A stretch of 64,000 bases of DNA, from the IMG/VR virus record IMGVR_UViG_3300044729_001198, positions 1-64,000 of that record; one strand, 5' to 3'. The notes under the pieces were generated by a model, which saw nothing but the letters and a program-made list of their open reading frames with translations, searched no databases and was not told the origin of the DNA. The translations under genes were made by a program, and so were the position numbers. Numbering within the stretch: the first letter of the stretch is position 1; each line of letters begins with the position of its first letter. Below, one piece after another: positions 1 to 64,000 of the stretch. This DNA is from a virus.

Positions 1-398
1 GAGCGCCAGTAGCACCTTGAGCACCTTGAGCACCAACAGCACCTTGAGCGCCAGTAGGAGATGCTCCTTGAGCGCCGGTAGCACCTTGAGCGCCAACAGC
101 ACCTTGAGCGCCAGTAGCACCTTGTGGTGAAGCACCTTGAGCACCAGTAGAGCCAGTTGGACCTACAGCACCTTGAGCACCTTGAGGTGAAGCACCTTGA
201 GCGCCAGTAGCACCTTGAGCACCTTGAGCACCAACAGCACCTTGAGCGCCAGTAGGAGATGCTCCTTGAGCGCCAGTAGCACCTTGAGCGCCAACAGCAC
301 CTTGAGCGCCAGTAGCACCTTGTGGTGAAGCACCTTGAGCACCAGTAGAGCCAGTTGGACCTACAGCGCCTTGAGCACCTTGAGGTGAAGCACCTTGA
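1..398 (-). repeat. 198-bp tandem duplication inside the collagen tract
   Basis: Positions 3-200 and 201-398 are near-identical direct copies offset by 198 bp (66 codons, 22 Gly-X-Y triplets), with only a few substitutions. A second, shorter near-duplication with a 162-bp offset is visible around 1580-1650 and 1740-1810. Both offsets are multiples of 9 bp, so the triplet register is kept. This points to recent in-frame slippage or unequal recombination. Confidence 0.85.
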
Positions 399-3136
399 GC
401 ACCAACTGCGCCTTGAGCGCCAGTAGCACCGGTAGCTCCTTGAGCCCCTTGAGGTGAAGCCCCTTGAGCGCCAGTAGCACCTTGAGCACCCGTTGGTCCT
501 GTCGCACCTTGTGAACCTTGAGGACCTGTAGAAGTCGAACCTTGTAAACCTTGGGCACCAGTAGCACCTTGTGACCCCTGAGCTCCTTGGGGTGAAGCAC
601 CTTGAGCGCCGGTAGCACCTTGAGCACCAGTTGGGCCAGTTGGTCCGGTAGGACCTTGAGCTCCGGTAGGACCTACTCCTCCTTGAGCGCCTGTAGAGCC
701 AGTAGCACCTTGAGCTCCTTGGGGTGACGACCCCTGAGCACCCGTAGCACCTTGAGCACCTTGAGCACCCGTAGCACCTTGTGGTGAAGCACCTTGAGCG
801 CCGGTAGCACCTTGAGCACCGGTAGCACCTTGAGCACCTTGAGCACCTTGAGGTGAAGAACCTTGAGCGCCAGTAGCACCTTGGGCTCCGGTAGCACCTT
901 GGGCTCCGATTGTACCCTGTGGTCCTTGAGCTCCACTAGCACCTTGAGCACCTTGAGCGCCGGTAGCACCTTGCGGTGAAGCACCTTGAGCACCAACAGC
1001 ACCTTGAGCTCCAGTTGGACCAGTTGGTCCGGTAGGACCTTGAGCACCCGTTGGGCCGGTAGCACCTTGAGCACCCGTTGGGCCGGTAGCACCTTGAGCA
1101 CCTTGAGGTGAAGCACCTTGAGCCCCAGTAGCACCTTGAGCACCTGTTGGACCTACAGCACCTTGAGCACCTTGAGGTGAAGCACCTTGAGCGCCAGTTG
1201 CACCAGTAGCACCTTGAGCGCCAGTAGCACCTTGTGGTGAAGCTCCTTGAGCACCAGTAGCACCTTGAGCGCCCGTTGGGCCGGTTGGGCCAGTTCCACC
1301 AGTATTTCCTTTATCACCTTGAACTCCTTGAGGGCCGGTAGCACCCTGAGCTCCTTGAACACCTTGTGGGCCAGTAGTACCTTGAGCACCCGTTGGACCA
1401 GTAGCACCTTGAGGGCCGGTCGGTCCCGTTGGACCGGTAGCACCTTGAGCGCCTTGAGATCCCGTAGCACCTTGAGCTCCCGTAGAACCCGTAGCACCTT
1501 GAGCTCCAGTAGAACCCGTAGCACCTTGAGGACCGGTAGCACCTTGAGCTCCAGTAGAACCAGTAGCACCTTGAGGGCCAGTAGCACCTTGAGCGCCTTG
1601 AACACCTTGTGGGCCGGTTGGGCCAACAGAACCTTGAGCACCAGTAGCTCCTTGTGGACCGGTAGCTCCTTGTGGACCTGTACCACCTTGTGCGCCGGTA
1701 GCCCCCTGAGCACCAGTTGGACCAGTACCACCCTGTGCGCCAGTAGCACCTTGAGCACCTTGAACACCTTGTGGGCCGGTTGGGCCAACAGAACCTTGAG
1801 CACCAGTAGCACCTTGAGGGCCGGTTGAGCCGGTTGGACCAGTACCACCTTGAGCACCAGTAGCGCCCGTTGGACCAGTACCACCTTGAGCTCCGACAGC
1901 CCCTTGAGCTCCAGTAGCACCTTGTGGGCCGGTTGAGCCGGTTGGACCAGTTGGACCAGTACCGCCCGTAGCACCTTGAGCGCCGGTAGCTCCTTGTGGG
2001 CCGGTTGGGCCGGTTGGGCCAGTTGGTCCAACAGCGCCTTGTGGGCCGGTGGAACCAGTAGCCCCGGTATTGCCTGTAGGACCAGTTGGTCCTTTAGCTC
2101 CTTGAGGACCGGTTGGTCCTAAATTTCCTTTTGAACCTTGAGGGCCCGTTGGACCAGTAGCTCCTTGAGGACCAGTTGGTCCGGTAGCACCCTGAGCTCC
2201 TTGTGGGCCGGGACCACCAGTTACCCCTTGAGGACCTTTAGCACCCGTTGGGCCGGTAGCACCTTGAGCGCCCGTTGGACCAGTACCACCTTGAGGACCA
2301 GCGGGTCCCTGAGCTCCTTGGTTTCCTTGAATACCTTGGGGACCGGTAGCACCAGCAGGTCCTTGTGGACCAGTAGCACCTTGAGCACCCGTTGCGCCCG
2401 TATTACCCTTATCACCGACAGTTCCTTGTGGGCCAGTACCACCTGTAGCACCTTGAGCTCCTTGTGCGCCCGTAGCACCAGCGGTACCCGTAGCACCTTG
2501 AGCTCCTTGAGCTCCAGTAGAACCTGCGGGTCCGGCAGAACCTTGAGCTCCTGTGGCTCCCGTTGGTCCAGTCGGTCCTACACCACCTTGAGCGCCGGTA
2601 GCTCCTTGTGGGCCGGTTGGGCCGGTTGGACCTGCGGGACCTGCGGGGCCGGTAGGACCAGTACCACCAGTATCACCCTTTTGACCTTGTGGGCCGGTTG
2701 GACCGGTTGGGCCGGTATTGTGTACAAGTAAACTACCTACAAAATAATTGTGGTCTGGCTCAACAGTAATTGATATAGTTTGTATAGTCTCATTAACTAC
2801 TTCTAAATTTGTAATAGTTAATGGGGTTGAATCTTTACTAAATAAATTTAGCGAAGAATAATTTTCTTCAGTTGGAGTCACCCAAGTTCCAGCAGTTGTA
2901 TATACTGAAAGGTCTGATGATGCTTTAACTATCTGACCATTGGAAAGAGTAACTTTAATGTATGTGGTTAATTCTACATCACGAACTTCCGTAACTTCAG
3001 ACGTTGATTGTTGTGATGTTTGTGTATTGTATGAATCAACAAAACTACCAGATTGTATATGGTAAAAGAATGGACATGAATTACCATTGATAACCACACC
3101 TTCTATCGAATTATGTAAACTATGTATAGCGCTCAT
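1..3136 (-). CDS. Collagen-like fibre protein with N-terminal Hint-like domain (3' end beyond window)
   Basis: The frame is open from ATG at 3136 to the left edge, giving at least 1,045 codons; the stop lies outside. Residues 1-140 form a compact domain. Its middle (about 59-90) resembles Hint block B (KVTLSNG, then [13 protein letters not shown]). Residues 121-141 resemble Hint blocks F and G and end [17 protein letters not shown]. From residue 141 on the protein is an unbroken Gly-X-Y repeat (GPTGPTG, then mostly GAQGATG), as in phage collagen-like fibres. AAGG lies 7 nt before the start, and the upstream gene stops 8 bp away. The role is probably a fibre shaft or surface adhesin; collagen-like phage proteins trimerise. 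Leucine/lysine-rich antisense and other-frame ORFs over this region are shadows of the repeat. The Hint assignment is mine from motifs; canonical block A and the block B histidine are not visible. Confidence 0.85.
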
Positions 3137-3144
3137 TTTATACC

Positions 3145-3828
3145 TTATGTAAATGGTTGAATCTTGTATGTTATCATCAACGTATATAAGTCACAAGTAT
3201 TTGTGTTTTTATTCAATTCAAATTCAATTTTATCACCACGTTGAAATGAATATCCAGACCCAAATGCAAAATCATAAACAGCATATTGTGTACTTGCTAA
3301 TGCGTTAGTAACAGGAGTGCCAACAGTCGCAGCATTTACATATGGTTGAATTGTATAATTAGCGGTTGTGGTATTTGTTTGACCAACCATCAATTGAATT
3401 GTATGGACGAATCCAGCATAAGGAGCTATCCAAGTTCCATATGGTGATTGTGCGGGTTGTAAATCTGATATGATTGCCAATGGTGAAAACCCATCAGGTT
3501 GACCTCTGTGTTCTACAGGTATCAACGTGGTTACAATGTCATATCCTTGTAATAATTCATTATTTACAACACGAGTTTGCACTACACCACCCGAACCGGA
3601 TACAAATATCCGTGTTGATGTTGTGCTTGTAGCAGCAGATGTTAATATTAAACCAGTAAACGTAGGAGCATCGCTCGTCTGAAGTCCTAAATCAATATTA
3701 GAACCATTTACCGTTAAATTACCCTGTGAGGGTGATGATATAGCGGAAGCGGATACAAATCCGGTCCCACCGAAATTAAGTTGACTGGCACTTGAGCCAG
3801 ATACTATGACTTTTTTCCAATTTGGCAT
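3145..3828 (-). CDS. Tail-fibre/structural protein with [10 protein letters not shown]-terminus
   Basis: The 227-residue protein has no recognised enzymatic motif. Residues 1-60 (starting [17 protein letters not shown], then [18 protein letters not shown]) closely match parts of the 508-residue protein encoded upstream (4319-5845). The two are therefore paralogous, probably through a shared fibre attachment or registration domain. The C-terminal 130 residues are a beta-rich, Ser/Thr/Asn-rich domain typical of receptor-binding or head-decoration folds, but I cannot name the family. AAAGGAAAT precedes the start. The gene ends 8 bp before the collagen-like gene. Its leader of about 120 nt holds a palindromic GC-rich stretch (GGCCCGAAAGGGAAGTGGGC). 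Confidence 0.7.
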
Positions 3829-3935
3829 ATTCCATTTCCTTTACTGCGGTTGGTAACACTTTCGTGCCCACTTCCCTTTCGGGCCAACATTAAAAGTAGT
3901 TTTTTCTATTATACTACAATAAATAGAGTTTTATA

Positions 3936-3966
3936 AAATAAAAAATCCCCCTATGATGGAGGATTT
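3936..3966 (-). terminator. Rho-independent terminator overlapping a stop codon
   Basis: The minus-strand RNA can form AAUCCUCC / GGGGGAUU (8 bp with one U-G pair, 6-nt loop) followed by UUUUUAUUUU. The UAG stop of the 58-residue gene lies in the hairpin loop. The one U-G pair would be C-A on the other strand, so it favours leftward termination. Confidence 0.7.
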
Positions 3967-4127
3967 TCTTTGGAATCATGTTTCACTTGTAATAGTGCAA
4001 TTTCTTTTTCTATTTTATTAAGAAGTGTTGCGATTGTGACCGCTTCAACCCCTTTAATATCTAATTTATGAATAGCAAATTTTATAATAGCAAAATCAGC
4101 TTCAGTAAATCCTTCGTATGGTTTCAT
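3951..4127 (-). CDS. Small hypothetical protein (58 aa)
   Basis: The frame runs from ATG 4127 to TAG 3951-3953 and encodes a helical, charged protein starting MKPYEGFTEADFAIIKFAIH. No family is recognised. It follows the 56-residue gene at 4131-4301 with 3 nt between them, so the two are probably co-translated. Its end forms part of a terminator hairpin. Its place among fibre genes suggests a small assembly or chaperone-like factor, but that is only context. Confidence 0.6.
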   Translation of the reverse strand: MKPYEGFTEADFAIIKFAIHKLDIKGVEAVTIATLLNKIEKEIALLQVKHDSKENPPS

Positions 4128-4130
4128 AAC

Positions 4131-4301
4131 TTATTTTAATTTTAAAATGTTTTCTTGTAATTTAACAGCGAGTTTATAAACAAACTCGATGTCTTTTCCT
4201 TTGAATGGAACTTCACCCAAACCTATTAGAAGCGCCTCAAGCTCTCGTTTTGAGAGCTTGAGGGTTGCTTCCGTAGGAATATTGTTTTTATTTTCTGCCA
4301 T
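4131..4301 (-). CDS. Small hypothetical protein (56 aa)
   Basis: The frame runs from ATG 4301 to TAA 4131 with AAAGGG just upstream. The product starts MAENKNNIPTEATLKLSKRE and is predicted to be largely helical (LSKRELEALLIGLGEV; FVYKLAVKLQENILKLK). The family is unknown. It sits between the fibre gene at 4319-5845 and the 58-residue gene and looks like the first gene of that pair. It is supported by its tight packing, its ribosome binding site and a composition unlike intergenic DNA. Confidence 0.55.
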   Translation of the reverse strand: MAENKNNIPTEATLKLSKRELEALLIGLGEVPFKGKDIEFVYKLAVKLQENILKLK

Positions 4302-4318
4302 AACCCTTTCAAGTTAGA

Positions 4319-5845
4319 TTATGAGTAGATAAAAATATCTCCATCAGCAGAAATTGCGATGTTACCTTCGTCATCATAACCAGCAGCTGTAGCCGCTGTA
4401 GATGCAGCAAATCCATTGGCAACCGACACATAGGCGGTAGTCATGAATGCGTCAGCAGTTACACTTGTAGCAGTAGAAGCTACACCATTAGCAACAGCCC
4501 AACGTTGGTCAAGGAAATCATAGTAGAATGCAGTACCTATACCAGCAGAACCTGATTCAACAATAATACCACCTTCGCCTGCTGGTACTACTGAACCAGA
4601 ACCAGCGTTCAAGAAGACAAATCTATCTTCAACAACAAGGTTAGATGTATTGATTGTAGTAGTTGTACCATTTACAGTCAAATCGCCAGTGATGGTCAAT
4701 GCAGCAAATGTTGGTGAATCGCCAGTCTGAACACCCAAGTCGATGTTAGTACCATTTACAGTCAAAGTACCTTGAGATGGTGATGTAACAGCCGAAGCGG
4801 AAACTACACCAGTACCATTCAAGATTGTAGCAGCAGTAATAGAACCACCCAATGATGTGGAAGTTCCAGCAATTGTAATAGCAGAGTTAGCCAATTTAGC
4901 ATTAGCTATCGTACCATTTACAATGTGTCCGTTTTGAATTGATGAAGAAGCAATTTTGACATCAGTTACGTTAGCATCAGCAATTTTAGCAGTAACCACA
5001 GCACCAGCAGCAATCTTACCACTTGTAACAGCATCGTTGTCGATTTTAGCGGTAGTTACACCAAGGTTTGCTAATTGACCACTATCAATAGAACCTGAAA
5101 TCACAACAGCACTAAGCGTACCCGCTGTATTTGTTAAATCGATAGTAGCACTATCAGTTACACCTGTAATAGCACCAGAACCTGATAAGATACCAGAACC
5201 TGCGAAACTAATCTTTGTGTATTCAATAGCAGCAGCAGCGGCTACAGCAGCGTTAACAATCTGACCTGCACCAATTTTAGCACTTGTAATAGCATTGTTA
5301 GCAATAGTAGCAACACCAGGCGCAGTAATTGTGATATCACCACTTACGTTTGTTAAGTTAGCGTAAGATGCTGAAGTAGCGGTTGAAGCGTTACCTGTTA
5401 AAGCACCAACAAATGTAGTAGATGTTACTGAAGATAAACCAGAAATTGTAGTAGCAGATGAACCTAATGAAACTGCGGTAGAACCAATAGTTACTGATGA
5501 GTTAGCCAATTTCGCGTTAGTTACGTTACCATCAATGATGTTTGCACTTGCAACTGAACCAGTAGCCAAAGCGGCTGTGATTACAGCACCAGCAGCAATT
5601 TTACTACTAACTACAGCATTATCAGCAATTTTACTAGCTATTACAGCACCAGCAGCCAACTGACCTTGGTCAATAGAACCTGAAGCTACCACACCACTAA
5701 TAGAACCTGCGGATAATGTTAAATCAATTGTTGCTGTATCGGTTACGGCGGTGACTGCGCCAGATCCAGACAAAATACCAGTACCAGCGAAACTCAATTG
5801 AGATACGGCTGAGCCCGATACTATCACTTTTTTCCATGTTGCCAT
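4319..5845 (-). CDS. Tail-fibre protein with pseudo-repeats
   Basis: The 508-residue protein starts [21 protein letters not shown]. It contains two tandem copies, about 200 residues each, of a fibre-like block (GILSGSGA...TDSATIDLT..., then many short KI/KL units such as AGAVIASKIADNAVVSSKI). Alanine/serine-rich pseudo-repeats of this type are typical of trimeric phage fibres. The region around residues 335-385 (VSASAVTSPSQGTLTVNG and QTGDSPTF) is shared with the downstream 227-residue protein. The C-terminus (from about residue 390) holds a short domain, NLVVEDRFVFLNAGSGS, seen at fibre ends. AGGAGAAATTA precedes the start. The gene belongs to the fibre operon. Confidence 0.75.
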   Translation of the reverse strand: MATWKKVIVSGSAVSQLSFAGTGILSGSGAVTAVTDTATIDLTLSAGSISGVVASGSIDQGQLAAGAVIASKIADNAVVSSKIAAGAVITAALATGSVASANIIDGNVTNAKLANSSVTIGSTAVSLGSSATTISGLSSVTSTTFVGALTGNASTATSASYANLTNVSGDITITAPGVATIANNAITSAKIGAGQIVNAAVAAAAAIEYTKISFAGSGILSGSGAITGVTDSATIDLTNTAGTLSAVVISGSIDSGQLANLGVTTAKIDNDAVTSGKIAAGAVVTAKIADANVTDVKIASSSIQNGHIVNGTIANAKLANSAITIAGTSTSLGGSITAATILNGTGVVSASAVTSPSQGTLTVNGTNIDLGVQTGDSPTFAALTITGDLTVNGTTTTINTSNLVVEDRFVFLNAGSGSVVPAGEGGIIVESGSAGIGTAFYYDFLDQRWAVANGVASTATSVTADAFMTTAYVSVANGFAASTAATAAGYDDEGNIAISADGDIFIYS

Positions 5846-5909
5846 TTAATTTCTCCTATTTTAATGCATTAAAAATTTAACATAGTGTTTTTGTATACAT
5901 GAATAAATA

Positions 5910-6557
5910 TTATAATCCAAAGTAAAACGAAGAACCGGAATAAATAATTCCACCTTCAATTGCTTCTAAATTCAAATTTGAACTATCACCAATAATTGTT
6001 CTACCAACGGAATCAACTTTCAATCCTTCAAATGAACCACTTGATACTGATAGTGAACCTGTAATTTGAACATTATTTGTTGTTGAGTAAAAAGAACCCG
6101 TTAATGAAAATATTCCACCAATTCCACCAAGTGTATCAAATCTAGATGCAATTGATGCTGATAATGACGTGAAAGCCCCACTAATATCAGTTTTTAGTGC
6201 GTATGAACTTGTAACTGAATTTAAACCATTTACTTGACTTTGAATTGAACCTGTAAATGTGTTAAGTGCTGAAATATCAGTTCCACCTGAAGATGGGAAT
6301 TGGAATGTAGCAAATGAAGCTGAATCATCAAATCCAGCATAACCTGGAGTTTCAAATGCTACAAATTTTGAAGTAACATAAAGTTGGTTTTGACTTTGTA
6401 CATATACAATTTGACCATCCTTTAACCGGTCGTGGTATAAGGAGTACATAGTCGAGGATGACGCAACCGTAATCCAACCGCCTTGTACATAAGTAATGTC
6501 GGTAAATGAGCCGGAAGCCCCACTCCTAACGTAAATATCACCTGCTGTAGTTGCCAT
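5910..6557 (-). CDS. Structural protein, probably fibre or adhesin accessory (215 aa)
   Basis: The start is MATTAGDIYVRSGASGSFTD, with AAGGAG about 10 nt upstream. Residues 1-75 are a beta-rich head domain. Residues 90-175 are a serine-rich segment (GSIQSQVNGLNSVTSSYALK...SLSASIASRFDTLGG) with heptad-like spacing of the kind that trimerises in fibres. The end (about 176-215) is a small beta domain (VDSVGRTIIGDSSNLNLEA). There are no catalytic motifs. It lies 14 bp after the 1,214-residue adhesin-like gene and is probably co-transcribed with it. Confidence 0.65.
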   Translation of the reverse strand: MATTAGDIYVRSGASGSFTDITYVQGGWITVASSSTMYSLYHDRLKDGQIVYVQSQNQLYVTSKFVAFETPGYAGFDDSASFATFQFPSSGGTDISALNTFTGSIQSQVNGLNSVTSSYALKTDISGAFTSLSASIASRFDTLGGIGGIFSLTGSFYSTTNNVQITGSLSVSSGSFEGLKVDSVGRTIIGDSSNLNLEAIEGGIIYSGSSFYFGL

Positions 6558-6571
6558 TCTATCTAATCTCC

Positions 6572-9500
6572 TTATGGTGCGGATGCCGTATCCGGCATCA
6601 AATAATATCTTGAGTTGTTAGTATTTTTACCTTCAGCAAAAATCATACCCCAACGGGTATATCCTTGATATGCTGATTGTAAATCGAAGTAATACACACC
6701 GGTCCCAATCGTACCTGGAATAGCAGCGTCTTTAGCATATGTGTAATATTCATTAGCAGTTCCAATAGAATCGGGCGGAACGCCATCATACATACTTGCG
6801 GGTTTACCTCCTAAATTAGAAGCGGATGGGAAAATTATTAACAATCGTTGTGATGTGGAACTAAAATTAAAATACCCAAGTGTGGATATTCCTGTAGCTG
6901 ATGTATCTGACATAGTTGATAGCGAACTACTCTTATGTAAAGTACAAGCACCACCAATATAAGATGGTGTAAACGTACTACCTAATGACCCACTTTGTAA
7001 CATAGCTATTACCGACCCACTTGTAATTCCAATACCATCAGCATCAGTATCACCTAAAGATGCGATAGCCGTGGATTGGTTAGCAGCAGAACCACCACTC
7101 CAACCATATCCATATACAAGGCCTATTTGGTCTGATATAGTTATTGTATTTGAAGAATATGTTCTTGACTTACCATGCACATCCGTAATTGTAGCATCGT
7201 ATGTCAATGTTTGACCACTTGAAATTGTTGATACATTTTTTATAACATATGATGATGAATTTGCGTTTTGTGGAACTGCGTATAAGTCAGACCCATTTGT
7301 ACCACCAAGTGACATTAAGAATGGAGTATCAGTTTCCATGTCAGTTATACTTGCACTTACTAATCCGGTATTGGCCGATATAGATGCCGTTAGGTTAGTA
7401 GTAATTGGGGTGAATGATGCCGTTGGTACACTATTAGAAGCCACATTTATTGTTATACTACCACTACCAATGTTATTGTATTGGTCACGGAATGTTATAT
7501 TTGATGTAAATGTTTGACCTGATGTGTAAGAGCCACTAACATTTTGTGCTATTGATATAGCGCCAGTTGAGGTAACACCTACAAGAGCATTCGATGATGT
7601 AAATGATTGAACCGCAGCCAAATTGTATTGTGGTGAGTATGTAACTCCCAAATCACCTTGAGTACCACTTCTACCATTTGTACTTGTGTAAATCAAAGCA
7701 CCACTTCTTGCAGTTTCTATAACGTAGAACGTACCATTTGTTGTTAAAGTACCAACAGGAGCTTGAGCGATGGTTATTGAGAATGGGAATGAAGCAGAAC
7801 CACTTCCCACTTTACCAAAACTATCAGCAACGCTTCCACTAAATGTATAAGTTCCAGCGGGTACATTTGTATTAGCATAAATGTAATAGTTGTCACCACT
7901 TTGAAGATGACTAAATCCAGCTGAAGAAGATACTAATTGGAAACTTGAATGATTTATAGTATCACCAATACCAGGTTGTGGTTCTCCAAATGAAACAATG
8001 GCTAGATTTTGAGGTGACCTAGCCCCATTTGTATTTAAATAACTCGAATACGCAACCGTATTAGAAGCAATGATGGGTGCTAAATTTGGAGTAACTCTTA
8101 ATGTGTGAGTTCTATATTGTTTTGTGGTTTCAAACGAAGTTTCTGAAGCCGTTACTTGTACTTGAATTGTAGAGCCAGACGTGTATATAGAACCACTTAT
8201 ATGACTTGCTAGTTCAAGAGCAAGTGATGTAGAGCCGGTATATTGTGTAGTTCCGTTTGTAAATCTAACATACCCAGCCGGTGAACTATTGACTTTCCAC
8301 ATTTGTGAAACGGCTGACGAGTATGTAATACTACCAGCAGTATATCCATCGGTGTTTGTGGTTAAATCAGCACCAGATACTGCGGATTCTACTATGTAAT
8401 ACGTTTGTGTATCAGACCCAATAGTTGAACTAGCATCAGCATCAATTGGTATGGTGATTTCTGCGGTATCGGTAGTGGTATTGTAAGCATCACTCACGGT
8501 CACTAAATAAACATATCTATCAGCTACATCAGAGTTTAAGTAAACTCCATTTTTACGAGTTACACTTCCACCGGATGTACATTGGAATGGGTCAGCGTGT
8601 GGGTCATATAAAGACGTACCACCTAAAGACGAAGTAATGTTTGTACCAACACTATTAAGATATGCGGATATTAATGTGAAGTTACTAAATACTATAGTAT
8701 CACTCTCCGAATCAGTAGCAGTTATTGAACCAACAGTCGTACCATTTGATGAGTTTTCATTTATAGCAGTTAAAGTCTGATTATTTACTACAGGAACTAC
8801 GTTATCGACTACTGAAACTCTAAATGGTAAGTATGTAATTGAATCAGAATCATCACCATCTTGATAATGTTGGTCACTTGCCGTGAGTACAAAATTGTAA
8901 TGAGTTGTGGTCTCATAATCCAATGAAGCAGTTACTTGATTCAATTGAACATATGTAGCGCCAAGCGTCAATGAGAATTCGGATGGTACTGACCCCGTTC
9001 CTATTGTGATTGTATCACTTTCAGCATCGGTAAAATATACTCTAACTTTGTTATTAGCAGCTGTAGAGTTTTCGTTTAAAGATTGTGTATATGATGTTAC
9101 AATAGAGCCCCCAGTTGAAGTTTGTCTCCAAACAGGAGCCGTATTTGGATTAACACGGATATATACAGTTTGAGAACCAACTCCAAAAAATGTATCAACG
9201 GCTTCTACCAAAAATGGATGTGAACCAGAACCCGGAGTGGTATCCGTATTCATAGATGCGGTTGATTTTGTGTTCAATGTAATTTGACCGGCCGATGATA
9301 TCTTGAATAAGTCAGCGGTGTACAAACTTGAAGTTCTAAATGTAATTGATTGTGCTTCAGCATCGGTAGCAGATACAATACCGACCACCGAACCACTAAC
9401 CTCAAATTCTTGAATAGTAAATCCAGTAGTTGTTATTACAGGAACACTATTTGGAAAGAATACTTTTTCAATAAAATTTGCAAGAGAACCACTTGTAGCG

Positions 9501-10216
9501 AAATTTGTATTATATACGCCAGCGGGTAAATTAGTATTAGATACCACACGATTACCATCAAATGTGGTTAACGGATTTGTTGATTGTGATAACGCAGTAT
9601 CAGACCCATTCGATGATGTATTGATTGTAATGGTGATAGCGTTGCCGGTATTTGTTGCAACTACACCATTTCCTACAAAATCTATACTTCTAACATTTAC
9701 CGATAGAACAGAACCTTCATCTGAAGCGGTAATTGCTAAACCAGAACCACCACCACCACCTGCAAGTGCTGATAAATCAACAGAATTACCATTTGATATA
9801 GTGAGCGCATTTGTAGATGGATTAAATGAAAGTGTTTGAGCGTCTGAACCGGTAGCGTCTACGTCATTTTCGATAGCAGACATTCGTGTAGCAATTGAGC
9901 TTGAAAATGATGATATAGTAGATACTATTGAACTTGAAACAGCGGAAGTGTTTTGAGATTGTGATACAATTCTATCTTGAATAGACGCTGAAAAATATGG
10001 GAATGTTCCCGGAGTAAGAACACTACCTTGTTTAAATTCAGTAAACGCCTTTATCTGATTAGATTGAAATGGTGTTATGTATTGACTTTGCGCGGGTTTG
10101 TTTGGTATGGCTGTAAAGTCTATTTGTGCAGACGATGAATATATACCGCTGCCAATTAGTGAACCACTAATTGACCCTTGAAACGAACCGCTAAAAGAAC
10201 CGCTGTAATCCGGCAT
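6572..10216 (-). CDS. Large adhesin-like protein with cadherin/Ig-type repeats
   Basis: The 1,214-residue protein is rich in Ser, Thr, Asn and Val with no Cys cluster. From about residue 240 to 990 it carries repeated beta-sandwich units marked by DAEAQSITF, DAESDTITI, DSESDTIVF and similar motifs (acidic D-x-E-x-D turns). Such turns bind calcium in cadherin-like modules. The first 150 residues hold an SGSFSGSFQGSISGS stretch and a short helical heptad region (VSSSIVSTISSFSSSIATRMS). The C-terminal 200 residues (from YGYGWSGGSAANQS) form a separate non-repetitive domain, probably the receptor-binding tip. GAGGAAAAC precedes the start. Best called a tail fibre or adhesin; the ligand is unknown. 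Confidence 0.7.
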   Translation of the reverse strand: MPDYSGSFSGSFQGSISGSLIGSGIYSSSAQIDFTAIPNKPAQSQYITPFQSNQIKAFTEFKQGSVLTPGTFPYFSASIQDRIVSQSQNTSAVSSSIVSTISSFSSSIATRMSAIENDVDATGSDAQTLSFNPSTNALTISNGNSVDLSALAGGGGGSGLAITASDEGSVLSVNVRSIDFVGNGVVATNTGNAITITINTSSNGSDTALSQSTNPLTTFDGNRVVSNTNLPAGVYNTNFATSGSLANFIEKVFFPNSVPVITTTGFTIQEFEVSGSVVGIVSATDAEAQSITFRTSSLYTADLFKISSAGQITLNTKSTASMNTDTTPGSGSHPFLVEAVDTFFGVGSQTVYIRVNPNTAPVWRQTSTGGSIVTSYTQSLNENSTAANNKVRVYFTDAESDTITIGTGSVPSEFSLTLGATYVQLNQVTASLDYETTTHYNFVLTASDQHYQDGDDSDSITYLPFRVSVVDNVVPVVNNQTLTAINENSSNGTTVGSITATDSESDTIVFSNFTLISAYLNSVGTNITSSLGGTSLYDPHADPFQCTSGGSVTRKNGVYLNSDVADRYVYLVTVSDAYNTTTDTAEITIPIDADASSTIGSDTQTYYIVESAVSGADLTTNTDGYTAGSITYSSAVSQMWKVNSSPAGYVRFTNGTTQYTGSTSLALELASHISGSIYTSGSTIQVQVTASETSFETTKQYRTHTLRVTPNLAPIIASNTVAYSSYLNTNGARSPQNLAIVSFGEPQPGIGDTINHSSFQLVSSSAGFSHLQSGDNYYIYANTNVPAGTYTFSGSVADSFGKVGSGSASFPFSITIAQAPVGTLTTNGTFYVIETARSGALIYTSTNGRSGTQGDLGVTYSPQYNLAAVQSFTSSNALVGVTSTGAISIAQNVSGSYTSGQTFTSNITFRDQYNNIGSGSITINVASNSVPTASFTPITTNLTASISANTGLVSASITDMETDTPFLMSLGGTNGSDLYAVPQNANSSSYVIKNVSTISSGQTLTYDATITDVHGKSRTYSSNTITISDQIGLVYGYGWSGGSAANQSTAIASLGDTDADGIGITSGSVIAMLQSGSLGSTFTPSYIGGACTLHKSSSLSTMSDTSATGISTLGYFNFSSTSQRLLIIFPSASNLGGKPASMYDGVPPDSIGTANEYYTYAKDAAIPGTIGTGVYYFDLQSAYQGYTRWGMIFAEGKNTNNSRYYLMPDTASAP

Positions 10217-10285
10217 TATGTTTTCCTCATATAATTTTCTATTACTATCCTTAATAAATAGTAAGATTTATACGGAACTTGTTTC

Positions 10286-10945
10286 TTAAAAGGATGCTAA
10301 CAACATTAATATGTCGTCAAGAGCTTCATGTCTATGATTATCTTTCAAAACTACAGTGTAAGCATACTTACTTCCTTTTAGCTTTGGAACTTCATGGATT
10401 GCAGAGTCATTTTGGTATTTTAAGTCAATTTGTTGTGAATCACCACACAAAATCATCGTAGAACCTTTACCAAGTCGAGCTAAAACCATTTGCAATTGTT
10501 GTTTTGTCAAGTTTTGGAACTCATCTACGATACAAACCGCATTATCAAACGTTCTACCTCTAAAATGCGTTAATGATACTAACTCAAGGTTACCATCCTT
10601 CTCCATTTTCTCTAATATGTCAGGTTTGTTATAAACTTTTCTCATATTATCACGGATTGGTACTAACCATGGTTCTAATTTTTCTTCTAATGAACCGGGA
10701 AGAAATCCATTGTCTTCATTTGACACAGTAGGTCGTGTCATTATGATTTTGTTAACTTGTCTTTTAAAGAATAAATCCAATGCAATCTGACAGGCAAGTA
10801 ATGTCTTACCACTACCGGCTTTACCAACGATAAAGTTAAATGGTGTTTGGATAATTTGAGACTTTGCCTCTTTTTGTTCGTCAGATAAGGTTATCGAAAA
10901 CTTGATATCACTTTTTGGAACTCGTCTTTGAATATTTTCGGCCAT
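10286..10945 (-). CDS. phoH: PhoH-like P-loop ATPase
   Basis: The product has the PhoH core: Walker A GKAGSGKT at residues 41-48, RPTVSNEDNGFLPG at 71-84 and Walker B CIVDEFQN at 138-145, then a conserved helical tail. Phage PhoH proteins are about this size and lack extra domains. Their function in infection is unsettled; host PhoH is phosphate-starvation-linked and related to helicase/ribonuclease-associated ATPases. I place the start at 10945 (MAENIQRRVP), because GGAG lies 8 nt upstream and itself overlaps an earlier in-frame ATG at 10957. A strong terminator separates the gene from gp23, so it probably has its own promoter. Confidence 0.9.
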   Translation of the reverse strand: MAENIQRRVPKSDIKFSITLSDEQKEAKSQIIQTPFNFIVGKAGSGKTLLACQIALDLFFKRQVNKIIMTRPTVSNEDNGFLPGSLEEKLEPWLVPIRDNMRKVYNKPDILEKMEKDGNLELVSLTHFRGRTFDNAVCIVDEFQNLTKQQLQMVLARLGKGSTMILCGDSQQIDLKYQNDSAIHEVPKLKGSKYAYTVVLKDNHRHEALDDILMLLASF

Positions 10946-11000
10946 ATTTTTCTCCATATTTCGTAAACCTTGTTTATAAATATAAATATCCCTATGGCAA

Positions 11001-11027
11001 TAAAAAAGGGGGTCGTTTGACCCCCTT
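11001..11027 (-). terminator. Strong rho-independent terminator after the capsid gene
   Basis: The minus-strand RNA forms AAGGGGGUC / GACCCCCUU (9 bp, loop AAAC) followed by UUUUUUA. It lies about 25 bp after the gp23 stop and about 55 bp before phoH, closing the head-gene transcript. Confidence 0.9.
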
Positions 11028-11050
11028 CTCTATTTTAATAAAGATTTATA

Positions 11051-12646
11051 TTAGATAGTTGAACCCAATGTGTTCAAACCATCAACAAATACTTTACCGT
11101 AGAACTCACCACGAATCATTTCCTTCGCGTAACGAGTCATTACACCCTTACGAGGTTGGAAGTTTTTCGGGTCGTACACCAAAGGAGTCATGATTAATGG
11201 AATGTATGGAGCGTATACAGCACCAGTTTCCAAGAATTGAGCACCTTTGAAACCTAACAAGATAACGTTTTCAGTCATGTAAGGGTTTTTGTACACTTGG
11301 TAGCGGTTAGCGAATGAACCTACTTGAGATACACCCATTGCGAACTGCATTTCAGCACCAGTACCACTAGCAGCGAATCCAGGGATAGATTCAAGGATAG
11401 TTGCAACGTCAGGAGATACTACCATAAAGTTAGCTCCACCTCTCATGGTTTTAGCATGGATTTGGTTAGAAACTCTCTGAAGTACAGTACCTAATGTAGC
11501 GAACCATGTACCTTGAATGTAAGCAGTGTAGTTAGCAGCTGATTGAGCAAAAGCTGAACCATTCCATTCGTAACCAACACGAGCTGACCAGTAACCTGTA
11601 GTCAATGCGTTAGTCATCAACATATCCAAGATTTCGAAATCGATTTCTTGAGAAACGTATTCTGACAACATTGAAGTTAATTCAGCCTCGGCGTCAATTG
11701 AATGGTAAGCGTTCAAATCTTGAGCAAATTCAGGAGTCCATTGTGCTTTCAACTTACGAGTCTTAGCAACGATAGGAACTGAACGAAGTTCAACGTTTAA
11801 TTCAGGAATACCCAAATCAGTTTCAGGGTTTGCAGCGAAACCTGAAGTGGTTTGTTCGAAGTCACCACGAGTGATATCGCTTGGTTGTTTGTGGTAAGCA
11901 ACTTGTACAGCGGTAGCATTTGTTACAGCACCATCAGCTACTACGAATTCAACATAAGTAGAACCATCAGTTGTAGTCAAGTTTTCGATTACGTTAACGT
12001 AAGCAGAAGCGGACAACAATTGGAATGCACGAACGCCTTCGAAGTCAGCATTAAGACCAGCCAAGTTAACTTTTACAACATCGTAAGAGGTTGGAGCACC
12101 ATAACGTGAGTCGAAGTTAATAGAAGCTGAAGTAGCGTTTGAAGCTGTAGCGAATACAGTAGCAAATTGGTCGTTGATAGTATAACCAAAACGACCACCA
12201 CCATAAAGACCACCAGTTGCTTGACCAGCAGTTTCGGTGATACCGAATACTGAATCAGCTTGTGAATCTTTACCTGAACCGGTTGTGAAACCAGGTTGAC
12301 CTGAACCATACTTGAAATCCAAGTAGAATACAAGACCAGATGGTAAGTTCATAGGTTGTACTGAAACGAATTCTTTAGCAGCGATTTCAGAGAAGATACG
12401 TCTTACTAAAGGAAGAGCTACACCAGCCCATTCTTCAGAGTTAGCAGCAGTACCAGTAGCAGATGCTTCAGATACTAATTGTTTTGCTTGGTTTTCCAAC
12501 AAAGTAGCCATACCACTTCTTTCGAAGTCAGACTTGATACCTTCTAAAAGACCGGTCTTAGCCCATTTAGCTACGATACCTTTGCTCTCTTCAGATAATC
12601 TTTTGTTGAAACCAGCAGATTCATTTAAAATGTTATTGATTTTCAT
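11051..12646 (-). CDS. 23: Major capsid protein (gp23-like)
   Basis: This 531-residue protein matches T4 gp23 in size and in its N-terminal hallmark MATLLENQAKQL (residues 46-57). It forms the hexamers of the head shell. The N-terminal scaffold-targeting segment probably ends at QLVSE60|ASAT, which fits the gp21 rule (hydrophobic-x-Glu, then a small residue) and sits close to the T4 gp23 cleavage position. The C-terminal half carries motifs common to gp23 homologues (TPEFAQDLNAYHSIDAEAEL; RGGANFMVVSPDVATIL). AAAGGAAAATTAAG precedes the start. It lies directly downstream of the scaffold gene, the same order as T4 genes 22-23. Confidence 0.97.
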   Translation of the reverse strand: MKINNILNESAGFNKRLSEESKGIVAKWAKTGLLEGIKSDFERSGMATLLENQAKQLVSEASATGTAANSEEWAGVALPLVRRIFSEIAAKEFVSVQPMNLPSGLVFYLDFKYGSGQPGFTTGSGKDSQADSVFGITETAGQATGGLYGGGRFGYTINDQFATVFATASNATSASINFDSRYGAPTSYDVVKVNLAGLNADFEGVRAFQLLSASAYVNVIENLTTTDGSTYVEFVVADGAVTNATAVQVAYHKQPSDITRGDFEQTTSGFAANPETDLGIPELNVELRSVPIVAKTRKLKAQWTPEFAQDLNAYHSIDAEAELTSMLSEYVSQEIDFEILDMLMTNALTTGYWSARVGYEWNGSAFAQSAANYTAYIQGTWFATLGTVLQRVSNQIHAKTMRGGANFMVVSPDVATILESIPGFAASGTGAEMQFAMGVSQVGSFANRYQVYKNPYMTENVILLGFKGAQFLETGAVYAPYIPLIMTPLVYDPKNFQPRKGVMTRYAKEMIRGEFYGKVFVDGLNTLGSTI

Positions 12647-12678
12647 CTTAATTTTCCTTTTTTCTTTTGGTTTTAGAA

Positions 12679-13644
12679 TTATTTAATTAAACCAGCCAAC
12701 TTCTTAAATCTTTCAGCTACTGCAGTTCCTTCAGAAATGATTTCTTTTTTAGGAGCAGATGACTTCATAGGTTTAGAAGCAAGTGATTCTTTTACAACAG
12801 TTTTGTTTTTTCTTGCAACATTTAAGTTTTCACCTAATGTAGCATAAACTAATTTAACTTCTCTCAAAGATGCAGCTCTATCGAAGTTTTCGATAACTTT
12901 CATCTTTTGATTTTCGTTCAAGTCGAATGTTCTGAACAATTTGTTAGTGTATAACAATTTAGCGTTCAAAAGATTCACCTCGTTAATGGTTTTCTTTAAA
13001 GAAGTGATAACTTTATAAGCCTCTTCCAACTCTTCCTTGTAACCTTCAGTAGATTCTTCTTCTTCAGCAACGGGCTCTTCTTCTTCGCCATCCATTTCTT
13101 GTAAGGCTTTGATGATTTCGTTGATGTCAAGTTCTTCCTCTTCTTCAGATACAGGTTCATCTTCCATTTCTTCTTCAGCAACGGGCTCTTCACCCATTTC
13201 ATCTTCTTCAGAAACTTCTTCTTCACCGGCCATAGCGTCTTCAAGTTCTCTGATTACAGCTTCAAGGTCTAAATCGTCTTCTTCAGTCTCTTCTTCCTCG
13301 TCACCAGTAACATCGTACTCTTCACCATCTTCTTCAGAATCCATGTCCATTTCCATGTCTTCTTCACCCTCTTCAGAATACATTTCCTCATCTTCTTCAG
13401 TAGCCATCTCGTCTTCTTCAGTAGCCATCTCGTCTTCTACAGGTTCGTCAGTAGTCATTGCGTCCATCTCTGGTGCAACTTCTTCTTCGTCTTCCTCTTC
13501 CAACTCTTCAGCAATCTTATGAGACAACATAGATTGTAGTTTTGGGGTAAATGCTTCTTCGAGAGCCATTTTAGCGTTAGCTAATGCAGTTTCCTTAACG
13601 GCTTTGGCATCGGCAATTGCTTCTTTTAACAAATCTGATTTCAT
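12679..13644 (-). CDS. 22: Prohead core scaffold protein (gp22-like)
   Basis: The 321-residue protein is extremely acidic, with long Glu/Asp runs over residues 45-200. It has a helical N-terminus (MKSDLLKEAIADAKAVKETA) and a basic, helical C-terminus ending FKKLAGLIK. This composition, the helical C-terminal domain and the position just before gp23 all fit T4 gp22. The core protein is degraded by gp21 during head maturation. A candidate cleavage site, EIISE|GTA, lies near the C-terminus (around residue 300). TTTAGGAGAAAAAC is a strong ribosome binding site, as expected for a protein needed in hundreds of copies. The serine-rich plus-strand ORF opposite it is a shadow of the acidic codons. Confidence 0.88.
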   Translation of the reverse strand: MKSDLLKEAIADAKAVKETALANAKMALEEAFTPKLQSMLSHKIAEELEEEDEEEVAPEMDAMTTDEPVEDEMATEEDEMATEEDEEMYSEEGEEDMEMDMDSEEDGEEYDVTGDEEEETEEDDLDLEAVIRELEDAMAGEEEVSEEDEMGEEPVAEEEMEDEPVSEEEEELDINEIIKALQEMDGEEEEPVAEEEESTEGYKEELEEAYKVITSLKKTINEVNLLNAKLLYTNKLFRTFDLNENQKMKVIENFDRAASLREVKLVYATLGENLNVARKNKTVVKESLASKPMKSSAPKKEIISEGTAVAERFKKLAGLIK

Positions 13645-13677
13645 TTGTTTTTCTCCTAAATTAAGCTTTTTGGATAA

Positions 13678-13743
13678 TAAGATTATTGAGAATCTTAATA
13701 GAATATTTTTTCAAATAATAGTAATCACTCATTGGGGAGTGAT
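13678..13743 (-). promoter_or_regulatory. Two hairpins in the scaffold-gene leader
   Basis: The 150-nt gap between the bS21 and scaffold genes holds two perfect 7-bp inverted repeats: TAAGATT/AATCTTA (13678-13697) and ATCACTC/GAGTGAT (13724-13743). Neither is followed by a clear U-tract, so they look like leader structures or mRNA-stabilising hairpins rather than terminators. Confidence 0.45.
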
Positions 13744-13794
13744 ATTTTTAAAATAAATAGGGTTACTTTTTCTGAAACGATAAAGTGTTTACTA

Positions 13795-14076
13795 TTAACC
13801 TTCGTTTATTCTTCGAATATACTCTTTTCGTTGAGCATCTTCTCTTTGTTTTCTACGAAGTGTTGTGGGTTTTGTGTACTCTTTCTTATCTCGTAAGATA
13901 TCCATCATCCCACTATCTTTTACAGTACGTTTTAGTAATCGAAGTGCGGCTTCTAAATTACCATCTACTACTTTTACACCAAGCGCGTTCCCATACATGA
14001 ACATATCATCTTTACGGGCCCTCTTCTTCTTTTTGAAGTCTTTGTTTTGATTGTCTCTGTTGTTCTTTTTATACAT
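13795..14076 (-). CDS. rpsU: Ribosomal protein bS21 homologue
   Basis: Residues 33-90 match bS21: VKVVDGNLEAALRLLKR (basic face of helix 1), then SGMMDILRDKKEYTKPTTLRRKQRED, with the characteristic Y-x-KPT turn. bS21 sits on the 30S subunit near the 3' end of 16S rRNA and affects mRNA selection. The phage protein has an extra basic N-terminus of about 27 residues (MYKKNNRDNQNKDFKKKKRA), longer than usual bS21. Another start at M25 or M27 would give a standard-length protein, but no better ribosome binding site is visible. No Shine-Dalgarno sequence precedes ATG 14076 (AAATAAATTTT), unlike most neighbours. The gene lies between head genes, just after a terminator-like hairpin. Confidence 0.9.
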   Translation of the reverse strand: MYKKNNRDNQNKDFKKKKRARKDDMFMYGNALGVKVVDGNLEAALRLLKRTVKDSGMMDILRDKKEYTKPTTLRRKQREDAQRKEYIRRINEG

Positions 14077-14090
14077 AAAATTTATTTGAT

Positions 14091-14129
14091 TAAAAAAAAT
14101 ACACCTACCAAGTTAATGATAGGTGTATA
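14091..14129 (-). terminator. Hairpin with U-tract upstream of bS21
   Basis: The minus-strand RNA forms AUACACCUA / UAGGUGUAU (9 bp) followed by UUUUUUUUAAU. It reads as a terminator for the upstream prohead genes. It ends only about 15 nt before the bS21 start codon, so bS21 is expressed either by read-through or from a promoter overlapping the hairpin (a TATTTATA motif abuts it at 14128-14135). It could equally be a regulatory leader structure. Confidence 0.75.
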
Positions 14130-14155
14130 TAAATATGAAAATGTTTTTTATAAAA

Positions 14156-14326
14156 TTACTTTTGAGTATTTTCGGTCAAGTCATCTAATCCATCTTTGAA
14201 CATTGACATCAACTTACCAATTTCCTTTTGTTGATTCGGTGGTAACTTTTTAATGTCTGATAAGTTATTCTTAATCAGCTTTGAAAAGTCCACCGACAAT
14301 TGTTGTAATATGTCAGATGGGTTCAT
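14156..14326 (-). CDS. Small head-cluster protein (56 aa)
   Basis: The frame runs from ATG 14326 to TAA 14156 and encodes a helical protein starting MNPSDILQQLSVDFSKLIKN. It begins 2 nt after the stop of the 467-residue gene, so translation is probably coupled. It has no recognised family. Small helical proteins at this position in T4-type head clusters are often prohead core components, which is the best guess here. Confidence 0.6.
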   Translation of the reverse strand: MNPSDILQQLSVDFSKLIKNNLSDIKKLPPNQQKEIGKLMSMFKDGLDDLTENTQK

Positions 14327-14328
14327 AA

Positions 14329-15732
14329 TTAGGCCTTCTTTTCTTTTCTCTTCTTTTCAATATCAGCAACAAGTTTACTCAACTTGACGTATTCAGCTTT
14401 CAATGATGAGTCGATGTATCTATTCAATCCCCAGTGGAAAGAAGCTCTAAGCAACATATAGAATGGTAAGTCTTTGTAGTTACGACCATATGTAGATAAT
14501 CTCAACCAATTCATAAATGCTTCAGCCATTGGTTTTGATAAAGGAATACCTTCAACACGAGATGTCTGACCATTGATTACCGATTGAACCAATTTAGTTG
14601 CCATACCATGAGCACCCTCGTTTACTGATTTTTTAGACTTTATAAGTGAAGTCAATTTCATAGACTCATTAGCAAAGTCTTCAGCATTCTCTTTGTCTTC
14701 AGCATCTACATCAGTAACCTTAAACGTTTTATCACCTACTTGGAATGTGTCTTGACCTGCAGCAATGGCTTTAGCTCTTGCAGCACCGAACTCATTACCC
14801 TCTTCCATTTCTTCTTCGTTTACCGATTCGTTCATGTTAGAGTAAAAATACTTTCTCATATAGTCTAATGACTTTAGGATACTTTGTAATTCTCTTTTAC
14901 CCTTTGGTCCAAGTTCTTCATCTCTCAAATATGCATTTAAAACAGCATATGCGCCATTTACAAATTGATATGGGTTTTCAGCTTTTACAGTATACGAAGC
15001 CTCGTTTACTGATTCTAAATTCAAACTTCTTTGTGCGTTAGTCAAACCACTAATGATAGATTTTAATCCACCCTTAACACCTTCAGTATCTTTAGCTTGA
15101 ACTCTTTTATCCAAAATTTTAGTATTGGCTTTTAAGAAGTTGATGATTGCGTTTTGAACAGCGTTCCACTTGATTTCTTCTTCGTTTACTGATTCGTTAG
15201 TGAACTCTTCAGCATTCTTTTTGTCAGAATCATCTACATCAGTCACTTTGTAAGATTTACCATCAACTTCAAATGAATCTTCACCAGCAGCAATTGCTTT
15301 AGCTCTTGCAGCACCAAACTCATTACCTTCTTTGATTTCGTAGTATTTACCAAGAACTTCACCAATCTCATCGTAAGCAGATTCCATTCTTTGTTGTAAA
15401 GTAGAAACCTCTTTAATTGTATTTGAAAATACTTTGAATGACTCATTCATAGACTTCATGTGTCTCTGAACAGTTACTCTATCGAACCAATCGCCGGTTT
15501 CTTTTAAAGTGATGTTGTTAGCGTTTTCTACAATATTTTTAATAGAATCGTGAATCTCACCAAGATTACCTTTGTGTGAAATCATCTCACCTAATTGTTT
15601 GTATGCAGCAACGGCTTCAACGAATGCACGTTTTTCTTCTTTGGTCATTCCTTTTTCATCCTCTTCACCCACATTCATTCTGCGGTAATCAAGTTCTTGT
15701 GATTCTTTTAAAAGGTCTTTTAATTTCTTCAT
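14329..15732 (-). CDS. Multi-module head-associated protein, probable gp21 substrate
   Basis: The 467-residue protein looks like a string of small domains separated by acidic linkers. The N-terminus MKKLKDLLKESQELDYRRM resembles T4-type scaffold-targeting peptides. Candidate gp21 sites fall after IKE135, VNE184, VNE244, VNE306, MEE311 and VNE372. A module beginning EGNEFGAARAKAIAAG occurs twice (about 135-182 and 311-357). Residues 358-372 (MKLTSLIKSKKSVNE) resemble the start of a separate small protein, suggesting an old gene fusion. The segment DWFDRVTVQRHMKSMNESF (81-99) belongs to a module type I recall from marine T4-type phages. No catalytic residues are apparent. It follows the 274-residue gene of similar style in the prohead operon. 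Confidence 0.7.
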   Translation of the reverse strand: MKKLKDLLKESQELDYRRMNVGEEDEKGMTKEEKRAFVEAVAAYKQLGEMISHKGNLGEIHDSIKNIVENANNITLKETGDWFDRVTVQRHMKSMNESFKVFSNTIKEVSTLQQRMESAYDEIGEVLGKYYEIKEGNEFGAARAKAIAAGEDSFEVDGKSYKVTDVDDSDKKNAEEFTNESVNEEEIKWNAVQNAIINFLKANTKILDKRVQAKDTEGVKGGLKSIISGLTNAQRSLNLESVNEASYTVKAENPYQFVNGAYAVLNAYLRDEELGPKGKRELQSILKSLDYMRKYFYSNMNESVNEEEMEEGNEFGAARAKAIAAGQDTFQVGDKTFKVTDVDAEDKENAEDFANESMKLTSLIKSKKSVNEGAHGMATKLVQSVINGQTSRVEGIPLSKPMAEAFMNWLRLSTYGRNYKDLPFYMLLRASFHWGLNRYIDSSLKAEYVKLSKLVADIEKKRKEKKA

Positions 15733-15749
15733 TTTAGTATCCGTTTGTT

Positions 15750-16574
15750 TTATGATTTAGATTCAACAAGTTTTTCAATTTTTTGACCAAGTGGTCTACC
15801 AATTGTCATCGAAGTATAAAAAGCAATTGCGTCAGCAATAGCACCACCATCCCATTGTGCCATATTAGCAATTTTTGGACCAAGGTCGTATTCGTATATA
15901 TCAATGGTATCTTCTTTACCCATCGGGTCACCTTCGTATTCAGCTTTAGGGAATAAAGCAGGTACTTTCTTTGCGTCTGAATGGAAGTTTGCATCTCTTA
16001 ATGCGCCAATCAAAACGTGCATTACTGCAAACTGATGGTTAGGACCACCCGTTCTCAAATCACCGAGCTCTTTCATCAAAAGTTTATAAACTTTTTTGTT
16101 GAGCATACCATCTACTTCATTTATGGATTCAGAAATACCATCATAATCATGATAGTTTGATGATGCTTGTGAAATGTAGTTTTCAGCGTTAGTGATATGG
16201 TCTTGAATCCAAGCAGGAATGTCCTTTTCCATCTCACCCATTTTTTGTTTTAATTCAGTAGCGTATTTGATAATAGAGTCTAATGAATTTTGTGACATAG
16301 ATACTTCGTGGTCTTGTTCTTGGATGCTTTCATTTGTTCCAAATTTGGATACAATCATTTTAAACATTTTATTACCAGGATTACCAACAAGAGCTGACAC
16401 AAATGCCATTCTTTCGGGCATTTTACCATTTTTTACATACTTGTATAATGCAGATGCATCGATACCATTATCATCTATAAATTTTTGAACAGCATCACCA
16501 CGAGTTGCGGTAAAAGCGGCAATGCCCATGGCTTCTTTCGAAGCAGATTCAGTAATAAGTTTCTTTAAATTCAT
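15750..16574 (-). CDS. Head-associated multi-module protein
   Basis: I choose the start MNLKKLITESASKEAMG at 16574. GGAG lies 9 nt upstream, the N-terminus then matches the M-x-L-K-x-L-I-x-E-S pattern of its neighbours, and the overlap with gp21 disappears. An earlier in-frame ATG at 16619 exists. Candidate gp21 sites include NESIQE|QD and SESINE|VD. The middle module (MSQNSLDSIIKYATELKQKM, then WIQDHITNAENYISQ) is helical and of a type common in marine T4-like phages. The C-terminal 120 residues are a mixed domain ending KIEKLVESKS. The function is unknown; I infer a capsid-internal or prohead core role from position and motifs. Confidence 0.65.
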   Translation of the reverse strand: MNLKKLITESASKEAMGIAAFTATRGDAVQKFIDDNGIDASALYKYVKNGKMPERMAFVSALVGNPGNKMFKMIVSKFGTNESIQEQDHEVSMSQNSLDSIIKYATELKQKMGEMEKDIPAWIQDHITNAENYISQASSNYHDYDGISESINEVDGMLNKKVYKLLMKELGDLRTGGPNHQFAVMHVLIGALRDANFHSDAKKVPALFPKAEYEGDPMGKEDTIDIYEYDLGPKIANMAQWDGGAIADAIAFYTSMTIGRPLGQKIEKLVESKS

Positions 16575-16575
16575 T

Positions 16576-17214
16576 TTATTTAACTCCAAAATCACATTCG
16601 CAATATCCACCAACTTCACAAATGATATCTCTCATGATGGTATTCGCTTTAGTATAATTAGTTTGTTTTCTTTGAACACTTTCGTTTATAACACCCTCAT
16701 TTGTGGGTCTCAAGAAAGCACCTTGGGTTGATGGGTTTGATACAAAGTCCCAACAGATTAATTCGAAATCATTTTCAACTGCAACTGTACCATCTTCTTT
16801 GATTTGTTTTACCGAACCCATACCTCGTGATGAGATACCAACAGTACAACCGGCCTTGACCAATTCTTGTAAAATTTTACCAGCAGGTGTATTTAAAATC
16901 TCAACTTGACCCACTACATCATCACCATTCCACCAAACTTCACGGATAATGTGTGACGTATTCTTCAATTCAACAACTGAAGATTCAGGGTGGTCAAGTT
17001 CACCATATGCACGGTTCTCTCTGATTTCTCTACCCTTGTATTTTTCAATTTCTCTTTCAAGAATATCTTTTGGGTAAACTCTACCATTTTGATTTTTAGC
17101 ATTAGCTCTTTGAAGTACACCGCTGACAACGAATCTACCACTTTTATCGTATGATTCTTTTAACATTTGAGGTGTAATCTCAAATAAACTAACATCAATC
17201 AGTAATTGTTTCAT
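16576..17214 (-). CDS. 21: Prohead core protease (gp21-like)
   Basis: This is the T4 gp21-type serine protease, which cleaves scaffold and capsid proteins after [IL]-x-E during head maturation. Conserved features include the N-terminal RFVVSGVLQRANAKNQNGRV block, the catalytic-histidine region AYGELDHPESS and the serine region CTVGISSRGMGSV. The length of about 212 residues is normal. The start MKQLLIDVSLFEI at 17214 is preferred, since GGGAG lies 6 nt upstream and the ATG overlaps the TAA of the 47-residue gene (TAATG). Another ATG lies 12 nt earlier. Its likely substrates are its neighbours. Confidence 0.92.
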   Translation of the reverse strand: MKQLLIDVSLFEITPQMLKESYDKSGRFVVSGVLQRANAKNQNGRVYPKDILEREIEKYKGREIRENRAYGELDHPESSVVELKNTSHIIREVWWNGDDVVGQVEILNTPAGKILQELVKAGCTVGISSRGMGSVKQIKEDGTVAVENDFELICWDFVSNPSTQGAFLRPTNEGVINESVQRKQTNYTKANTIMRDIICEVGGYCECDFGVK

Positions 17215-17357
17215 TATTTCTCCCAAACTTGTCTTTTACGATATAAATCAAAAAATATTCTTGCAATTTCCCTGCGGATTATATAACGAACCTGCTCAAG
17301 GTCATCAACTTCAAGAGCTTCTTTCAATTTTGAATTTTTGTTACATCCACAAGACAT
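17214..17357 (-). CDS. Small Cys-containing head-cluster protein (47 aa)
   Basis: The frame from ATG 17357 to TAA 17214 encodes a protein starting MSCGCNKNSKLKEALEVDDL with a helical remainder (EQVRYIIRREIARIFFDLYRK). Its stop overlaps the gp21 start (TAATG), and its start lies 1 nt after the stop of the 167-residue gene, so it is fully embedded in the operon. It occupies the place of the small T4 core genes 67/68, but I see no sequence similarity. CxC near the start could bind metal. It is too short for most gene callers. Confidence 0.65.
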   Translation of the reverse strand: MSCGCNKNSKLKEALEVDDLEQVRYIIRREIARIFFDLYRKRQVWEK

Positions 17358-17358
17358 A

Positions 17359-17862
17359 TTAAGCACCCAATTCTTTAATCTTACGAGAAATCTTTAACAT
17401 TCTTTCGGAAATCTTACCAAATCTTACTTTTGTAGATTCCCAATACTGACCTTGACTCAATCCCATTTCAGTTTTAAGTTTTGTGTTCTGATTTACCAAT
17501 TGTTCAACCTCATATAACTTGCGATTGATTTCTTTGATAGCCAAATTTACTTTCTTTTTAGCAGAAAGGGTTTCGTCTTTTTTATACGCTCTATAAGTAG
17601 CCTCGATTAGACTTTCCAATTGGTCTTCCATACGAGATACAGCCTCAAAGTGTGCTTTTTCTTTTTTGGACTTTTTGTAACCTAAAACCTCAATGTGGTC
17701 GGAGTCTAAATCGTCTTCATCTTGTGATTTAGCAAATGCGTTAGGTGTCCGTGGTGGTCCAGCGCCACCATCCATATTACCTGTAACATTTGCCTCTTCA
17801 AGCTCTTCTTCTTCGAATTGCTTAAATTTTAAGTCAAGTTGTTCTAATAAAAATTTAGACAT
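17359..17862 (-). CDS. Prohead core-region protein (167 aa)
   Basis: The protein is helical, charged and without Cys. It starts MSKFLLEQLDLKFKQFEEEE, has a low-complexity middle (NVTGNMDGGAGPPRTPN) and a long predicted coiled coil from about residue 75 to 165. AAGGAG precedes the start. The start overlaps the end of the 282-residue gene by 8 bp. Position between portal and gp21 matches T4 genes 67-68, which encode prohead core components, so a core role is likely. No sequence family is recognised with certainty. Confidence 0.6.
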   Translation of the reverse strand: MSKFLLEQLDLKFKQFEEEELEEANVTGNMDGGAGPPRTPNAFAKSQDEDDLDSDHIEVLGYKKSKKEKAHFEAVSRMEDQLESLIEATYRAYKKDETLSAKKKVNLAIKEINRKLYEVEQLVNQNTKLKTEMGLSQGQYWESTKVRFGKISERMLKISRKIKELGA

Positions 17863-18703
17863 TTGATACTCTCCTTAATTCTTGTAGCAATTCGTGGTAT
17901 CTTAACAACGATAAAATTTGATTTTCGTTGATTACCTTTGAATTTGATATATTATCAATTAAATTTACAGTCTCATTAACTTTAATACTTGCAACTTTAT
18001 CAGTCACCTTCACTTTTGAAAATTCAGACTTTAGTCTTTTAACTTCAGACAATACAAACTTTCTCAAATTGTTTGAGTTGTCCACATTGTTGATATAGTT
18101 ACGAAGAACCTTCTTTTGTGATTCTGAAAGTGTTGTATATTTTGAATTAAACGAATCAACCAAGAATTTATAAGCCAACATACGAACCTCTTTAGGTTGT
18201 TGAGCATATTCTTTGGTTGTGGTTGACTCTGAAATGATTTCTACGTCTTTTGTAGTAATGGTTTCGAGAATTGTCGTTTTACATTCTACGAATTCTTTTG
18301 GAGAAACTGATTGAGTGTACTCAAATACCTTGTATATAGAAGCCAATTGTTTGTAGTTCGATACACGATACTTAAAAAAATCTTCCATTACAAAAGATTC
18401 TTTAATTGACTTAATTAAATTATATTTTTGTCTCTTCAATGTCGTTTCAACCAATGAACCTCGTTCTTGTAGAATAATATTCATAAATTCTTGAGCTTTA
18501 TATTGAGAATCAAAGTTTTCCTTTGTTAAAGATTGATATAGTTTCAATTCTTTACTCAATTCACTCCCTCTCTTGAAATGCTTTTTAATAATTTCAAGGG
18601 CAAGGGAATTTTTACCCGCCAAAGTGTCTGAAGCGATTTGTCTTACGAGTAATTCGAATAGAATACCCGTATTTTTAAATTTACTATGTTTAAGTTTCGT
18701 CAT
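17855..18703 (-). CDS. Conserved T4-type head-cluster protein (282 aa)
   Basis: This predominantly helical protein starts MTKLKHSKFKNTGILFELLV and ends LSLLRYHELLQELRRVS. It lies directly after the portal gene. Proteins with this N-terminal style (K-x-K-N-T-G-x-L-F-E-L-L) occur next to the portal gene in marine T4-type phages, but their function is not established. There are no catalytic motifs. AAAGAGAAAG precedes the start. Confidence 0.55.
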   Translation of the reverse strand: MTKLKHSKFKNTGILFELLVRQIASDTLAGKNSLALEIIKKHFKRGSELSKELKLYQSLTKENFDSQYKAQEFMNIILQERGSLVETTLKRQKYNLIKSIKESFVMEDFFKYRVSNYKQLASIYKVFEYTQSVSPKEFVECKTTILETITTKDVEIISESTTTKEYAQQPKEVRMLAYKFLVDSFNSKYTTLSESQKKVLRNYINNVDNSNNLRKFVLSEVKRLKSEFSKVKVTDKVASIKVNETVNLIDNISNSKVINENQILSLLRYHELLQELRRVSNV

Positions 18704-18750
18704 CTTAAACTTTCTCTTTTGTTTCTACTTTATAAATATTAGATTTATAC

Positions 18751-20604
18751 TCAAATCGTGTCATCTAACAAATTAGATTCGTCCATCATACCAAACTCTT
18801 CCGATTCTTCATCGGTTTTTAAAGATTCAATTATCATTTTTTTAGTTTTGACTTTACTCATAGACCTTTTCAATGACTCCAATGTGTTTGGTGAGTTTCT
18901 AAATGAATGATATGCTGAATCAGCACCGACATCGGTCTTTTTACCCAATGGGTCACGACCCATATTAGCAGCATCAGTACCATATGTACCACCTTCAGTA
19001 GGTCTACCAGCACCTTCTTGACCACCTTCAGGTGAACCACCCTCATCTTCAGCCGGTTGTTGTGATACAACAGCCAAATCATGTGGCGTACCAAACGATT
19101 CACCGGTCTTAACGGGATCATTACCTTCATTTACGATTTGTTCTTGTCTAAATCCAAGTTTTAAGTCGTTAATAACTTTAGCTTGTTCAAGTTTCCACTC
19201 ATCCTCTGACATATTAAAGATGTTTTTATACATCCATTCTTGAGATATCATTTTCAACTCCTTCATAGAGTTTACCAATGAAACTTTTTCAGTCCATAGA
19301 GCAGCTTTTTCTTGTTCGTAAATAACTGATGGAGTTGTTAACTCTAATTCAAAATTTACAAGTTCAGCGCCTTCATACCCCTGTGAGTACAAATGTACAA
19401 TAGCAATTTTTGTAAGTTCTGAAAGAGCAATCTTTTGAATTCTCTCAACAGTTCTAGCAAAACGAATATCTTGTTGAGCAAGTGTAGCTTTACCTTCAAC
19501 ACCTTCTTCATATCCAATGAATGCTTTAGGAACTTTTAAAGCAGCCATCATTCTATTTTTCAAGTATTCAATATCATCAATACCACCGAATTCCATTCCA
19601 CTCAATGAATCGATTTCAGTACCACTCTGACCACCTCTAACTGGAAGATAATAATCCTCCAACATATTCTGCATATTGAATTTTAGATTGTAATCGCCAG
19701 TTTGTTGGTCGATGTACGGAACTTTTTTCATCTGGTCGATGATATTCCTCATATGTTGGTCAACTTCACTTGGTGGAATGTTACCAACATCAATTTTAAA
19801 GATTCTTTTTTCAGGAGCTCTCATGATACGATGAATCATCATAGCATCTTCCATCAGGGTTAATTGCTTCCAAGTCTTACGAGCTGGCTCCAACATAGAA
19901 CGACCATATGGTAAGAAGTTTGAATCAGCCATAAGTCTGAAGTGAGCTACTTGGTAGAAGTCAAACTCAACACCCTCTTTGGCTTTACCCATGATGTTAT
20001 ATGAGTTTGGCGCATTTGACATAGAACTCAATTTAAACTTAACTTCATACGGATTTTCGGGATTAAAACCCTCAACACGTTCTATCTCATAAGTGGACAT
20101 TGGTGATACGTTTACAATACCAACTTCAGGTTCAATATCAAGATGTAAATAATAATCACCATACTTGTTCATACCACGAATCCAAGCCCAAAGGTTAAAT
20201 TCAATATTAAGAACATCGTAAAATAAATTATGTAATACTTTTTTAAGATTCTCATCGGACGATTTGATTCTTAAAACATCACCCATGTCATTCTTTAATG
20301 TACACTCATCGGAGTAGATATCGAGAACTGAAGCGATAATGGAGTCTTTATCCATAGCTTCGTAGTCAGTATATAACTCTAATTTATTGGAGTAGTAGTT
20401 AAATTGTTGATTGTACGTTTCCCAGTTTCTTCGAGACGTGTGTAATCTTCCAAATCGGTCGTAATATGAGCTTTGTCTCATATTACCTTGAGATTGGAGT
20501 CTTTGAGTATCGACAGTCTGAATTTTATCCTTCCCAATACGTCTAACGACCACTTGGGTATTGAATAATTTTTTCAGTCTACCATATAATGAATTATCTG
20601 CCAT
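18751..20604 (-). CDS. 20: Portal vertex protein (gp20-like)
   Basis: The 617-residue protein fits the T4 gp20 dodecameric portal. Hallmarks are the N-terminal MADNSLYGRLKKLF, SIIASVLDIYSDEC (about 88-101), the region around MMIHRIMRAPEKRIFKIDVG, and VPKAFIGYEEG in the clip/stem region. The C-terminal 120 residues are a Gly/Pro-rich tail (PAEDEGGSPEGGQEGAGRP) longer than in T4. It nucleates prohead assembly and is the channel for DNA packaging by gp17, whose gene is just upstream. Confidence 0.94.
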   Translation of the reverse strand: MADNSLYGRLKKLFNTQVVVRRIGKDKIQTVDTQRLQSQGNMRQSSYYDRFGRLHTSRRNWETYNQQFNYYSNKLELYTDYEAMDKDSIIASVLDIYSDECTLKNDMGDVLRIKSSDENLKKVLHNLFYDVLNIEFNLWAWIRGMNKYGDYYLHLDIEPEVGIVNVSPMSTYEIERVEGFNPENPYEVKFKLSSMSNAPNSYNIMGKAKEGVEFDFYQVAHFRLMADSNFLPYGRSMLEPARKTWKQLTLMEDAMMIHRIMRAPEKRIFKIDVGNIPPSEVDQHMRNIIDQMKKVPYIDQQTGDYNLKFNMQNMLEDYYLPVRGGQSGTEIDSLSGMEFGGIDDIEYLKNRMMAALKVPKAFIGYEEGVEGKATLAQQDIRFARTVERIQKIALSELTKIAIVHLYSQGYEGAELVNFELELTTPSVIYEQEKAALWTEKVSLVNSMKELKMISQEWMYKNIFNMSEDEWKLEQAKVINDLKLGFRQEQIVNEGNDPVKTGESFGTPHDLAVVSQQPAEDEGGSPEGGQEGAGRPTEGGTYGTDAANMGRDPLGKKTDVGADSAYHSFRNSPNTLESLKRSMSKVKTKKMIIESLKTDEESEEFGMMDESNLLDDTI

Positions 20605-20638
20605 ATGTTGTTTCTCTAATTTGTATACTCTTACAAGT

Positions 20639-20646
20639 TATAAATA
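20639..20646 (-). promoter_or_regulatory. Recurrent intergenic motif TATTTAT[A/T] (late-promoter candidate)
   Basis: On the coding strand TATTTATA/T occurs in nearly every intergenic gap of late-type genes, usually 4-40 nt before the start codon (up to about 100 nt). Other copies lie at 3918-3925, 5902-5909, 10253-10260, 10975-10988 (two overlapping), 13752-13759, 14128-14135, 18731-18738, 23239-23246, 27231-27238, 27898-27905, 30915-30922, 35354-35361, 44696-44703 and 54417-54424. It is the reverse complement of the T4 late box TATAAATA. That it is a promoter is inference. Confidence 0.45.
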
Positions 20647-20672
20647 TACAAAAAATAAACTTAACTACCAAA

Positions 20673-22247
20673 TTAAAGTATCCATGTCATGTCAAGGTCG
20701 TTACCACGACCATCCTTAACAACCCATGGGTTTTTACTACCAAGCCGTGAGTTGTAAGCTCCACCGTCACTTTTTCCAATATGTGTAAGCGCAGTTCGTG
20801 TTAAATCAATACCTTGTTGTCTTAATTTAAGAGCGGTATCTCTTACCCATAGTCCTGTGGAAAATGACATTACCAAGTCATCATTATAACCTTGTTGAGC
20901 TTCAGCCCGTGAACCATTCCAAATGAATACAAACAACTCATCAATCAATCTTTTAGAATGAATGATTGGAGCTTTCTCTCTCATGTATGTATCTAATTTA
21001 GAAATGACTAATGGTCGTGTTCTTGATGTCATCGAAAACCCAGGAACCATGTCTTCTTTTTTCTTTAAGTCCCATCCCTTTCGTAGATGAACATCTTCGT
21101 CAACGTACCCTACTTCACGATATGAATAATAAAGATTTTGATAATTTCGGTCAATAACTTCTTGTATAACAGCCCAACCAATGTTTGCGTTTTCAATCAC
21201 CAACATAGCATTGTTCCATTCAGCGGCAATAGAGGTTAGCATCGCTCCAAATTGTTTTGTTTCAATCTTACCTTTATATTCTGCAACTTGTTCTACTGTC
21301 TCCACATCTATAACATGGAATGCTGAGTAATCTTGACCATCTCCACGAGCAACGTCAGCTACAACCACATAGTCACGAGAATAGTTTGGATATTCCCAAA
21401 CCCAATAGTTACTATCGAATCCACGTTTTTCAACTGGATCTTTGATATAAGTTTCTTGATACCATGTTAGGATTGATGAATCAACTACAGTGTAACCTGA
21501 ACTGATAAAGTCACAATCACATTCTTGTGCTGCTCCTTTTTCACCAAGTAGTTTAGTTTGGTCATCTCTCCACTTTTGATTTCGTTCAGGGTGAACAGTC
21601 CAGTGAAGTTTAATTGGATTCCAACTATCACCAGCCTCACCTTTTAACCAAATTTTATGAAACCAATTACCAACACCATTTGGTGTTGAAAGTACAATAG
21701 CTTTACCACCTGTAGACAAAGTTGATTGAGCCGATGTCCAAATGTCTTCGATATTTTGAATAAATGCAGCCTCGTCAATGATTAACATTGATAATGCTTC
21801 AGAACGACCAGCGTCACCTGCAGCAGAGGTTGCTTTAATTTGAGAACCATTTCGTAATCGTAAGGAAAGTTTGTTGTCTTCGATAGTTTCACTCTTTAAC
21901 CAACTTGGTAAACTATCATGCATAAATCTAACCTTTGTTACAAGGTTTTTTGCTACTTCTTGTTTGGTGGCAATTACCAATATGTTTTTATCCTCATGAA
22001 ATAACATCATCCACAACGAATATCCTGCTGATAGGGTTGAGATACCCAACTGACGTGACTTTAAGATTACGTTGAACCGATTATCATTGAAATCAGTCAT
22101 CAAATCTTCTTGGAACGGGTACAAGTTGAATAAAATCTTACCTCGGTGTGGGTGTTGGATGTAACAATATTTTTTAAAGAAATATACGGGATCTTTCGCA
22201 CACTTAATGTACTCCTCCCGTATCATTTCCTTTAAAGTTTTTGCCAT
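20673..22247 (-). CDS. 17: Terminase large subunit (gp17-like)
   Basis: This 524-residue DNA-packaging motor and nuclease has a Walker A variant SRQLGIST (64-71), Walker B MLIIDEA (154-160) and the coupling motif LSTPNG (186-191). The C-terminal RNase H-like nuclease has its acidic strand VADVARGDGQDYSA (296-309), and later conserved residues around NDDLVMS. The lack of an intein or insertion and the normal length indicate an intact enzyme. It acts with the portal encoded just downstream. The small terminase subunit is not visible in the window. Confidence 0.95.
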   Translation of the reverse strand: MAKTLKEMIREEYIKCAKDPVYFFKKYCYIQHPHRGKILFNLYPFQEDLMTDFNDNRFNVILKSRQLGISTLSAGYSLWMMLFHEDKNILVIATKQEVAKNLVTKVRFMHDSLPSWLKSETIEDNKLSLRLRNGSQIKATSAAGDAGRSEALSMLIIDEAAFIQNIEDIWTSAQSTLSTGGKAIVLSTPNGVGNWFHKIWLKGEAGDSWNPIKLHWTVHPERNQKWRDDQTKLLGEKGAAQECDCDFISSGYTVVDSSILTWYQETYIKDPVEKRGFDSNYWVWEYPNYSRDYVVVADVARGDGQDYSAFHVIDVETVEQVAEYKGKIETKQFGAMLTSIAAEWNNAMLVIENANIGWAVIQEVIDRNYQNLYYSYREVGYVDEDVHLRKGWDLKKKEDMVPGFSMTSRTRPLVISKLDTYMREKAPIIHSKRLIDELFVFIWNGSRAEAQQGYNDDLVMSFSTGLWVRDTALKLRQQGIDLTRTALTHIGKSDGGAYNSRLGSKNPWVVKDGRGNDLDMTWIL

Positions 22248-22256
22248 AGAGTTCTC

Positions 22257-22664
22257 TTATAGTAAGAATAACAGGGTCATAGCGACAATACCAATACTAC
22301 CACCAGTAGCTAACCCACTAAAATACTTTTTTCGTTTTTCCGATTTCAATACTTTGATTTCAGATTCTTTTATAGCAATAATGTTATCCTTTTCAATAAT
22401 AATTGATTCGGTATTTTTTACTATAGTATTTAGATTTACAATTTGTGAATCTTTCAATTCAATTTTCTTCTCAAGTAAACTAACTTTATCCTTTACAAGG
22501 ATTAGTTCAGCATCACACAATTCATATTGTGCTTTAATTACCAACGCTTTTTGTAAAGTGTGTCTTGGTACAGCTATTAAAGTAGAATCACTTGAATGCG
22601 TCTGTGAAAGCAGAGGTGAGCTCGTCATCAGACATAGAATCAAACTTAGCAACGTCTTTTTCAT
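22257..22664 (-). CDS. Exported coiled-coil protein with C-terminal TM, spanin-like candidate
   Basis: The 135-residue protein has a signal peptide (MKKTLLSLILCLMTSSPLLSQ), a helical, coiled-coil-like middle (about 40-110) and a hydrophobic C-terminal segment (GSIGIVAMTLLFLL). It starts inside the 113-residue gene in another frame, with a 77-bp overlap, as in Rz/Rz1-type spanin pairs. I see no convincing lipobox (the only Cys is in the hydrophobic core), so it is not a textbook outer-membrane spanin. Two membrane anchors joined by a coil could span the periplasm at lysis. It could also be another envelope protein. Confidence 0.45.
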   Translation of the reverse strand: MKKTLLSLILCLMTSSPLLSQTHSSDSTLIAVPRHTLQKALVIKAQYELCDAELILVKDKVSLLEKKIELKDSQIVNLNTIVKNTESIIIEKDNIIAIKESEIKVLKSEKRKKYFSGLATGGSIGIVAMTLLFLL

Positions 22665-22929
22665 GTTGTTTCTTTAATTTTTTAATTTGAGAATCTTTTG
22701 CATCAAGTTGTGAATCCACTTTTGCAATCTCTTTTTCAATTTCAGAGTTTACAACCTTTAGAGAATCCACACTACCTTGTAATCTTTCGATTTCTTTTTT
22801 AGAAGTTTGTTCTTGTTCCTTTAACATTTTCATGTACTCCTTTTTATAAGAGTTTCCCATGAACAAGTTTTGAACTATTAATAGCCCAACTGCTACAATG
22901 ATTACAATGTGTACTGATTTCAGTTTCAT
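22588..22929 (-). CDS. N-terminally anchored coiled-coil protein, spanin-like candidate
   Basis: The 113-residue protein has one N-terminal transmembrane segment (VHIVIIVAVGLLIVQNLF, about 6-23). A long charged coiled coil follows (KKEIERLQGSVDSLKVVN...KDSQIKKLKKQHEKD). This is the topology of inner-membrane spanins. Its start overlaps the upstream stop (TAATG), and its 3' end overlaps the signal-peptide gene by 77 bp. No lysozyme or holin gene is recognisable nearby, so a lysis role rests on architecture alone. Confidence 0.45.
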   Translation of the reverse strand: MKLKSVHIVIIVAVGLLIVQNLFMGNSYKKEYMKMLKEQEQTSKKEIERLQGSVDSLKVVNSEIEKEIAKVDSQLDAKDSQIKKLKKQHEKDVAKFDSMSDDELTSAFTDAFK

Positions 22930-23222
22930 TATTTTGATACCTTACCAGCAGAAGCTGCTGATGAACCTTTTTTCTTTGGATAGTATCTTTTTCTCGGTTT
23001 TACATCACCAGCAGAAGCTTTACCAGAACCTTTAGGTTTGTTAGCTGATTTCTTGACTTCTTTTACGGCAGCTTTAGTTTCGGCAACTTTTTGTTCTACA
23101 ACGTTAACTTGCTTCTTAACTACTTCTACTTCTTTTTTGACTTGAGAAACAGTTTCCATGACTTTTTCGTCAATGTTAGTTTTACCCAAAATCCAATTCC
23201 AAATTTTTGTTAGTGTTTTCAT
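22929..23222 (-). CDS. Small basic coiled-coil protein (97 aa)
   Basis: The protein has an amphipathic N-terminus (MKTLTKIWNWILGKTN), a heptad-patterned region of V and K/E (VSQVKKEVEVVKKQVNVVEQ) and a strongly basic, disordered tail (KPRKRYYPKKKGSSAASAG). The tail suggests nucleic-acid or membrane contact. It is co-translated with the spanin-like genes (TAATG). GGAATATT lies just before the start. No family is recognised. Confidence 0.5.
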   Translation of the reverse strand: MKTLTKIWNWILGKTNIDEKVMETVSQVKKEVEVVKKQVNVVEQKVAETKAAVKEVKKSANKPKGSGKASAGDVKPRKRYYPKKKGSSAASAGKVSK

Positions 23223-23257
23223 AATATTCCTATTTTAAAATAAATATTGATTTTTAA

Positions 23258-24208
23258 TTAATTAAGTAAATCGGTTAATAACTTATCAAATGGTTCTTTT
23301 AACTTATCGTAATAAGAACTACCTTCAACAAGGTATCTCCCACCATACAACATATCACGAGTTGATATGTGTAGTTCGTGTGTTTTATCATTCTGGTATT
23401 GTTTAGCTCCCCATAAATGATATAACGTATTGTTTAATTCTTCAGTAGCATCGTCATGACCCAAATCCATGTCATATGAATAAAATCCTTCGGATGAATA
23501 CAAAACTTTACATACCGCTTGTGTTTTGATTGGTACTCCAACTATATTAGACCAATAACTAGCAAGTGCTGCAAGAAACCACTGTTCCATCATGATTTGA
23601 GCTGATGATAATGGGTGCATCCTATGTGAATTTTCAGTAGCATATACCATATCACCACTTGAATCTAAAACATAGTCAAAGTACCTACTAACAAAGTCCA
23701 TTTTGAAAGATTCGTTGAACATACCAAGTACAGCACAATTCATTGGCTGTGTATTTCTAAATGAGGTTGTCATATCCTCATCCCAAACAAACCCATCGGG
23801 CCCTTTGATATCAAAAATGTTAGGATACGAAGCGGTGGTCTCTCTATGTAGATACAAAACATCACATCCAATGTAAGATGTTAATGGTTTGTGTAACATT
23901 AAGTCGGTATCAAATATTATAAATGGAGATTGTAACTTTGACATAGCCCAAATCTTTGGAGATGCCCAAAAATTGTCAGATATTCTATCGTATGGATAGT
24001 CGTCAAATATGTTCGTGATAACCTCATCATATAATGAGGTAATGTTCCACTTATCATAGAACTCTTTTGTTTTTACATCTGTTATTAAACACAAAGGAAC
24101 GTCTGGGTTGACATTCCTATGGTTTATACAAGAATACATATGAGTTATTAACTCAAATGTTTGGGGGTCTCTATTACGAATTATGTAGACGTGGTAAGCC
24201 TTCATCAA
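23258..24208 (-). CDS. Glycosyltransferase-like protein (GT-A fold)
   Basis: The 316-residue protein has the features of a small GT-A glycosyltransferase. These are an N-terminal beta strand and loop (AYHVYIIRNRDPQTFELI), a central DxD-type metal site FIIFDTDLML (about 96-105), and later conserved acidic/aromatic blocks (MEQWFLAALASYW). The donor and acceptor are unknown; modifying phage DNA, a fibre protein or host surface glycans are all possible. It stands alone, with no other sugar genes in the window. The start is MMKAYHV; the second Met is equally plausible. Confidence 0.6.
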   Translation of the reverse strand: MMKAYHVYIIRNRDPQTFELITHMYSCINHRNVNPDVPLCLITDVKTKEFYDKWNITSLYDEVITNIFDDYPYDRISDNFWASPKIWAMSKLQSPFIIFDTDLMLHKPLTSYIGCDVLYLHRETTASYPNIFDIKGPDGFVWDEDMTTSFRNTQPMNCAVLGMFNESFKMDFVSRYFDYVLDSSGDMVYATENSHRMHPLSSAQIMMEQWFLAALASYWSNIVGVPIKTQAVCKVLYSSEGFYSYDMDLGHDDATEELNNTLYHLWGAKQYQNDKTHELHISTRDMLYGGRYLVEGSSYYDKLKEPFDKLLTDLLN

Positions 24209-24255
24209 AACTTGTTTATAATAAGTATTGTTTTAAAATTAGTAAATCTAATACA

Positions 24256-26733
24256 TTACCATTTTTTACAAGACCAATAACGAGCTTTCCATCTTGGCCC
24301 AGGACTATCACAATTGTGTCTGGCTCTGAATGATGCTCTTGCTTCGGGATTGTCTTTACGGATTCTCATCGTACCACCCTTAGCATCACCACCTTGTCCA
24401 AAGTTTACTTTAACAACATTACCTTTGTCGTTCTTAACATATACTTTGAATTTCTTAACATCACCTTGCATGATTTTACCAAGCTTTACTTTACGACCTT
24501 GGTATTCAGCCTCACCTAATTGCTTTTTGTATTTTTTAATATCATCACGAACTTCTTCAAAGTCCGACCACATTCCGTTTTTGATAAAATATACGGCGCC
24601 TTTAAAATCTTTGAATCCCAAATATTTAACTAAATTCTTATCAGAGTATAATTGCTTTAGAACTTCTTTAACACCAGCAGACGCAAGATTCATTTCTTCT
24701 ATTTTTGATTCAAAAACAGGAACCTGAATACCAAATGATTTTAATTTGGCTTGTAATGATTGTTGCTCTTCTTGGTCACCAAATTTAATGTAAGACAACA
24801 CTTCTTTGAATGACTTGAATCCGAGTTTAGGTAACACCTCTTTATTATTAAAAATCGTAGTCAATAATTCTTTGACACCGGCCGATTTGAATTTCAATTC
24901 TCTTAACCCAGCTCGTTCTGATGTCATATATGATTCAAGGTACTCTTTAAAATCTTCAATCTCTTCGTAATTTTCAACATCATACTCATCAACCACTTCT
25001 TCCTCTTCTTCTTTTACAAAAGATTTAGCTTGTGGGTTTGAATATAATTTACCAATCTCAATTCCGTTTTGTTCCATGAATGATTTGATAGCATGGTATT
25101 CTTCTTTGATGATAGTTTTTAATACGTTGAGTTTTTTGTTCTCATCTAATTTTTCTTCTTCGGTTTCTTCATCAAGTTTTTTAACAGGATACATTTTTCC
25201 GTTGAATTCGAATTCAGTCAAACCTTCTTGACGAGCTTTGAACAAAGCGCCAGTAAAAGCATTACCTTCTACCATTTGCTTTTTATTCATCATACTTTCC
25301 ATGATACCAACAGCAATATCACCAACCAAAAAGTCAGGTTTAGTTGCGTATTTTTTGTTCACAATAGCAACTCTATTACCACTCTTATCTTGAACTACAT
25401 AAATCGGCATTGGTGAAGTAGCAAAGATGTATCTCATGCCGGTTTTCTTTAATTCAGTACCAACACTCATAAATGAAGAAGCAGCTTCAACAGCCGACTT
25501 GATTTTTTCCATATCATTTGATGATATACCTTCATTTACATTATCTTGATAAAGAACTTGAATATCTTTAATGTCACCTGTGAATGGTCCGTTCAATGTA
25601 TTAATGGTTACTTTGTTACCACTAATTTTCATTACCATGCCGGTTTTGTTTTTTGATTTGAAATGTACAAAATCACCAATCTCAAAATCACCAACGTTTG
25701 CTTCAGTTAATGAACTATCACTAACAATACCTTCATAATTAGCCATGGTTAATACATCATTTTCTTTTGACATTTTAATCACATTCTGACTAACGTTGTG
25801 TAAGTCCATATCACTTTTTGCATCTTCACGAGAATATTCTAATAAACGAATAAAAAGCGGAACATCCATTGAGATGGTGTCTATACTATCATTAGCTTCT
25901 GAAATTCCTTGTTGTTTGTTTTTCATATCAGCAAAGGCTTGTGCTTCTTCTTTGGTAGCAAACCCCTTTACTCTAACCTCACCTTCCCAAACAGCCCACG
26001 GCTCATTTGGATTCTTACAAGGTCTTACTACATATTTGTCATTTGGGTCACCGGTATGTGATTCATTTATCGACTCTTCAATACCTTTTTTAGAACGGAT
26101 TTTGTATTTCTTGTAAAGGTAATCCATTGACTTGATGTTTTGTTTTAACTGCCATGCGTGGTCATCATTTACTCTTTTTAAACGAACCATTAATTGAATG
26201 TCAGAATCAGACGCTACTTCAGCAAATTTAGGACCAATTACCCAAGATTGTTTACCTCTATAAAGGTCAACATTAATATCAGCCTCGTTTACGGATTCTG
26301 ATTTAGTTTTCCAAGTACCACCTTTTTCTTTGTACCACTTTGATGCAAATGCGTTAGCGTATGCTGATGGATATACATCGTATTTAGCCTTTGCAGCAGC
26401 AACGGCTCTATCCCAAAGAGCAGGGTTGTTGGGTTCGTTTTCTTCGTTAATCGATTCCTTTACACAATTTGGAACTTCTTTACCATTTTTCATTTTCATT
26501 CCTATTTGTTTGTATCCATCCCAACACGGGCTGTCTTCCTTGATAGATTCAAATCTAAACTTACCTTTAGGCGCTTCTTGTTTAAAATATTTTAAAGCAA
26601 ACTCTGATTTAAGGTTTGGAGCATATTGGCCGATTTCTTTTCCGTTCTTTAAAACGATATGAGTTAACATACCACCCCAACGGAAAACTTTTGCAAGTTC
26701 ATAATCACCAATTTTAGCAACAACTTTAGCCAT
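24256..26733 (-). CDS. Multi-module head polyprotein candidate (825 aa)
   Basis: This protein reads as at least nine small domains in series. Candidate gp21-type junctions fall after INE97, VNE150, INE224, ISE279, LTE344, VNE401, MVE489 and LGE741, with 53-88 residues between the first seven. Modules include CWDGYKQIGMKMKNGKEVPN (70-89), a helical one around DVYPSAYANAFASKWYKEKG (119-138), one around VPLFIRLLEYSREDAKSDMD (291-310) and an SH3-like piece (346-398). An EGNAF module (489-520) is related to those in the 467-residue protein. Two tandem SAGVKE...LGFK[SD]FK units follow (617-650, 685-718), and a terminal basic domain ends RARHNCDSPGPRWKARYWSC. Several modules resemble ones I recall next to prohead genes of marine T4-type phages. 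I see no catalytic motif. Confidence 0.7.
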   Translation of the reverse strand: MAKVVAKIGDYELAKVFRWGGMLTHIVLKNGKEIGQYAPNLKSEFALKYFKQEAPKGKFRFESIKEDSPCWDGYKQIGMKMKNGKEVPNCVKESINEENEPNNPALWDRAVAAAKAKYDVYPSAYANAFASKWYKEKGGTWKTKSESVNEADINVDLYRGKQSWVIGPKFAEVASDSDIQLMVRLKRVNDDHAWQLKQNIKSMDYLYKKYKIRSKKGIEESINESHTGDPNDKYVVRPCKNPNEPWAVWEGEVRVKGFATKEEAQAFADMKNKQQGISEANDSIDTISMDVPLFIRLLEYSREDAKSDMDLHNVSQNVIKMSKENDVLTMANYEGIVSDSSLTEANVGDFEIGDFVHFKSKNKTGMVMKISGNKVTINTLNGPFTGDIKDIQVLYQDNVNEGISSNDMEKIKSAVEAASSFMSVGTELKKTGMRYIFATSPMPIYVVQDKSGNRVAIVNKKYATKPDFLVGDIAVGIMESMMNKKQMVEGNAFTGALFKARQEGLTEFEFNGKMYPVKKLDEETEEEKLDENKKLNVLKTIIKEEYHAIKSFMEQNGIEIGKLYSNPQAKSFVKEEEEEVVDEYDVENYEEIEDFKEYLESYMTSERAGLRELKFKSAGVKELLTTIFNNKEVLPKLGFKSFKEVLSYIKFGDQEEQQSLQAKLKSFGIQVPVFESKIEEMNLASAGVKEVLKQLYSDKNLVKYLGFKDFKGAVYFIKNGMWSDFEEVRDDIKKYKKQLGEAEYQGRKVKLGKIMQGDVKKFKVYVKNDKGNVVKVNFGQGGDAKGGTMRIRKDNPEARASFRARHNCDSPGPRWKARYWSCKKW

Positions 26734-26741
26734 TTTAAACC

Positions 26742-27212
26742 TTATGAAATATATACGTTTAACTCGTATGCGCTACGCATTCCATACACTTGGATTGCCA
26801 AAGCTTTACGTTGTGGTTTTCCACCTTTTGTAAGAGAAATTATAAATCTATTGGTTTTACCTTCAGAGGGTTTTTTTGGACCTAATCCAATTTTTGTTGA
26901 AGTTTCTTCTTCATCAAAATCATAACCAGCTTTTTTAGCATATTCTAATGCGGTTTGGATTGCTGAAGTATATGTTTTATGGTAAACTTGATATGCCGCT
27001 TCTTTGATTACGGATTCATTTCTCTTATTAGAAGTGTACATACCTTTTAACCATGCAATAGCATCTTTGGTTAAGTCAAATTGTGGAAATTCTTTTTTGA
27101 ATTCTTTTATGAATTCTTGAAACGTTTCCGCTTCTTGAACCATAATGTCAATTTCGCTCATCGATGACTCATTGACTTTTTTAGATTCGGTTATAAGTGA
27201 TTTTAATCTCAT
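26742..27212 (-). CDS. Head-associated module protein (156 aa)
   Basis: The N-terminus MRLKSLITESKKVNESSMSE repeats the targeting-peptide style of the other head proteins, and RNESVIKE|AAYQVYH offers a candidate cleavage site. The C-terminal module (about 76-156: TYTSAIQTALEYAKKAGYDF, then PSEGKTNRFIISLTKGGKPQ) is a compact alpha/beta domain also known as a free-standing unit in marine T4-type phages. GAGGGAGAC precedes the start. It ends 8 bp before the 825-residue gene, so both are one transcription unit. Confidence 0.6.
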   Translation of the reverse strand: MRLKSLITESKKVNESSMSEIDIMVQEAETFQEFIKEFKKEFPQFDLTKDAIAWLKGMYTSNKRNESVIKEAAYQVYHKTYTSAIQTALEYAKKAGYDFDEEETSTKIGLGPKKPSEGKTNRFIISLTKGGKPQRKALAIQVYGMRSAYELNVYIS

Positions 27213-27267
27213 AATGTGTCTCCCTCAAGAAATAAATAGGTAGTTTATAACACTTTCGTGTTTTATT

Positions 27268-27876
27268 TTAACCTTCTACTTGGGTTTCTATTGGATTTTC
27301 TAATTTTGCTATAAATTCGGTTTTAAATTTTTCAAAATCAGAATCTAATTTAGCTTCAAATTCTTCAAATGACATTCCACCAGACCAATCTTCAAATGAA
27401 CCATCTTCATTGATGTATTGTGTTCGGAGCCCAGCCTTCAAAACTTCTTTTTCAATTTCAGCTTGTTTTAACCAAGCTTTTGCGTTTTCTAAAATTTTAC
27501 TACGTTCGTACTCTTCGTATTTACCATCAAGTTTTAGTTGAGTCTCCATATCAGTAACACACTCCAAACACATACCATGAAATGCTTTCATTTTTTCATC
27601 AGCTTGAGATGGTTTGTTACAAGTACACGTTTCTTTAGGACAGTTTGGAAAAGACTTTAAATCACTTCTCAAATCTGAAAGTTTTCCAAGTTTTACCTTG
27701 TAACCTTTCTTTTGTTCCCAAAGATTACCTTCTTCATCGGTCCATTGGTCACCAACTTCACGTTTTATATAATCTAAACTTTCACCAAAAGTAATACTTT
27801 TACGAGTTTGTGTTTTGTGAGTTCCGGCCAACATCTCTTTGACCGCTTTAACATTTCTTAATTTATCAGATGCCAT
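27268..27876 (-). CDS. Cys-rich, probable zinc-binding phage protein (202 aa)
   Basis: Residues about 75-110 hold a Cys/His cluster, FPNCPKETCTCNKP then HGMCLECV, that could bind zinc. The rest is charged and helical, with an acidic C-terminus rich in Glu, Phe and Lys. The N-terminus (MASDKLRNVKAVKEMLAG, then GESLDYIKREVGDQWTDEEG) resembles a family often found in marine T4-type phages, of unknown function. Only a poly-A stretch precedes the start; there is no clear Shine-Dalgarno sequence. Confidence 0.55.
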   Translation of the reverse strand: MASDKLRNVKAVKEMLAGTHKTQTRKSITFGESLDYIKREVGDQWTDEEGNLWEQKKGYKVKLGKLSDLRSDLKSFPNCPKETCTCNKPSQADEKMKAFHGMCLECVTDMETQLKLDGKYEEYERSKILENAKAWLKQAEIEKEVLKAGLRTQYINEDGSFEDWSGGMSFEEFEAKLDSDFEKFKTEFIAKLENPIETQVEG

Positions 27877-27910
27877 AACTTTTTTTTTGTTTCAGTATAT
27901 AAATATAAAA

Positions 27911-30910
27911 TTATTCGTAGAAAAGACCAAGTATTTGATTTAACGGAGCGAATGTTCCCGTTAACTTATAAGTTTGACCCTTGTATACAAATACAATACC
28001 CTCGTTAGGTACAATTTTGTCTTTACCGCCAATAGCAGCAAGTCTTTCCAATTCCAATCTCAATTTAGAAATCTTTTTAGGGTCACCTAACTTTTGAACG
28101 TCTTTGATTGTTTGGTCAAGTCGGTCTTTCATATTACGAACTGCCGTGTCTGGATTTACAGTCAATACTGATGACATAAATGATAATACTTCAGCACCAA
28201 CCCCCAAGAATATATCTTCAAATGGTCTAATATTATCTTTTGCAATTTTAGCGTGGTCATTTTTGTCCACACCTTGAGCCCAAGCTAATACTTTAGGGTC
28301 GGTGATGTTTTTGTTGTCTAATCTAAACGACTTATCATAGAACGCCCATCTCTTAACAAGACCCATCTTGGTTTTATTGTCAATTGTAGATGGTGATTTC
28401 GTATCAACGTAATTTTCCCACCATCTTTGATGGTATTCAGCAACACCATCTGTGTCTTTTAAATTAAATTGCTTTTGAAGTTTACCTAACTGACCATCAA
28501 ACTTTGATTTCAATGAAGATAACTTTTGTGACTTTGGTAATTGTTGAATTGGTGGACCTTGAATAGTATATTGTGATTGTACATCAGCATTTACTTGTTT
28601 AATCATACCGGCAAGAATCTTTGCATCACTTTGTTCAGCTCCAATAGCAACACCATCCTCATTATATTCCGTTGTATTGTGGAATACCAATAACGGCTGA
28701 CCGTATGGGATTACGTTTACGGATGTTGGCCAGATTACTTCAAGGTTCATAAATTTTGCACCTTGTTTGAATATCTTGTCACGTTGAGCTTTTGATAAAC
28801 TTTTGATAGCTGACGTTAGGTCTTTCATTGCAAAGTTGTAAGCATCCGTGAGACCACCACGACCTTGGAACTTACTCGCAACACCACTAATATCAAGTGC
28901 TTTTTCACCACGATTGGCAAGATGACCTTTATTTCTAGCAGCAATTAATCCACCTTTATCATCTCTCCACGAAATGGCAAGTGCTTGTCCATCGGTCTTT
29001 TCTCTGGCAAGTTCTAACTCACCATTTAGAGCACCATGGATGATTTGTTTTAGGTCACCAAAGGTAAGATTCATTTCAGTATCAAATGGATGAGCCATGT
29101 GTCCATAAGCACCACCTTCCATCAACATACCCTCATCGAGTTTATCAATAATTCTAAACTTCAGTAAGGGCTTTCCGTTGATTGTAATATCTCCCTTTTC
29201 ATTTTTACCTATAGACTTAACTACTATTCTTTTGTTTTTAAACTTACCACCAAGTACAGTATCACCAACACTAATTGGTACGTTTATATCTTCATCCAAT
29301 AAAGTTTCTTTTAATACGTTTTCGTTTGTATTGATAATATAATCTAATGTAGCATCTTTACCTTTTAAGTCTAGCCAATATTTTGATTTTATAAATTGAG
29401 AATATAAAGTTTTCATATTTGAAACGGCTTCAACTTCCCAAGGTAGTTTCATATATTCAGCAGGATTGGATTTCATTAACTTACCATAATCTTTTGCAGT
29501 TATATATTCCTTACCTTTCCACAATATTGCAGTGTAATCTTTATTTGGTAATAATTCTTTTTTACAAACCTGTTTGACATGAGTTAATTCATGTATCATT
29601 GTTTGAATTATTCTCTGATATGATTGATTAGGATTAAAGTTTAAATAAAATTTATTACCATCTACTGATGTGGAACTCAAAGATATATCACCTATCAATC
29701 CAACTTTTTCTTTTTTCTTTACTATAATTTTCGCGTTAAAACCATATTTGTCCATCATAAAAGCAACAACAGATTTAACCATTAAAGTTTCATGTTGTTT
29801 CAATTTCATTGATGTGCCAAATAAGTCTTCATCTAAAAATTTCATGAACGAATTTCCCAAAGAATAAGCTGTGGTATGGATATTTTCTGATAGCGGTAAG
29901 TGGCCCATCATATACTCTATGATTTCATATCCAAGATTAATGGCGTGTTCTTTTTTTAAGTCTTGAACATCTAACTCCTTTCTACCTTGTTTAGCGGTCG
30001 TGAAGTCATCACTTACAGGTGGAATTTCCAAATCAGTATTATTACGAATATTTCGTTTGGATGAGTATTGGTAATAATCAGATGACCCCTTTGCATCTGG
30101 TGAGACAATCACATCAGCAACCGGAAAATGCATTTGAACATAACCACCATTCACAAACCACACATCATCTTTTTGACCAGGATTCTTCGTTCCAAGTTTA
30201 CGAGTTTTTCCCGGTAATACAAACATAGTATCAGGTTCACCAGCATCAGCGCCATATTCACTACCTTCGAGTATTGAGTTTACATTATATCTTTTGAAGA
30301 ACTCTTCCATTACTGATTCTACTTTAATAAGTCGAGTAGTAATCAGATTATAAATTTTTGGGTCGAACTTTGGATATGCTTTTTGGAATCCAGCTTTTCT
30401 TTGAGATTCGTCTGAAGCTGATAACCAATCACGAACATCAGTACCACTTATAGCATTTGGTTGTTTTGGAGATACATAAACATAACCATGTTCTTTATAT
30501 CCAAATTCAGGTTTACCATCATACTTTTTAAAGTATTTACCACCCAAACGAGCTTCATCCTTTTCACCAACTACAGTAATAAAAGCCGTTGAAGTTTCAT
30601 CGAATTTAGAAATAACTTCAGTAGGAGCATATGGGTTTTTTACTTGTACAATTTGTGAAGATGGTATCTTAAACATCTTCATCATTATGTCTCTTTTTTC
30701 TTTGAAGTTAAATGGGTGTCTTGGCCCACCTTGTTGGTTTGAAGTTCCGATAAATACGTTTTCTTTACCAAACTTTTTTACAAGATGTGAATATGTAGCG
30801 TAATGACCATTATGAAATGGTTGGAATCTGCCAGCATATACAACAACTTGTCTTTTGATATTGCTTTCAACAATAACCGACTTGACCCATTCTTTAATTA
30901 AATTTCCCAT
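27911..30910 (-). CDS. Three-domain protein: NMNAT-like, HExxH peptidase, ligase-like
   Basis: Domain 1 (about 20-210) is a cytidylyltransferase-fold enzyme of the NadR/NMNAT type, with GRFQPFHNGH (27-36) and ISGTDVRDW (154-162). Domain 2 (about 216-595) carries a zinc-peptidase motif, HELTH (440-444), with a possible third ligand in WEVEA (491-495). Domain 3 (about 600-999) resembles the covalent nucleotidyltransferase fold of ATP-dependent ligases: EKTDG (637-641, candidate lysine K638), NLEVIW (722-727), LLVFHN (740-745), EGIVFVYK (970-977) and YKLTGTF (981-987). The junctions SILE215|GSEYG and MLME598|GGAYG fit gp21 cleavage, so three separate products are likely. The start has no Shine-Dalgarno sequence. 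Activities are unproven. Confidence 0.75.
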   Translation of the reverse strand: MGNLIKEWVKSVIVESNIKRQVVVYAGRFQPFHNGHYATYSHLVKKFGKENVFIGTSNQQGGPRHPFNFKEKRDIMMKMFKIPSSQIVQVKNPYAPTEVISKFDETSTAFITVVGEKDEARLGGKYFKKYDGKPEFGYKEHGYVYVSPKQPNAISGTDVRDWLSASDESQRKAGFQKAYPKFDPKIYNLITTRLIKVESVMEEFFKRYNVNSILEGSEYGADAGEPDTMFVLPGKTRKLGTKNPGQKDDVWFVNGGYVQMHFPVADVIVSPDAKGSSDYYQYSSKRNIRNNTDLEIPPVSDDFTTAKQGRKELDVQDLKKEHAINLGYEIIEYMMGHLPLSENIHTTAYSLGNSFMKFLDEDLFGTSMKLKQHETLMVKSVVAFMMDKYGFNAKIIVKKKEKVGLIGDISLSSTSVDGNKFYLNFNPNQSYQRIIQTMIHELTHVKQVCKKELLPNKDYTAILWKGKEYITAKDYGKLMKSNPAEYMKLPWEVEAVSNMKTLYSQFIKSKYWLDLKGKDATLDYIINTNENVLKETLLDEDINVPISVGDTVLGGKFKNKRIVVKSIGKNEKGDITINGKPLLKFRIIDKLDEGMLMEGGAYGHMAHPFDTEMNLTFGDLKQIIHGALNGELELAREKTDGQALAISWRDDKGGLIAARNKGHLANRGEKALDISGVASKFQGRGGLTDAYNFAMKDLTSAIKSLSKAQRDKIFKQGAKFMNLEVIWPTSVNVIPYGQPLLVFHNTTEYNEDGVAIGAEQSDAKILAGMIKQVNADVQSQYTIQGPPIQQLPKSQKLSSLKSKFDGQLGKLQKQFNLKDTDGVAEYHQRWWENYVDTKSPSTIDNKTKMGLVKRWAFYDKSFRLDNKNITDPKVLAWAQGVDKNDHAKIAKDNIRPFEDIFLGVGAEVLSFMSSVLTVNPDTAVRNMKDRLDQTIKDVQKLGDPKKISKLRLELERLAAIGGKDKIVPNEGIVFVYKGQTYKLTGTFAPLNQILGLFYE

Positions 30911-30927
30911 AATAATAAATATCCAAA

Positions 30928-33900
30928 TTACGCGCCAACCGGCGGGTCCCCAATAGTTTCATCACCACCACTATAATCAGCAGCAAATCCTCTAGCAGTA
31001 ACTATACTTAATCCTTTTACAAATGTACCCGTATTTGAGTCAGCTGTTCCTGTTACAACATTACAATTTATGTGTAAACTTATTCTACAATAACTTGACG
31101 TATATTGGTCAGGAATATTTACCACTGTGTTATATTCTGCAATACTACGACTTCCTGTTGTATTTGTGAATGCGGTCGTACACACCACATCCGAACTACC
31201 CCCACCATTCCAACTATCATATGCACTCAAATCATTAACAAGTCCAGAAGAGCCAGTCACACTTTTCCATAGTCTATATTGTACACCATGACTCACGCTC
31301 GTAGCACCGCCTTTTGTACCCTTTACTGAATATGAAAATATCATTTTATTTTCACCGGGAAGTAAATATACTGTGTATTGAGATGATGATACATAGTAGT
31401 AACCATTAGTGTCGGTATTTGTAACGGAGTATTCCGAGTAGTCACTTACAATTTGCCTACCTAAATTTCTAGCGTCTAAAATACCATTTGAGGTGTCCAT
31501 CAAAGTATATAAAGTCCCACCCACACTACGTCTAATTAATACTTCAGACCCACTAATTTGTCCATTTGATTTTAATACTAATGATGGAGTTCCAGCTATC
31601 ACTTGAGTAGATGAACTGATTGATGTCGTATTTAAAGCAAATCCACCAACAACACCACCGTTAAGTAATACATTTGATGCTGTGATTTGTCCATTTGATT
31701 TTAAAGATAAAGCGCCATTTGATGATGAGATTATATCACTACCCAAGGTAAATCCACCAATCACACCACCATTTAGCAAAGCGTTTGATGCTGTGATATC
31801 GCCATTAGATTTTACTTTAAAGTTTGTGGAATCTAATTCAAAATTACTAACAACAATCTTAACATCACTACCACTAATTAAAGCAGCCGATGCTGTGATT
31901 TGTCCGTTATCTCTTAAAATTATATTTCCGTTGGATGAACTAATTGTGTTTGCTGAAATGCCATACCCACCAATTGAACCAAATGTAGCAGTAATACCAC
32001 CTTGTAAGTATACGTTATCGGTAGCAAGACCAAAACCTGGATTTGGATTTCCAAATACCATGTTACTTCCTGCCAACCCGCTCAAGTCTCCTAATCTGGC
32101 TTTTAGTTCAACATCATAGATTCCACTACCAGTTCTTTCAACAATATCCATGTAAGGAGTAGCTTCGTCATTTGGATTTGCATTAATACGAATAAATCCG
32201 GTGTTTAATTTACCAGTTGATACTAAAACTTGACCGGCTTCATATGATTGTGAAATTGCAGGAGCATCACCAAGTGATGATGAATCACCCGTAATACCAT
32301 ATCCGTATGAACGAGTAACATACAAGTATCCTTTGAAGTTAGTACCACTTGCAGGTTCTAATCGTGACGCGGTTTCGACCTTCACATATTCAGTAGAGAA
32401 TCCAGTATCGTTTACTTTTTTAAGAACAAGGATTTCGCCATTTACAAATCCCGTAACATTATCCACCACAAAAACACTTGCCGATGGTGAAACGTTGGTG
32501 TATAGTACATCAACACTACTTTGACTACCAGCTGTTATTGTTGCTGATGTATTTGTGGAACTTGAGTATATGATAACACTTGACGTGTAGGTTGTTTGTA
32601 ATGGCGCTTGAATTGACGAGGTGTCAATCTTGATATTATTTGAATCAATTCGTTCAAGAATTGGATATGTTCTTGTAGTACCACCAGCATCAAACGTTAT
32701 CTGACCCTTTTGTGCAATAGACGTTGGAAAGGTGCTACCTAACGTAGAAACCACATTAGACGAGGTTTGTGAGTAAGAAATCGAAGAAGATAGTCTTGAC
32801 ATCGTAATCTTCGTTCCTTGTGGATGTGGTGCTGTTGATGGGTCAAACGTGTAACCAGCATCAAAGTTAAATGAGAAAACACCACTTGCTAAATTAAAAA
32901 TAGTAGCACGTGCTGTAGTTGACGGCGTACCATTGTCGGTAAAGATTGGGTCTACAGCAGCTATGTCTAATAATGGACCTATGAATGATGCGGTAGGCAC
33001 CGATGTATTGGGTAATAATGATGAATAAGAATCACTATCAAATCCCGGCTCGTTACCATTGTAATCATTTGATAAAAACGTTTCAGCTTCAAGATACGTT
33101 TGAATCGTAGTTGATAGCTGACGAGATGCTGTTACGTTTATACTTGTGTTTGTATTACTTTGTGAATAGTATAGTGTAGCAGAAGCTACATTTGCGTATA
33201 TTGGAGTACCTATTGTAAAATGTGTTGAATCTGCTTTAGATACTAACAAATAGTTGTTTCCACTATAATTTACATAATCATTACCAATTTGATTTCCAAA
33301 TCCACTTGGTAAACTTGTGGATGATGTAATCATTGAAGATGATATTGTTAATAATGTACTTACAGCAGAACCACTCACAGTAGTTGAATTTGCTATATAT
33401 AATTGACCACCAACAGCGTTTACGGATTCCTTTTCGAACGTAGTTGTTTTTAAAGTACCTCTTACTGAAATGTTTTCGAATTCAGCTTTACCATCTTGTC
33501 CGATTTTCCAACCCTTAACACCACTTGCGAAGTCTCGTGTTTGTATCTTACCACTTGAATTTATATCCAAGTTACTACTGAATATACTGCCAGTATTTAC
33601 ACCCCACCCACCAATACTTGCAGATACGAATTTTGCAAAACCTTGTGAGGTTATAGATGAAGATGCGTTATTGATATTTGATGGGGCTCCATCGATTGTA
33701 GCCGGTGTAAACAATTGATTGACTGATAGTCCAGCGTTGATAACTGCGTCAGCTCCAATAATCAATAAATTATTTTGAGGGTCAAGGTGGAATAATGATG
33801 AACTAATTTCAATGTTACCGTCAGAGCCACTTATAAATTGTGAACCAGTAGTACCAATAAAGAACTTTTCAGCTTTAATGTCAAGACTACCACCATCCTC

Positions 33901-35334
33901 GGTGGAGAATATCAAATGAGCATTATCATTAGGACCTACGAGTTGCATACCAACACCGGTCAATGTGTCAGCTCCAACTTGTAAAGCACCACTACCACTA
34001 TAGATTATGAATCCACCAGGACCAATTCCTTGTGATGCAGAAGTTTGACCTTCGTATCCAACCGAGCGTAAGAATCCACTTGATACGCCAGCAAGTTCTA
34101 TACCACTACCAATTGTATTACCAATGAAAAAAGAACCTGTGATTATAGATTGGTTTCCAGCAATGTATACGTTACCGCCAGGAAAAACAATATTATCAAC
34201 AATCAAAGAATAATCTGAAACTTCTCCGTTGATATTTAAAAATTGTAATTTAACACTCTTCGGGTCGTTGAGGTGTTCGGTTGGAATCGGTACTCTAAAA
34301 TATTGACTACCAGTTAATGGTACTCGTGTACTTCCTATGATTTGATAATCACCAGATATACCTTTGGATTTTATTAAGGTAGTGATACTATAAACACGAC
34401 CTACCAATGGTTCAAGGTTTGAGAGAGTTATGTTAGCGAACGAAATTTGATTTTGAGTCGCTACATATGATGATGTTGAATAATATGAAATGTTGGCTGA
34501 AACAATACCATCTGAATAATCATATGTGTGAATTGATTTAGAACTTCTATTATCACTTTGAGTTATTGGTGAATCAATTCTTAATACATTATTAGAATAT
34601 ACTTCAGTAATACTTGATGTAAATCGAGTTGGTTGTGATTGTCCAGTTAATCTTGGAAATAATGTTACGTTTCCAAAATCCAAACGTAAAGAACCACTAA
34701 CCATTTCACCATTAAATAAATCACCACTAACACGTTCTATGGAGATTTTATCACCCCAATTTGATTTTTTATAATATACTAACGATGAAGCCGTTACAGC
34801 ATTTAAACTACCACTTGTTGATGGTATGTTTACAAAAGTTTCTATTGATGCTGAAATTGTACATTTTGGTAATGAGGTTTGGTCAAATACAATTTTTGAT
34901 GTAGATGGTAAGTCCACTCTAATAGGAACTCTTCGTGACCATCTAATGTTTTGTCGATTCACCCACTCCGATGGGACGTTTGCAGAAGTTCCTACAAATA
35001 TCACCTCACCAACACCAGGAGCCGTGTCGTATTTATCATTTCTATTAGCGTAAACCCAAATAGAAATTAAACGAGTTTCATCCTCATCCTTTATATCAGA
35101 AATTTCCCAATAAACAGGTCGACCCGATTGGTCCAATATCTCGATATCAATTTCAGTATTGTCTTCGAGGTTTTTGGAATTACCACGAACTTTAATAGAA
35201 GATTTACCATCACCTAAATATGATGGGAAATCCACGATTGCGAAGTATTCAGCCGAATCTACCGAGGTATCTTCGATGTATACATCTATATCTTTTAGGT
35301 TCTCTTTACTCTTTACTTTGAGTTCTAAAGCCAT
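30928..35334 (-). CDS. Large tail or host-specificity structural protein (1,468 aa)
   Basis: The N-terminal 250 residues (MALELKVKSKENLKDIDVYI...SEWVNRQNIRWSRRVPIRVD) are a globular domain, probably for baseplate or tail attachment. The rest is beta-rich and Ser/Thr/Asn-rich. Between about residues 1120 and 1300 a unit repeats: GGFTLGSDIISSSNGALSLK, then SNGQITASNVLLNGG, found in about four degenerate copies. A C-terminal domain (about 1320-1468) is non-repetitive. The layout fits a fibre that projects from the tail, analogous to central tail tips or long fibres. TTGGAGTTAA precedes the start. It sits apart from the other fibre genes, between replication and head genes. Confidence 0.7.
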   Translation of the reverse strand: MALELKVKSKENLKDIDVYIEDTSVDSAEYFAIVDFPSYLGDGKSSIKVRGNSKNLEDNTEIDIEILDQSGRPVYWEISDIKDEDETRLISIWVYANRNDKYDTAPGVGEVIFVGTSANVPSEWVNRQNIRWSRRVPIRVDLPSTSKIVFDQTSLPKCTISASIETFVNIPSTSGSLNAVTASSLVYYKKSNWGDKISIERVSGDLFNGEMVSGSLRLDFGNVTLFPRLTGQSQPTRFTSSITEVYSNNVLRIDSPITQSDNRSSKSIHTYDYSDGIVSANISYYSTSSYVATQNQISFANITLSNLEPLVGRVYSITTLIKSKGISGDYQIIGSTRVPLTGSQYFRVPIPTEHLNDPKSVKLQFLNINGEVSDYSLIVDNIVFPGGNVYIAGNQSIITGSFFIGNTIGSGIELAGVSSGFLRSVGYEGQTSASQGIGPGGFIIYSGSGALQVGADTLTGVGMQLVGPNDNAHLIFSTEDGGSLDIKAEKFFIGTTGSQFISGSDGNIEISSSLFHLDPQNNLLIIGADAVINAGLSVNQLFTPATIDGAPSNINNASSSITSQGFAKFVSASIGGWGVNTGSIFSSNLDINSSGKIQTRDFASGVKGWKIGQDGKAEFENISVRGTLKTTTFEKESVNAVGGQLYIANSTTVSGSAVSTLLTISSSMITSSTSLPSGFGNQIGNDYVNYSGNNYLLVSKADSTHFTIGTPIYANVASATLYYSQSNTNTSINVTASRQLSTTIQTYLEAETFLSNDYNGNEPGFDSDSYSSLLPNTSVPTASFIGPLLDIAAVDPIFTDNGTPSTTARATIFNLASGVFSFNFDAGYTFDPSTAPHPQGTKITMSRLSSSISYSQTSSNVVSTLGSTFPTSIAQKGQITFDAGGTTRTYPILERIDSNNIKIDTSSIQAPLQTTYTSSVIIYSSSTNTSATITAGSQSSVDVLYTNVSPSASVFVVDNVTGFVNGEILVLKKVNDTGFSTEYVKVETASRLEPASGTNFKGYLYVTRSYGYGITGDSSSLGDAPAISQSYEAGQVLVSTGKLNTGFIRINANPNDEATPYMDIVERTGSGIYDVELKARLGDLSGLAGSNMVFGNPNPGFGLATDNVYLQGGITATFGSIGGYGISANTISSSNGNIILRDNGQITASAALISGSDVKIVVSNFELDSTNFKVKSNGDITASNALLNGGVIGGFTLGSDIISSSNGALSLKSNGQITASNVLLNGGVVGGFALNTTSISSSTQVIAGTPSLVLKSNGQISGSEVLIRRSVGGTLYTLMDTSNGILDARNLGRQIVSDYSEYSVTNTDTNGYYYVSSSQYTVYLLPGENKMIFSYSVKGTKGGATSVSHGVQYRLWKSVTGSSGLVNDLSAYDSWNGGGSSDVVCTTAFTNTTGSRSIAEYNTVVNIPDQYTSSYCRISLHINCNVVTGTADSNTGTFVKGLSIVTARGFAADYSGGDETIGDPPVGA

Positions 35335-35352
35335 TAATTAACTCCAACTTTC

Positions 35353-38300
35353 TTATAAATATCTAATAGATGAAAACCCCTTCACTTTATTGATATCTAT
35401 AATTTGGTCTACCATGTCTCGTGTCTTGTCAATATGAGATATTGTAATAATAAAATCAAATTGTGTCTTTAAGTAATCAAATAATAAATAGAGAGAATTA
35501 AAGTTGTCCGTGTCAAGTGACCCAAATCCTTCGTCAATAGCAATAAAGTTTGGTCTTGGTAAATTTGATACATTGATTAAAGCAGTTCTAATTGCAATCG
35601 AACTAACAAACTTTTCCATACCACTTGTTAGCTCTAATGGCCACACCTTATCATCACCATAACATATGTAGGAGTTTATATTTTTACCATCAGTATTCAA
35701 TAGGATTTGGAAGTCAACAATCGGTTGTAAAATGTTATTGATTTCAATTTCAAGTTTTGGTAGTATTTCAGAAATCAACTGATATGGAACTCCATCACGT
35801 TTTACACATTTTAAATAGTATTCGTAACCATCGTATTTTGCTTCCATGTGTTGAAGTTTGCCAATAGATTGATTCACCATTTCGATTGTTTTTTCAGCAA
35901 TTTTAATATCACTATACACCGACATGATTTCATTAGTAACTTCTTGAATCTCATTTGAGATAGAGGTTTGTGTGAGTTTAAGAGAATTTACATTCATCAT
36001 AACATCAGCATTGAACTCAACTGCTTTTTGTTGGAGTTTAGCTCTACCAATAGTTTCAATTAAGGTATCAATCTCCCTACTATAAGTCATTAACATGGCG
36101 TTACAAGAGTCATAGTTTTTAGAAGTCTGATAACTTAATTTTGATAACTCAACATCCATCTGATTTAGTTTGTTGACTTTTTCGAGAGATTCTTTAACAT
36201 TATATTTTGTCTTGTTTTCACGAGCAGTTTCCAACTCACCAAGTCGAGTTAGTAAAGTTAAATGTAATCCACGAATTTCTTTTTGTAAAGACTGCGCTTG
36301 TTTAGCAAATGGTGTATTTTTATTTTGAACACAATGTTCACAATTATCATCAAATGTAAGCGAACCAATACCATCCAAATGTTTTTGTTTGTGTTTAATT
36401 TCCGATTCAAGTTGGTTTTGGCTTATAAGAATATCAGATTCAATACCATTCCACTTTTGCCATTCTAAATCCATCTCCTTCAACTTATCAACGTCTAGTT
36501 CAATAAGTTTATCAGAAACACGTTTACGTTTTTCTTCAACATCATTTAATTCTACTTTGATTGAATCACACTCTTCTTGATGTTTTTCAAGTTTCTCAAT
36601 AACACTACCAAGTTTAGATTCTAAAGAATCAACATCTTCAATATCTTCAACCGGTTTTAAAGTCATTACATAATCTGATATTTGATTTTGTATCTCAAGT
36701 GTCTTGGATTCCAATTCGTCTTTTTTTGATTGATACTCCGTAAGAGAACCTGTGATTGATGTCAACGTAGTTTGGGAATCAGCAAGTTGACCAGGTAGGT
36801 CTTGGTTTTTATAGTCTTTAAGTAGAGCTGATAATTCTTTAATCTCTTCACTTGCTACTTGATACAAATCTTCAAACACATCCATATCCAAGAATTGCGC
36901 AAGAAGTTCCTTACGTTCTTTTTGAGATTTATCAATGAACCCACTATTGTTTGATTGTGTTGACATAGCGGTCAAAACAAAATCATCATAAGTACCAACG
37001 TAATCACGGATAATAAAGTTTGTATCTCTACGTTGTTCACCATTCAGAGATTCAGCAACACCATTTACAAGTTTATAAAAGTTTACGTCAACTTTAACAG
37101 TACCACGTTTTGGGCTCTTTTTAGCAGCCCTTTCAATTACATATACTTCACCATTGACATCAAAAGTGAACTTACAATCAAATGACATCTTTGAGTAATT
37201 CATAACGTCTTCAGCCTTTGAGGTTCGTGAACACTTATCAAAGATACAAAACGCAAGAGCATCCCATAATGTAGACTTACCACTTGCGTTTGGGGCAAAG
37301 ATACCATAAGCACCTTTCATATTTGTAAAGTCAATAACGTTGTTAGGTCCATATGAAAACATATTTGAGAACTCAAATCTAACAGGAGTCCAAATAGAAT
37401 TTTTCATGGTGTGATTAGAACCCAACTTTGCGTTTATATCATTATTGATTGATTTTACAATCTGAAGTTGTTCATCGGAGATTTGGTCGTTAGTAGTTAG
37501 GTAATCCTCAATCAGTCGATTTTGAAAAGCAACGTCTCTGACATTTTGTAATGTTATTTGATGTGCTCCATTTTGTGAATTTTTACTGATAATCTTTTGA
37601 ATCGTAAGTTCTTCAATTTTGGTTTCTTTTTTCAACTCTGCAATTACACCATTCAAATCGGATTGTTTAGTATCCTTAACACGAATTCTCATCCGTGACT
37701 TCGTTGGGAATTTAGGTTTGTTTACAATAACACCCTCATCTACGTCAACAGTTACATATCCAAAATCATTTTCAATAGCAACAAATTCATGAGTACATGA
37801 TTTAGAATCCCAAACCAATAATCCATGGTTTGGATATAAAGATTCACTATGGTTTTGCATAATCAATGAACCGGGGTACATGATTAATTTATTACCATTT
37901 ACAGCATTGTTTGGAACGTGAATGTCACCCAACAACACCATATCGTAACCAGCAAACGAATCAGCGTTTATGTTATGGTTCTCAATTTCAAAACCATGTT
38001 CGGTTTGAATCTTGTCAACGGCTCCGTGGAACAAAGCAATCTTTACACTGTCTTTGATTTCCGATGATGGTATAAACCCTTTAGCGTCATCAAATACCGA
38101 TTGATGTGTGAATGTGTAGTCTCCATTCAACGTTTGCCAAACACCACTATCTTTTAAATAAAATAAGTTATTATGATTTAGAGCGTTGACAATTGGTTGA
38201 ATAGCATCCATCCGTGATGGGTTATTCAAGTTAGCATCGTGGTTGCCCGGAATGACAATGGTTGGTAGTAAATCGGCTAATGACTTCAAAAACTTTTGAG

Positions 38301-38520
38301 TCATCTCGATAACTTCAGGAGTCATATCAGTTTTTGCGTGTACTATATCACCAGCAACTACGATAATGTCATCGATTTCCATAGTCGATGATATGTACTG
38401 ATACAACCTATCAAACACTACATTGTATTCGGAGTGTCTTTTTAGGTTTCTAATATGTATATCTGCTACATGGTATATTTTACCAATTGTATCGATAGGT
38501 AGTTTCTTTGCTTTTCTCAT
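35353..38520 (-). CDS. Fused SbcD-SbcC (gp47-gp46) recombination nuclease
   Basis: Residues 1-340 form an Mre11/SbcD calcineurin-type nuclease: ADIHIR (19-24), AGDIVH (56-61), GNHD (92-95), FHGAVD (164-169) and GDIHVP (198-203). Residues 375-1055 form a Rad50/SbcC ATPase: Walker A APNASGKST (409-417), coiled coils, a zinc hook CEHC (727-730), then the signature-like TSGMEKF and Walker B FIAIDEGFGSLD near the end. In T4 these are two proteins (gp47, gp46) that process ends for recombination-dependent replication. Here one open frame covers both, with a Met at 372 (MKNSIWTP) marking the likely old gp46 start. The primase gene overlaps its start by 4 bp. Confidence 0.93.
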   Translation of the reverse strand: MRKAKKLPIDTIGKIYHVADIHIRNLKRHSEYNVVFDRLYQYISSTMEIDDIIVVAGDIVHAKTDMTPEVIEMTQKFLKSLADLLPTIVIPGNHDANLNNPSRMDAIQPIVNALNHNNLFYLKDSGVWQTLNGDYTFTHQSVFDDAKGFIPSSEIKDSVKIALFHGAVDKIQTEHGFEIENHNINADSFAGYDMVLLGDIHVPNNAVNGNKLIMYPGSLIMQNHSESLYPNHGLLVWDSKSCTHEFVAIENDFGYVTVDVDEGVIVNKPKFPTKSRMRIRVKDTKQSDLNGVIAELKKETKIEELTIQKIISKNSQNGAHQITLQNVRDVAFQNRLIEDYLTTNDQISDEQLQIVKSINNDINAKLGSNHTMKNSIWTPVRFEFSNMFSYGPNNVIDFTNMKGAYGIFAPNASGKSTLWDALAFCIFDKCSRTSKAEDVMNYSKMSFDCKFTFDVNGEVYVIERAAKKSPKRGTVKVDVNFYKLVNGVAESLNGEQRRDTNFIIRDYVGTYDDFVLTAMSTQSNNSGFIDKSQKERKELLAQFLDMDVFEDLYQVASEEIKELSALLKDYKNQDLPGQLADSQTTLTSITGSLTEYQSKKDELESKTLEIQNQISDYVMTLKPVEDIEDVDSLESKLGSVIEKLEKHQEECDSIKVELNDVEEKRKRVSDKLIELDVDKLKEMDLEWQKWNGIESDILISQNQLESEIKHKQKHLDGIGSLTFDDNCEHCVQNKNTPFAKQAQSLQKEIRGLHLTLLTRLGELETARENKTKYNVKESLEKVNKLNQMDVELSKLSYQTSKNYDSCNAMLMTYSREIDTLIETIGRAKLQQKAVEFNADVMMNVNSLKLTQTSISNEIQEVTNEIMSVYSDIKIAEKTIEMVNQSIGKLQHMEAKYDGYEYYLKCVKRDGVPYQLISEILPKLEIEINNILQPIVDFQILLNTDGKNINSYICYGDDKVWPLELTSGMEKFVSSIAIRTALINVSNLPRPNFIAIDEGFGSLDTDNFNSLYLLFDYLKTQFDFIITISHIDKTRDMVDQIIDINKVKGFSSIRYL

Positions 38521-39461
38521 ACACGAAATAATTTGTACTCCATGAGTTTCTGAAGATTCATAGGAGTTGTATTATAAATTTCTTTGTTAATCTTTTCATA
38601 TCCCATTTCGTTTGGGTCATCGTTACCCAAGTCCACAAGATAGGTTTCTATACCATAGTTCATAAATTTCTCTGCAAATCTAATTGCGTTCTTTAACGCA
38701 TCAGAGTCAAGACATATATAAACTTTACTTACTTTTTTATCTATGATTTTTTTCTCAAGATTAGATGGAATTGTTTTACCAAATAATGGTACTGCGTTTC
38801 TACGAATTGCGATAGCATCAAAAGCCCCCTCACAAAGTACCAATGGAATATCCCAATTGACAAAAATATCAAAACCAATGATGTCTTTTGAAACCTTTGG
38901 ATTCTTATGTTTAAATTTCGTAGGGTAGAATGACCTACCAACAAAGAAATTAAGTTTACCACTCTCATCGTAAGATGGGATAATAATTTTTTCATCATAT
39001 TCACCAGATTCACAATATCCTATATTATATTTTACAATTTGCTCAGGAGTTATACCACGACTCATTACATAATTTAAAGCGTGTTTCCACTTAATAGAAT
39101 CTGACTTTTGATATAGTGGTTTAAACTCTTTTGGTAACTCAACCAACTCAACACTTGTCGAGTTATTTAGGGAATTACTTGTAGGGTCGTATCTATTTAC
39201 CTTACTGAATATAGCATTGTATTCATCCCACGTTTGTTTTGATACGTTGAGTTTTTTGAATAGGGATTTGATAGTCTTACCCTTTTCATCAGAAATCCAA
39301 CAATGCCATGGGTTCTCACCACGAGGGGTAATCCGAATGTTGATTTCTAACTTTGGTTTGTAGTGGTCAACAAACGGAGAGTAGAACGCATAATTGTCAC
39401 CCGAAGTTTTCTTCGATTTACCTAATACAAGTTCTAATAGAGCAAGTAGTCTATCTTCCAT
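38517..39461 (-). CDS. DNA primase with TOPRIM domain
   Basis: The 314-residue protein carries TOPRIM motifs VLCEGAFDAIAIRR (Glu211) and CLDSDA (Asp252, Asp254). Before them lies a region (GITPEQIVKYNIGYCESG) typical of DnaG/gp61-like primases. Its N-terminus (NYAFYSPFVDHYKPKLEINI, then WHCWISDEKGKT) replaces a classical four-Cys zinc finger. It makes RNA primers at the fork. The host-type promoter lies so close (G of the -7 box 5 nt before ATG) that the mRNA may be leaderless. It overlaps the SbcD-SbcC gene by 4 bp. Confidence 0.85.
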   Translation of the reverse strand: MEDRLLALLELVLGKSKKTSGDNYAFYSPFVDHYKPKLEINIRITPRGENPWHCWISDEKGKTIKSLFKKLNVSKQTWDEYNAIFSKVNRYDPTSNSLNNSTSVELVELPKEFKPLYQKSDSIKWKHALNYVMSRGITPEQIVKYNIGYCESGEYDEKIIIPSYDESGKLNFFVGRSFYPTKFKHKNPKVSKDIIGFDIFVNWDIPLVLCEGAFDAIAIRRNAVPLFGKTIPSNLEKKIIDKKVSKVYICLDSDALKNAIRFAEKFMNYGIETYLVDLGNDDPNEMGYEKINKEIYNTTPMNLQKLMEYKLFRV

Positions 39462-39466
39462 TAGGT

Positions 39467-39497
39467 CAAATATACGAAATTATTTTGAATAATCAAA
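39467..39497 (-). promoter_or_regulatory. Bacteroidota-type promoter for primase
   Basis: TTTG (39494-39497), 19 bp, TATATTTG (39467-39474) matches the TTG / TAnnTTTG consensus. The spacer holds the inverted repeat ATTATT-CAAAA-TAAT. It overlaps the stop codon of the endonuclease gene. Transcription would begin at about the primase ATG. Confidence 0.75.
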
Positions 39498-39912
39498 AAA
39501 AACTTTGTGTTGGTGTTTCGTCCAACCATTCTTGTGGTATTTCTTTCTTTGCCCACTTGAATCCGTACTTATCACACCATTCAGCATATGTCGTTTTTGA
39601 CCCTTTGTAAATTTTACCATTAGGCGATTGTAAGACAAATCGAATATCAAGTTCAGGATGTTGTTCTTTAATCAATAAGTGTTTTTTTCGGTCTTCAGGT
39701 AAGAACCAACCTTTTGATTCTATAAAGATACCATTTGGTAATCTGAAATCCGGCTTGTAAGTGTGATGTGATGCTGGGATGGTGTAGTTTATTTCATGCT
39801 TTTCATACTCACCATCAACACCTTGAATTCGTAACTGTTCGTTTATCTTATCTTCAAGACCCGACTTATGTCCTTTGGTCTTTTGGATATGACTCCAATT
39901 TCCTTTTGCCAT
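39493..39912 (-). CDS. Endonuclease I (T7 gp3-type Holliday-junction resolvase)
   Basis: The 139-residue protein matches T7 endonuclease I almost throughout, including SGLEDK (18-22), YTIPASHHTYKPDFRLPNG (43-61), IFIESKG (62-68) and DRKKHLLIKEQHPELDIRF. The four T7 active-site residues are kept at the same positions: Glu20, Asp55, Glu65 and Lys67. It resolves branched DNA before or during packaging. T4 uses the unrelated gp49 for this step, so the gene probably replaces it. It is followed directly by the primase promoter. Confidence 0.95.
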   Translation of the reverse strand: MAKGNWSHIQKTKGHKSGLEDKINEQLRIQGVDGEYEKHEINYTIPASHHTYKPDFRLPNGIFIESKGWFLPEDRKKHLLIKEQHPELDIRFVLQSPNGKIYKGSKTTYAEWCDKYGFKWAKKEIPQEWLDETPTQSFF

Positions 39913-39921
39913 AACTTATTT

Positions 39922-40554
39922 TTATCCCGCGTTAAATGTCCTTTGAATAAAATATATAACTCCGGCTATACTAACATTACCGCCGGTACATTGTACTTTC
40001 CATTGGTTACCATTTGTTACAAAATCAACATCACCATAAAAATGAAACACTTCGTAAAAGTTTTCCCATGTATCATTACCTTTTCCAAAAACCAATGTTT
40101 TAGAAACTCTATCATATGGAGTAGCTCCTGTGGATGATAATGATACATCCATATGTGTTTGATTTGCATTTGAACTTTTGGCTTTAAATGTGACAACCAC
40201 CGTATGGACATCGCCTTCATTTTCAATTTGAATTTTTTTAGAAGAACCATCATAAAAATTAATGGATGAATTCATATATGAATTTATTGTATTAGCTGCA
40301 TTATTTGGTAAAACTACAGCAGTAGCTCCATCCGTAACTACATATGCTGATGATGTTGTATATTGACCATCATCATATCTAGCCCACCCAAGACCAGTAC
40401 CACCTAAACCACTTGGTAAAGAACCTGTTATATTATTAACTAAATCTTGGAAGTCTACTTTTTTAGTTTCACCGGCACTAACGTCTACTACGGCAAAAAC
40501 ATCATTTGATGCAATTTCATTAAGTTCAGTAAATTGTGTTATTCTTTTATCCAT
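39922..40554 (-). CDS. Structural protein, probably tail appendage or decoration (210 aa)
   Basis: The N-terminus MDKRITQFTELNEIASNDVF, followed by VVDVSAGETKKVDFQDLVNN, is a short motif common at the start of phage fibre or head-fibre proteins. The remainder is a beta-rich domain (VVLPNNAANTINSYMNSSIN; YFIQRTFNAG at the end). There are no enzymatic residues. It is the last gene of the tail-appendage series and lies 9 bp before endonuclease I. Confidence 0.65.
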   Translation of the reverse strand: MDKRITQFTELNEIASNDVFAVVDVSAGETKKVDFQDLVNNITGSLPSGLGGTGLGWARYDDGQYTTSSAYVVTDGATAVVLPNNAANTINSYMNSSINFYDGSSKKIQIENEGDVHTVVVTFKAKSSNANQTHMDVSLSSTGATPYDRVSKTLVFGKGNDTWENFYEVFHFYGDVDFVTNGNQWKVQCTGGNVSIAGVIYFIQRTFNAG

Positions 40555-40558
40555 TTTC

Positions 40559-40765
40559 TTACCAAATTATTCGTGAACCATCTTGTTGTAATATATATGA
40601 ACCATCTTCTTGTAGAATATATCGACCCCCAGGTCGTCTATGTGATTGTTGCCTCAATATAAATTCTTGTTGTTCTTTTAGTAATAAAAAATTATAAGAC
40701 CTTACAATCTCATTTAATGGTAACTTATCTTTGTGTTGTTGATAATAATGTGACCATTGTATCAT
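40559..40765 (-). CDS. Small protein with C-terminal ILQ-DGS repeats (68 aa)
   Basis: The helical N-terminus (MIQWSHYYQQHKDKLPLNEI) is followed by two short repeats, RYILQEDGSYILQQDGSRII. This type of ending is common in small phage proteins encoded among fibre genes, but its function is unknown. It fits between two structural genes with gaps of only 2-4 bp, which supports it as real. Confidence 0.6.
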   Translation of the reverse strand: MIQWSHYYQQHKDKLPLNEIVRSYNFLLLKEQQEFILRQQSHRRPGGRYILQEDGSYILQQDGSRIIW

Positions 40766-40767
40766 GA

Positions 40768-42195
40768 TTAATCCAAATCAAATTTTACATTTATAGTGAC
40801 ATCAACGTCTTGTCTTTTTTTCAAAGGTGAGCCTAATTTAGCAACAGCTAACAAGTCACCAAAGTCATTATACAAACCAACTTGAGTAATATATGGTCTG
40901 AAGTCTGAACCAGTTACCATTGATTTTAGTCTTGGTTCGTTTTCATCATAAGTTACTTTTAAAGATGGGTTGGACGATACATTATATTCATCACGATTAA
41001 TTTCACAAAGAATCGATACCTCTTCAATTTGTTTGGTAGCTTTATAATTTAACTCAAAGCCTTTGTTTGTGTAATCAAAATCACCATTACCCAAAAACAT
41101 ATTTTGATATCGAGGTCGAGGGTCGGTAACTACAACCATACCATGTTTATAAAAAACATATCCAACTTCTTTTCGTTGCAGAGCAGAGCCGCTGGTTGAA
41201 TTATTTGATAATGATGATATAACACTCGATGATAACTCATTCCTATGTAGTCTAAATTGTGCAATTGAACCCGAAAACCCTAAACCGCCAGGAGATATGG
41301 TATCACTACCAATTACAATATCATTATCATTACTAACTAATTCAGCAAATGAGTATGACCCACTAACGTCCTTAACCCCATCTATATACAATGCTAATTC
41401 ATTTCCCACTTTATTTAAAGCGTAGTGGTGAAATGTCCCATCATTAACAGCAGTAGATGAAGATATATTTAGAGTTGAAATACCATCTGATGCTCTGACA
41501 AAAACGTGACCGGGAGATGCTGGGTGTAGTTCGGTATAAACTGAAAAGTCAAATGGGTAGTTTGGTAAATTATTTGTTTGAGTTCTCTCTATCCCATTTG
41601 CATCAAAGTATGTTTGTACATTTCTTTTTTGTATGATGGTTTGAGTTCCAACACCAGCCAATGATTGTGATGGTGGGATGTTAGCCCAAAATGAAACAGC
41701 CCAGTTATCTACCTTGTTAAGTATATTAAAGTTTTGTTTGTGTTTGATTTGGATATTATTATATTGATTAAAATTATAAAAATTACCAACACCTAAACTT
41801 GGGTTTGAAACCACACCACCAACGGAAATGGGAGTGCTTTCAGATGGAGTCGGCTCCGATTGTAAGGTAGCAGCTCCATTAATTGTCAAGGCATATATAT
41901 TATTTGGATTTAACTTTACAGTTTGAATTATTATCAAACCACTTTGTATGTAAGCTCCAATAACACCAGACCCATTTGTATACGGTACGCCATCAAGTAC
42001 AAAAGAAATATCACCAACAGAAGTAAATTCATAACCACTATCAGGATGAAGATATGCTACGTTATATAGATATGCTCCGGCTTGTGTTCCGGTTACTACT
42101 CGTGTCGTGATAGCCGACCCATATGGATTTGTATCGGCTCTTAAAGTAGAGTTAGTTACGTTGTTTGTATAATTGGTTCTTAATGAATATGACAT
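40768..42195 (-). CDS. LamG/concanavalin-like tail appendage protein (475 aa)
   Basis: Residues about 160-325 form a laminin-G/concanavalin A-like jelly roll: VDNWAVSFWANIPPSQSLAG, then TFHHYALNKVGNELALYIDG and GSIAQFRLHRNELSSS. This is a common carbohydrate-binding fold in phage adhesins. The C-terminal 100 residues (PSLKVTYDENEP, then YITQVGLYNDFGDLLAVAKL) are shared with the 400-residue protein at 42783-43985, so the two are paralogous there. It is probably part of a baseplate-attached host-recognition device. It shares its start base with the stop of the upstream gene. Confidence 0.7.
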   Translation of the reverse strand: MSYSLRTNYTNNVTNSTLRADTNPYGSAITTRVVTGTQAGAYLYNVAYLHPDSGYEFTSVGDISFVLDGVPYTNGSGVIGAYIQSGLIIIQTVKLNPNNIYALTINGAATLQSEPTPSESTPISVGGVVSNPSLGVGNFYNFNQYNNIQIKHKQNFNILNKVDNWAVSFWANIPPSQSLAGVGTQTIIQKRNVQTYFDANGIERTQTNNLPNYPFDFSVYTELHPASPGHVFVRASDGISTLNISSSTAVNDGTFHHYALNKVGNELALYIDGVKDVSGSYSFAELVSNDNDIVIGSDTISPGGLGFSGSIAQFRLHRNELSSSVISSLSNNSTSGSALQRKEVGYVFYKHGMVVVTDPRPRYQNMFLGNGDFDYTNKGFELNYKATKQIEEVSILCEINRDEYNVSSNPSLKVTYDENEPRLKSMVTGSDFRPYITQVGLYNDFGDLLAVAKLGSPLKKRQDVDVTINVKFDLD

Positions 42196-42770
42196 TAGAC
42201 AATCCTATTTTCACTTGAATAGTTAGACATATCATTTAAATTATCATTAAAATCTAAATAAACCAATACGTCACGAGTATTTACATAAGTCGAACTTGTC
42301 AATTCATTTGCTATTAATATACCATACTCATCGGTGACTTTTAGGTCAGACAATGAAATAGAAGATGATGGATAATTGCTATTATCTATAATAGTGACCG
42401 AACCCGGTTTTATGCCTTCTCCAAATTTATTTTGAGGTATGGATACAATTGATGCGGTATCGTATAATGTGATATCACGTCTTCTTTTAAAAAATGTAGA
42501 ATTAAGAGAATACCAATTAATTTGTTGCGGTATGTGATTTAACTCATCACTTGATGCACCCGAACCACTAATGATTCGTGGGTCAGGTACATTTACACCA
42601 TTGACTGAACTTGATACTTCTAACAAAACTCCATTGTCTGAAATAGCTCTCAATATTGATATTTCAAATGACGATGAATAGTTAACATCAGTCACCTCAT
42701 ATCTTTTATGAGCTTCAAAGGGTCTCTGTTGGATACCCTCTCGAAATATTTTCTTGAAAACTACTCCCAT
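42195..42770 (-). CDS. Tail-appendage structural protein (191 aa)
   Basis: The protein starts MGVVFKKIFREGIQQRPFEA. It is beta-rich, and its last residues, DVLVYLDFNDNLNDMSNYSS, resemble the lead-in of LamG-type domains. It could therefore be an N-terminal companion of the next gene, which begins at its stop codon, or a gene split from it. No Shine-Dalgarno sequence is visible. Function unknown; structural by context. Confidence 0.55.
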   Translation of the reverse strand: MGVVFKKIFREGIQQRPFEAHKRYEVTDVNYSSSFEISILRAISDNGVLLEVSSSVNGVNVPDPRIISGSGASSDELNHIPQQINWYSLNSTFFKRRRDITLYDTASIVSIPQNKFGEGIKPGSVTIIDNSNYPSSSISLSDLKVTDEYGILIANELTSSTYVNTRDVLVYLDFNDNLNDMSNYSSENRIV

Positions 42771-42782
42771 GTGGGTTCATCT

Positions 42783-43985
42783 TTAAAAGTCTAATTTAAC
42801 CTTAACCAAGATTTCGTTTGAGAACGATTTCAAGATTGGTTTAGATAGTTTAGCAACTGCTAATAATTGATTATCATTATTGTAAAGTCCAACTTGAGTG
42901 ATGTACACTTTAGGGTCGCCGACAAACGTTTGTTGCCTTAATTGACCATTTGAACCAGTAATAAATGATGGGTTATTAGAAAAGTTATATTCAGCATTCT
43001 TTGCTCTTACAAAAAAGAAAGTCGATTTAACCTCTTCTTCGTTTCTGGCTTGAAATCCGTATGTAGCGTCAACAATAGCAGCACCACTAATGGCTGTAAA
43101 TAGTTTTTTGTGATTGTGTCTATCTTCACCGCCCGTAAGAGTTGGGACTACAGAACTTGCACTACGTTCAGTATTTAAAGAACAACTAGCATCTAATGTA
43201 GCAGCACTTAATACAAGAATTCCTTGTTGTGGATATACCGCTCCATAAACACCGGTACTATATACACCATTCAATAATGAGCCACTAACAATATTGTAAC
43301 TTGTAGCGGTAGAAACGCCTGTTTGATTTACATCACCACTGTCATCAATTAGAGACATCACTCTACCATTAGAACCCGACAATCTTAATTCCCAGTTACC
43401 TGGATCAAGTTTATCTTTTAAACGAGCTCTATTAATTGCTACAACATATATGTCATTTTGAGTTACACCGCCAAATGTAAAAGTTCTTTGGTTTGATGGT
43501 AATAATATTTGTTGAAATTGTGAATAGATTGCTTTAGATGGTGAATCTTCATTCTGACCATATGAACCACTACCTAATCTATGACCATATGTAATCGCAA
43601 ATTGCGGTTCTGATGTAGATGCTGATGGTATACCATTATAGATTTCATAATAGTATTGTTTTTGAGTTGATGATTGGTAAGACGATGTAAAGAACGATGT
43701 CAATTCGGCAACGTTACCACTCCATAAACCACGAGTCACTCGTTGTGTACCACCTTCAACTACGTCTTCAGTAGTGAATGCGTTATAAACTTTACCACTT
43801 CCATAATCATAAGCACCTGCTGGTACAGTTGGAGTTGCGTCTTGTTTGATATCATTTGCTAATATACTGGCTGCTGATGCTGGTTGTGCTGTTCCGGCTG
43901 AAGTTCCACCCGAAAGCGCTCCACCAAACATAGTACCAACTGTACCTGCACCACCTTGACCTTGACCTAAACTTACTACTGGCAT
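42783..43985 (-). CDS. Tail-appendage structural protein (400 aa)
   Basis: The Gly/Ala-rich N-terminus (MPVVSLGQGQGGAGTVGTMF) leads into a beta-rich body. The C-terminal module (FSNNPSFITGSNGQLRQQTF, then YITQVGLYNNDNQLLAVAKL) is shared with the LamG-like protein. AAGGAAGG precedes the start. It lies between two other tail-appendage genes. Confidence 0.6.
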   Translation of the reverse strand: MPVVSLGQGQGGAGTVGTMFGGALSGGTSAGTAQPASAASILANDIKQDATPTVPAGAYDYGSGKVYNAFTTEDVVEGGTQRVTRGLWSGNVAELTSFFTSSYQSSTQKQYYYEIYNGIPSASTSEPQFAITYGHRLGSGSYGQNEDSPSKAIYSQFQQILLPSNQRTFTFGGVTQNDIYVVAINRARLKDKLDPGNWELRLSGSNGRVMSLIDDSGDVNQTGVSTATSYNIVSGSLLNGVYSTGVYGAVYPQQGILVLSAATLDASCSLNTERSASSVVPTLTGGEDRHNHKKLFTAISGAAIVDATYGFQARNEEEVKSTFFFVRAKNAEYNFSNNPSFITGSNGQLRQQTFVGDPKVYITQVGLYNNDNQLLAVAKLSKPILKSFSNEILVKVKLDF

Positions 43986-44001
43986 TTTATTCCTTCCTTA
44001 A

Positions 44002-44673
44002 TTATGAGAATGTTGCTGATGTTCTTGTTGCTGTGATTACATCGTTAATAGGATTAACAGTCAAATCAATTTCAACTCTACCACCGGTCTCATTACCAAT
44101 AACAATAATACGGGTACTGATTGCGGTTCTTGTAGGGAGAACTTTAGTGGTTATTTTAATTTGGTTTTTACCAACAACACTTTGAGTCAAGTTTCTTGAG
44201 TAAGATGAAACGTTGATAATCGGATTAACACCACCAGGAACTCCAGGGTTACCAGAGATACTTGCAGCATCCGAGTTTAAAAGAATTGCAGTGTATCCAA
44301 GATTCTCGTTACCACCATTTTTAGTTGTTAAATCAATCGTAGCAGTTCTGCCGGATTCATCTAAACTTAATGTGGTAACTGATGCTTGAATATATGGTAA
44401 TTTTAATGTTGTTTTTGGTAATGTCAACAACTTGTATTTCATTGAATAGCTTTCATCAGTAAGCGCTTCAACTACAGGCATATTCTCTATAATAATACCA
44501 TAGTAATCCGTACCCAGCGGGTGTGCTGGATTCCATAATTCATAATCCACCTCATCATCTGCTAATGCAAATTGAGTAATTTGAAATTTGTCACGACCTT
44601 GTGCAAGTAACTCTCTACCCTTTTTTGTGAGGATAGCGTCTACAGTTACTGATGAGTTATCTAAAAATCCCAT
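44002..44673 (-). CDS. Tail/baseplate structural protein (223 aa)
   Basis: The N-terminus MGFLDNSSVTVDAILTKKGR, then ELLAQGRDKFQITQFALADD, is a motif I recall from structural proteins of marine T4-type phages. The C-terminal 120 residues are an Ig-like beta sandwich (TTKVLPTRTAISTRIIVIGN). It is probably a baseplate or fibre connector. TAGGAAAAC precedes the start. It follows the 1,428-residue baseplate gene with a gap of about 50 bp that carries a TATTTAT motif. Confidence 0.6.
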   Translation of the reverse strand: MGFLDNSSVTVDAILTKKGRELLAQGRDKFQITQFALADDEVDYELWNPAHPLGTDYYGIIIENMPVVEALTDESYSMKYKLLTLPKTTLKLPYIQASVTTLSLDESGRTATIDLTTKNGGNENLGYTAILLNSDAASISGNPGVPGGVNPIINVSSYSRNLTQSVVGKNQIKITTKVLPTRTAISTRIIVIGNETGGRVEIDLTVNPINDVITATRTSATFS

Positions 44674-44722
44674 GTTGTTTTCCTAATTTATATAATATAA
44701 ATATTGTTTTTTCTTTTTTATG

Positions 44723-47700
44723 TTACAATCTGCTTATGTTACTTTTGATATTCGTTATAGGGCTTGGTGCAAATACACTCGCTTGTGACTTAATTATACC
44801 TGCACTAGCAGAACCACTACCCTTATAATTAGTTGCTACCAAGTTTTTCGGATTCATCGCTTTAACAACTTTACCAGTAGGACTCTTAACATCAAGAACC
44901 CCACCACCGGCAGTTGTTGTTGAGAATACCAACTTGTTTGGTTTAACTTTAGTTACAACAATAACAGGACCACCATCCGGCGTATCTGGTGAATTTGTTG
45001 TTAGTGAATCAGAACTCACTCGACATCCGTTGAATTTTAAATTTTCAAGAGCCAATCCTTGATAATCAGAACCTTGTGCTGGTTTGTATGATGCTGAGGA
45101 TGGTAATCCTAAACTTGCTGAAAGAGCTGTACTATAGAATAGGTTTACAATTTGACCACCATTTTGAGATGGCCGAGCGTTCAACACACTACTGCCAGTC
45201 GGAATATACTCCCAATATCCATTTGTTGTTGTAAAGTATTCACCTGAAGAACTTAATTGAGATATGTAATACTTGTATGTGGATGCTTCATAATTATACA
45301 AATCAATTACACCATCAACCGACCCACTACCAAAACCATAATCTTGTCGTGAAGCGGTTATCATCGGAATAACTCTACCAATATTAGCAGAGTAGTCATG
45401 TCGTGTATAAGATACTTTACGGGGTCTACGATACTTACTACGTTCGAGGACGTGTGGTTCTATCAAGATACCTTTACGCCAATCAACCCGAGCAGGTAGT
45501 AGTTGTCGTATTTGTTCGAATACAGACATATCGTAACGAGCCAACATATCCATAATTAAATCAATAGCAGTTCCCGTTGTGTACTTTTGAAAGTAATTTT
45601 TGGCTTTGTATTTTAATAACGGATAGTCATCGTTGTATCTTTCGTCAGGATCACCAACGTAATCATCGGCTTCAAAATATCCTTCAGAATTAAATATGTC
45701 GTGGTTGATTGTATCTACAGTTGAAAAATAAGTTCCAATCAAGTTTGAATCTAATGCCGCAAAATCATATTCACTTTGTTCAACGCTATAATCAGGATTT
45801 AATACACCTTTTAATGAAGAGGATTCTATTCTGATTTTATTATTCATTAAGTTTAAAGCACCAACCGATGGTATTGACATCCATTGAGTATCAACCTCAC
45901 CAACAAGATTCGATGCTGATACACTTACAAACGAAGCACTTAAAATCTGACCTTGGTCGGTTTGTGTTACTTTTTGGTTTGGGTGAATAGATGAAATTGA
46001 AGCTGACTTAAATGTACTGTCCGGATAAATTCTATATAACAATTTATCATATGCGGTTAACATATTTAAGTCCGTTGTATTGTCATCAGCAAAATAGGCC
46101 TCTCTATTTTTTGCGTGTTCGGTTACAATCTCATTACTTAATACAGTGTTGTAATATCTAACTTCTTGAATACTTGCTGTATAATTGTTGGATGGGAATG
46201 TATATGGGCCTGGAACTTGTAATGTGGCGGAACTAACCGACCATATTGAGTTTAAAGTTGAAGCTGATGCTGGAGTAGACGTAGATGCTGTTGGATTTGC
46301 TAATATAAATCCAAAGTCATCAACCATAGCAGCATTTATAGAAAGACTTGAGGATGCTATTGTAAACACAACATCACGTCTCGTTTTATAAGGTACATAA
46401 CTCGAACTAACAATATCCGTACCATTTACACCGGCTCTGATTCGTGCTGATTTTGTATTTGGATTATAATCCCAAAAATAATCAAGGTAATCAGACCCGC
46501 TTGTCAACCTCATCAGATGGTAACTACCTACCGGCATTTTACCAATAATTTCAATTGTAGATGGTCTATATGAATTTATATCACCCCATGGGTGTGTTGA
46601 ATATTGGTCTTTGGCAAGTTCTAACTTGTATAAGAATACGTCATGCTCGTAAACATTTTTCTTTTCATTTACAGCAGGACCACCCCATTCTCTAATTTGT
46701 AAAAATGATTGTGGTATTCCATATGCTGATAGAATTGATTTGATGGAACGTGCTGTACCCTTTGTCTTATATAGCAATGGTATATTATTTACAATACGTC
46801 TCCACGTTTCATGTGTTATTTGCTCTCTAGCTTTTGATTGTAGAGAACTGCTTTGATATAGAGTACCATTATTCTCAACACCCAATGCATATTTCCACAA
46901 ACTTACATCAGAGTACCCATTGGATAATTGCCATCCAACCGATTGTGCTACTGATTTTAAAATCTCATCAGCCATACCATCTCGTGGGTGTTCTTCACGT
47001 TTATTGATATCCGTAAGTGCTTTTATATATGTCCAATATACATCAAAATGTTGACCAATCATGTCGACAAATGTAATGTAGTCAGAATTTTTATCATCTT
47101 CTTGTAGATGTATCGGAATGAAATTTCGTAAACGAGAGTCATTCAATTCATCATATAAAGAAGCCGATGCGTATACACCACTATACCACGTTTCTGCTTG
47201 AGAACTTGTGATGTGTCTTAAAATATGAGGATATGTTGCTACTTTTGGATATGGTTCGATTTGATAAGCAGATGATGACCAAAACGTATAATTGTTTTTA
47301 TTTACATCGTAATACATCCATTGTTCAAAATCATCAAACCCACCAACAATTCTATCTCTACGAACAAGCGATTGTGATATGTTTGTGATTGCTTCAGAAC
47401 CACTAACGCTACCCAATACATTTATACGATTATTATAGTTTTCTATTTGCTGTAGTTTGTATATAAAATTATCAACCCTCTCGGTTGCGGATGAAAAGTG
47501 TACAAAGTTAGCGAAATCGGAGTAGTCAATATTTAATTTGGTTTGACCAAGTGAACCACTAAAATAGTGATTTATTATTTGTTGAGACGTTGTAAGGTCA
47601 GCGTCTAACAAACTATCCCATGTTTGCCAGTCGGTTGAGTTTCCTGAATTTAAGGTTACATCTATAGCAAAATTTGGCTCTGAAAAATCATCTCTATCTG

Positions 47701-49009
47701 GCTTTACTGATGCTTCTGGAAATACTATAATCTTTTCTACATATGATTTCAATAAACGACCACACACAGCAACACTTGTTCTATTCTGAACTTCGTTACC
47801 AATTGGTTTTGTTAATTTAACAACAACCGAGGTCCATTGAGTTGGCGTTGTGTCGAATCGTGAATATGTTAATGAATCAAACCCAGCAGTTGTATTTATA
47901 ACCTTTATAGTGGTGTCAGGAACTTGAACTGCGTTTGGTAAAAAGAAATACCAAGCAACACCAAGTTCGGATGTAGGTACGGCGGCTCCACTTTTAGTTC
48001 CCCAAAAGTATGCAAGAGTAGAATCGTTTATTGTGGAATTTCTAACAGCATTTGCCGTTGCGTTACCAGCACTACCTGGAATTGCATCTAAAGCGGCTAT
48101 AATATCATCTTTTGATACTTCACGTTGTACAAACCCATAACCATTGTTTACACCAGTTTCTTGTAATTTAAAATAAGCAAATCTACCAGTCGGTTTACCA
48201 TCTTTATCAGCACCATTGGTAGTGCCACCAATAACAATAGTTGGGGTGTAAACTTCCATGAACAAGTCCCACTCGCCACTTGAAAAACTTGTTTTCAAAA
48301 AACGTGTACTGATATTGTCAAATGTCCCCCTTGGACATTGTAGTTCACTATCAACAACACCTTTTGATGGTCCAAAGAATTCCATCGATACGATGTCGTA
48401 TAAATTATTATCACCAAAGTTTAATACAAAATCTCTGAATACATTACCACCTTTGTTAAAAGAATTAGTAGCACTTGGTTCAAGATATATATCTCTTAAC
48501 AATGAAAAATTCTTTTCAGCAGGAGCAAGTTCATCTTTAATATCAATTGTTGTTTCACCAACAACTATAGAACCAGCACTTGCTTTTGCGGAAGATGGTG
48601 CTTTAAATGATAATTTAACTTCAGTTCTATCAGATGAAATAGCACTTACAATTACATCAGAGTTTTTAGGCGTACCATTAAATCTTTGCAAGAAGTTATA
48701 CACCATGGAATATGTACCTTGGTTAATTCCAGCGTCGCGTATATCCTTTTCAGGTTGAATATACAACTTTGACCCAATGTAATCAATTGGATTGCTATAA
48801 TACGATTTGATTAGGTTTTCACCAGCGTATATATGAACTTCAGATACGACATCCACATCACCTTCATCGTAATTACCTTTGAGGTCGTTTTCGGTAAGTT
48901 GAAGAATGTATTCTTTTAATGCTTCACGACTCTCCATAGGAATAGTCTCTCCGAATACAGGAACGTACCCAAGCACTTCATCGATATTTGTAAATCTATT
49001 TAACGACAT
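44723..49009 (-). CDS. Very large baseplate-associated protein (1,428 aa)
   Basis: The N-terminal 550 residues (MSLNRFTNIDEVLGYVPVFG...) are globular. The middle (about 660-740: YITFVDMIGQHFDVYWTYIK, then NKREEHPRDGMADEILKSVA and WRRIVNNIPLLYKTKGTARS) resembles tail proteins that wrap the baseplate wedge. A LamG-like stretch follows at about 830-960 (EIIGKMPVGSYHLMRLTSGS; EVRYYNTVLSNEIVTEHAKN). Its position just after gp25 and gp6 suggests a gp7- or gp10-like wedge role, but I cannot prove homology. No Shine-Dalgarno sequence is obvious. Confidence 0.6.
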   Translation of the reverse strand: MSLNRFTNIDEVLGYVPVFGETIPMESREALKEYILQLTENDLKGNYDEGDVDVVSEVHIYAGENLIKSYYSNPIDYIGSKLYIQPEKDIRDAGINQGTYSMVYNFLQRFNGTPKNSDVIVSAISSDRTEVKLSFKAPSSAKASAGSIVVGETTIDIKDELAPAEKNFSLLRDIYLEPSATNSFNKGGNVFRDFVLNFGDNNLYDIVSMEFFGPSKGVVDSELQCPRGTFDNISTRFLKTSFSSGEWDLFMEVYTPTIVIGGTTNGADKDGKPTGRFAYFKLQETGVNNGYGFVQREVSKDDIIAALDAIPGSAGNATANAVRNSTINDSTLAYFWGTKSGAAVPTSELGVAWYFFLPNAVQVPDTTIKVINTTAGFDSLTYSRFDTTPTQWTSVVVKLTKPIGNEVQNRTSVAVCGRLLKSYVEKIIVFPEASVKPDRDDFSEPNFAIDVTLNSGNSTDWQTWDSLLDADLTTSQQIINHYFSGSLGQTKLNIDYSDFANFVHFSSATERVDNFIYKLQQIENYNNRINVLGSVSGSEAITNISQSLVRRDRIVGGFDDFEQWMYYDVNKNNYTFWSSSAYQIEPYPKVATYPHILRHITSSQAETWYSGVYASASLYDELNDSRLRNFIPIHLQEDDKNSDYITFVDMIGQHFDVYWTYIKALTDINKREEHPRDGMADEILKSVAQSVGWQLSNGYSDVSLWKYALGVENNGTLYQSSSLQSKAREQITHETWRRIVNNIPLLYKTKGTARSIKSILSAYGIPQSFLQIREWGGPAVNEKKNVYEHDVFLYKLELAKDQYSTHPWGDINSYRPSTIEIIGKMPVGSYHLMRLTSGSDYLDYFWDYNPNTKSARIRAGVNGTDIVSSSYVPYKTRRDVVFTIASSSLSINAAMVDDFGFILANPTASTSTPASASTLNSIWSVSSATLQVPGPYTFPSNNYTASIQEVRYYNTVLSNEIVTEHAKNREAYFADDNTTDLNMLTAYDKLLYRIYPDSTFKSASISSIHPNQKVTQTDQGQILSASFVSVSASNLVGEVDTQWMSIPSVGALNLMNNKIRIESSSLKGVLNPDYSVEQSEYDFAALDSNLIGTYFSTVDTINHDIFNSEGYFEADDYVGDPDERYNDDYPLLKYKAKNYFQKYTTGTAIDLIMDMLARYDMSVFEQIRQLLPARVDWRKGILIEPHVLERSKYRRPRKVSYTRHDYSANIGRVIPMITASRQDYGFGSGSVDGVIDLYNYEASTYKYYISQLSSSGEYFTTTNGYWEYIPTGSSVLNARPSQNGGQIVNLFYSTALSASLGLPSSASYKPAQGSDYQGLALENLKFNGCRVSSDSLTTNSPDTPDGGPVIVVTKVKPNKLVFSTTTAGGGVLDVKSPTGKVVKAMNPKNLVATNYKGSGSASAGIIKSQASVFAPSPITNIKSNISRL

Positions 49010-49014
49010 AATCT

Positions 49015-49449
49015 TTACTGATAATATGGGATGTTTTCAATGAATACCCAAGTTTGTGATGTAGCATTCCAATTATAGACATCATCACTTCCATCTTGAA
49101 GAGGAACTCTATTTTCTTCACCATCGGTCGTACCGGCATACCCAAATGGGTCATACGATGCTGGGGTTGAACTTGTACTCGATGGTGGTCGTGTATCTAT
49201 TTCGGTTTGATATTGTGGATTTGGTTTTATTTTAACAGCGGTTATTTTTGGTTTTATTTCGTTTGATATTTCATCAATAAATTCATTAAAGAATGAATAT
49301 TGTGTATACTTTGCAGTGTCGGTAAAATCACCAGCACCAATACCAAGTTTTCCGTATTGTTGTAATGGAGTTCCATTCTCATCAAATGAAACCGGGTATG
49401 ATATTATCTGACCCCTACCATTCCTTTTAATGTTTCTTTCTACTGCCAT
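49015..49449 (-). CDS. Small baseplate-region protein (144 aa)
   Basis: The protein starts MAVERNIKRNGRGQIISYPV and has a low-complexity Ser/Thr/Pro middle (RPPSSTSSTPASYDPFGYAG). Its ending (DDVYNWNATSQTWVFIENIP) resembles small decoration or linker proteins. It fills the 5-bp-spaced slot between two large baseplate genes and shares its first base with the stop of the upstream gene. Function unknown. Confidence 0.55.
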   Translation of the reverse strand: MAVERNIKRNGRGQIISYPVSFDENGTPLQQYGKLGIGAGDFTDTAKYTQYSFFNEFIDEISNEIKPKITAVKIKPNPQYQTEIDTRPPSSTSSTPASYDPFGYAGTTDGEENRVPLQDGSDDVYNWNATSQTWVFIENIPYYQ

Positions 49450-51542
49450 TATTTAACCACTTTGAAATAGAAGTTATCGTCATAGTATTTTGTAGTACCA
49501 TTCATGACAACTTTAAATACAAACTTATAGAACCTTTCGGGTTGTAATCCATTGAACCAAAAATTAAAATAATTGGATGTTGAATCGCAACTTATCTTTG
49601 TATAAGTATCATCGAACGGAATAATTGTCTGATGTGTTTCAGCATCAACTACCGAGTAATATGTGGTTGTTGGTAAATACTTAACAACTTTTGTCGGTGA
49701 TGATGAAAATGTTCTCGTAGCGTATCTTTCTCTACCAAATACTCTAATTTTAGCTTGAGAGGTTTCTTTATATTCGGTAAGTAACCCTTTAACATATAAT
49801 ATTACATCATCAGCTCCAGATGCACTCGAAAGTGCTGACAATGAACCTGTAGTAAATGTAAAATTATTCCATCGTATATCGAGAGTTGGTGGGTATATTG
49901 TATGTGTGTCGGATGAGAAATACTTCATCGAACCGAATTTTTTGGTAGATGCTTCATCGACTCTGCTTTTCAATACAATAAGTCCATTATTTAACCTATC
50001 ACCTCGTAACCAATCGTTTACATATTCAGTAACTTCAACATTTACATTTTGAACATATTTGTCAAATGATTGTGAATATGTTGTATTAGTCCCCCATGAT
50101 GAGGTATACCATGTGCCACCACCGGAATTAACATTATATCGCGCTTCAAACGTTCTATCAGAATAATAAGCTCCGGTTGGATATAAGGTGGGGTCAGTCT
50201 TTAAAATAAATGATGACAATGATGCGCTTGCGTCACCGATGGTATCATTATAATATGTCCATCTAAAATAGTAATGACCATCTTGGGCTGCTACAAAACT
50301 TGAAGTGAATTGTATAGACCCACTTAAATATTCCGAATAACCATCCATTTCCGATGCTTGTAATTGACGACCATCGGGTTCTAATATGGTGAATGCTATA
50401 GAACTGCTAACATCGGAATTTGATGCAAACATATTTCCACTATTAGCATTAAAGCTTGCGGTATATCCAATTCCACCAAATAATTCAAATCGTTTAAATA
50501 ATGTAGCTCCGCCGAAATTAGAAGCACTCATATTTAGTTTACTTTGACTTACAAATATAGTTGGAATCTCACCAAGGCTACCCGTGATTGGTTCACTTAA
50601 AAAATAACTTGCTGAAGCAGGTGTACCATTAACTACAAACGTGTCATTTACTAAAGTTCCGGGAGATACCATTTTGTATATGAAAAAGTTATCAATTGTA
50701 GCTGTTACTCCATTTGAATTATTTTCATCAAAGAATGTAAATTGTATATTATGATTACCACTATTTGATGCAGTAAATGATACAGAGTGTGTAGCGGCTG
50801 TCGTTAAGTTTTGTGTATAATTTGAAACTTCAGCTGCTGTATAATATGTATTATCTGGCCTTTGTATTCTAAAGTCTATGCCATTTATATTAGTCGGGTC
50901 TACTTCAAAATCTATGTAGTATATTGAACCACTACTTAATGATGCTGATAGATTTGCAGTTCCACCACCATACGCTGATGCTGACATTTCCATCTTAAAA
51001 CTACTTGATATATTAAGTTCTGTAGCAGTACCATTAATACCATTTATAGCATCAATTAATGTAAATTCACCAAGGGTTGATACAAAATCGTAATATAAAC
51101 TTAAACCAGGAACGTTGGATGGGTGTTTTCCGGTATTAGCATTTGCATTAATAACATCCCAAACATCAGTACCATTTCTATAGACCCAAGATACACCATC
51201 AACATTGTGTGGTGTGTCTGGTTCCGAACCAACGCCCTCATCCCATGATTCTTTTAACGGATATACATATAGTGTATAGTTTGACGCTATTTGAGATTCA
51301 TCAATAGATTCGAGATGTAAGTAGTATTTAATACTACCGCTAATGTCACCATCAACAATAGATTGACTTATAGTAGATAGGTCATATTGTAGTAGGGCTC
51401 TACTATTACCAAATAATGTAGTGTTATCGGTGTCATACAATTTTATAACTTCAAGAATCTCGTCCTTGCCGGTGTTCTGATTCTTACGAAGTGTATCTTC
51501 GTAGATTGTTGCGTCCTTCTTTGGATAAAGTCTATAAATCAT
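49449..51542 (-). CDS. Tail structural protein with DNRLRE-like N-terminus (697 aa)
   Basis: Residues 1-130 (MIYRLYPKKDATIYEDTLRK, then NSRALLQYDLSTI) resemble the DNRLRE type of beta domain found in surface and phage proteins. The middle carries two carbohydrate-binding-like jelly rolls (about 145-290 and 310-440), each ending in an N/D-rich turn (FTFFDENNSNG; FRWTYYNDTIGD). The C-terminus (about 590-697) is a fibronectin-like domain (YFNFWFNGLQPERFYKFVFK). AGAGG precedes the start. It is probably part of the baseplate periphery. Confidence 0.6.
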   Translation of the reverse strand: MIYRLYPKKDATIYEDTLRKNQNTGKDEILEVIKLYDTDNTTLFGNSRALLQYDLSTISQSIVDGDISGSIKYYLHLESIDESQIASNYTLYVYPLKESWDEGVGSEPDTPHNVDGVSWVYRNGTDVWDVINANANTGKHPSNVPGLSLYYDFVSTLGEFTLIDAINGINGTATELNISSSFKMEMSASAYGGGTANLSASLSSGSIYYIDFEVDPTNINGIDFRIQRPDNTYYTAAEVSNYTQNLTTAATHSVSFTASNSGNHNIQFTFFDENNSNGVTATIDNFFIYKMVSPGTLVNDTFVVNGTPASASYFLSEPITGSLGEIPTIFVSQSKLNMSASNFGGATLFKRFELFGGIGYTASFNANSGNMFASNSDVSSSIAFTILEPDGRQLQASEMDGYSEYLSGSIQFTSSFVAAQDGHYYFRWTYYNDTIGDASASLSSFILKTDPTLYPTGAYYSDRTFEARYNVNSGGGTWYTSSWGTNTTYSQSFDKYVQNVNVEVTEYVNDWLRGDRLNNGLIVLKSRVDEASTKKFGSMKYFSSDTHTIYPPTLDIRWNNFTFTTGSLSALSSASGADDVILYVKGLLTEYKETSQAKIRVFGRERYATRTFSSSPTKVVKYLPTTTYYSVVDAETHQTIIPFDDTYTKISCDSTSNYFNFWFNGLQPERFYKFVFKVVMNGTTKYYDDNFYFKVVK

Positions 51543-51552
51543 TTCTTACCTC

Positions 51553-53469
51553 TTAAAACAATCTAACTACCTTACCACGGATGTCCGTGTCAGGATATTT
51601 TACTTCAAAAATAGCTGGGTCTTTGGGTGGGTATATCATACCATTTCGAGTTGCGTTTTTCATATCGTATTTGTTTGATGAATATAATCCATCATATTTG
51701 TTTACTATTTGTAAACCACCCTCACCATTTTCATTTGGTCTAACTACACTTTGTACACCCTTTACACCATCCAATAATACATACACATCCGATAGGTTTA
51801 TTGGTTGATTTATTTGCATATTATCAATGTGGAAATATTTCTTTAGAGCATCTACACATCTTAATAAAACTTCATTAGAGTTGTAGTTTGGTAATACAAT
51901 GATTTCAAAATCAATACCAACGTTGACTATATGTGCGTTTTTAATATTTACAGCATCAGTTAAAATTCTATAATATGACAAATAGTTTTTAAGATTCTCT
52001 TTGGTAGCTGTATTTAAGTTTTTTAATCTTTGATTAGCATCATAACCAAGAATATAGAAGTTTATAGCTAATGGATTTGGAATTCCGTTTTTCACATAAG
52101 TACCATCAAGAGCGGTTGATACTTGGAAATCAGGAGCAACATAAGCTTTAGATACCGACCCAAATTGAGGCGGCATTGCGTACGCTCTTAATACATAGTC
52201 TTCACGAGTTACTGCTCGATTTTGAGCTCTGAAATATGATATAGCATTTTGGCGTACTTCTTCAATTTCTTCTTCGTATTTACCACCACCAGCAGCCGCT
52301 TCATTTGTTGCGGCTATTGAACGTTGAACCACACGATATACTGTACCATCCAAATCAGTAGCATCGTTTTCTAAAATTAAATCGGATATTTTTGTAAGGT
52401 CTTGAGATGGTACGTTATCGACTACACCATTACCAACTCGATATGTAACAGTTAATGTTGTATTCGCTGGAGCTACACCATATGTTTTTGAATACATAAA
52501 GTTAGATGGGTCAATTCCTTGGTCAAGATTTGAAGTAGCATTGTATAACGCAGAACCAACATTAGTTGGGTTTGGTAAGATTTCTTCATCAGCATTTGAT
52601 GATACGCCTGCCCCAAACTGAATGTCTATTGAACCATCGTCAACAATTCGAGTTACGAATCGCTTTGGAACTTTTTTAAGTCTTAATAGATATGGAGTTT
52701 CTGAAGCGTATACTGACATTTGTAGTGAATAGTCGGTTGTATTTGGTACTTGTTCAAATACAGTATCTTGAGCAAGATATTCTACTTTAGACCACACGTC
52801 ACCATCATCATCCATGATTTTAATCACATCAATCAAACCATCATCTTCGATTTTTATTTTGTCGTAAATCTTTGGAGTAGTAAATGTAAATGTGGATGTT
52901 TTTTCTTCACCACTTACAGCTTTTACATATTTTTTAAGAAGATAATAGATTGGTTCATTCGTAGTTTCGTCTATCTGATAAACCGTTACTTCAGTTGGGT
53001 CATATGATGATGAGAACGAAAAGTTTACTTTTTCAATTGTTGAGAATACCACATTCGGATTTGATACCGATGAGGCCTTCATACCTTCTTTGATTGTTAA
53101 TGCGTAGTCAAAATCAGGAGCTACATTATCACCAACACCCTTTGATGGTACAATTTGATAAACACTTAAAGTTGTACTCGCAGGAACATTCAGTTTTGGT
53201 TTGTAACCAAATGATTGTGCTATTGTAAATACATTCTTTTTTTCTTGAGCTTCTTCAAGAATAGATTCTCTCAATTGAACGTCTGTATAATATGAAAGTA
53301 CGTCACCAACATATGAAGCCATTTCCATGAACATCATTCCGGGTGACGACTCGTTAAAATCGTTATATGTTTGTGGGAAGTAATTCTTTGTGAAGTCAAT
53401 TAGATTTTGTCTAATATCTCCAAAATCACGACCAATTAAATTAACTTCTTTTTTTATTTTGTCTGCCAT
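51553..53469 (-). CDS. 6: Baseplate wedge protein (gp6/J-like)
   Basis: The 638-residue protein fits the T4 gp6 / phage baseplate J family: N-terminal FTKNYFPQTYNDFNESSPGM, FMEMASYVGDVLSYYTDVQL (about 48-67), then the core motif AVTREDYVLRAYAMPPQFGS near residue 425. The C-terminal region (QPINLSDVYVLLDGVKGVQS) is the segment that contacts gp25. It builds the wedge ring that triggers sheath contraction. GAGGAATATAA precedes the start. It lies 9 bp after gp25. Confidence 0.9.
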   Translation of the reverse strand: MADKIKKEVNLIGRDFGDIRQNLIDFTKNYFPQTYNDFNESSPGMMFMEMASYVGDVLSYYTDVQLRESILEEAQEKKNVFTIAQSFGYKPKLNVPASTTLSVYQIVPSKGVGDNVAPDFDYALTIKEGMKASSVSNPNVVFSTIEKVNFSFSSSYDPTEVTVYQIDETTNEPIYYLLKKYVKAVSGEEKTSTFTFTTPKIYDKIKIEDDGLIDVIKIMDDDGDVWSKVEYLAQDTVFEQVPNTTDYSLQMSVYASETPYLLRLKKVPKRFVTRIVDDGSIDIQFGAGVSSNADEEILPNPTNVGSALYNATSNLDQGIDPSNFMYSKTYGVAPANTTLTVTYRVGNGVVDNVPSQDLTKISDLILENDATDLDGTVYRVVQRSIAATNEAAAGGGKYEEEIEEVRQNAISYFRAQNRAVTREDYVLRAYAMPPQFGSVSKAYVAPDFQVSTALDGTYVKNGIPNPLAINFYILGYDANQRLKNLNTATKENLKNYLSYYRILTDAVNIKNAHIVNVGIDFEIIVLPNYNSNEVLLRCVDALKKYFHIDNMQINQPINLSDVYVLLDGVKGVQSVVRPNENGEGGLQIVNKYDGLYSSNKYDMKNATRNGMIYPPKDPAIFEVKYPDTDIRGKVVRLF

Positions 53470-53478
53470 TTATATTCC

Positions 53479-53913
53479 TCAAACTAATGTCATACTTCCT
53501 TGTGATGTTATTGTCATTGTGATATTTCTATTAGCCCCATTTTCAGTAACTTTATAATTTAAAGATATGTTTATCCTATTTGTATCTTCATTAACGTTTA
53601 CGTTGATAGAGTCAATTATTATGTATGGTAACCAGTATTTAATATCTTCTGTCAATGAATTTGAAAGTGAGTCTTCAAGGTCATCGGTCATTTGTTCAAA
53701 TAACAATGAGTAAACATCAGTACCAAAAAATGGTTGAAATGGACGTTCACCCTTTCGAGTCAACAATAAATTCTTTAGATTTGAAATAGACTGCTCTTCG
53801 GTAGTGTAGGATAATTTAAATAAGGGGTCACCACCCAATGGTAACATAACACCAATGGCTGTATTCTTTTTTAAATCAAGTGGATTTATTTTCCATTCCC
53901 TACGAGTAGCCAT
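53479..53913 (-). CDS. 25: Baseplate wedge subunit gp25-like
   Basis: This 144-residue protein has the gp25/lysozyme-like wedge fold: LSYTTEEQSISNLKNLLLTR, then KGERPFQPFFGTDVYSLLFE (the conserved GE-R-x-x-P-x-F-G block). It also has a C-terminal beta strand pair. gp25 links gp6 to the tail sheath and starts sheath polymerisation. Its start shares a base with the stop of the 166-residue gene. The partner gene 6 follows directly. Confidence 0.94.
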   Translation of the reverse strand: MATRREWKINPLDLKKNTAIGVMLPLGGDPLFKLSYTTEEQSISNLKNLLLTRKGERPFQPFFGTDVYSLLFEQMTDDLEDSLSNSLTEDIKYWLPYIIIDSINVNVNEDTNRINISLNYKVTENGANRNITMTITSQGSMTLV

Positions 53914-54413
53914 TACATACCCTTCTTCTTGGCGTCAATTGCTTTCATTAAAGCTGAATAGTCTTTTGTTAAAGCGTCAACAACAGCAGCACCAGCTTCA
54001 GTTTTTTGAAGTTGTTCTACCGATACCGACCTACCTTCTGCCGTTTCAAGAACTCCGCTTTGTATTGAACCAAACCCTTGAGCCACGTTAGATGTGAATA
54101 CACGACTACCGCCAGTTGAATTGATACTTCTCCACTCACCACTTTCGGCGGTCTCATTTAGTAAATTTGAAAACTTCCCACCAAATTGGACTGTTGCCTT
54201 TTTTGTTACAGTGTTTGTGGTGTTTGATTCAAATAGATGGTCAACGTCTAATGGGTCTTTTTCAACCTTTTTAGCTATCGGTTTTTTGTTGGAGGTCAGT
54301 TTCATTTCTTTCAAAATGGATTCACGAATGGCTTTTTCACGTTTAGCCATTTCTTTTTTAACCTCTTCTTTAACGATGATTTGAATCGCTTTAAATAGTT
54401 TATTTGTGTCCAT
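53913..54413 (-). CDS. Baseplate-region protein of unknown function (166 aa)
   Basis: A helical charged N-terminus (LFKAIQIIVKEEVKKEMAKR, then KAIRESILKEMKL) is followed by a disordered middle and a C-terminal helical end (GAAVVDALTKDYSALMKAID). It has the look of a small assembly or hub-linking protein. A TATTTAT motif ends 4 nt before its start, and no Shine-Dalgarno sequence is visible. It is encoded between the spike-like protein and gp25. Confidence 0.55.
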   Translation of the reverse strand: MDTNKLFKAIQIIVKEEVKKEMAKREKAIRESILKEMKLTSNKKPIAKKVEKDPLDVDHLFESNTTNTVTKKATVQFGGKFSNLLNETAESGEWRSINSTGGSRVFTSNVAQGFGSIQSGVLETAEGRSVSVEQLQKTEAGAAVVDALTKDYSALMKAIDAKKKGM

Positions 54414-54436
54414 AGTAATAAATATCTTTAAATTAA

Positions 54437-55423
54437 TTATTGTTTCATTAATTGTAGCTTTACTAAAGCTTGTGTGAGTCCAGCCACATCCATGGGAACT
54501 CCAAGGCCGGTTAACAAAGCAGCTGCTTTATTAAGTTCGGTAGTAAGTAGTTCAATCGTATTTACAAGTTCATCAACATTAGATTTCCAATTTGGTGTAG
54601 AAATGTGAACTCCCTTACCACCACTTAAAATAATGTGGTCGTTTCGTGAGTTTAACACTAACCTATCAGAGGTTAATATCAATTGTGGTTTATTATAAAT
54701 TGAAACCGGCTGAACTCCTAATGTAATTTGTTGAGATAATTTTAACCCAACTTGCTGTTGAGAACACATCCAAATAGAAGTGTCATCTTTGTTAATATCT
54801 TCTACTACAAATTTATTATAACCCCGACTGACGCCAGCTCCATTTCTAAATATGGTAATTGGGGATTCGGGTTTAGTTGATGACCATGATGGTTCTATAG
54901 TAGCACCATCAATATACGGGTCTGATTTTTTAACATTTTTAGGAGTGTATCCAAATCGAATTGACTGACCAAATCTACCTTCAAATATCACATCACCAAT
55001 GTAACCTTGTAATTGTGATATGCTCGGCACCTCAACAAACCCATTACCAAGTTCCGGCTTTGAGTCGGTTGACGATACCGCAGGTATACCAGCAGAAGCT
55101 TGAGTTATAGCAGCAGCACCACTACCACCTGGTTTTAAATAATTTAAGGTTGGTAGTGAATTGTGGTTTATATTAAATTGTAACGATACAGGTGATATGT
55201 AATAATTTTTTATCTTTTTAGCAGTAGCTGATGATGCTGAATCAGAACCACCCACCACATAGATTTGTTCACCTATAATTGGTATTTGTCTTAAATTTAA
55301 AGATAAAGGATAACATTCAATATTAGAACCAACTCCACCAGATTGAGTTGAGGCTATAATTGAATTTATTTTATTAGGGTCTTTATCGTTTAGTATGACC
55401 TTTTGAACTGTGGCTAATTTCAT
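54437..55423 (-). CDS. Baseplate spike/hub-like protein (328 aa)
   Basis: The protein has an N-terminal beta domain and an OB-fold-like section around residues 140-160 (IGDVIFEGRFGQSIRFG). It ends in a beta-prism-like stretch (QLILTSDRLVLNSRNDHIIL, then SGGKGVHISTPNWKSN) before a helical C-terminus. This layout fits the gp5 / gpV family of central spikes, without a lysozyme domain. It would sit at the tip of the tail tube. The 125-residue gene overlaps its start by 4 bp. Confidence 0.65.
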   Translation of the reverse strand: MKLATVQKVILNDKDPNKINSIIASTQSGGVGSNIECYPLSLNLRQIPIIGEQIYVVGGSDSASSATAKKIKNYYISPVSLQFNINHNSLPTLNYLKPGGSGAAAITQASAGIPAVSSTDSKPELGNGFVEVPSISQLQGYIGDVIFEGRFGQSIRFGYTPKNVKKSDPYIDGATIEPSWSSTKPESPITIFRNGAGVSRGYNKFVVEDINKDDTSIWMCSQQQVGLKLSQQITLGVQPVSIYNKPQLILTSDRLVLNSRNDHIILSGGKGVHISTPNWKSNVDELVNTIELLTTELNKAAALLTGLGVPMDVAGLTQALVKLQLMKQ

Positions 55424-55797
55424 CTATCATCTCCATCGGATTCTTTAGGTAGGTCCTTTTCCACTTCGTCAATGGCAGCCATCAATTGTTTCTTTTCTTC
55501 GTCCGACAATATAAAACCACCGGTTTCAGCAGCAGCATTGTCTTTCATCATACGTTGTACTATAGCAGCCAACTTAATTAATGCGTCATCATTTTTAACA
55601 GACACATCAAGATATTCTTTAATCAAAGGCACGACAACAGCCGCATCGTTAAGGTTTCTAACGAGCGGCTCAAGTTGTGCTATCAGTAATTTAATTTGTC
55701 GGTCTTTCTTTTTCTGATTTTCATAAATGTCCTTCATTAAATCTGAAAATGACTTACCTCTAAATATTTCATCGTTTTTATCCATTGAATTCTCCAA
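55420..55797 (-). CDS. Small helical protein (125 aa)
   Basis: The protein is almost wholly helical and charged: GKSFSDLMKDIYENQKKKDR, then QIKLLIAQLEPLVRNLNDAA and an acidic end (EVEKDLPKESDGDDR). It overlaps the sigma-factor gene by 20 bp and the spike-like gene by 4 bp. The function is unknown; it may be a chaperone or a regulator acting with its neighbours. Confidence 0.55.
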   Translation of the reverse strand: MENSMDKNDEIFRGKSFSDLMKDIYENQKKKDRQIKLLIAQLEPLVRNLNDAAVVVPLIKEYLDVSVKNDDALIKLAAIVQRMMKDNAAAETGGFILSDEEKKQLMAAIDEVEKDLPKESDGDDR

Positions 55798-56503
55798 TCC
55801 GATGTGTTATACTCATATTATCACCTCTACTATAGTCGGAGTATAATGTAGCGTAAATGATTTTCATTTTACCAACTACCTTTGTGATATATTGAGTTTG
55901 AACACCAGTTCGTTCTCTAATAAGTATGTACAGAGCCTTTTTGTTATACGAATATAAGTTTTGTCGTGTTCTAAACAATTCCGTTAAAGCATCTGCGATT
56001 TTTCTATCTCTATCTTTTTCAAATAAGGTGTATATGTTAGAGTCCATATATCTAACATAGTAATCCATAAAATCAGATTGAGTTTCGTATTGTTGTGATT
56101 GCCAAACCTCATTTACAATATTACGAGAGGTATCAATCATATCAACCTCTTCTCGCGCTTTAAATTGAGCATAGTTTTGATTGTTCTCATTGAATAGATA
56201 GTTTCTTGCAATTACCGTGAAGTATGAAAAGGCTCTACCATTTTCACCTTTGAATTTATGAATCTTTTCATTTAAAAACGCAACTACATTTTGTTTGACA
56301 TCTTCGTATGGTACATCAAAGTAATAAGTCTTGTAAGTGTGAATTACATTCTCGACTAATTTGTCAAATGGATAATGAATAAACCTATTATAGATTTTAT
56401 TCTTTAATCGTTGGTCATCACACTTATTATAAGCGTTGATAGCGATTTCAGTTATCGCTGTAAAATACCTCTTACTCTTTGGTTTCGTCGCCCTTCTCGC
56501 CAT
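55778..56503 (-). CDS. 55: Late-transcription sigma factor (gp55-like)
   Basis: The 241-residue protein resembles T4 gp55, the minimal sigma factor that directs RNA polymerase to late promoters. The sigma region 2 signature is visible: YFDVPYEDVKQNVVAFLNEK, then GRAFSYFTVIARNYLFNENN (about 64-113). It lacks a full region 4, but residues 185-225 (YNKKALYILIRERTGVQTQY, then ITKVVGKMKIIY) form a short helix-turn-helix-like end. It probably controls the structural genes, which carry the recurrent TATTTAT box. It overlaps the upstream gene by 32 bp. Confidence 0.85.
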   Translation of the reverse strand: MARRATKPKSKRYFTAITEIAINAYNKCDDQRLKNKIYNRFIHYPFDKLVENVIHTYKTYYFDVPYEDVKQNVVAFLNEKIHKFKGENGRAFSYFTVIARNYLFNENNQNYAQFKAREEVDMIDTSRNIVNEVWQSQQYETQSDFMDYYVRYMDSNIYTLFEKDRDRKIADALTELFRTRQNLYSYNKKALYILIRERTGVQTQYITKVVGKMKIIYATLYSDYSRGDNMSITHRIGEFNG

Positions 56504-56780
56504 AGTATGTCTCTAAATCTTCAATAATTTGATACATCTCTTTAAAGATGAATCCGGTTTCGTCATCAGCTTCAAATGAGCCGATTCTATCAATCTCTTT
56601 CATACGAGCCACAGCAGCATCAATATGTCCTGCCATATTTGATAGTTGTACTTCAGCTGCTTCATATTCAGTATATAAAGCATCGTACTCATATTCTAAA
56701 GCTTCATATTTTTTGAAAAGATTGTATGTGATATAAGAAAGAACACTTACAATTAGTAATAATATAATAATAGTCATCAT
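56472..56780 (-). CDS. Membrane-anchored small protein (102 aa)
   Basis: One transmembrane helix (MMTIIILLLIVSVLSYITYN, 1-20) precedes a coiled coil (ALEYEYDALYTEYEAAEVQL). A conserved-looking acidic end follows (RIGSFEADDETGFIFKEMYQ). Similar small proteins are present in other T4-type phages, but their role is unknown. It overlaps the sigma-factor gene by 32 bp, an unusual pairing for a membrane protein. Confidence 0.6.
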   Translation of the reverse strand: MMTIIILLLIVSVLSYITYNLFKKYEALEYEYDALYTEYEAAEVQLSNMAGHIDAAVARMKEIDRIGSFEADDETGFIFKEMYQIIEDLETYYGEKGDETKE

Positions 56781-56782
56781 AA

Positions 56783-57574
56783 TTAGTCTTCAATTAAATC
56801 TTTAAAAGCGTCAAATACATTTGTCGAATCAAACCCACCAGAAAGTGTATTTGACATAACATCTCCTAATTTCGCTTTAGTAGCAGGTCTACCATTTGGG
56901 TTTCTTGTTGATTTTTCAGCTGACATTTCTTTCAACCAACGTTCGTTTTCAAATCGTGCAGCAAACAAGTCAGCCGTATGCATGATGAATGGTAGTGAGG
57001 TTTTGATTGCCTGGTCCTTATCGAACTTGATAAAATACTCTTTATTGTTTTCATCATACAAACCATCGGTAAGTTTAATACCAATCCACTCTTCTTGACT
57101 ACACTTAACACCAAACTGATTGAGTAAATAAAACGTTCTATCGGTAAGATTCATCCAATGGATATTTGAATTGTATTTGTAAATCTTACCTTGATTTTTA
57201 ACATGCCACTCGGAATCGTTTTTGATATACAAATCTTCCTCAAGTGTTCCCAGTTTTCCAAGGTCATGGTGAAGTGCTGTAAAGATTACGTTTTCACGGG
57301 TGTAGTCTCCTTGACCCATACCAAGTTCAGTATATAGGTCGTATACCTTTAAAGCGTTCTTGGTCACACGAAGAACGTGGTCAATATATCCACCTGGAAA
57401 AGCATTGTGAAAATGTTCAGTAGATGATGCGGGTGTATAAATGATACGTTCCTCAAAGTGGTCGTACATTTTATTTAAAGCATCAAGACGTTCGCCTGTA
57501 AATGTTTTGTTGATTACGGAACGGAACTTTTCATAGTTGGATACCAACTCTTCTGCGGTAAAATAGTTAATCAT
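56783..57574 (-). CDS. HD-domain metal-dependent phosphohydrolase
   Basis: The HD signature is complete: HNAFPGGYIDHVLRVTKNAL (about 63-82), then FTALHHDLGKLG (about 104-115) with the HD pair, and a later His/Asp (PFIMHTADLFAARFENERW). The fold hydrolyses phosphate esters of nucleotides (dNTPs, cyclic nucleotides, alarmones); the substrate here is not known. A C-terminal extension (KSTRNPNGRPATKAKLGDVM) is basic. It follows clpP with a 3-nt gap. Confidence 0.8.
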   Translation of the reverse strand: MINYFTAEELVSNYEKFRSVINKTFTGERLDALNKMYDHFEERIIYTPASSTEHFHNAFPGGYIDHVLRVTKNALKVYDLYTELGMGQGDYTRENVIFTALHHDLGKLGTLEEDLYIKNDSEWHVKNQGKIYKYNSNIHWMNLTDRTFYLLNQFGVKCSQEEWIGIKLTDGLYDENNKEYFIKFDKDQAIKTSLPFIMHTADLFAARFENERWLKEMSAEKSTRNPNGRPATKAKLGDVMSNTLSGGFDSTNVFDAFKDLIED

Positions 57575-57577
57575 ATA

Positions 57578-58213
57578 TTATATAATTTGGTCAATAATTC
57601 CAAGTTCAAGTGCTTGTTCAGCATTTAAGAAGTAATCTGATTTTTGATTCTCTTCCCAATACGTTTTATCTTTTTTAGTGAATTGCCCCATTAACTCATT
57701 ACATTCATCCTCAAGTTGTTCGGAGAATTTAGCATTTGATTTAACATCACTTAATTTACCAATGGCAAATGTGGATAATTGGTGAACCATGATTTTGGAG
57801 TGTTTACTTGCGGTTCGAGTACCCGTACCAGCCGCCAATAATAAAGCAGCAGCGGACATAGCCATACCTCTACAAATTATATTAAACGTGACTCCTTGAG
57901 ATTTCATACTATGAATATAGTCGATTAAAGCAAGAGTCTCCACCACATCACCACCCGGTGAGTTAAGCATAACATTAATTACACTAGCGTCTTTGTTTAT
58001 TTTACGAATCAATCTCACTTTAGAGATTACATCAAAAGTTAAACCATGTACAATCTCGTCTTGAATTAAAATTACATTATCAGTAAAGTCAATACCATAA
58101 TCAAATTCACGAAAATATTTTCTTTGGTTATCGGTATCACTACCATCAACATTAGTGTCTTCAAATCTAATGTTGGTGGTGTCACCGGTAGTAGTTACAT
58201 ACAATTCATCCAT
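57578..58213 (-). CDS. clpP: ClpP-type serine protease
   Basis: The fold and the catalytic triad are visible: Ser120 in GMAMSAAALLLAAG, His144 in KIMVHQLS and Asp193 in KSDYFLNAEQAL. NSPGGDV (84-90) marks the substrate-binding strand. Phage ClpP homologues act in head maturation or in host protein turnover; here the phage also has gp21, so a second role is likely. The gene has its own host-type promoter, placing it with early rather than late genes. The length (211) is normal. Confidence 0.9.
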   Translation of the reverse strand: MDELYVTTTGDTTNIRFEDTNVDGSDTDNQRKYFREFDYGIDFTDNVILIQDEIVHGLTFDVISKVRLIRKINKDASVINVMLNSPGGDVVETLALIDYIHSMKSQGVTFNIICRGMAMSAAALLLAAGTGTRTASKHSKIMVHQLSTFAIGKLSDVKSNAKFSEQLEDECNELMGQFTKKDKTYWEENQKSDYFLNAEQALELGIIDQII

Positions 58214-58235
58214 AACTTTTTATATTATATTAAAT

Positions 58236-58267
58236 CAAATATACGAAATTCTTTTGAAGAATCCAAA
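58236..58267 (-). promoter_or_regulatory. Bacteroidota-type promoter for clpP
   Basis: TTTG (58264-58267), 20 bp, TATATTTG (58236-58243). The spacer holds the inverted repeat ATTCTT-CAA-AAGAAT. The box GATTCTTCAAAAGAATTTCG is nearly identical to that of the primase promoter (two substitutions), suggesting one shared control. Confidence 0.75.
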
Positions 58268-59392
58268 TTATTTTTGATATCTTTTTGCATTAGCATATGT
58301 ATGCTGATGTCTTGGTGCTGGTGGATTTTTTACTTCACCATACAACTCTTTAGCAACCTCATCATCAGTTGGTACAAATATTACTTCTTCTTTTTCTTTT
58401 TTAATTTGTTCTTCAATTGGTCTATCTTCAATCTCAATTGTGTCTTCATTTGTTTCGATTGGTTCTCCGATTGTAGTTTCTGGTTGTAATACTTCTTCAT
58501 CAACGGAGTCGCTAATAAGAACCCCATCGCCAATGTGAATATCAGTAGTGTTATCATTGATACTATTTGATTGATTTCCATCAGTTTCCTTTTTTGTTTT
58601 AGTTAATTTATTTAAAGCGATAACCATAGAAATGGCTAACGGGTCGAATACGAATACAATCAAAAGGGTAAACCAGTTCACGATTACATTCATAGGTTTG
58701 CCTGTGATTTCAGACATATATCGTAACGGACCAACTTCGGCGGCTACCTCATTGTTGGTTTGTAAATCCAATACTTGTAAATCTAATTGGGTAACTGAAT
58801 CAGTTAATACCTCTATTTTTTTGGATACGGATTCTCGTTGTTCAACGGCTGTTGTAAGTTGTGACTCCAATGCTCTACGTTGTGCCGATGATGTAGATGT
58901 AATTATATTACCATTCCTATCAACACGAGATTGTGTGTTGTTAGCCAAACCACCACGGAGCCCATTTATGGATTCATTGAGTTTTGATTTTTCATCAGTA
59001 TAGTAAGTTAGTTGTTCTTGAAATCGAGACTTCTTTAACTCAACAACCTCAACCATTTTATCAGTAACACCCAACTTGTCAGCGGTGGATTGATATGCTG
59101 ATGTTAAGAATCCATAGATACCAGCCGAGGTGATTAACATCAGTACACCTACAGCTAACGTTAGATACCATTTCATCCAACCAGCTTTACTCCAATGGTT
59201 GTGTAGGTATGAAGCAAGTATGAGTTTAGAGAACTCAAGAGCTCCGGCCATTATGATTACTTCAGTTCTAGCTCCAGCAAACAAGGAACTTAAACCAAAC
59301 ACGGAATAGTAAGCCGCTGAACCGGCTAATGCAAACGTACTGATAACCATCAGAACGATGAACCCATTTTCCCTTGTTAAAAACTTTTTCAT
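58268..59392 (-). CDS. Polytopic membrane protein with coiled coil (374 aa)
   Basis: Four transmembrane helices are predicted: about 10-35 (FIVLMVISTFALAGSAAYYS), 44-63, 73-96 and 235-257. A long coiled coil lies between the third and fourth (about 115-215: KMVEVVELKKSRFQEQLTYY). The C-terminal 110 residues are acidic and disordered. There are no enzyme motifs. The function is unknown; it may act in membrane takeover, superinfection exclusion or lysis timing. TAGGAAAAAAA precedes the start. I see no host-type promoter upstream. Confidence 0.6.
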   Translation of the reverse strand: MKKFLTRENGFIVLMVISTFALAGSAAYYSVFGLSSLFAGARTEVIIMAGALEFSKLILASYLHNHWSKAGWMKWYLTLAVGVLMLITSAGIYGFLTSAYQSTADKLGVTDKMVEVVELKKSRFQEQLTYYTDEKSKLNESINGLRGGLANNTQSRVDRNGNIITSTSSAQRRALESQLTTAVEQRESVSKKIEVLTDSVTQLDLQVLDLQTNNEVAAEVGPLRYMSEITGKPMNVIVNWFTLLIVFVFDPLAISMVIALNKLTKTKKETDGNQSNSINDNTTDIHIGDGVLISDSVDEEVLQPETTIGEPIETNEDTIEIEDRPIEEQIKKEKEEVIFVPTDDEVAKELYGEVKNPPAPRHQHTYANAKRYQK

Positions 59393-59537
59393 TTTTTTTC
59401 CTAAAACCTAATTTTATTAACTTTCTAATCTGTACTTATTATCACAATCAAGTTACTGATAACCGCTTAACGCTTAAGCAAACAAGCTGCTTGTGACTAA
59501 CATAAATATCAAGCAGATTGTTAATAATAATATATTA
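59393..59537. other. 145-bp intergenic region with inverted repeats
   Basis: The region lies between the UvsE and membrane-protein genes. It holds a perfect ACAAGC-t-GCTTGT inverted repeat and a neighbouring GCTTAACGCTTAAGC element. No U-tract follows, so these may be operator-like sites for the membrane-protein gene. Confidence 0.35.
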
Positions 59538-60467
59538 TTAAGCATTGCCCATATTATGCCCCTTTGGGTGTTTACCAAATTTGGAAATGTAATCTAACAC
59601 AGTCAGTTCTTTCATCTTGGCTTCAATGTCAATATCAAGGTCATGACCATATGTATTGATTTCCGAATAGATGAAGTCAGAGTGTGCTTGTGGTTTAGCA
59701 GTAGGGTCTTCTAACGTCTTTGATTCTGAATAGTGGACAAGTGGTTTGACATCACCCCAAGTAGACATAGCAAGTTCAAGGGCTTCTTGTTCGGTCAGTC
59801 CGCCAGTATTGAATGTATGGTGGTGGTAGTCGAACACAATAGGGATACCAGTACGTTCGTGGATATACATAAGGTCTTTAACTGAATACATACTACCTTT
59901 GTCATCATTCTCAACAGTCAGTCGTGTTTGAACTGATTCTGGTAACAATTCAAAATTCTTACAAAATCTATCCATAGCAGATTGCTTGTCACCATACACA
60001 CCATTACAATGGATGTTAATAAGGTTGTACGGACTACGTTCCAATCCCATAAGGTCAAAGTGTTCACCATGAATAGATAAGTCTTTGATGGTGTTCTTAA
60101 CCACGTTCTCGTTAGGTGATACTAACACATTGAATGGACCAGGATGAGACGTGATACGTTGATTGTACATATTAGCGAGACTACCGGCACCACGAAGTAC
60201 ATTTGAAAACTTGTCAAAGTCTGGCATATCTGATAACTGAAATTCAGTAGCCCATGGTACAAGGTCCGATGTCATACGAAATAGTCCGAACCCATTTTGG
60301 TGATTCCACTTGATAATCTCTACAAGGTCACGAGCGTTTTGGAGTGCTAGATTGGATGACCTACTAATACCTTCCTTGAGAAATGTCTTCTTGACCATAG
60401 AACGATTTGTGGTAATCTTTTGTTTACCAAGGGTCATGTTAATACAGCAATATCCTAATTGTGTCAT
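59538..60467 (-). CDS. uvsE: UV-damage endonuclease (UvsE/UVDE)
   Basis: The 309-residue TIM-barrel enzyme nicks DNA 5' to UV photoproducts. Metal-binding and active-site blocks match the family: MTQLGYCCINMTL at the start, FGLFRMTSDLVPW, SHPGPFNVL, NIHCNGVYGDKQSAMDRF, LTVENDDKGSMYS (with the catalytic glutamate) and PIVFDYHHHTFN. A host-type promoter lies just upstream, inside the downstream arm of a terminator. The enzyme would serve a phage in sunlit water, which fits an aquatic origin. Confidence 0.95.
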   Translation of the reverse strand: MTQLGYCCINMTLGKQKITTNRSMVKKTFLKEGISRSSNLALQNARDLVEIIKWNHQNGFGLFRMTSDLVPWATEFQLSDMPDFDKFSNVLRGAGSLANMYNQRITSHPGPFNVLVSPNENVVKNTIKDLSIHGEHFDLMGLERSPYNLINIHCNGVYGDKQSAMDRFCKNFELLPESVQTRLTVENDDKGSMYSVKDLMYIHERTGIPIVFDYHHHTFNTGGLTEQEALELAMSTWGDVKPLVHYSESKTLEDPTAKPQAHSDFIYSEINTYGHDLDIDIEAKMKELTVLDYISKFGKHPKGHNMGNA

Positions 60468-60483
60468 ATCTTTTAGTTATATA

Positions 60484-60514
60484 CAAATGTAATAAAAAAA
60501 AAGGACTTATACAA
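60484..60514 (-). promoter_or_regulatory. Bacteroidota-type promoter for uvsE, fused to a terminator
   Basis: TTG (60512-60514), 20 bp, TACATTTG (60484-60491). The TTG is part of the terminator hairpin of the RNA-ligase operon, and the U-tract is the spacer. Confidence 0.75.
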
Positions 60515-60525
60515 GCCCTTTTTCA
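60494..60525 (-). terminator. Terminator of the RNA-repair operon
   Basis: The minus-strand RNA forms AAGGGCUU / AAGUCCUU (8 bp with one G-U pair, 4-nt loop) followed by nine U residues. It lies just after the RNA-ligase stop. Confidence 0.85.
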
Positions 60526-60532
60526 TTTTTAT

Positions 60533-61657
60533 TTAAAGTTTTTCAAATTTAGGTTTTAACGCCTTCCAAATTATCTTATCATAATCCTTACCATCCCACA
60601 TAGCAAACATGATTGATTTTGCAATTGGATGATGGTCTTTGATATGTTCGGCAAATTGTTTTTTAGTTGGTTCTGGGTCAACATCACCATATTTACCAAA
60701 CCTAAAGTAATCGTAGGTTTTACCTAATTGATTCCAGTATTGGTAGTACCCATATTTAAGAGTTGAAACATAAAGCTTTATCTTTGTATAAAACTCATCA
60801 GGAACATCTTTAAGAATGTCATCTATATTACCACCACTTGATACTACTTCCCAAATTGAGGTTGTAGACAAATTGGTCATTATTTTATGTAAACGAACAT
60901 ATTCTTCAAATTTGATTTTCATTCTAAAATTACCTGGGTGGAATCTTAAAACAAAACCCTCTTTGTTAATTTCATTCTTTTCCTTCAATGACTTATAAAG
61001 TTCATCAGAGAAATTAAAGTGTTGTTCAGTTTTAACAATGTCTGATTTTTTAATTCCATTTCCAGCAAAGATAGAACAAGCAGTTGTCCAATGAAGTTCG
61101 ATTTCGTCTGTCGGTTTCCAACCTGTAAATCCTTCGTTTAAAACCACCGATAGAAAAACTACCGTTTCTTTACCATAATCTACTACAATTCGGTTTTCAG
61201 GATAAATGATTTCTACAAGGTAAGCATATTCCCTCATCCAAACATTATCAAAGACCGGATAGTTTCTTTTAAGAATTTCCATACCTCTGATTGCTTGGTC
61301 TGAAGTAAATGAACCACGAGTTGCCATAACCCACTCACCTTCGTAGTTAAATAGGATACCCAACGAACCGTCCATTTTTTCTTGGACATAGACATAATCC
61401 CCTTTAGTAGGAATTTGACTTTCACTCCACTTACCACCCACTAACTCTTCGTAATTAAAGAATTTTTTAAATGGACGTACTATTACTTTACCAGAATCCG
61501 TGTTGGTTATAAGACCTCGACATTGAATGGTTACATCATCCCATAGACTCTCATATTGAACCTTTTCAGTATAGTTCCAAATAGTAAGTGGTAACGTGGG
61601 ATGTGTCTGACTATACAACAACCCATCCGATTCATATTTTTTAAGTACGTCTAACAT
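60533..61657 (-). CDS. rnlA: RNA ligase, Rnl1 type
   Basis: The 374-residue enzyme matches the T4 Rnl1 family. The nucleotidylation lysine is K94 in QEKMDGSLGI, and TQCRGLIT-like and RPFKKFFNYEE blocks precede it. ATRGSFTSDQA follows, then motif IV KEGFVLRF and motif V MKIKFEEYVRL. It seals 3'-OH and 5'-phosphate RNA ends with ATP. In T4 this repairs tRNA cut by host defence. It overlaps the kinase gene by 7 bp, so both are translated together. Confidence 0.93.
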   Translation of the reverse strand: MLDVLKKYESDGLLYSQTHPTLPLTIWNYTEKVQYESLWDDVTIQCRGLITNTDSGKVIVRPFKKFFNYEELVGGKWSESQIPTKGDYVYVQEKMDGSLGILFNYEGEWVMATRGSFTSDQAIRGMEILKRNYPVFDNVWMREYAYLVEIIYPENRIVVDYGKETVVFLSVVLNEGFTGWKPTDEIELHWTTACSIFAGNGIKKSDIVKTEQHFNFSDELYKSLKEKNEINKEGFVLRFHPGNFRMKIKFEEYVRLHKIMTNLSTTSIWEVVSSGGNIDDILKDVPDEFYTKIKLYVSTLKYGYYQYWNQLGKTYDYFRFGKYGDVDPEPTKKQFAEHIKDHHPIAKSIMFAMWDGKDYDKIIWKALKPKFEKL

Positions 61658-62067
61658 AACTTCAATTCAAATCGATTTTTCATTTGTTCTAACTTATCGT
61701 CAGGCACACCATGTACGTTTACACCACCATGTCTATTTTCAACTACTAATGAGTAAACTCTATATCCATATTGTTTAGCCAATTCAAAGTATGTTTGCAT
61801 TTCCCATTCTTGGGTAAATGTATTTGATACTACAATTTTTCGATAGAATTGGTCATTAACCAAAGAATCTTTCATATAAGTTTCAACTGTATTTCTACAA
61901 AACTCATGTGCATCTTTTAATTTAGAACCATCAAAGTTGTAGTTACCTTCTTTATCATAAAAATACTTATCAGCTTCACATATTAAGAAATCACTTCCTA
62001 CTATTGAATTTGCTAATGTTGATTTACCACTGCCGGGCAATCCTCTTAATAAAAATAACTCTTTCAT
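61651..62067 (-). CDS. P-loop polynucleotide-kinase-like protein
   Basis: The 138-residue protein has Walker A LRGLPGSGKST (7-17), then ICEADKYFYDKEGNYNFDGS and a lid region with QEWEMQTYFELAKQYGYRVY. It resembles the kinase half of polynucleotide kinases and NEDD4BP2-type P-loop kinases. It would phosphorylate RNA 5'-OH ends and so prepare substrates for the ligase just downstream. It overlaps the phosphoesterase gene by 4 bp (ATGA). There is no phosphatase domain in this protein, unlike T4 Pnkp. Confidence 0.85.
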   Translation of the reverse strand: MKELFLLRGLPGSGKSTLANSIVGSDFLICEADKYFYDKEGNYNFDGSKLKDAHEFCRNTVETYMKDSLVNDQFYRKIVVSNTFTQEWEMQTYFELAKQYGYRVYSLVVENRHGGVNVHGVPDDKLEQMKNRFELKLC

Positions 62068-62714
62068 ATTAATCTTTTTTCGTGATGGTCTTTAGGTAAA
62101 CATAATTTTTTAATAGGTCGGTCTTTTAACAAGTCTAAAATTTCAACAAGTTCGATTGGGTATAGTTCGTTACCATCCATACCAACATCCATAGCACGAC
62201 CCTCGGCAATACGATGTTGTGGATACAGGTGACAATGACCATGTAAGTGCATTATACCAGCATTCATGTTATCCCAACTTGCAATTGGATAATGCATACA
62301 CACAAATGAAAACTTATCTACAAATTTACCATTTGGGATTCGTAAGTCAAGATACAAATACTCATGGATTGACTTGAACAACCTCTGAATGTTTTCTTTA
62401 TTTCTACGAATGTGGTGGTCGTGGTTACCAAGAACCAAGTGTATGTTTTTACAAAGAATCCTATTCCTAAACTCTTCAATCTTATCAAACCCACCAAACG
62501 ACCAATCTCCCATGTGAATCAAAACATCGTTTTCACCCACCACCTCGTTGATGTTGTTCACAATAGCATCGTTCATCTCTTCAATAGAATCAAAGTGACG
62601 AGCGGTATCATCAGCATCCTTCCAATTCGTGGTAGCTGAACAAATGTTTGCGTGACTATAATGGGTATCGGATGTGAACCACAATCGTTGACCCTTTTCT
62701 AATACTAATTTCAT
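62064..62714 (-). CDS. Calcineurin-type metallophosphoesterase
   Basis: All metal-binding motifs are present: FTSDTHYSHANI (13-24), HMGDWSFGGFD (67-77), LGNHDH (94-99), CMHYPIASW and HLHGHCHLYP. With kinase and ligase in the same operon, it is a good candidate to remove 3'-phosphate or 2',3'-cyclic phosphate from RNA ends, as the central domain of bacterial Pnkp does. The start codon lies 4 nt after the promoter -7 box, so the mRNA may be leaderless. Confidence 0.88.
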   Translation of the reverse strand: MKLVLEKGQRLWFTSDTHYSHANICSATTNWKDADDTARHFDSIEEMNDAIVNNINEVVGENDVLIHMGDWSFGGFDKIEEFRNRILCKNIHLVLGNHDHHIRRNKENIQRLFKSIHEYLYLDLRIPNGKFVDKFSFVCMHYPIASWDNMNAGIMHLHGHCHLYPQHRIAEGRAMDVGMDGNELYPIELVEILDLLKDRPIKKLCLPKDHHEKRLI

Positions 62715-62718
62715 AATA

Positions 62719-62749
62719 CAAATGTAAATAAAAAAGGGGACTTAAACAA
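62719..62749 (-). promoter_or_regulatory. Bacteroidota-type promoter for the RNA-repair operon, fused to a terminator
   Basis: TTG (62747-62749), 20 bp, TACATTTG (62719-62726). As at uvsE, the TTG sits in the hairpin of the preceding terminator and the U-tract is the spacer. Spacing and -7 box are the same as at uvsE. Confidence 0.78.
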
Positions 62750-62758
62750 GCCCCCTTT
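62730..62758 (-). terminator. Terminator after the Hsp20 gene
   Basis: The minus-strand RNA forms AAGGGGGCUU / AAGUCCCCUU (10 bp with one G-U pair, loop GUUU) followed by UUUUAUUU. It lies about 20 bp after the Hsp20 stop. Confidence 0.88.
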
Positions 62759-62777
62759 GTTAAAAAATTGTTAAGTT

Positions 62778-63128
62778 TTACTTTATCTTAACACGAACGG
62801 ATTCTTTTTTAGAACTTTTAACTTTGGGGATTCTAACAATCAAAATACCATTCTTTAATTCAGCCGTAGTTGATTCGGTATCAAAGCTTGAATTAATCTT
62901 GTACTTACGAGAAAAATGTCTAACTGAATTTTCAGCGTTCATAACCAAGACTCCCTCTTCAATGTTAATTGATACTTCGTCTTTTTCAAAACCGGGAATT
63001 TCAAATTCCATTTTTAATTCTGAATCAGTAACTTCCATGTGGTCATTTCTGATATCATAGTTTGTAGCAGCTGTTGACCACAAACTAAAATCTTTGTCGT
63101 CTAATAGATGTTTTAATAACGATGTCAT
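62778..63128 (-). CDS. hsp20: Small heat-shock protein (Hsp20/alpha-crystallin)
   Basis: The alpha-crystallin domain is complete: DSELKMEFEIPGFEKDEVSI, then GVLVMNAEN and the C-terminal AELKNGILIVRIPKVK with the I-x-I-type anchor motif. Hsp20 genes are common in T4-type marine phages and probably stabilise virion assembly or phage proteins. I choose the start MTSLLKHLLDD at 63128, because AAAGGAG lies 8 nt upstream; an earlier in-frame ATG at 63155 has none. Confidence 0.92.
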   Translation of the reverse strand: MTSLLKHLLDDKDFSLWSTAATNYDIRNDHMEVTDSELKMEFEIPGFEKDEVSINIEEGVLVMNAENSVRHFSRKYKINSSFDTESTTAELKNGILIVRIPKVKSSKKESVRVKIK

Positions 63129-63194
63129 AAATTTCTCCTTTTTTTGATATACCATTTACCAATGTCATACCAATCTTAATTTCATGACATATTG

Positions 63195-63530
63195 TCAGTT
63201 AACTGACCTTGCTGGTGTAGTTCCAATCAGGTTATATATGTCAACATTTCCTTTATTCTCACGAAATGTCAGGATTAACCCATCCATCATAAAAGTTCCT
63301 ATGGTCTTTTTTCTTAAAACAGCATCATCACACTTTATAAGAAATGCATTTTCAGTAATAATAACATCTATATCTAACGGATGTGATTGAGGTGAATTGA
63401 AATCAATACCATCAATAGTTTCAGAGTCGTAATTAAAGAACTCATAGATGTATTCTAATTTATCTGTATCTGACATCGACATGAAGAAATCAAACTCTTC
63501 AGCATCCCAAATCCAATCAGAGTCTTCCAT
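63195..63530 (-). CDS. Hypothetical protein (111 aa)
   Basis: An acidic, mostly beta-type protein starts MEDSDWIWDAEEFDFFMSMS. No family is recognised. The start at 63530 has GGAGGG 7-8 nt upstream; the ATG 15 nt earlier is less likely. Its middle (IDGIDFNSPQSHPLDIDVII) and end (NVDIYNLIGTTPARSVN) show no motif. It is probably part of a small accessory operon with the 117-residue gene and hsp20. Confidence 0.55.
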   Translation of the reverse strand: MEDSDWIWDAEEFDFFMSMSDTDKLEYIYEFFNYDSETIDGIDFNSPQSHPLDIDVIITENAFLIKCDDAVLRKKTIGTFMMDGLILTFRENKGNVDIYNLIGTTPARSVN

Positions 63531-63559
63531 ATACAACCCTCCCATATTATATAAGTATT

Positions 63560-63913
63560 TTATTTATGGGATTTGTATATGTCATTCAAAAAAAGTAAAC
63601 CCTCTTTAGACATTGCGGTTTCTGATTCTGAAATATAATCCATACAAATTTTTATAAAATTTTTAGAAAATTCATCGGTTACTTTCCAATACACTTCAGT
63701 TAGCTTATCCATCATACGAACCTTATACTCTTCCGATATTGGAGTATCTGATGTTAGATACATTTTAACTTTAGATGATACTATAGTAAAAACGGGGTCT
63801 CGTTTATCTCTTATGATTTCGATGACCCCGCTTGTACCTGTTAACCAATCTTTTAAATCTGAAGATTCAGAATCAGACCCCATGTTCACTATCTTACTAA
63901 TAAGGTCTGCCAT
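63560..63913 (-). CDS. Hypothetical protein (117 aa)
   Basis: A helical protein starts MADLISKIVNMGSDSESSDL, then VIEIIRDKRDPVFTIVSSKV. No recognised family. The last part (EFSKNFIKICMDYISESETA) is amphipathic. It begins 4 bp after the stop of the partial gene at the window edge. Function unknown. Confidence 0.55.
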   Translation of the reverse strand: MADLISKIVNMGSDSESSDLKDWLTGTSGVIEIIRDKRDPVFTIVSSKVKMYLTSDTPISEEYKVRMMDKLTEVYWKVTDEFSKNFIKICMDYISESETAMSKEGLLFLNDIYKSHK

Positions 63914-63917
63914 CTTT

Positions 63918-64000
63918 TTAATTTAAAGTACCAATTCTAAATCTTTTTTGTGAACTTGTCACAGCATCATCCAAGGTGTGAATGATTCTTTCAGCCTCTG
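63918..64000 (-). CDS. C-terminal end of a gene continuing beyond the window
   Basis: An open frame enters from the right edge and ends in TAA at 63918-63920. The visible end reads EAERIIHTLDDAVTSSQKRF then RIGTLN. Twenty-six codons are too few to name it, but the tight spacing to the next start (4 bp) supports it as a real gene. Confidence 0.55.
   Translation of the reverse strand, partial: EAERIIHTLDDAVTSSQKRFRIGTLN

Follow-up and report, generated by a model that had tools for sequence, protein, structure and literature searches.

Ribosomes of Bacteroidota normally ignore Shine-Dalgarno (SD) signals. Among the ribosomal protein genes that phages carry, that of bS21 has been described as the most frequent by a wide margin. 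In Flavobacterium johnsoniae, bS21 hides the anti-SD (PMC9976891). On an SD template, F. johnsoniae ribosomes made 3x more protein with bS21 Y54A and 5x more with a C-terminal deletion of bS21, and this deletion halved SD-less translation (PMC9976891). In the autoregulation of host rpsU, as in the reading proposed below, the state of bS21 decides whether the ribosome uses SD; the same authors raise the possibility of host bS21 being removed by a phage protease, and speculate also on phage bS21 (McNutt et al. 2023, PMC9976891).

Chen et al. 2022 described bS21-encoding Bacteroidetes phages in which bS21 and structural genes are expressed late, proposed a hijack of translation, and placed the N-terminal helix of bS21 above the anti-SD, in the position that a bound mRNA would take (PMC9723584). 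The sections of that paper considered here do not report SD usage of phage genes, and we found no report in open-licence papers of SD concentrated in the late genes of bS21 phages. As portrayed in those sections, the Chen-2022 phages are, like the phage studied here, T4-type myoviruses with bS21 beside terminase, portal, protease and capsid. However, their bS21 gene lies on the strand opposite the structural genes and encodes a host-like protein with Tyr54 or another aromatic residue, whereas the gene described here is on the same strand and encodes Arg54. In the Chen-2022-type loci that we examined, capsid and scaffold lack SD, and so does the protease in most cases.

Among isolated phages, the nearest are Microcystis phage Mel-JY01, with a portal 57% identical, and Flavobacterium phage immuto_2-6A (49%; NC_055915), whose host is Flavobacterium sp. 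LMO8. immuto_2-6A shares gene order, the late motif ATATTTAT, a leaderless gene class and GroEL/GroES with our phage, but no bS21 was found in it and SD is avoided throughout, as in Flavobacterium (7-8%). Mel-JY01 (PP395634.1; loci L172 and L471-L473) belongs to the same family, with Microcystis as host by its record label. It carries SD genome-wide, in 55% of all genes vs 18% at random ATGs, and also at its bS21 gene (-8.7). Within this one phage family, SD is thus genome-wide (Mel-JY01), absent (the Flavobacterium lineage) or concentrated in late genes (the lineage studied here).

A T4-Superfamily Myovirus

The window, which is the whole stretch of DNA analysed, comprises bases 1-64000 of a 186,631-base virus record. 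A simple gene caller found 191 genes, all on the minus strand, bS21 included; start codons are longest-ATG calls except where stated otherwise. PHROG matches identify a T4-superfamily myovirus (portal, terminase, prohead protease, major capsid, baseplate wedge, sheath, tube) that also encodes DNA polymerase, UvsX, NrdA, a clamp and a clamp loader. The host is very probably a member of the Bacteroidota. Within the window, Rfam gave no match and ARAGORN no tRNA.

SD Sites Are Concentrated in Structural Genes

SD strength was scored as the best gap-free helix between gene bases -16 to -4 and the 16S tail GAUCACCUCCUUUCU. Stacking energies were hand-entered Turner-2004-type values; the kcal/mol scores are therefore relative, and they were cross-checked by an energy-free motif count. 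An SD was counted as present at a score of -6 or stronger. As a positive control, 41/43 Flavobacterium rpsU genes scored -13 kcal/mol or stronger; as a negative control, 7.7% of 1159 Flavobacterium genes reached -6, compared with 23.6% of random ATGs.

The initial annotation had claimed that most structural genes carry SD, and named the scaffold, fibre genes, gp6, the 167-residue core protein and Hsp20. The sites are as follows (scores in kcal/mol):

4319-5845, fibre gene: SD AGGAG at 5853..5857, minus strand, -9.3
5910-6557, gene: SD AAGGAG at 6568..6573, minus strand, -10.2
11051-12646, major capsid gene: SD AAGGA at 12655..12659, minus strand, -8.7
12679-13644, scaffold gene: SD AGGAG at 13653..13657, minus strand, -9.3
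16576-17214, prohead protease gene: SD GGGAG at 17220..17224, minus strand, -9.3
17359-17862, 167-residue core protein: SD AAGGAG at 17871..17876, minus strand, -10.2
51553-53469, gp6-like baseplate wedge gene: SD GAGGA at 53476..53480, minus strand, -8.1
Hsp20, if its start is the second ATG (63128): SD AAGGAG at 63135..63140, minus strand, -11.2

A third fibre-gene SD is GAGG (-8.1), besides AGGAG and AAGGAG. The named examples were borne out, with scores of -8.1 to -10.2 and, for Hsp20, -11.2 from the second ATG. In the window, 23/33 structural genes but only 3/15 other genes have an SD (P = 0.0019); taking the second ATG for Hsp20 and for the gene at 63195 raises the latter to 5/15 (P = 0.027). 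Over the whole record, SD was present in 12/15 late vs 5/18 early genes by PHROG annotation, and SD-rich stretches lie at 3-57 kb, at 110-118 kb, where the endolysins are, and at 170-186 kb, with sheath and tube. The pattern noted at the outset is genuine and extends further than had been seen. The tie to structural genes holds for the most part only: PhoH, Hsp20, GroEL and GroES also have SD, whereas portal, terminase and leaderless late genes lack it.

The portal gene (18751-20604) is SD-poor in both clades of relatives described below (1/100 and 0/41), with neighbours that carry strong SD; perhaps few copies of the portal are needed.

Promoters and Leaders

Two motifs are directional upstream of genes across the record, ATATTTAT (32 on the coding strand vs 3 on the other) and TTCGTATAWTTG (12 vs 0). 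ATATTTAT, which the initial annotation had missed, marks many late genes and is predicted to be a phage-type (late) promoter motif. It recalls the late promoter of T4 (TATAAATA) in being an AT-only octamer near late starts, and the phage, of the T4 superfamily, has clamp and clamp-loader genes; the coding strand, however, shows ATATTTAT / TATTTATA, the reverse complement of T4 TATAAATA. A gp55 homologue was not found among ten genes scanned.

TAnnTTTG boxes had been annotated as host promoters. This stands for the full Bacteroidota sigma-ABfr form, TTTG-N19-21-TAHHTTTG, which occurs 18 times forward and 4 times in reverse in the window record, with 1.2 expected. It does not stand for the loose box TANNTTTG, which is barely enriched (108 vs 86.6 +/- 9 in the window) and was rejected as a host marker, being non-directional in most relatives and in immuto, a phage with a known Flavobacterium host. 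The full -33/-7 form alone serves as a marker, as it does in the window record and its relative G018. In F. johnsoniae the promoter box spans -12 to -5 and the transcript begins 4-5 nt past the box (PMC6847099); the transcript starts used here are predictions from this rule. The promoters concerned are:

27911-30910, gene: ATATTTAT at 30915..30922, minus strand, 12 nt before the ATG; predicted leaderless late gene, no SD
38517-39461, primase: host-type promoter TTTG...TATATTTG at 39467..39497, minus strand, start codon 13 nt from box start; predicted leaderless class, no SD
53913-54413, gene: ATATTTAT at 54418..54425, minus strand, 12 nt before the ATG; predicted leaderless late gene, no SD
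57578-58213, clpP-like gene: host-type promoter at 58236..58267, minus strand; predicted leader of about 18 nt, A-rich, no SD
59538-60467, uvsE: -7 box TACATTTG at 60484..60491, minus strand, no SD
62064-62714, phosphoesterase: -7 box TACATTTG at 62719..62726, minus strand, 12 nt before the ATG; predicted leaderless class

Starts lie 4-5 nt after the -7 box in phosphoesterase and primase, 16 nt in uvsE and 22 nt in clpP, and none has an SD, as had been noted before. Among genes behind full host-type promoters, SD was found in 1/11 in the window record and in 1/17 when G018 is included (P = 0.0003). In 6/11 of these genes the box starts 12-14 nt before the ATG, and they are therefore predicted to be leaderless. 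The late motif shows the same geometry: in four bS21-clade genomes there is a class at 12-14 nt, an empty gap at 15-16 and a broad class at 17-45. The 12-14 nt class is devoid of SD behind both promoter types (0/14 for the late motif and 0/10 for the host type). The scarcity of SD behind host-type promoters is thus partly due to the many leaderless genes. The initial annotation had taken the lack of SD behind the nearest promoters for host-like translation; the lack is no direct sign of this, as it follows from the leaderless geometry, whichever promoter type is concerned.

One might go further and regard both classes as a mere by-product of promoter geometry, leaderless vs leadered mRNAs, as the SD-less 12-14 nt class of both promoter types would suggest. 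We consider this highly improbable, and as a complete account it is refuted: leadered late-motif genes have SD in 31/57 cases in bS21 phages vs 1/38 in the clade without bS21, which shares the motif and its spacing. Geometry accounts for part of the SD-less class, and another part, the leadered host-type genes, is a genuine absence. Counts of 134/214 vs 14/163 for SD at leadered late-motif genes argue in favour of a bS21-dependent switch.

Six genes of genome G000 (66679-70424, 86606-89003 and 161445-161723) have a common leader, TANCTTTACWCTGTAA(TCA)ATGAGAGRYATG, and 'MRDM' or 'MRVM' starts. They make up a third promoter-leader class, probably an early one, with no SD at the first ATG.

The Phage bS21 Gene and Its Product

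The bS21 gene sits between the prohead-core genes and the scaffold gene, and has the following parts:

13795..14076, minus strand: phage ribosomal protein bS21, 93 aa; PF01165, 48.7 bits vs a cut-off of 27; no SD (score -3.0)
14101..14126, minus strand: hairpin ACACCTATC-loop-GGTAGGTGT with T8 behind it, where the 5' end of the bS21 transcript is expected
14129..14136, minus strand: ATATTTAT, predicted late promoter motif of bS21, directional

The hairpin follows directly on the late motif and has 12 pairs, 5 of them with double compensatory changes across 15 relatives; it is missing from the KKQKQH subclade. It could serve to terminate read-through from upstream and to stabilise the 5' end.

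A bS21-dependent switch predicts that the bS21 gene itself lacks an SD, a prediction absent from the initial annotation. None of 128 bS21-anchored relatives reaches -6 at this gene; in the earlier set anchored on the major capsid protein (MCP), 3/49 did. The extended SD of host rpsU-type autoregulation is likewise absent before the window bS21 (-3.0). The phage arrangement inverts that of the host, where SD is very rare except at rpsU, whose own is exceptional (at most -13 kcal/mol in 41/43 Flavobacterium loci), while in the phage bS21 is without and the late genes are with SD. Since the portal gene is as SD-poor, the lack of SD is not peculiar to bS21.

In a gap-free alignment with F. johnsoniae bS21 (7jil), the window protein has Arg54 and Tyr57, and it carries a basic N-terminal extension. 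A feature of the anti-SD-hiding bS21 of Bacteroidia, the Tyr54 that stacks on A1534, is thus lacking. Among 62 aligned phage bS21 proteins, 28 have Tyr54 and three Phe54. A rule by which loss of Tyr54 means SD was rejected: about half of the SD phages keep Tyr/Phe54, which counts against the bS21 switch and indicates that loss of Tyr54 is not the common cause, and L065 and L304 have Arg54 without SD. Most SD phages encode a bS21 with a basic N-terminal extension ending in a PG motif. The corresponding rule fits most loci but was also discarded, as L037/L038, L172 and L502/L503 have SD without the extension. No single bS21 sequence feature that we considered divides SD from SD-less phages without exception. 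A tblastn search of named phages with the window bS21 gave no match, and the mixed bS21 alignment was too divergent for use as a search query.

bS21 and SD Use among Relatives

Relatives comprised about 160 MCP-anchored loci and 130 bS21-anchored loci, plus long or whole records (one of which, G010, is a 63-kb fragment). Among loci with bS21 (61 with at least 6 genes), SD was present at the capsid gene in 59/61 and at the scaffold in 59/61, with a median SD fraction of 0.65 vs 0.23 at random ATGs. The 78 loci without bS21 had a capsid SD in 9/75 and a median SD fraction of 0.14; several of these nine are contigs ending short of the bS21 site, and others (L049, L051, L068, L084) make up a small group. 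In the bS21-anchored set, SD was found at the scaffold in 106/106, the protease in 114/118, the capsid in 68/74 and the portal in 1/100.

The initial annotation had treated a difference in SD distribution between the classes as essential, and whole genomes display it: six genomes of the bS21 clade, pooled, have SD in 61/82 late vs 31/106 early genes (P = 9e-10). The SD motif in these six peaks at -10/-11, and SD is present in 36% vs 20% in a mock window. G005, which has bS21, displays no late/early contrast (6/12 vs 5/17). Three bS21-less genomes have SD in 3/40 late and 2/48 early genes, and SD-type motifs are depleted in this group. Whole-record searches found bS21 in 11/16 records; G006 and G007, which belong to the immuto clade, yielded none.

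The four loci of that small group have a GC of 0.40-0.43, with SD at the capsid gene and little elsewhere; no bS21 was found in them.

The new result is comparative: a clade with head-operon bS21 and SD, to which our phage belongs, beside a bS21-less, SD-avoiding sister clade. bS21 and SD divide together along two MCP clades, and independent transitions of bS21 number no more than 1-2; a test by phylogenetically independent pairs, of which there are 1-2 only, hence has no power, and the link between bS21 and SD could stem from shared ancestry. Presence of bS21 as such was rejected as a predictor of SD, since Chen-type loci, L065 and L500/L501 have a host-like bS21 without SD (L065 except at the scaffold, L500/L501 in general). 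bS21 alone is therefore insufficient. L502/L503 have SD together with another bS21 type.

SD could be a trait inherited within the clade and linked to its late transcription, or to something besides bS21 that exposes the anti-SD: host bS21 might be lost or degraded, for example, or a phage protein for initiation or RNA binding might be at work. The clean two-clade split and the bS21 phages without SD speak for this, as does the speculation on a phage protease cited above. We nevertheless hold it to be unlikely: it leaves unexplained why bS21 sits in the head operon and why its gene lacks SD in 128/128 relatives.

Alternatively, the host may use SD anyway, with an exposed anti-SD, and SD would simply boost highly expressed virion genes, bS21 being irrelevant. 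Consistent with this, the strongest SD belong to proteins needed in many copies, those of portal and terminase being weak, and the early genes are near background rather than SD-avoiding as in immuto or Flavobacterium. However, Mel-JY01, whose annotated host uses SD, has SD genome-wide and on bS21, whereas in our phage it is chiefly a feature of late genes and is missing from bS21. The sigma-ABfr-type promoters of the window record and the Flavobacterium host of the sister clade also argue against an SD-using host, which we regard as rather doubtful.

A Possible Late Switch in Translation

The partition of SD, which falls mainly on late virion genes and not on early genes or bS21, suggests that the phage re-tunes host ribosomes late in infection, a timing that we infer from gene function and the late motif. 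A late switch involving phage bS21, as the initial annotation had envisaged, fits the comparative data better than its rivals, although bS21 presence alone does not predict SD. We consider a bS21-dependent switch the best explanation, if an unproven one, with prospects evenly balanced between right and wrong.

Host-type promoters would give the early and middle genes mRNAs without SD, leaderless or with short, A-rich leaders, and these should be translatable by unmodified Bacteroidota ribosomes, whose anti-SD is hidden by bS21, bS18 and bS6. Late genes would be transcribed from the phage-type motif ATATTTAT, and the leadered ones among them carry well-spaced SD, with the strongest at virion proteins made in many copies. 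The gene for phage bS21 would be read from the late motif, and because it has no SD, unmodified ribosomes could make phage bS21. This protein may then displace host bS21 and leave the anti-SD free, so that late SD-bearing mRNAs would outcompete SD-less host mRNAs. That phage bS21 is itself the translational switch, made from an SD-less mRNA, replacing host bS21, freeing the anti-SD and specialising ribosomes for SD-bearing late mRNAs, seems plausible to us, with the balance tilted slightly against it. If true, it would invert the feedback of host rpsU, and bS21 synthesis would damp itself as the switch completes.

If these phages do free the Bacteroidota anti-SD late, they would be a natural instance of specialised ribosomes, with SD or its absence as an mRNA code that can be read. 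The question of why phages carry bS21 becomes testable with the existing F. johnsoniae SD and SD-less reporters. Whatever the mechanism, a clade with SD mainly in its late genes beside an SD-avoiding sister clade is a strong natural experiment on translation initiation.

Other Features of the Record and Its Relatives

The first 2 kb of the window have a GC content near 60%, compared with 34-38% in the rest; repetitive GXY-like coding extends to about 2.7 kb (1-2700) and resembles a collagen-like fibre repeat close to the end of the record. G000 has two Mom-like DNA modification genes (phrog_1384) in the same genome, at 138967-139578 and 145327-146082. Within the structural block of the window, the gene at 27911-30910, with its leaderless late motif upstream, encodes a 999-aa protein with an N-terminal cytidyltransferase (NadR-like) domain, and a similar large NadR-like gene is present in immuto.

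Follow-up and report, generated by a model that had tools for sequence, protein, structure and literature searches.

The 999-aa product of one gene in a T4-like virus is probably a capsid cargo polyprotein, processed by a gp21-type prohead protease and carrying enzymes that would be ejected with the DNA. On the sequence evidence, capsid targeting and gp21 processing appear likely, and the ejection of active enzyme cargo into the host reasonably likely. The pattern and conservation of the cleavage-type sites, the exchange of modules, the stand-alone leader-bearing forms of two modules, the gp21 gene, and the domain assignments were computed, and we infer targeting, cleavage, packaging, and ejection of the polyprotein. 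Capsid-internal proteins let a phage act on its host before any phage gene expression, and, to our knowledge, few have been described other than those of T4 and the giant phages.

The gene belongs to the late region of a T4-like virus whose record spans 186.6 kb; the first 64,000 nucleotides of that record make up the window analyzed here. The gene starts with ATG, stays open for 999 codons, and is flanked by large tail fiber-like genes and the terminase large subunit gene (20673-22247). Genes for a gp21-type S77 protease and gp23 are found in the same genome and on the same strand. No T4-type late promoter was seen upstream of the polyprotein gene, and almost none before the other head genes either. 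The features are as follows (a slash marks a predicted cut or, in the split intein of L069 described below, an intein boundary):

27911..30910, minus strand: whole polyprotein gene, 999 aa
30866..30910, minus strand: leader, residues 1-15, MGNLIKEWVKSVIVE/S, ending in the gp21-type site VIVE15/S; kept in 62/64 relatives
30266..30865, minus strand: NMNAT/cytidylyltransferase-like module, residues 16-215, with GRFQPFHNGH at 27-36 and ISGTDVR at 154-160; PF01467, PHROG 395
29828..30265, minus strand: second module, residues 216-361, from SILE215/GSEYG to FLDE361/D; domain shared by 28 relatives
29306..29827, minus strand: predicted metallopeptidase, residues 362-535, from FLDE361/D to VLKE535/T, with HELTH at 440-444 and PWEVEA at 490-495; motifs, stand-alone genes
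29132..29290, minus strand: small mobile module, residues 541-593, from LLDE540/D to KLDE593/G; site at a constant offset, 44/46 copies
27914..29116, minus strand: predicted RNA-ligase-like nucleotidyltransferase, residues 599-999, from MLME598/GGAYGH; motifs, fold ranking
16576..17226, minus strand: gp21-type prohead protease (Peptidase_S77), presumed processing enzyme; PF03420, E 8e-35 at 16702-17145
11051..12646, minus strand: gp23 major capsid protein, with leader MKINNILNE/S and candidate site VSE60/AS; PF07068, E 1.5e-78

Leader and gp21-type junctions

The polyprotein begins with a T4-like capsid-targeting leader, overlooked in an earlier note on this DNA, that ends at VIVE15/S and resembles the leaders of T4 gp24 (MAKINELLRE/S) and Alt (MELITE/L). 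In T4, proteins are guided into the prohead by capsid-targeting sequences, leaders of 10 to 19 residues that gp21 cuts off (PMC9026906). Relatives of the polyprotein were gathered from IMG/VR, 80 loci first and further loci later; a leader-type site falls within the first 21 residues in 62 of the 64 full-length relatives, compared with 14.7% of random windows, the pattern being missing from L076 and L160. The same type of leader starts gp23, a gp22-like protein (MKSDLLKE/A), and several neighboring multi-site proteins. Such a leader would carry the entire polyprotein into the core of the prohead, where gp21 would remove the leader after VIVE15 and would also cut between modules at the hydrophobic-x-Glu sites 215, 361, 535/540, and 593/598, leaving separate enzymes in the head to be ejected together with the DNA.

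A raw excess of gp21-like sites was considered as evidence and rejected, since the reading frame holds four [LIVM]xE[AGS] matches and shuffled versions of it would be expected to hold 2.6 (P = 0.26); the case therefore rests on the conservation and position of the sites. At the ligase junction, before GGAYGH, P1 is Glu and P3 is Leu or Ile in all 106 nonredundant viral relatives, while P2 is free, with ten different residues, and the background rate of [LIVMF]xE in polyprotein relatives is 0.016 per position. Glu at P1, Leu or Ile at P3, and a free P2 make up the pattern that a gp21-type protease reads. The exceptions are two distant copies on MAG contigs (L386 and L387), which read LLLM/GGAYGH, without the Glu. 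In 44 of 46 copies of the small module, [LIVMF]xE is found at a constant distance before the module, the sequence farther upstream taking 33 different forms; P1 at this junction is Glu in all 46. This module is located at differing places in different relatives, and a site of the cleavage type clearly travels with it. Site counts over relatives are not independent, the relatives being akin. P1′ at the polyprotein sites is often Asp, Glu, or Asn rather than Ala, Gly, or Ser, so that not every site need be cut.

The earlier note had described three enzyme-like domains joined at the gp21-type sites SILE215/GSEYG and MLME598/GGAYG. Both sites are present, and processing into separate enzyme parts is supported by predicted sites that are conserved by position. 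The number of parts needs revision: five modules are predicted (NMNAT-like, the 216-361 module, metallopeptidase, the small module, and the RNA-ligase-like nucleotidyltransferase), and three had been counted because VIVE15/S and the internal sites FLDE361/D, VLKE535/T, LLDE540/D, and KLDE593/G were overlooked.

Module exchange and stand-alone forms

Domain content is variable among the relatives, and the modules are gained and lost exactly at gp21-type sites. An insertion series illustrates this: L015 has neither middle module (FLDKSLLVE/GGAYGH), L009 has the small module alone (FLDE/DITIP...KLDE/GMLME/GGAYGH), and the window has both (FLDE361/DLFG...VLKE535/TLLDE540/DINVP...KLDE593/GMLME598/GGAYGH). 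Likewise, at one and the same GLxE/ point, the metallopeptidase is missing in L013 and L019 and present in L004 and L006. The 216-361 domain, common to 28 relatives, at times occurs elsewhere in the polyprotein.

Two modules also occur as genes of their own. The metallopeptidase is a separate gene, 78 to 91% identical, in other phages, with leaders such as MIRLKTILNE/DLFGTSMK, MIKLKDILSE/D, and VIKLKSILSE/D, and the point that forms a junction in the polyprotein is the end of the gene's own leader there. Two distant records encode the ligase-like module on its own, with a leader and with the LE/GG junction kept (MKFLKSYEEFLNE/NLILE/GGSYGH in L087, MKSLIQYISE...QPILE/GGAGGH in L389). The most economical interpretation is that capsid cargoes once encoded separately became fused, their own leaders being turned into internal cleavage sites. 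The variable middle of L073 and eight other relatives holds DUF5661 in some cases and a GNAT domain in one.

The enzyme-like modules

All of the catalytic motifs that the earlier note had read as intact were located, namely, GRFQPFHNGH (27-36), ISGTDV (154-159), HELTH (440-444), EKTDG (637-641, with K638), EGIV (970-973), and YKLTG (981-985). The claim of an intact NMNAT-like domain agrees with a PF01467 match above the cutoff (E 2.4e-6; 28.2 bits versus 21) and with PHROG 395 (E 1.5e-14); PF01467 is found in 31 of 33 relatives, and the HxGH and SxTxxR motifs are invariant or nearly so in the 33. The score lies far below that of the curated nicotinamide-nucleotide adenylyltransferase equivalog (best NCBIfam match, 36.1 bits versus 397 required), and the substrate is therefore unproven. 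A NAPRTase (NadV) gene is absent from the 186.6-kb record, so that NMN or NaMN for the NMNAT-like enzyme would have to come from the host.

The predicted metallopeptidase has the gluzincin hallmark of HExxH with a downstream Glu ligand; HExxHxxQ (with H440, E441, and H444) and PWExEA are invariant over 27 sequences, consistent with the peptidase claim in the earlier note. It scores below the Pfam cutoffs (DUF6782, 16.3 of 27 bits). In structure prediction for single domains, which that note had proposed, the fold closest to the metallopeptidase model (AF2; pLDDT 84.8 with a metallopeptidase-only alignment) is the minigluzincin abylysin, at E 0.088 and probability 0.84, and the nearest folds to the ligase-like model (AF2; pLDDT 85.8, pTM 0.82) are RNA ligases, the best at E 0.025.

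In the C-terminal module, the motifs EKTDG, AARNK (657-661), MNLEV (721-725), EGIV, and YKLTG are arranged such that nucleotidyltransferase motifs I, III, IV, and V occur in order, with K638-T-D-G, E724, E970-G, and K982 invariant, and EKxDG, NxE, EGIV, and KLTG are invariant in 50 relatives. The nine best PDB folds are all RNA ligases (T4 Rnl1, Rnl2, and fungal Trl1), with low TM values and none passing E 0.001. Among viral models, 14 relatives pass E 0.001 and are followed by many RNA ligases. Profile proof that the module is an RNA ligase was sought and not obtained: the Pfam RNA ligase families PF09511 and PF09414 gave no match in it, and comparison with the T4 Rnl2 profile was not significant (hhalign probability below 1%). 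For this reason, we use the name RNA-ligase-like and stop short of classifying the module as an RNA ligase, a membership suggested by the motifs and a weak fold ranking. Of the earlier ligase-like claim, the nucleotidyltransferase with invariant motifs and RNA ligases as best fold neighbors stands, whereas a sequence or profile match is lacking.

The module might instead be another nucleotidyltransferase, serving protein AMPylation, RNA capping, or DNA nick sealing, a possibility that we lean away from but that would be compatible with the capsid cargo polyprotein. The missing Pfam and profile matches favor it, as do an insertion of ~200 residues before motif IV and the presence of a true Rnl1-type ligase already encoded at 60533-61657; the RNA ligases that fill the nine best PDB places and recur in the next tier of viral models argue against it, and so does the CCA-adding domain with which the module shares a polyprotein in relatives. 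T4 RNA ligases 1 and 2 resemble the module in the order and kind of their nucleotidyltransferase motifs and in the fold ranking, but they have no significant sequence or profile similarity to the module and lack its head-protease junction and its large, helical insertion before motif IV.

In one relative (L069:5986-9490), a split intein sits between the lysine and the threonine of the catalytic EK/TDG. The N-intein ends the first reading frame, an endonuclease-like reading frame follows (7573-8313), and the C-intein ends in ...GILVHN/TDG; intein halves with a free-standing endonuclease-like gene form a fractured-gene arrangement. Inteins favor such catalytic places in active enzymes, and the position fits an active site that would be under strong constraint.

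The ligase-like family occurs in hundreds of viral contigs, mostly aquatic (IMG/VR); outside viruses, only five bacterial or archaeal genome contigs carry it, all MAGs or uncultured assemblies. In T4-like cyanophages, a DUF6267 gene (KWDGAP...PEGYV...KFVNR) usually adjoins the cytidylyltransferase gene (L296:2784-4540; L378-L384), and DUF6267, with its nucleotidyltransferase-like motifs, may be an unfused counterpart of the ligase-like module. The best local alignment between the module and the cyanophage DUF6267 profile covers motifs IV and V in register and is not significant. The gene for a fold match, A0A0M6VVW4, was not found within the S-PM2 stretch examined.

Predicted packaging, alternatives, and possible purpose

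The polyprotein bears the sequence marks of the T4 internal-protein/Alt class. Like IPI-III and Alt, it has a short leader ending in hydrophobic-x-Glu, a gp21 gene in the same genome, a late-region location, and presumed ejection with the DNA; unlike these single proteins, which are cut at their ends, it comprises up to five predicted modules with internal sites and cassette exchange. Virion data exist for distant homologues. Mass spectrometry of purified virions detected the S-CREM2 cytidylyltransferase gp154 (PMC10665884), and an NMNAT is also present in S-SCSM1 virions (PMC9602691); the authors of both studies noted that these virion NMNATs may be carry-over from CsCl purification (PMC10665884, PMC9602691). 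The S-CREM1 virion list does not include that phage's NMNAT. Both S-CREM2 gp154 and S-SCSM1 ORF91 share the NMNAT-like domain with the polyprotein, and gp154 starts with a leader of the same kind (MKNFSSFLTE/ADEK), but gp154 is a 286-aa protein of distant sequence without the other modules. Because the homologues are distant, they support packaging here and do not prove it. Beside the S-CREM2 cytidylyltransferase gene lies that of another virion protein, gp156 (L295:10013-10726), with a nucleotidyltransferase domain (PF01909, E 3e-4).

Another relative is the “cytidylyltransferase like protein” of the cultured Microcystis phage Mel-JY01 (PP395634), encoded beside the terminase region, which has NMNAT-like and ligase-like modules, a leader (HIFSE/D), and a junction (IIAE/GGLGGH); it differs in being 639 aa long, in lacking the metallopeptidase and the small module, and in having 40% identity in the ligase-like module. 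The polyvalent proteins of phages and plasmids are likewise multidomain delivered proteins with variable domain order and often a zincin, delivery being presumed for the polyprotein; their processing has been proposed to proceed via the metallopeptidase domain, whereas the polyprotein junctions fit a prohead protease, and the domain sets differ (PMC5512222).

Two other readings of the whole chain have to be weighed. The modules could be packaged and cut yet serve as core or scaffold in head assembly, with enzyme folds that are no longer enzymes. In T4, gp21 likewise cuts core proteins (PMC9026906), and several neighboring multi-site proteins show no recognizable enzyme domain; against this, the catalytic residues do not vary even among relatives with as little as 37 to 40% identity, the modules that replace one another are enzymes, and the L069 intein is inserted exactly at the catalytic EK/TDG, which makes a purely structural role unlikely. 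Similarly improbable is an ordinary, unpackaged cytoplasmic fusion enzyme made during infection, in which the leader and the sites arose by coincidence or have some other role. The NMNAT genes of many large phages have been taken as metabolic genes (PMC7824862), and the site count is not above chance, but the conserved leader and junctions with free P2, the stand-alone module genes that bear leaders, and the distant homologues found in virions speak against this reading.

For the cargo polyprotein, the purpose of the payload is less certain. It may be an NAD/RNA-repair kit that would be at work before any phage gene is expressed: the NMNAT-like enzyme would make or regenerate NAD; the ligase-like enzyme, joined in some relatives by a CCA-adding/poly(A)-polymerase domain, would mend broken RNA, for example tRNA; and payload or host proteins would be processed by the metallopeptidase. 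We regard an NAD/RNA-repair purpose as plausible but somewhat short of probable. In seven relatives, this CCA-adding/poly(A)-polymerase domain (PF01743) lies between the NMNAT-like and ligase-like modules (E 4.8e-31, 2.9e-30, and 3.7e-29 in the first three scanned), and the catalytic VGGxVRD is found in 7 of 107. The CCA-adding domain combined with the ligase-like module points to RNA-end repair, perhaps of tRNA, and would favor RNA repair at least as much as NAD. A separate CCA-adding enzyme is absent from the 186.6-kb record. The window also contains an RNA end-repair cassette of adjacent genes (60533-62714, minus strand) for an Rnl1-type RNA ligase (PF09511, E 3e-22), an AAA_33 PNK-like kinase, and a metallophosphoesterase.

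NAD-supply and RNA-repair genes directed against defense are a known feature of large phages (PMC7824862); a tie between the polyprotein and any given defense is one that we infer. A fuller version, more tentative still, has T4-like phages of aquatic habitats assembling and exchanging a preloaded kit for NAD and tRNA repair (NMNAT-like, CCA-adding/poly(A) polymerase, RNA-ligase-like, and metallopeptidase) as a string of capsid cargoes joined at gp21 sites, with leaders becoming internal sites on fusion; the kit would be active at time zero against tRNA-cutting or NAD-destroying defenses. More speculative again, the ligase-like enzyme might use NAD, and the constantly linked NMNAT might recycle its NMN. 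The novel points are that enzyme modules are strung together at gp21-type sites and exchanged both as cassettes and in the form of leader-bearing genes of their own, that NMNAT-like, CCA-adding, and ligase-like modules occur in combination, and that the ligase-like nucleotidyltransferases form an unannotated family. If the reading is true, a leader plus hydrophobic-x-Glu junctions would give a sequence rule for recognizing the proteins that hundreds of uncultured T4-like phages inject, and RNA repair and NAD supply would be delivered ready-made; the cultured relative Mel-JY01 makes it testable.

Other proteins of the head region were noted in passing. The 825-aa product of 24256-26733 (minus strand) holds 12 LxE[AGS] sites versus 3.1 expected, carries several small phage domains (PHROG 9737, 4359, and 7595), and is probably another heavily cut head polyprotein. 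Capsid-targeting-like leaders are also found on the products of 14329-15732 (8 gp21-like sites versus 2.3 expected), 15750-16619, and 26742-27212 (all minus strand). Outside the window, a 252-aa gene at 104668-105426 of the record (minus strand), with leader MKLKNLILE/G and an HEIEH motif, encodes a candidate second capsid-targeted metallopeptidase, unrelated by profile to that of the polyprotein. The window further encodes a UvdE-type UV endonuclease (59538-60467; E 7e-60) and an Hsp20 family protein (62778-63155), both on the minus strand.

Follow-up and report, generated by a model that had tools for sequence, protein, structure and literature searches.

Among the systems that come closest to the elements described here are the PeSLs, which are said to be promoter-early stem-loop cassettes of T4-type phages. 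As summarized in a citing text (PMC4503421, citing Comeau 2014), these motifs are composites of a promoter and a terminator. The promoters of the Bacteroidota have the elements TTTG and TAnnTTTG (PMC6847099, PMC7366714). In Flavobacterium johnsoniae, the start sites are found 4-5 nt beyond the -7 element, and little is seen of the -33 motif (PMC6847099); in Bacteroides thetaiotaomicron the -33 and -7 elements are both seen, with a variable spacing (PMC7366714). A literature search with limited phrasing retrieved no paper on a promoter element within a terminator hairpin.

We analyzed the first 64 kb (the window) of an IMG/VR phage record of 186,631 bp (G000). The host of this phage is probably a member of the Bacteroidota, as suggested by the promoter type and by a relative that is a Flavobacterium phage. 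Two units on the - strand of the window have the same order of parts, namely a G+C hairpin, a U-tract and the box TACATTTG. As originally predicted, a TTG located within the hairpin precedes this box by exactly 20 nt in both units. We consider it very probable that each unit is an intrinsic terminator nested inside a Bacteroidota-type (sigma-ABfr-like) promoter.

The resemblance to sigma-ABfr promoters consists of the -33 TTG (TTTG/TTG in sigma-ABfr promoters), the -7 element TAnnTTTG, which is found in both units of the window, and the AT-rich spacer. The phage units differ from sigma-ABfr promoters in that their spacing is fixed at 20, their TTG is invariant, an upstream TTAACA-n5-TTAACA repeat is present, the box often reads TAnnTTTA, and a hairpin sits in the spacer. 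Since the -33 motif is hardly visible in F. johnsoniae, the host rule would lead one to expect a weaker element than the invariant TTG.

As in PeSLs, a terminator stem-loop and a promoter appear to be combined in one short intergenic part, of which there are several copies per phage genome, often between small genes. However, in the 100 kb of phage RB49 that were scanned, TTGACA lies clear of the hairpin, 13-18 nt beyond the stem, in five units (four perfect units and one variant were listed). The layout in RB49 is thus tandem, whereas the present units are nested, with the -33 TTG inside the hairpin. In addition, the PeSL promoter is an early sigma-70 promoter, whereas the present units have TAnnTTT(A/G) with n20 and are sigma-ABfr-like. 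By this reading of RB49, our unit would work like a PeSL but departs from PeSLs in both layout and promoter type. A single nested case was found in the Enterococcus phage SSBHU (PQ778307, near 22013-22080; L244), between the tape-measure and Dit genes, and BLAST returned similar matches in four other Enterococcus phage records. This case is like ours in having a hairpin (GGGGCTTGTATAAGTCCC) followed by T6, with TTGTAT as the -35 element inside the hairpin, but it has sigma-70 geometry, with a 17-nt spacer and TATAAT.

Organization of the two units in the window

Unit A (all features on the - strand) has a terminator-like hairpin (GAAAAAGGGCTTGTATAAGTCCTTTTTT, 60497..60524) of 12 pairs with a 4-nt loop and a core energy of -10.6 kcal/mol. 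The 5' arm of the hairpin together with the first base of the loop provides the TTG (60512..60514), which is invariant in relatives and would serve as the -33 element. It is followed by the 20-nt spacer (TATAAGTCCTTTTTTTTTAT, 60492..60511), which comprises both the 3' arm of the hairpin and the U-tract, and by the putative -7 element (TACATTTG, 60484..60491). Transcription had been predicted to start 5-7 nt beyond the box, but the F. johnsoniae spacing points to 4-5 nt (PMC6847099), which would place the start site at 60478..60479. The gene that would be started by unit A encodes the UV-damage endonuclease UvdE/uvsE (59538..60467; PF03851, E=7e-60), and the gene that would be ended by it encodes a T4 Rnl1-type RNA ligase (60533..61657; PF09511), the stop codon of which ends 19 nt ahead of the TTG.

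Unit B, also on the - strand, carries the upstream repeat TTAACA-n5-TTAACA, which unit A lacks. The first TTAACA box is located at 62769..62774 and the second, 11 nt from the first, at 62758..62763. The terminator-like hairpin (AAAGGGGGCTTGTTTAAGTCCCCTTT, 62733..62758) has 11 pairs and a core energy of -15.3 kcal/mol, and it contains the candidate -33 TTG (62747..62749). The 20-nt spacer (TTTAAGTCCCCTTTTTTATT, 62727..62746) is composed in the same way as that of unit A, and the putative -7 element (TACATTTG) is found at 62719..62726. On the upstream side, unit B would end a gene of the Hsp20 family (62778..63155; PF00011). The first gene downstream encodes a calcineurin-like phosphoesterase (62064..62714) and is followed by genes for a P-loop (AAA_33) protein and an RNA ligase, in an arrangement that resembles an RNA-repair operon. 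The phosphoesterase has a 67.6% relative in the Flavobacterium phage immuto, upstream of which there is a tRNA and not a terminator-promoter unit. Its ATG lies 4 nt beyond TACATTTG (62719-62714), so that a start site spaced as in F. johnsoniae would give a leaderless mRNA.

For the sequence TACATTTG, 14 occurrences were counted in the window where 6 would be expected, and the box alone therefore means little. A search of the 64-kb window against Rfam gave no match. Positions 1-2000 of the window contain dense 9-nt repeats that code, on the - strand, for collagen-like Gly-X-Y, and the product is probably a tail fibre.

Related units in viral contigs

A genome search for units composed of a hairpin, a T-rich stretch and a box had been proposed along with the original prediction. 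An exact scan for the core GGGGCTTGTnTAAGTCCCC yielded 54 stretches in IMG/VR viral contigs, whereas 257 Gb of genome sequence from bacteria and archaea gave a single match (Butyrivibrio), probably due to chance. The contexts of the core matches revealed two further conserved parts, which are the upstream TTAACA-n5-TTAACA and a box that usually reads TAnnTTTA. A second scan, in which the TTAACA repeat, GG..CC and T5 were imposed but neither the TTG nor the box, yielded 101 stretches, and 60 of the 62 distinct sites listed from it are units (L066 and L072 are not). In the alignment, the TTG and TA..TT are invariant even though the second scan did not impose them. The combination of hairpin, TTG and box is far beyond chance, with the reservation that the units are related and that the counts overstate the independent evidence. 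The Bacteroidota-type box TACATTTG that had been predicted is present in both units of the window, but the relatives mostly have TAnnTTTA rather than TAnnTTTG, and some have TTAG. The TTAACA repeat is common to unrelated phages. When the 57-nt consensus was compared with named phages by BLAST, the matches were partial and no true member was among them, and the TTAACA-type promoter was absent from the seven named Bacteroidota phages examined.

Conservation of the TTG position and covariation of the hairpin

The position of the TTG is kept in all 67 distinct related units that have the TTAACA repeat and any hairpin. In the 64 units with a box matching TAnnTT, the TTG is without exception located exactly 20 nt upstream of the box, and the remaining three units have TATATTGT instead, likewise at 20 by reading. 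Because some of the 67 units were retrieved by the core scan, in which CTTG was required, the 60 of 62 sites from the second scan represent the fairer number. The spacing of 20 is kept when the loop is one base shorter and the tract one base longer (L067, L068, L081, L061), when the stem is one pair longer and the tract one base shorter (L011, L017, L107, L042), and also in L092, which has a different 25-nt hairpin and a short U-tract. In a 266-kb phage record (G024), the hairpins AAAAGCTTGG-TTAT-TCCAAGCTTTT and GAAAGTTTGG-AAAC-CCCAAACTTTT place the TTG in a long arm, again at a spacing of 20. In the record G022 (39 kb), the hairpin CCCAC-TTGCGAGA-GTGGG has it at 20 in a larger loop, with one hairpin site of this record departing to a spacing of 19 and one to 22. 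Judging from these sequences, the terminator-in-promoter arrangement has been built with several unrelated hairpins while TTG-n20 was kept.

The stem pair C26-G35 covaries, being G-C in L065, L070 and L110 and U-A in L112, with the TTG unchanged, and the outer stem pairs also change together in the alignment. At stem position 25-36, a G-U pair is present in 45, an A-U pair in 13 and a G-C pair in 5 of the 64 sequences. The covariation of pairs and the common G-U wobble (45/64) indicate that the hairpin is an RNA structure. The T-A pairs that hold the TT of the TTG show zero compensatory changes, and the only variants are G-U pairs with the change on the other arm.

One could argue that the hairpin is solely a terminator with a conserved apex, in which RNA requirements (weak closing pairs and a GNNA-type loop) preserve the TTG, and that the box is a separate weak motif. 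Indeed, the stem covaries as RNA, and a GNRA-like tetraloop (GGAA, GTAA, GAAA) often begins with the G of the TTG. However, ordinary terminators of the same contigs rarely have this TTG: in a control set of 67 terminators with a hairpin and a U-tract but without the box, it was found at the matching place in 2.2% of placements. In the same control scan it was present in all 72 terminators with TTAACA and the box, a figure that is not independent because some of the loci came from the scan that imposed the TTG and the box. Moreover, promoters without a hairpin keep TTG-n20 (see below), and the TTG remains at 20 in the larger loop of G022 and the long arm of G024. The idea that RNA structure alone preserves the TTG is thus largely refuted already, and we regard it as extremely improbable. 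The original view had the -33 TTG as a part of the hairpin and the U-tract as the spacer. It withstood tests capable of refuting it, namely the 20-nt spacing in every related unit, as compared to the control rate of about 2%, and the persistence of this spacing through compensating changes, unrelated hairpins and hairpin-less promoters.

Terminator-like features of the hairpin

We compared 263 distinct promoter sites, 95 of which have a hairpin (below -6 kcal/mol) while 168 do not. With the reservation that both comparisons treat related sites as independent and hence overstate significance, a run of five T before the box was present at 90 of the 95 hairpin sites and at 18 of the 168 hairpin-less sites, and a co-directional stop codon within 150 nt upstream at 90 of 91 hairpin sites and at 137 of 160 other sites (p = 0.0002). 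At the hairpin sites these stop codons are in fact 10-49 nt upstream. The units have the G+C stem and U-tract of intrinsic terminators, one exception being the copy near 68261 (L001:4709-4787), in which the hairpin and the TTG are kept, the U-tract is absent and the box reads TACCTTTA. The outer stem of that copy is compensatory (ATTGGGG/CCCCAAT), and the copy is conserved in the relative L057. As the hairpin is located 5' of the predicted start, it would be made only in transcripts that arrive from upstream. In relatives, the upstream gene often uses the TAA of a TTAACA box as its stop codon, with the result that the stop codon, upstream box, putative terminator and promoter overlap.

Alternatively, the hairpin might represent a DNA operator palindrome for a phage regulator, in which case the unit would be a regulated promoter only. 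The strong conservation of the inner sequence GCTTGTnTAAGT in the G000 group and the one copy without a U-tract are consistent with such a role. By contrast, the unrelated hairpin sequences at the same place, the common G-U wobbles and the association of the hairpins with U-tracts and co-directional stops all argue against an operator, which we therefore consider highly improbable.

A promoter family with an optional hairpin

The family consensus is TTAACA-n5-TTAACA-n8-TTG-n20-TAnnTTT(A/G). A direct scan of the 187-kb record identified 12 sites with 11 or 12 of the 12 TTAACA bases, all on the - strand, while zero sites on that strand scored 9 or 10 of 12. The TTG spacing is n20 at 11 of these sites and n19 at one. 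Together with the uvsE copy, which lacks TTAACA, the family has 13 members in the record. A strong hairpin (-10.6 to -15.5 kcal/mol) is present at only 4 of these 13 sites, which indicates that the hairpin is an optional insert in the promoter, and a covariance model detected more copies in the phage in which the stem is lost and all other parts are kept. The phage also has a second promoter class, TTG-n19/20-(TTCG)TATATTTG, with the TTG at 19 or 20 in 12 of 12 cases. The 12 sites of this class in G000 are on the - strand and include 39478 and 58247. Since both the hairpin-less promoters and the second class keep the TTG spacing, TTG-n20 is the promoter's own rule and not that of the hairpin. 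At 75860-75806 of the record, a terminator is followed by a class-2 promoter in tandem and without nesting, so both layouts occur in one phage.

The hairpin varies even at the same gene. At 49 uvsE-like starts, it is present in 36 cases, TTG-n20-box occurs without a comparable hairpin in seven, one hairpin is partly decayed and five starts have neither. Hairpins are therefore gained and lost within a standing promoter. The two units of the window, which had been taken for independent copies, belong to one repeated family with further core copies at 68262 and 70697 and many more in relatives. The notion of a terminator-promoter unit as such is not supported; at base the part is a promoter, with a terminator in only some of the copies (4/13).

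The near-identical core copies in this one phage (60515, 62750, 68262 and 70697), which sit between exchangeable small genes, could also reflect a PeSL-like mobile regulatory cassette that is kept mainly because homologous copies let modules recombine. We consider this unlikely, since the function-bearing positions are conserved whereas the hairpin sequence is replaced in other phages. A cassette of this kind does not exclude the terminator-promoter reading.

A proposed overlapping stop-and-start signal

The architecture, the spacing constraint, the covariation and the association with U-tracts and upstream stops can all be read directly in the DNA, and actual termination and initiation, as well as the polymerase and sigma factor used, are what we infer. 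A polymerase coming from the upstream gene would transcribe the hairpin and the U-tract and stop. The DNA of this stretch would double as a promoter. Its -33 element would be the TTG within the hairpin, its spacer of fixed length (20 bp) would be formed by the 3' arm together with the U-tract, and the next gene would be started from the -7 element TAnnTTT(A/G). The hairpin is optional, the phage using the same promoter without it elsewhere, and it has been gained or lost at the same gene. In most copies, a pair of TTAACA boxes, spaced by one helical turn, precedes the TTG at distances of 25 and 14 bp. These boxes probably strengthen or regulate the promoter, and their possible binding partners are the polymerase alpha subunit, a host factor and a phage factor. 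A sigma-70 region 2 could not be recognised in the phage record. Among the observations that speak against the nested terminator-promoter are a -7 box that in most relatives differs from the host consensus (by a last base A, or by TTAG), an invariant TTG where F. johnsoniae has a faint -33 motif, and the lack of a U-tract in the copy near 68261.

Bacterial RNA polymerase is known to stay on the DNA after release and to restart in vitro (PMC6978380). Nesting may have evolved several times in phages because it couples two units, in that the polymerase stops on the next promoter and could be handed on to restart there, or in that upstream transcription could directly gate initiation downstream, a suggestion that we regard as rather doubtful. 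If the nested terminator-promoter is real, it would be a natural overlapping stop-and-start signal of about 40 bp in uncultured phages, probably of Bacteroidota. It could then serve as a compact part in the engineering of Bacteroidota, and it would allow a direct test of whether a just-terminated polymerase can restart at a promoter under it. It would also provide a well-defined class of phage promoters whose -33 element is invariant, an element that is hard to see in host genes of the phylum.

Hairpin-less promoters of the phage, for example at 87427, 161008 and 161765 of G000, have a conserved leader (CTCTGTAATCAATGAGAGATATGA) with two in-frame ATGs (MRDM). In addition, many relatives have an imperfect palindrome, possibly an operator, that overlaps both the -7 box and the region of the start (columns 54-66 of alignment A1, for example TTTACATAGTAAA), with 72.5% of the cells being paired.
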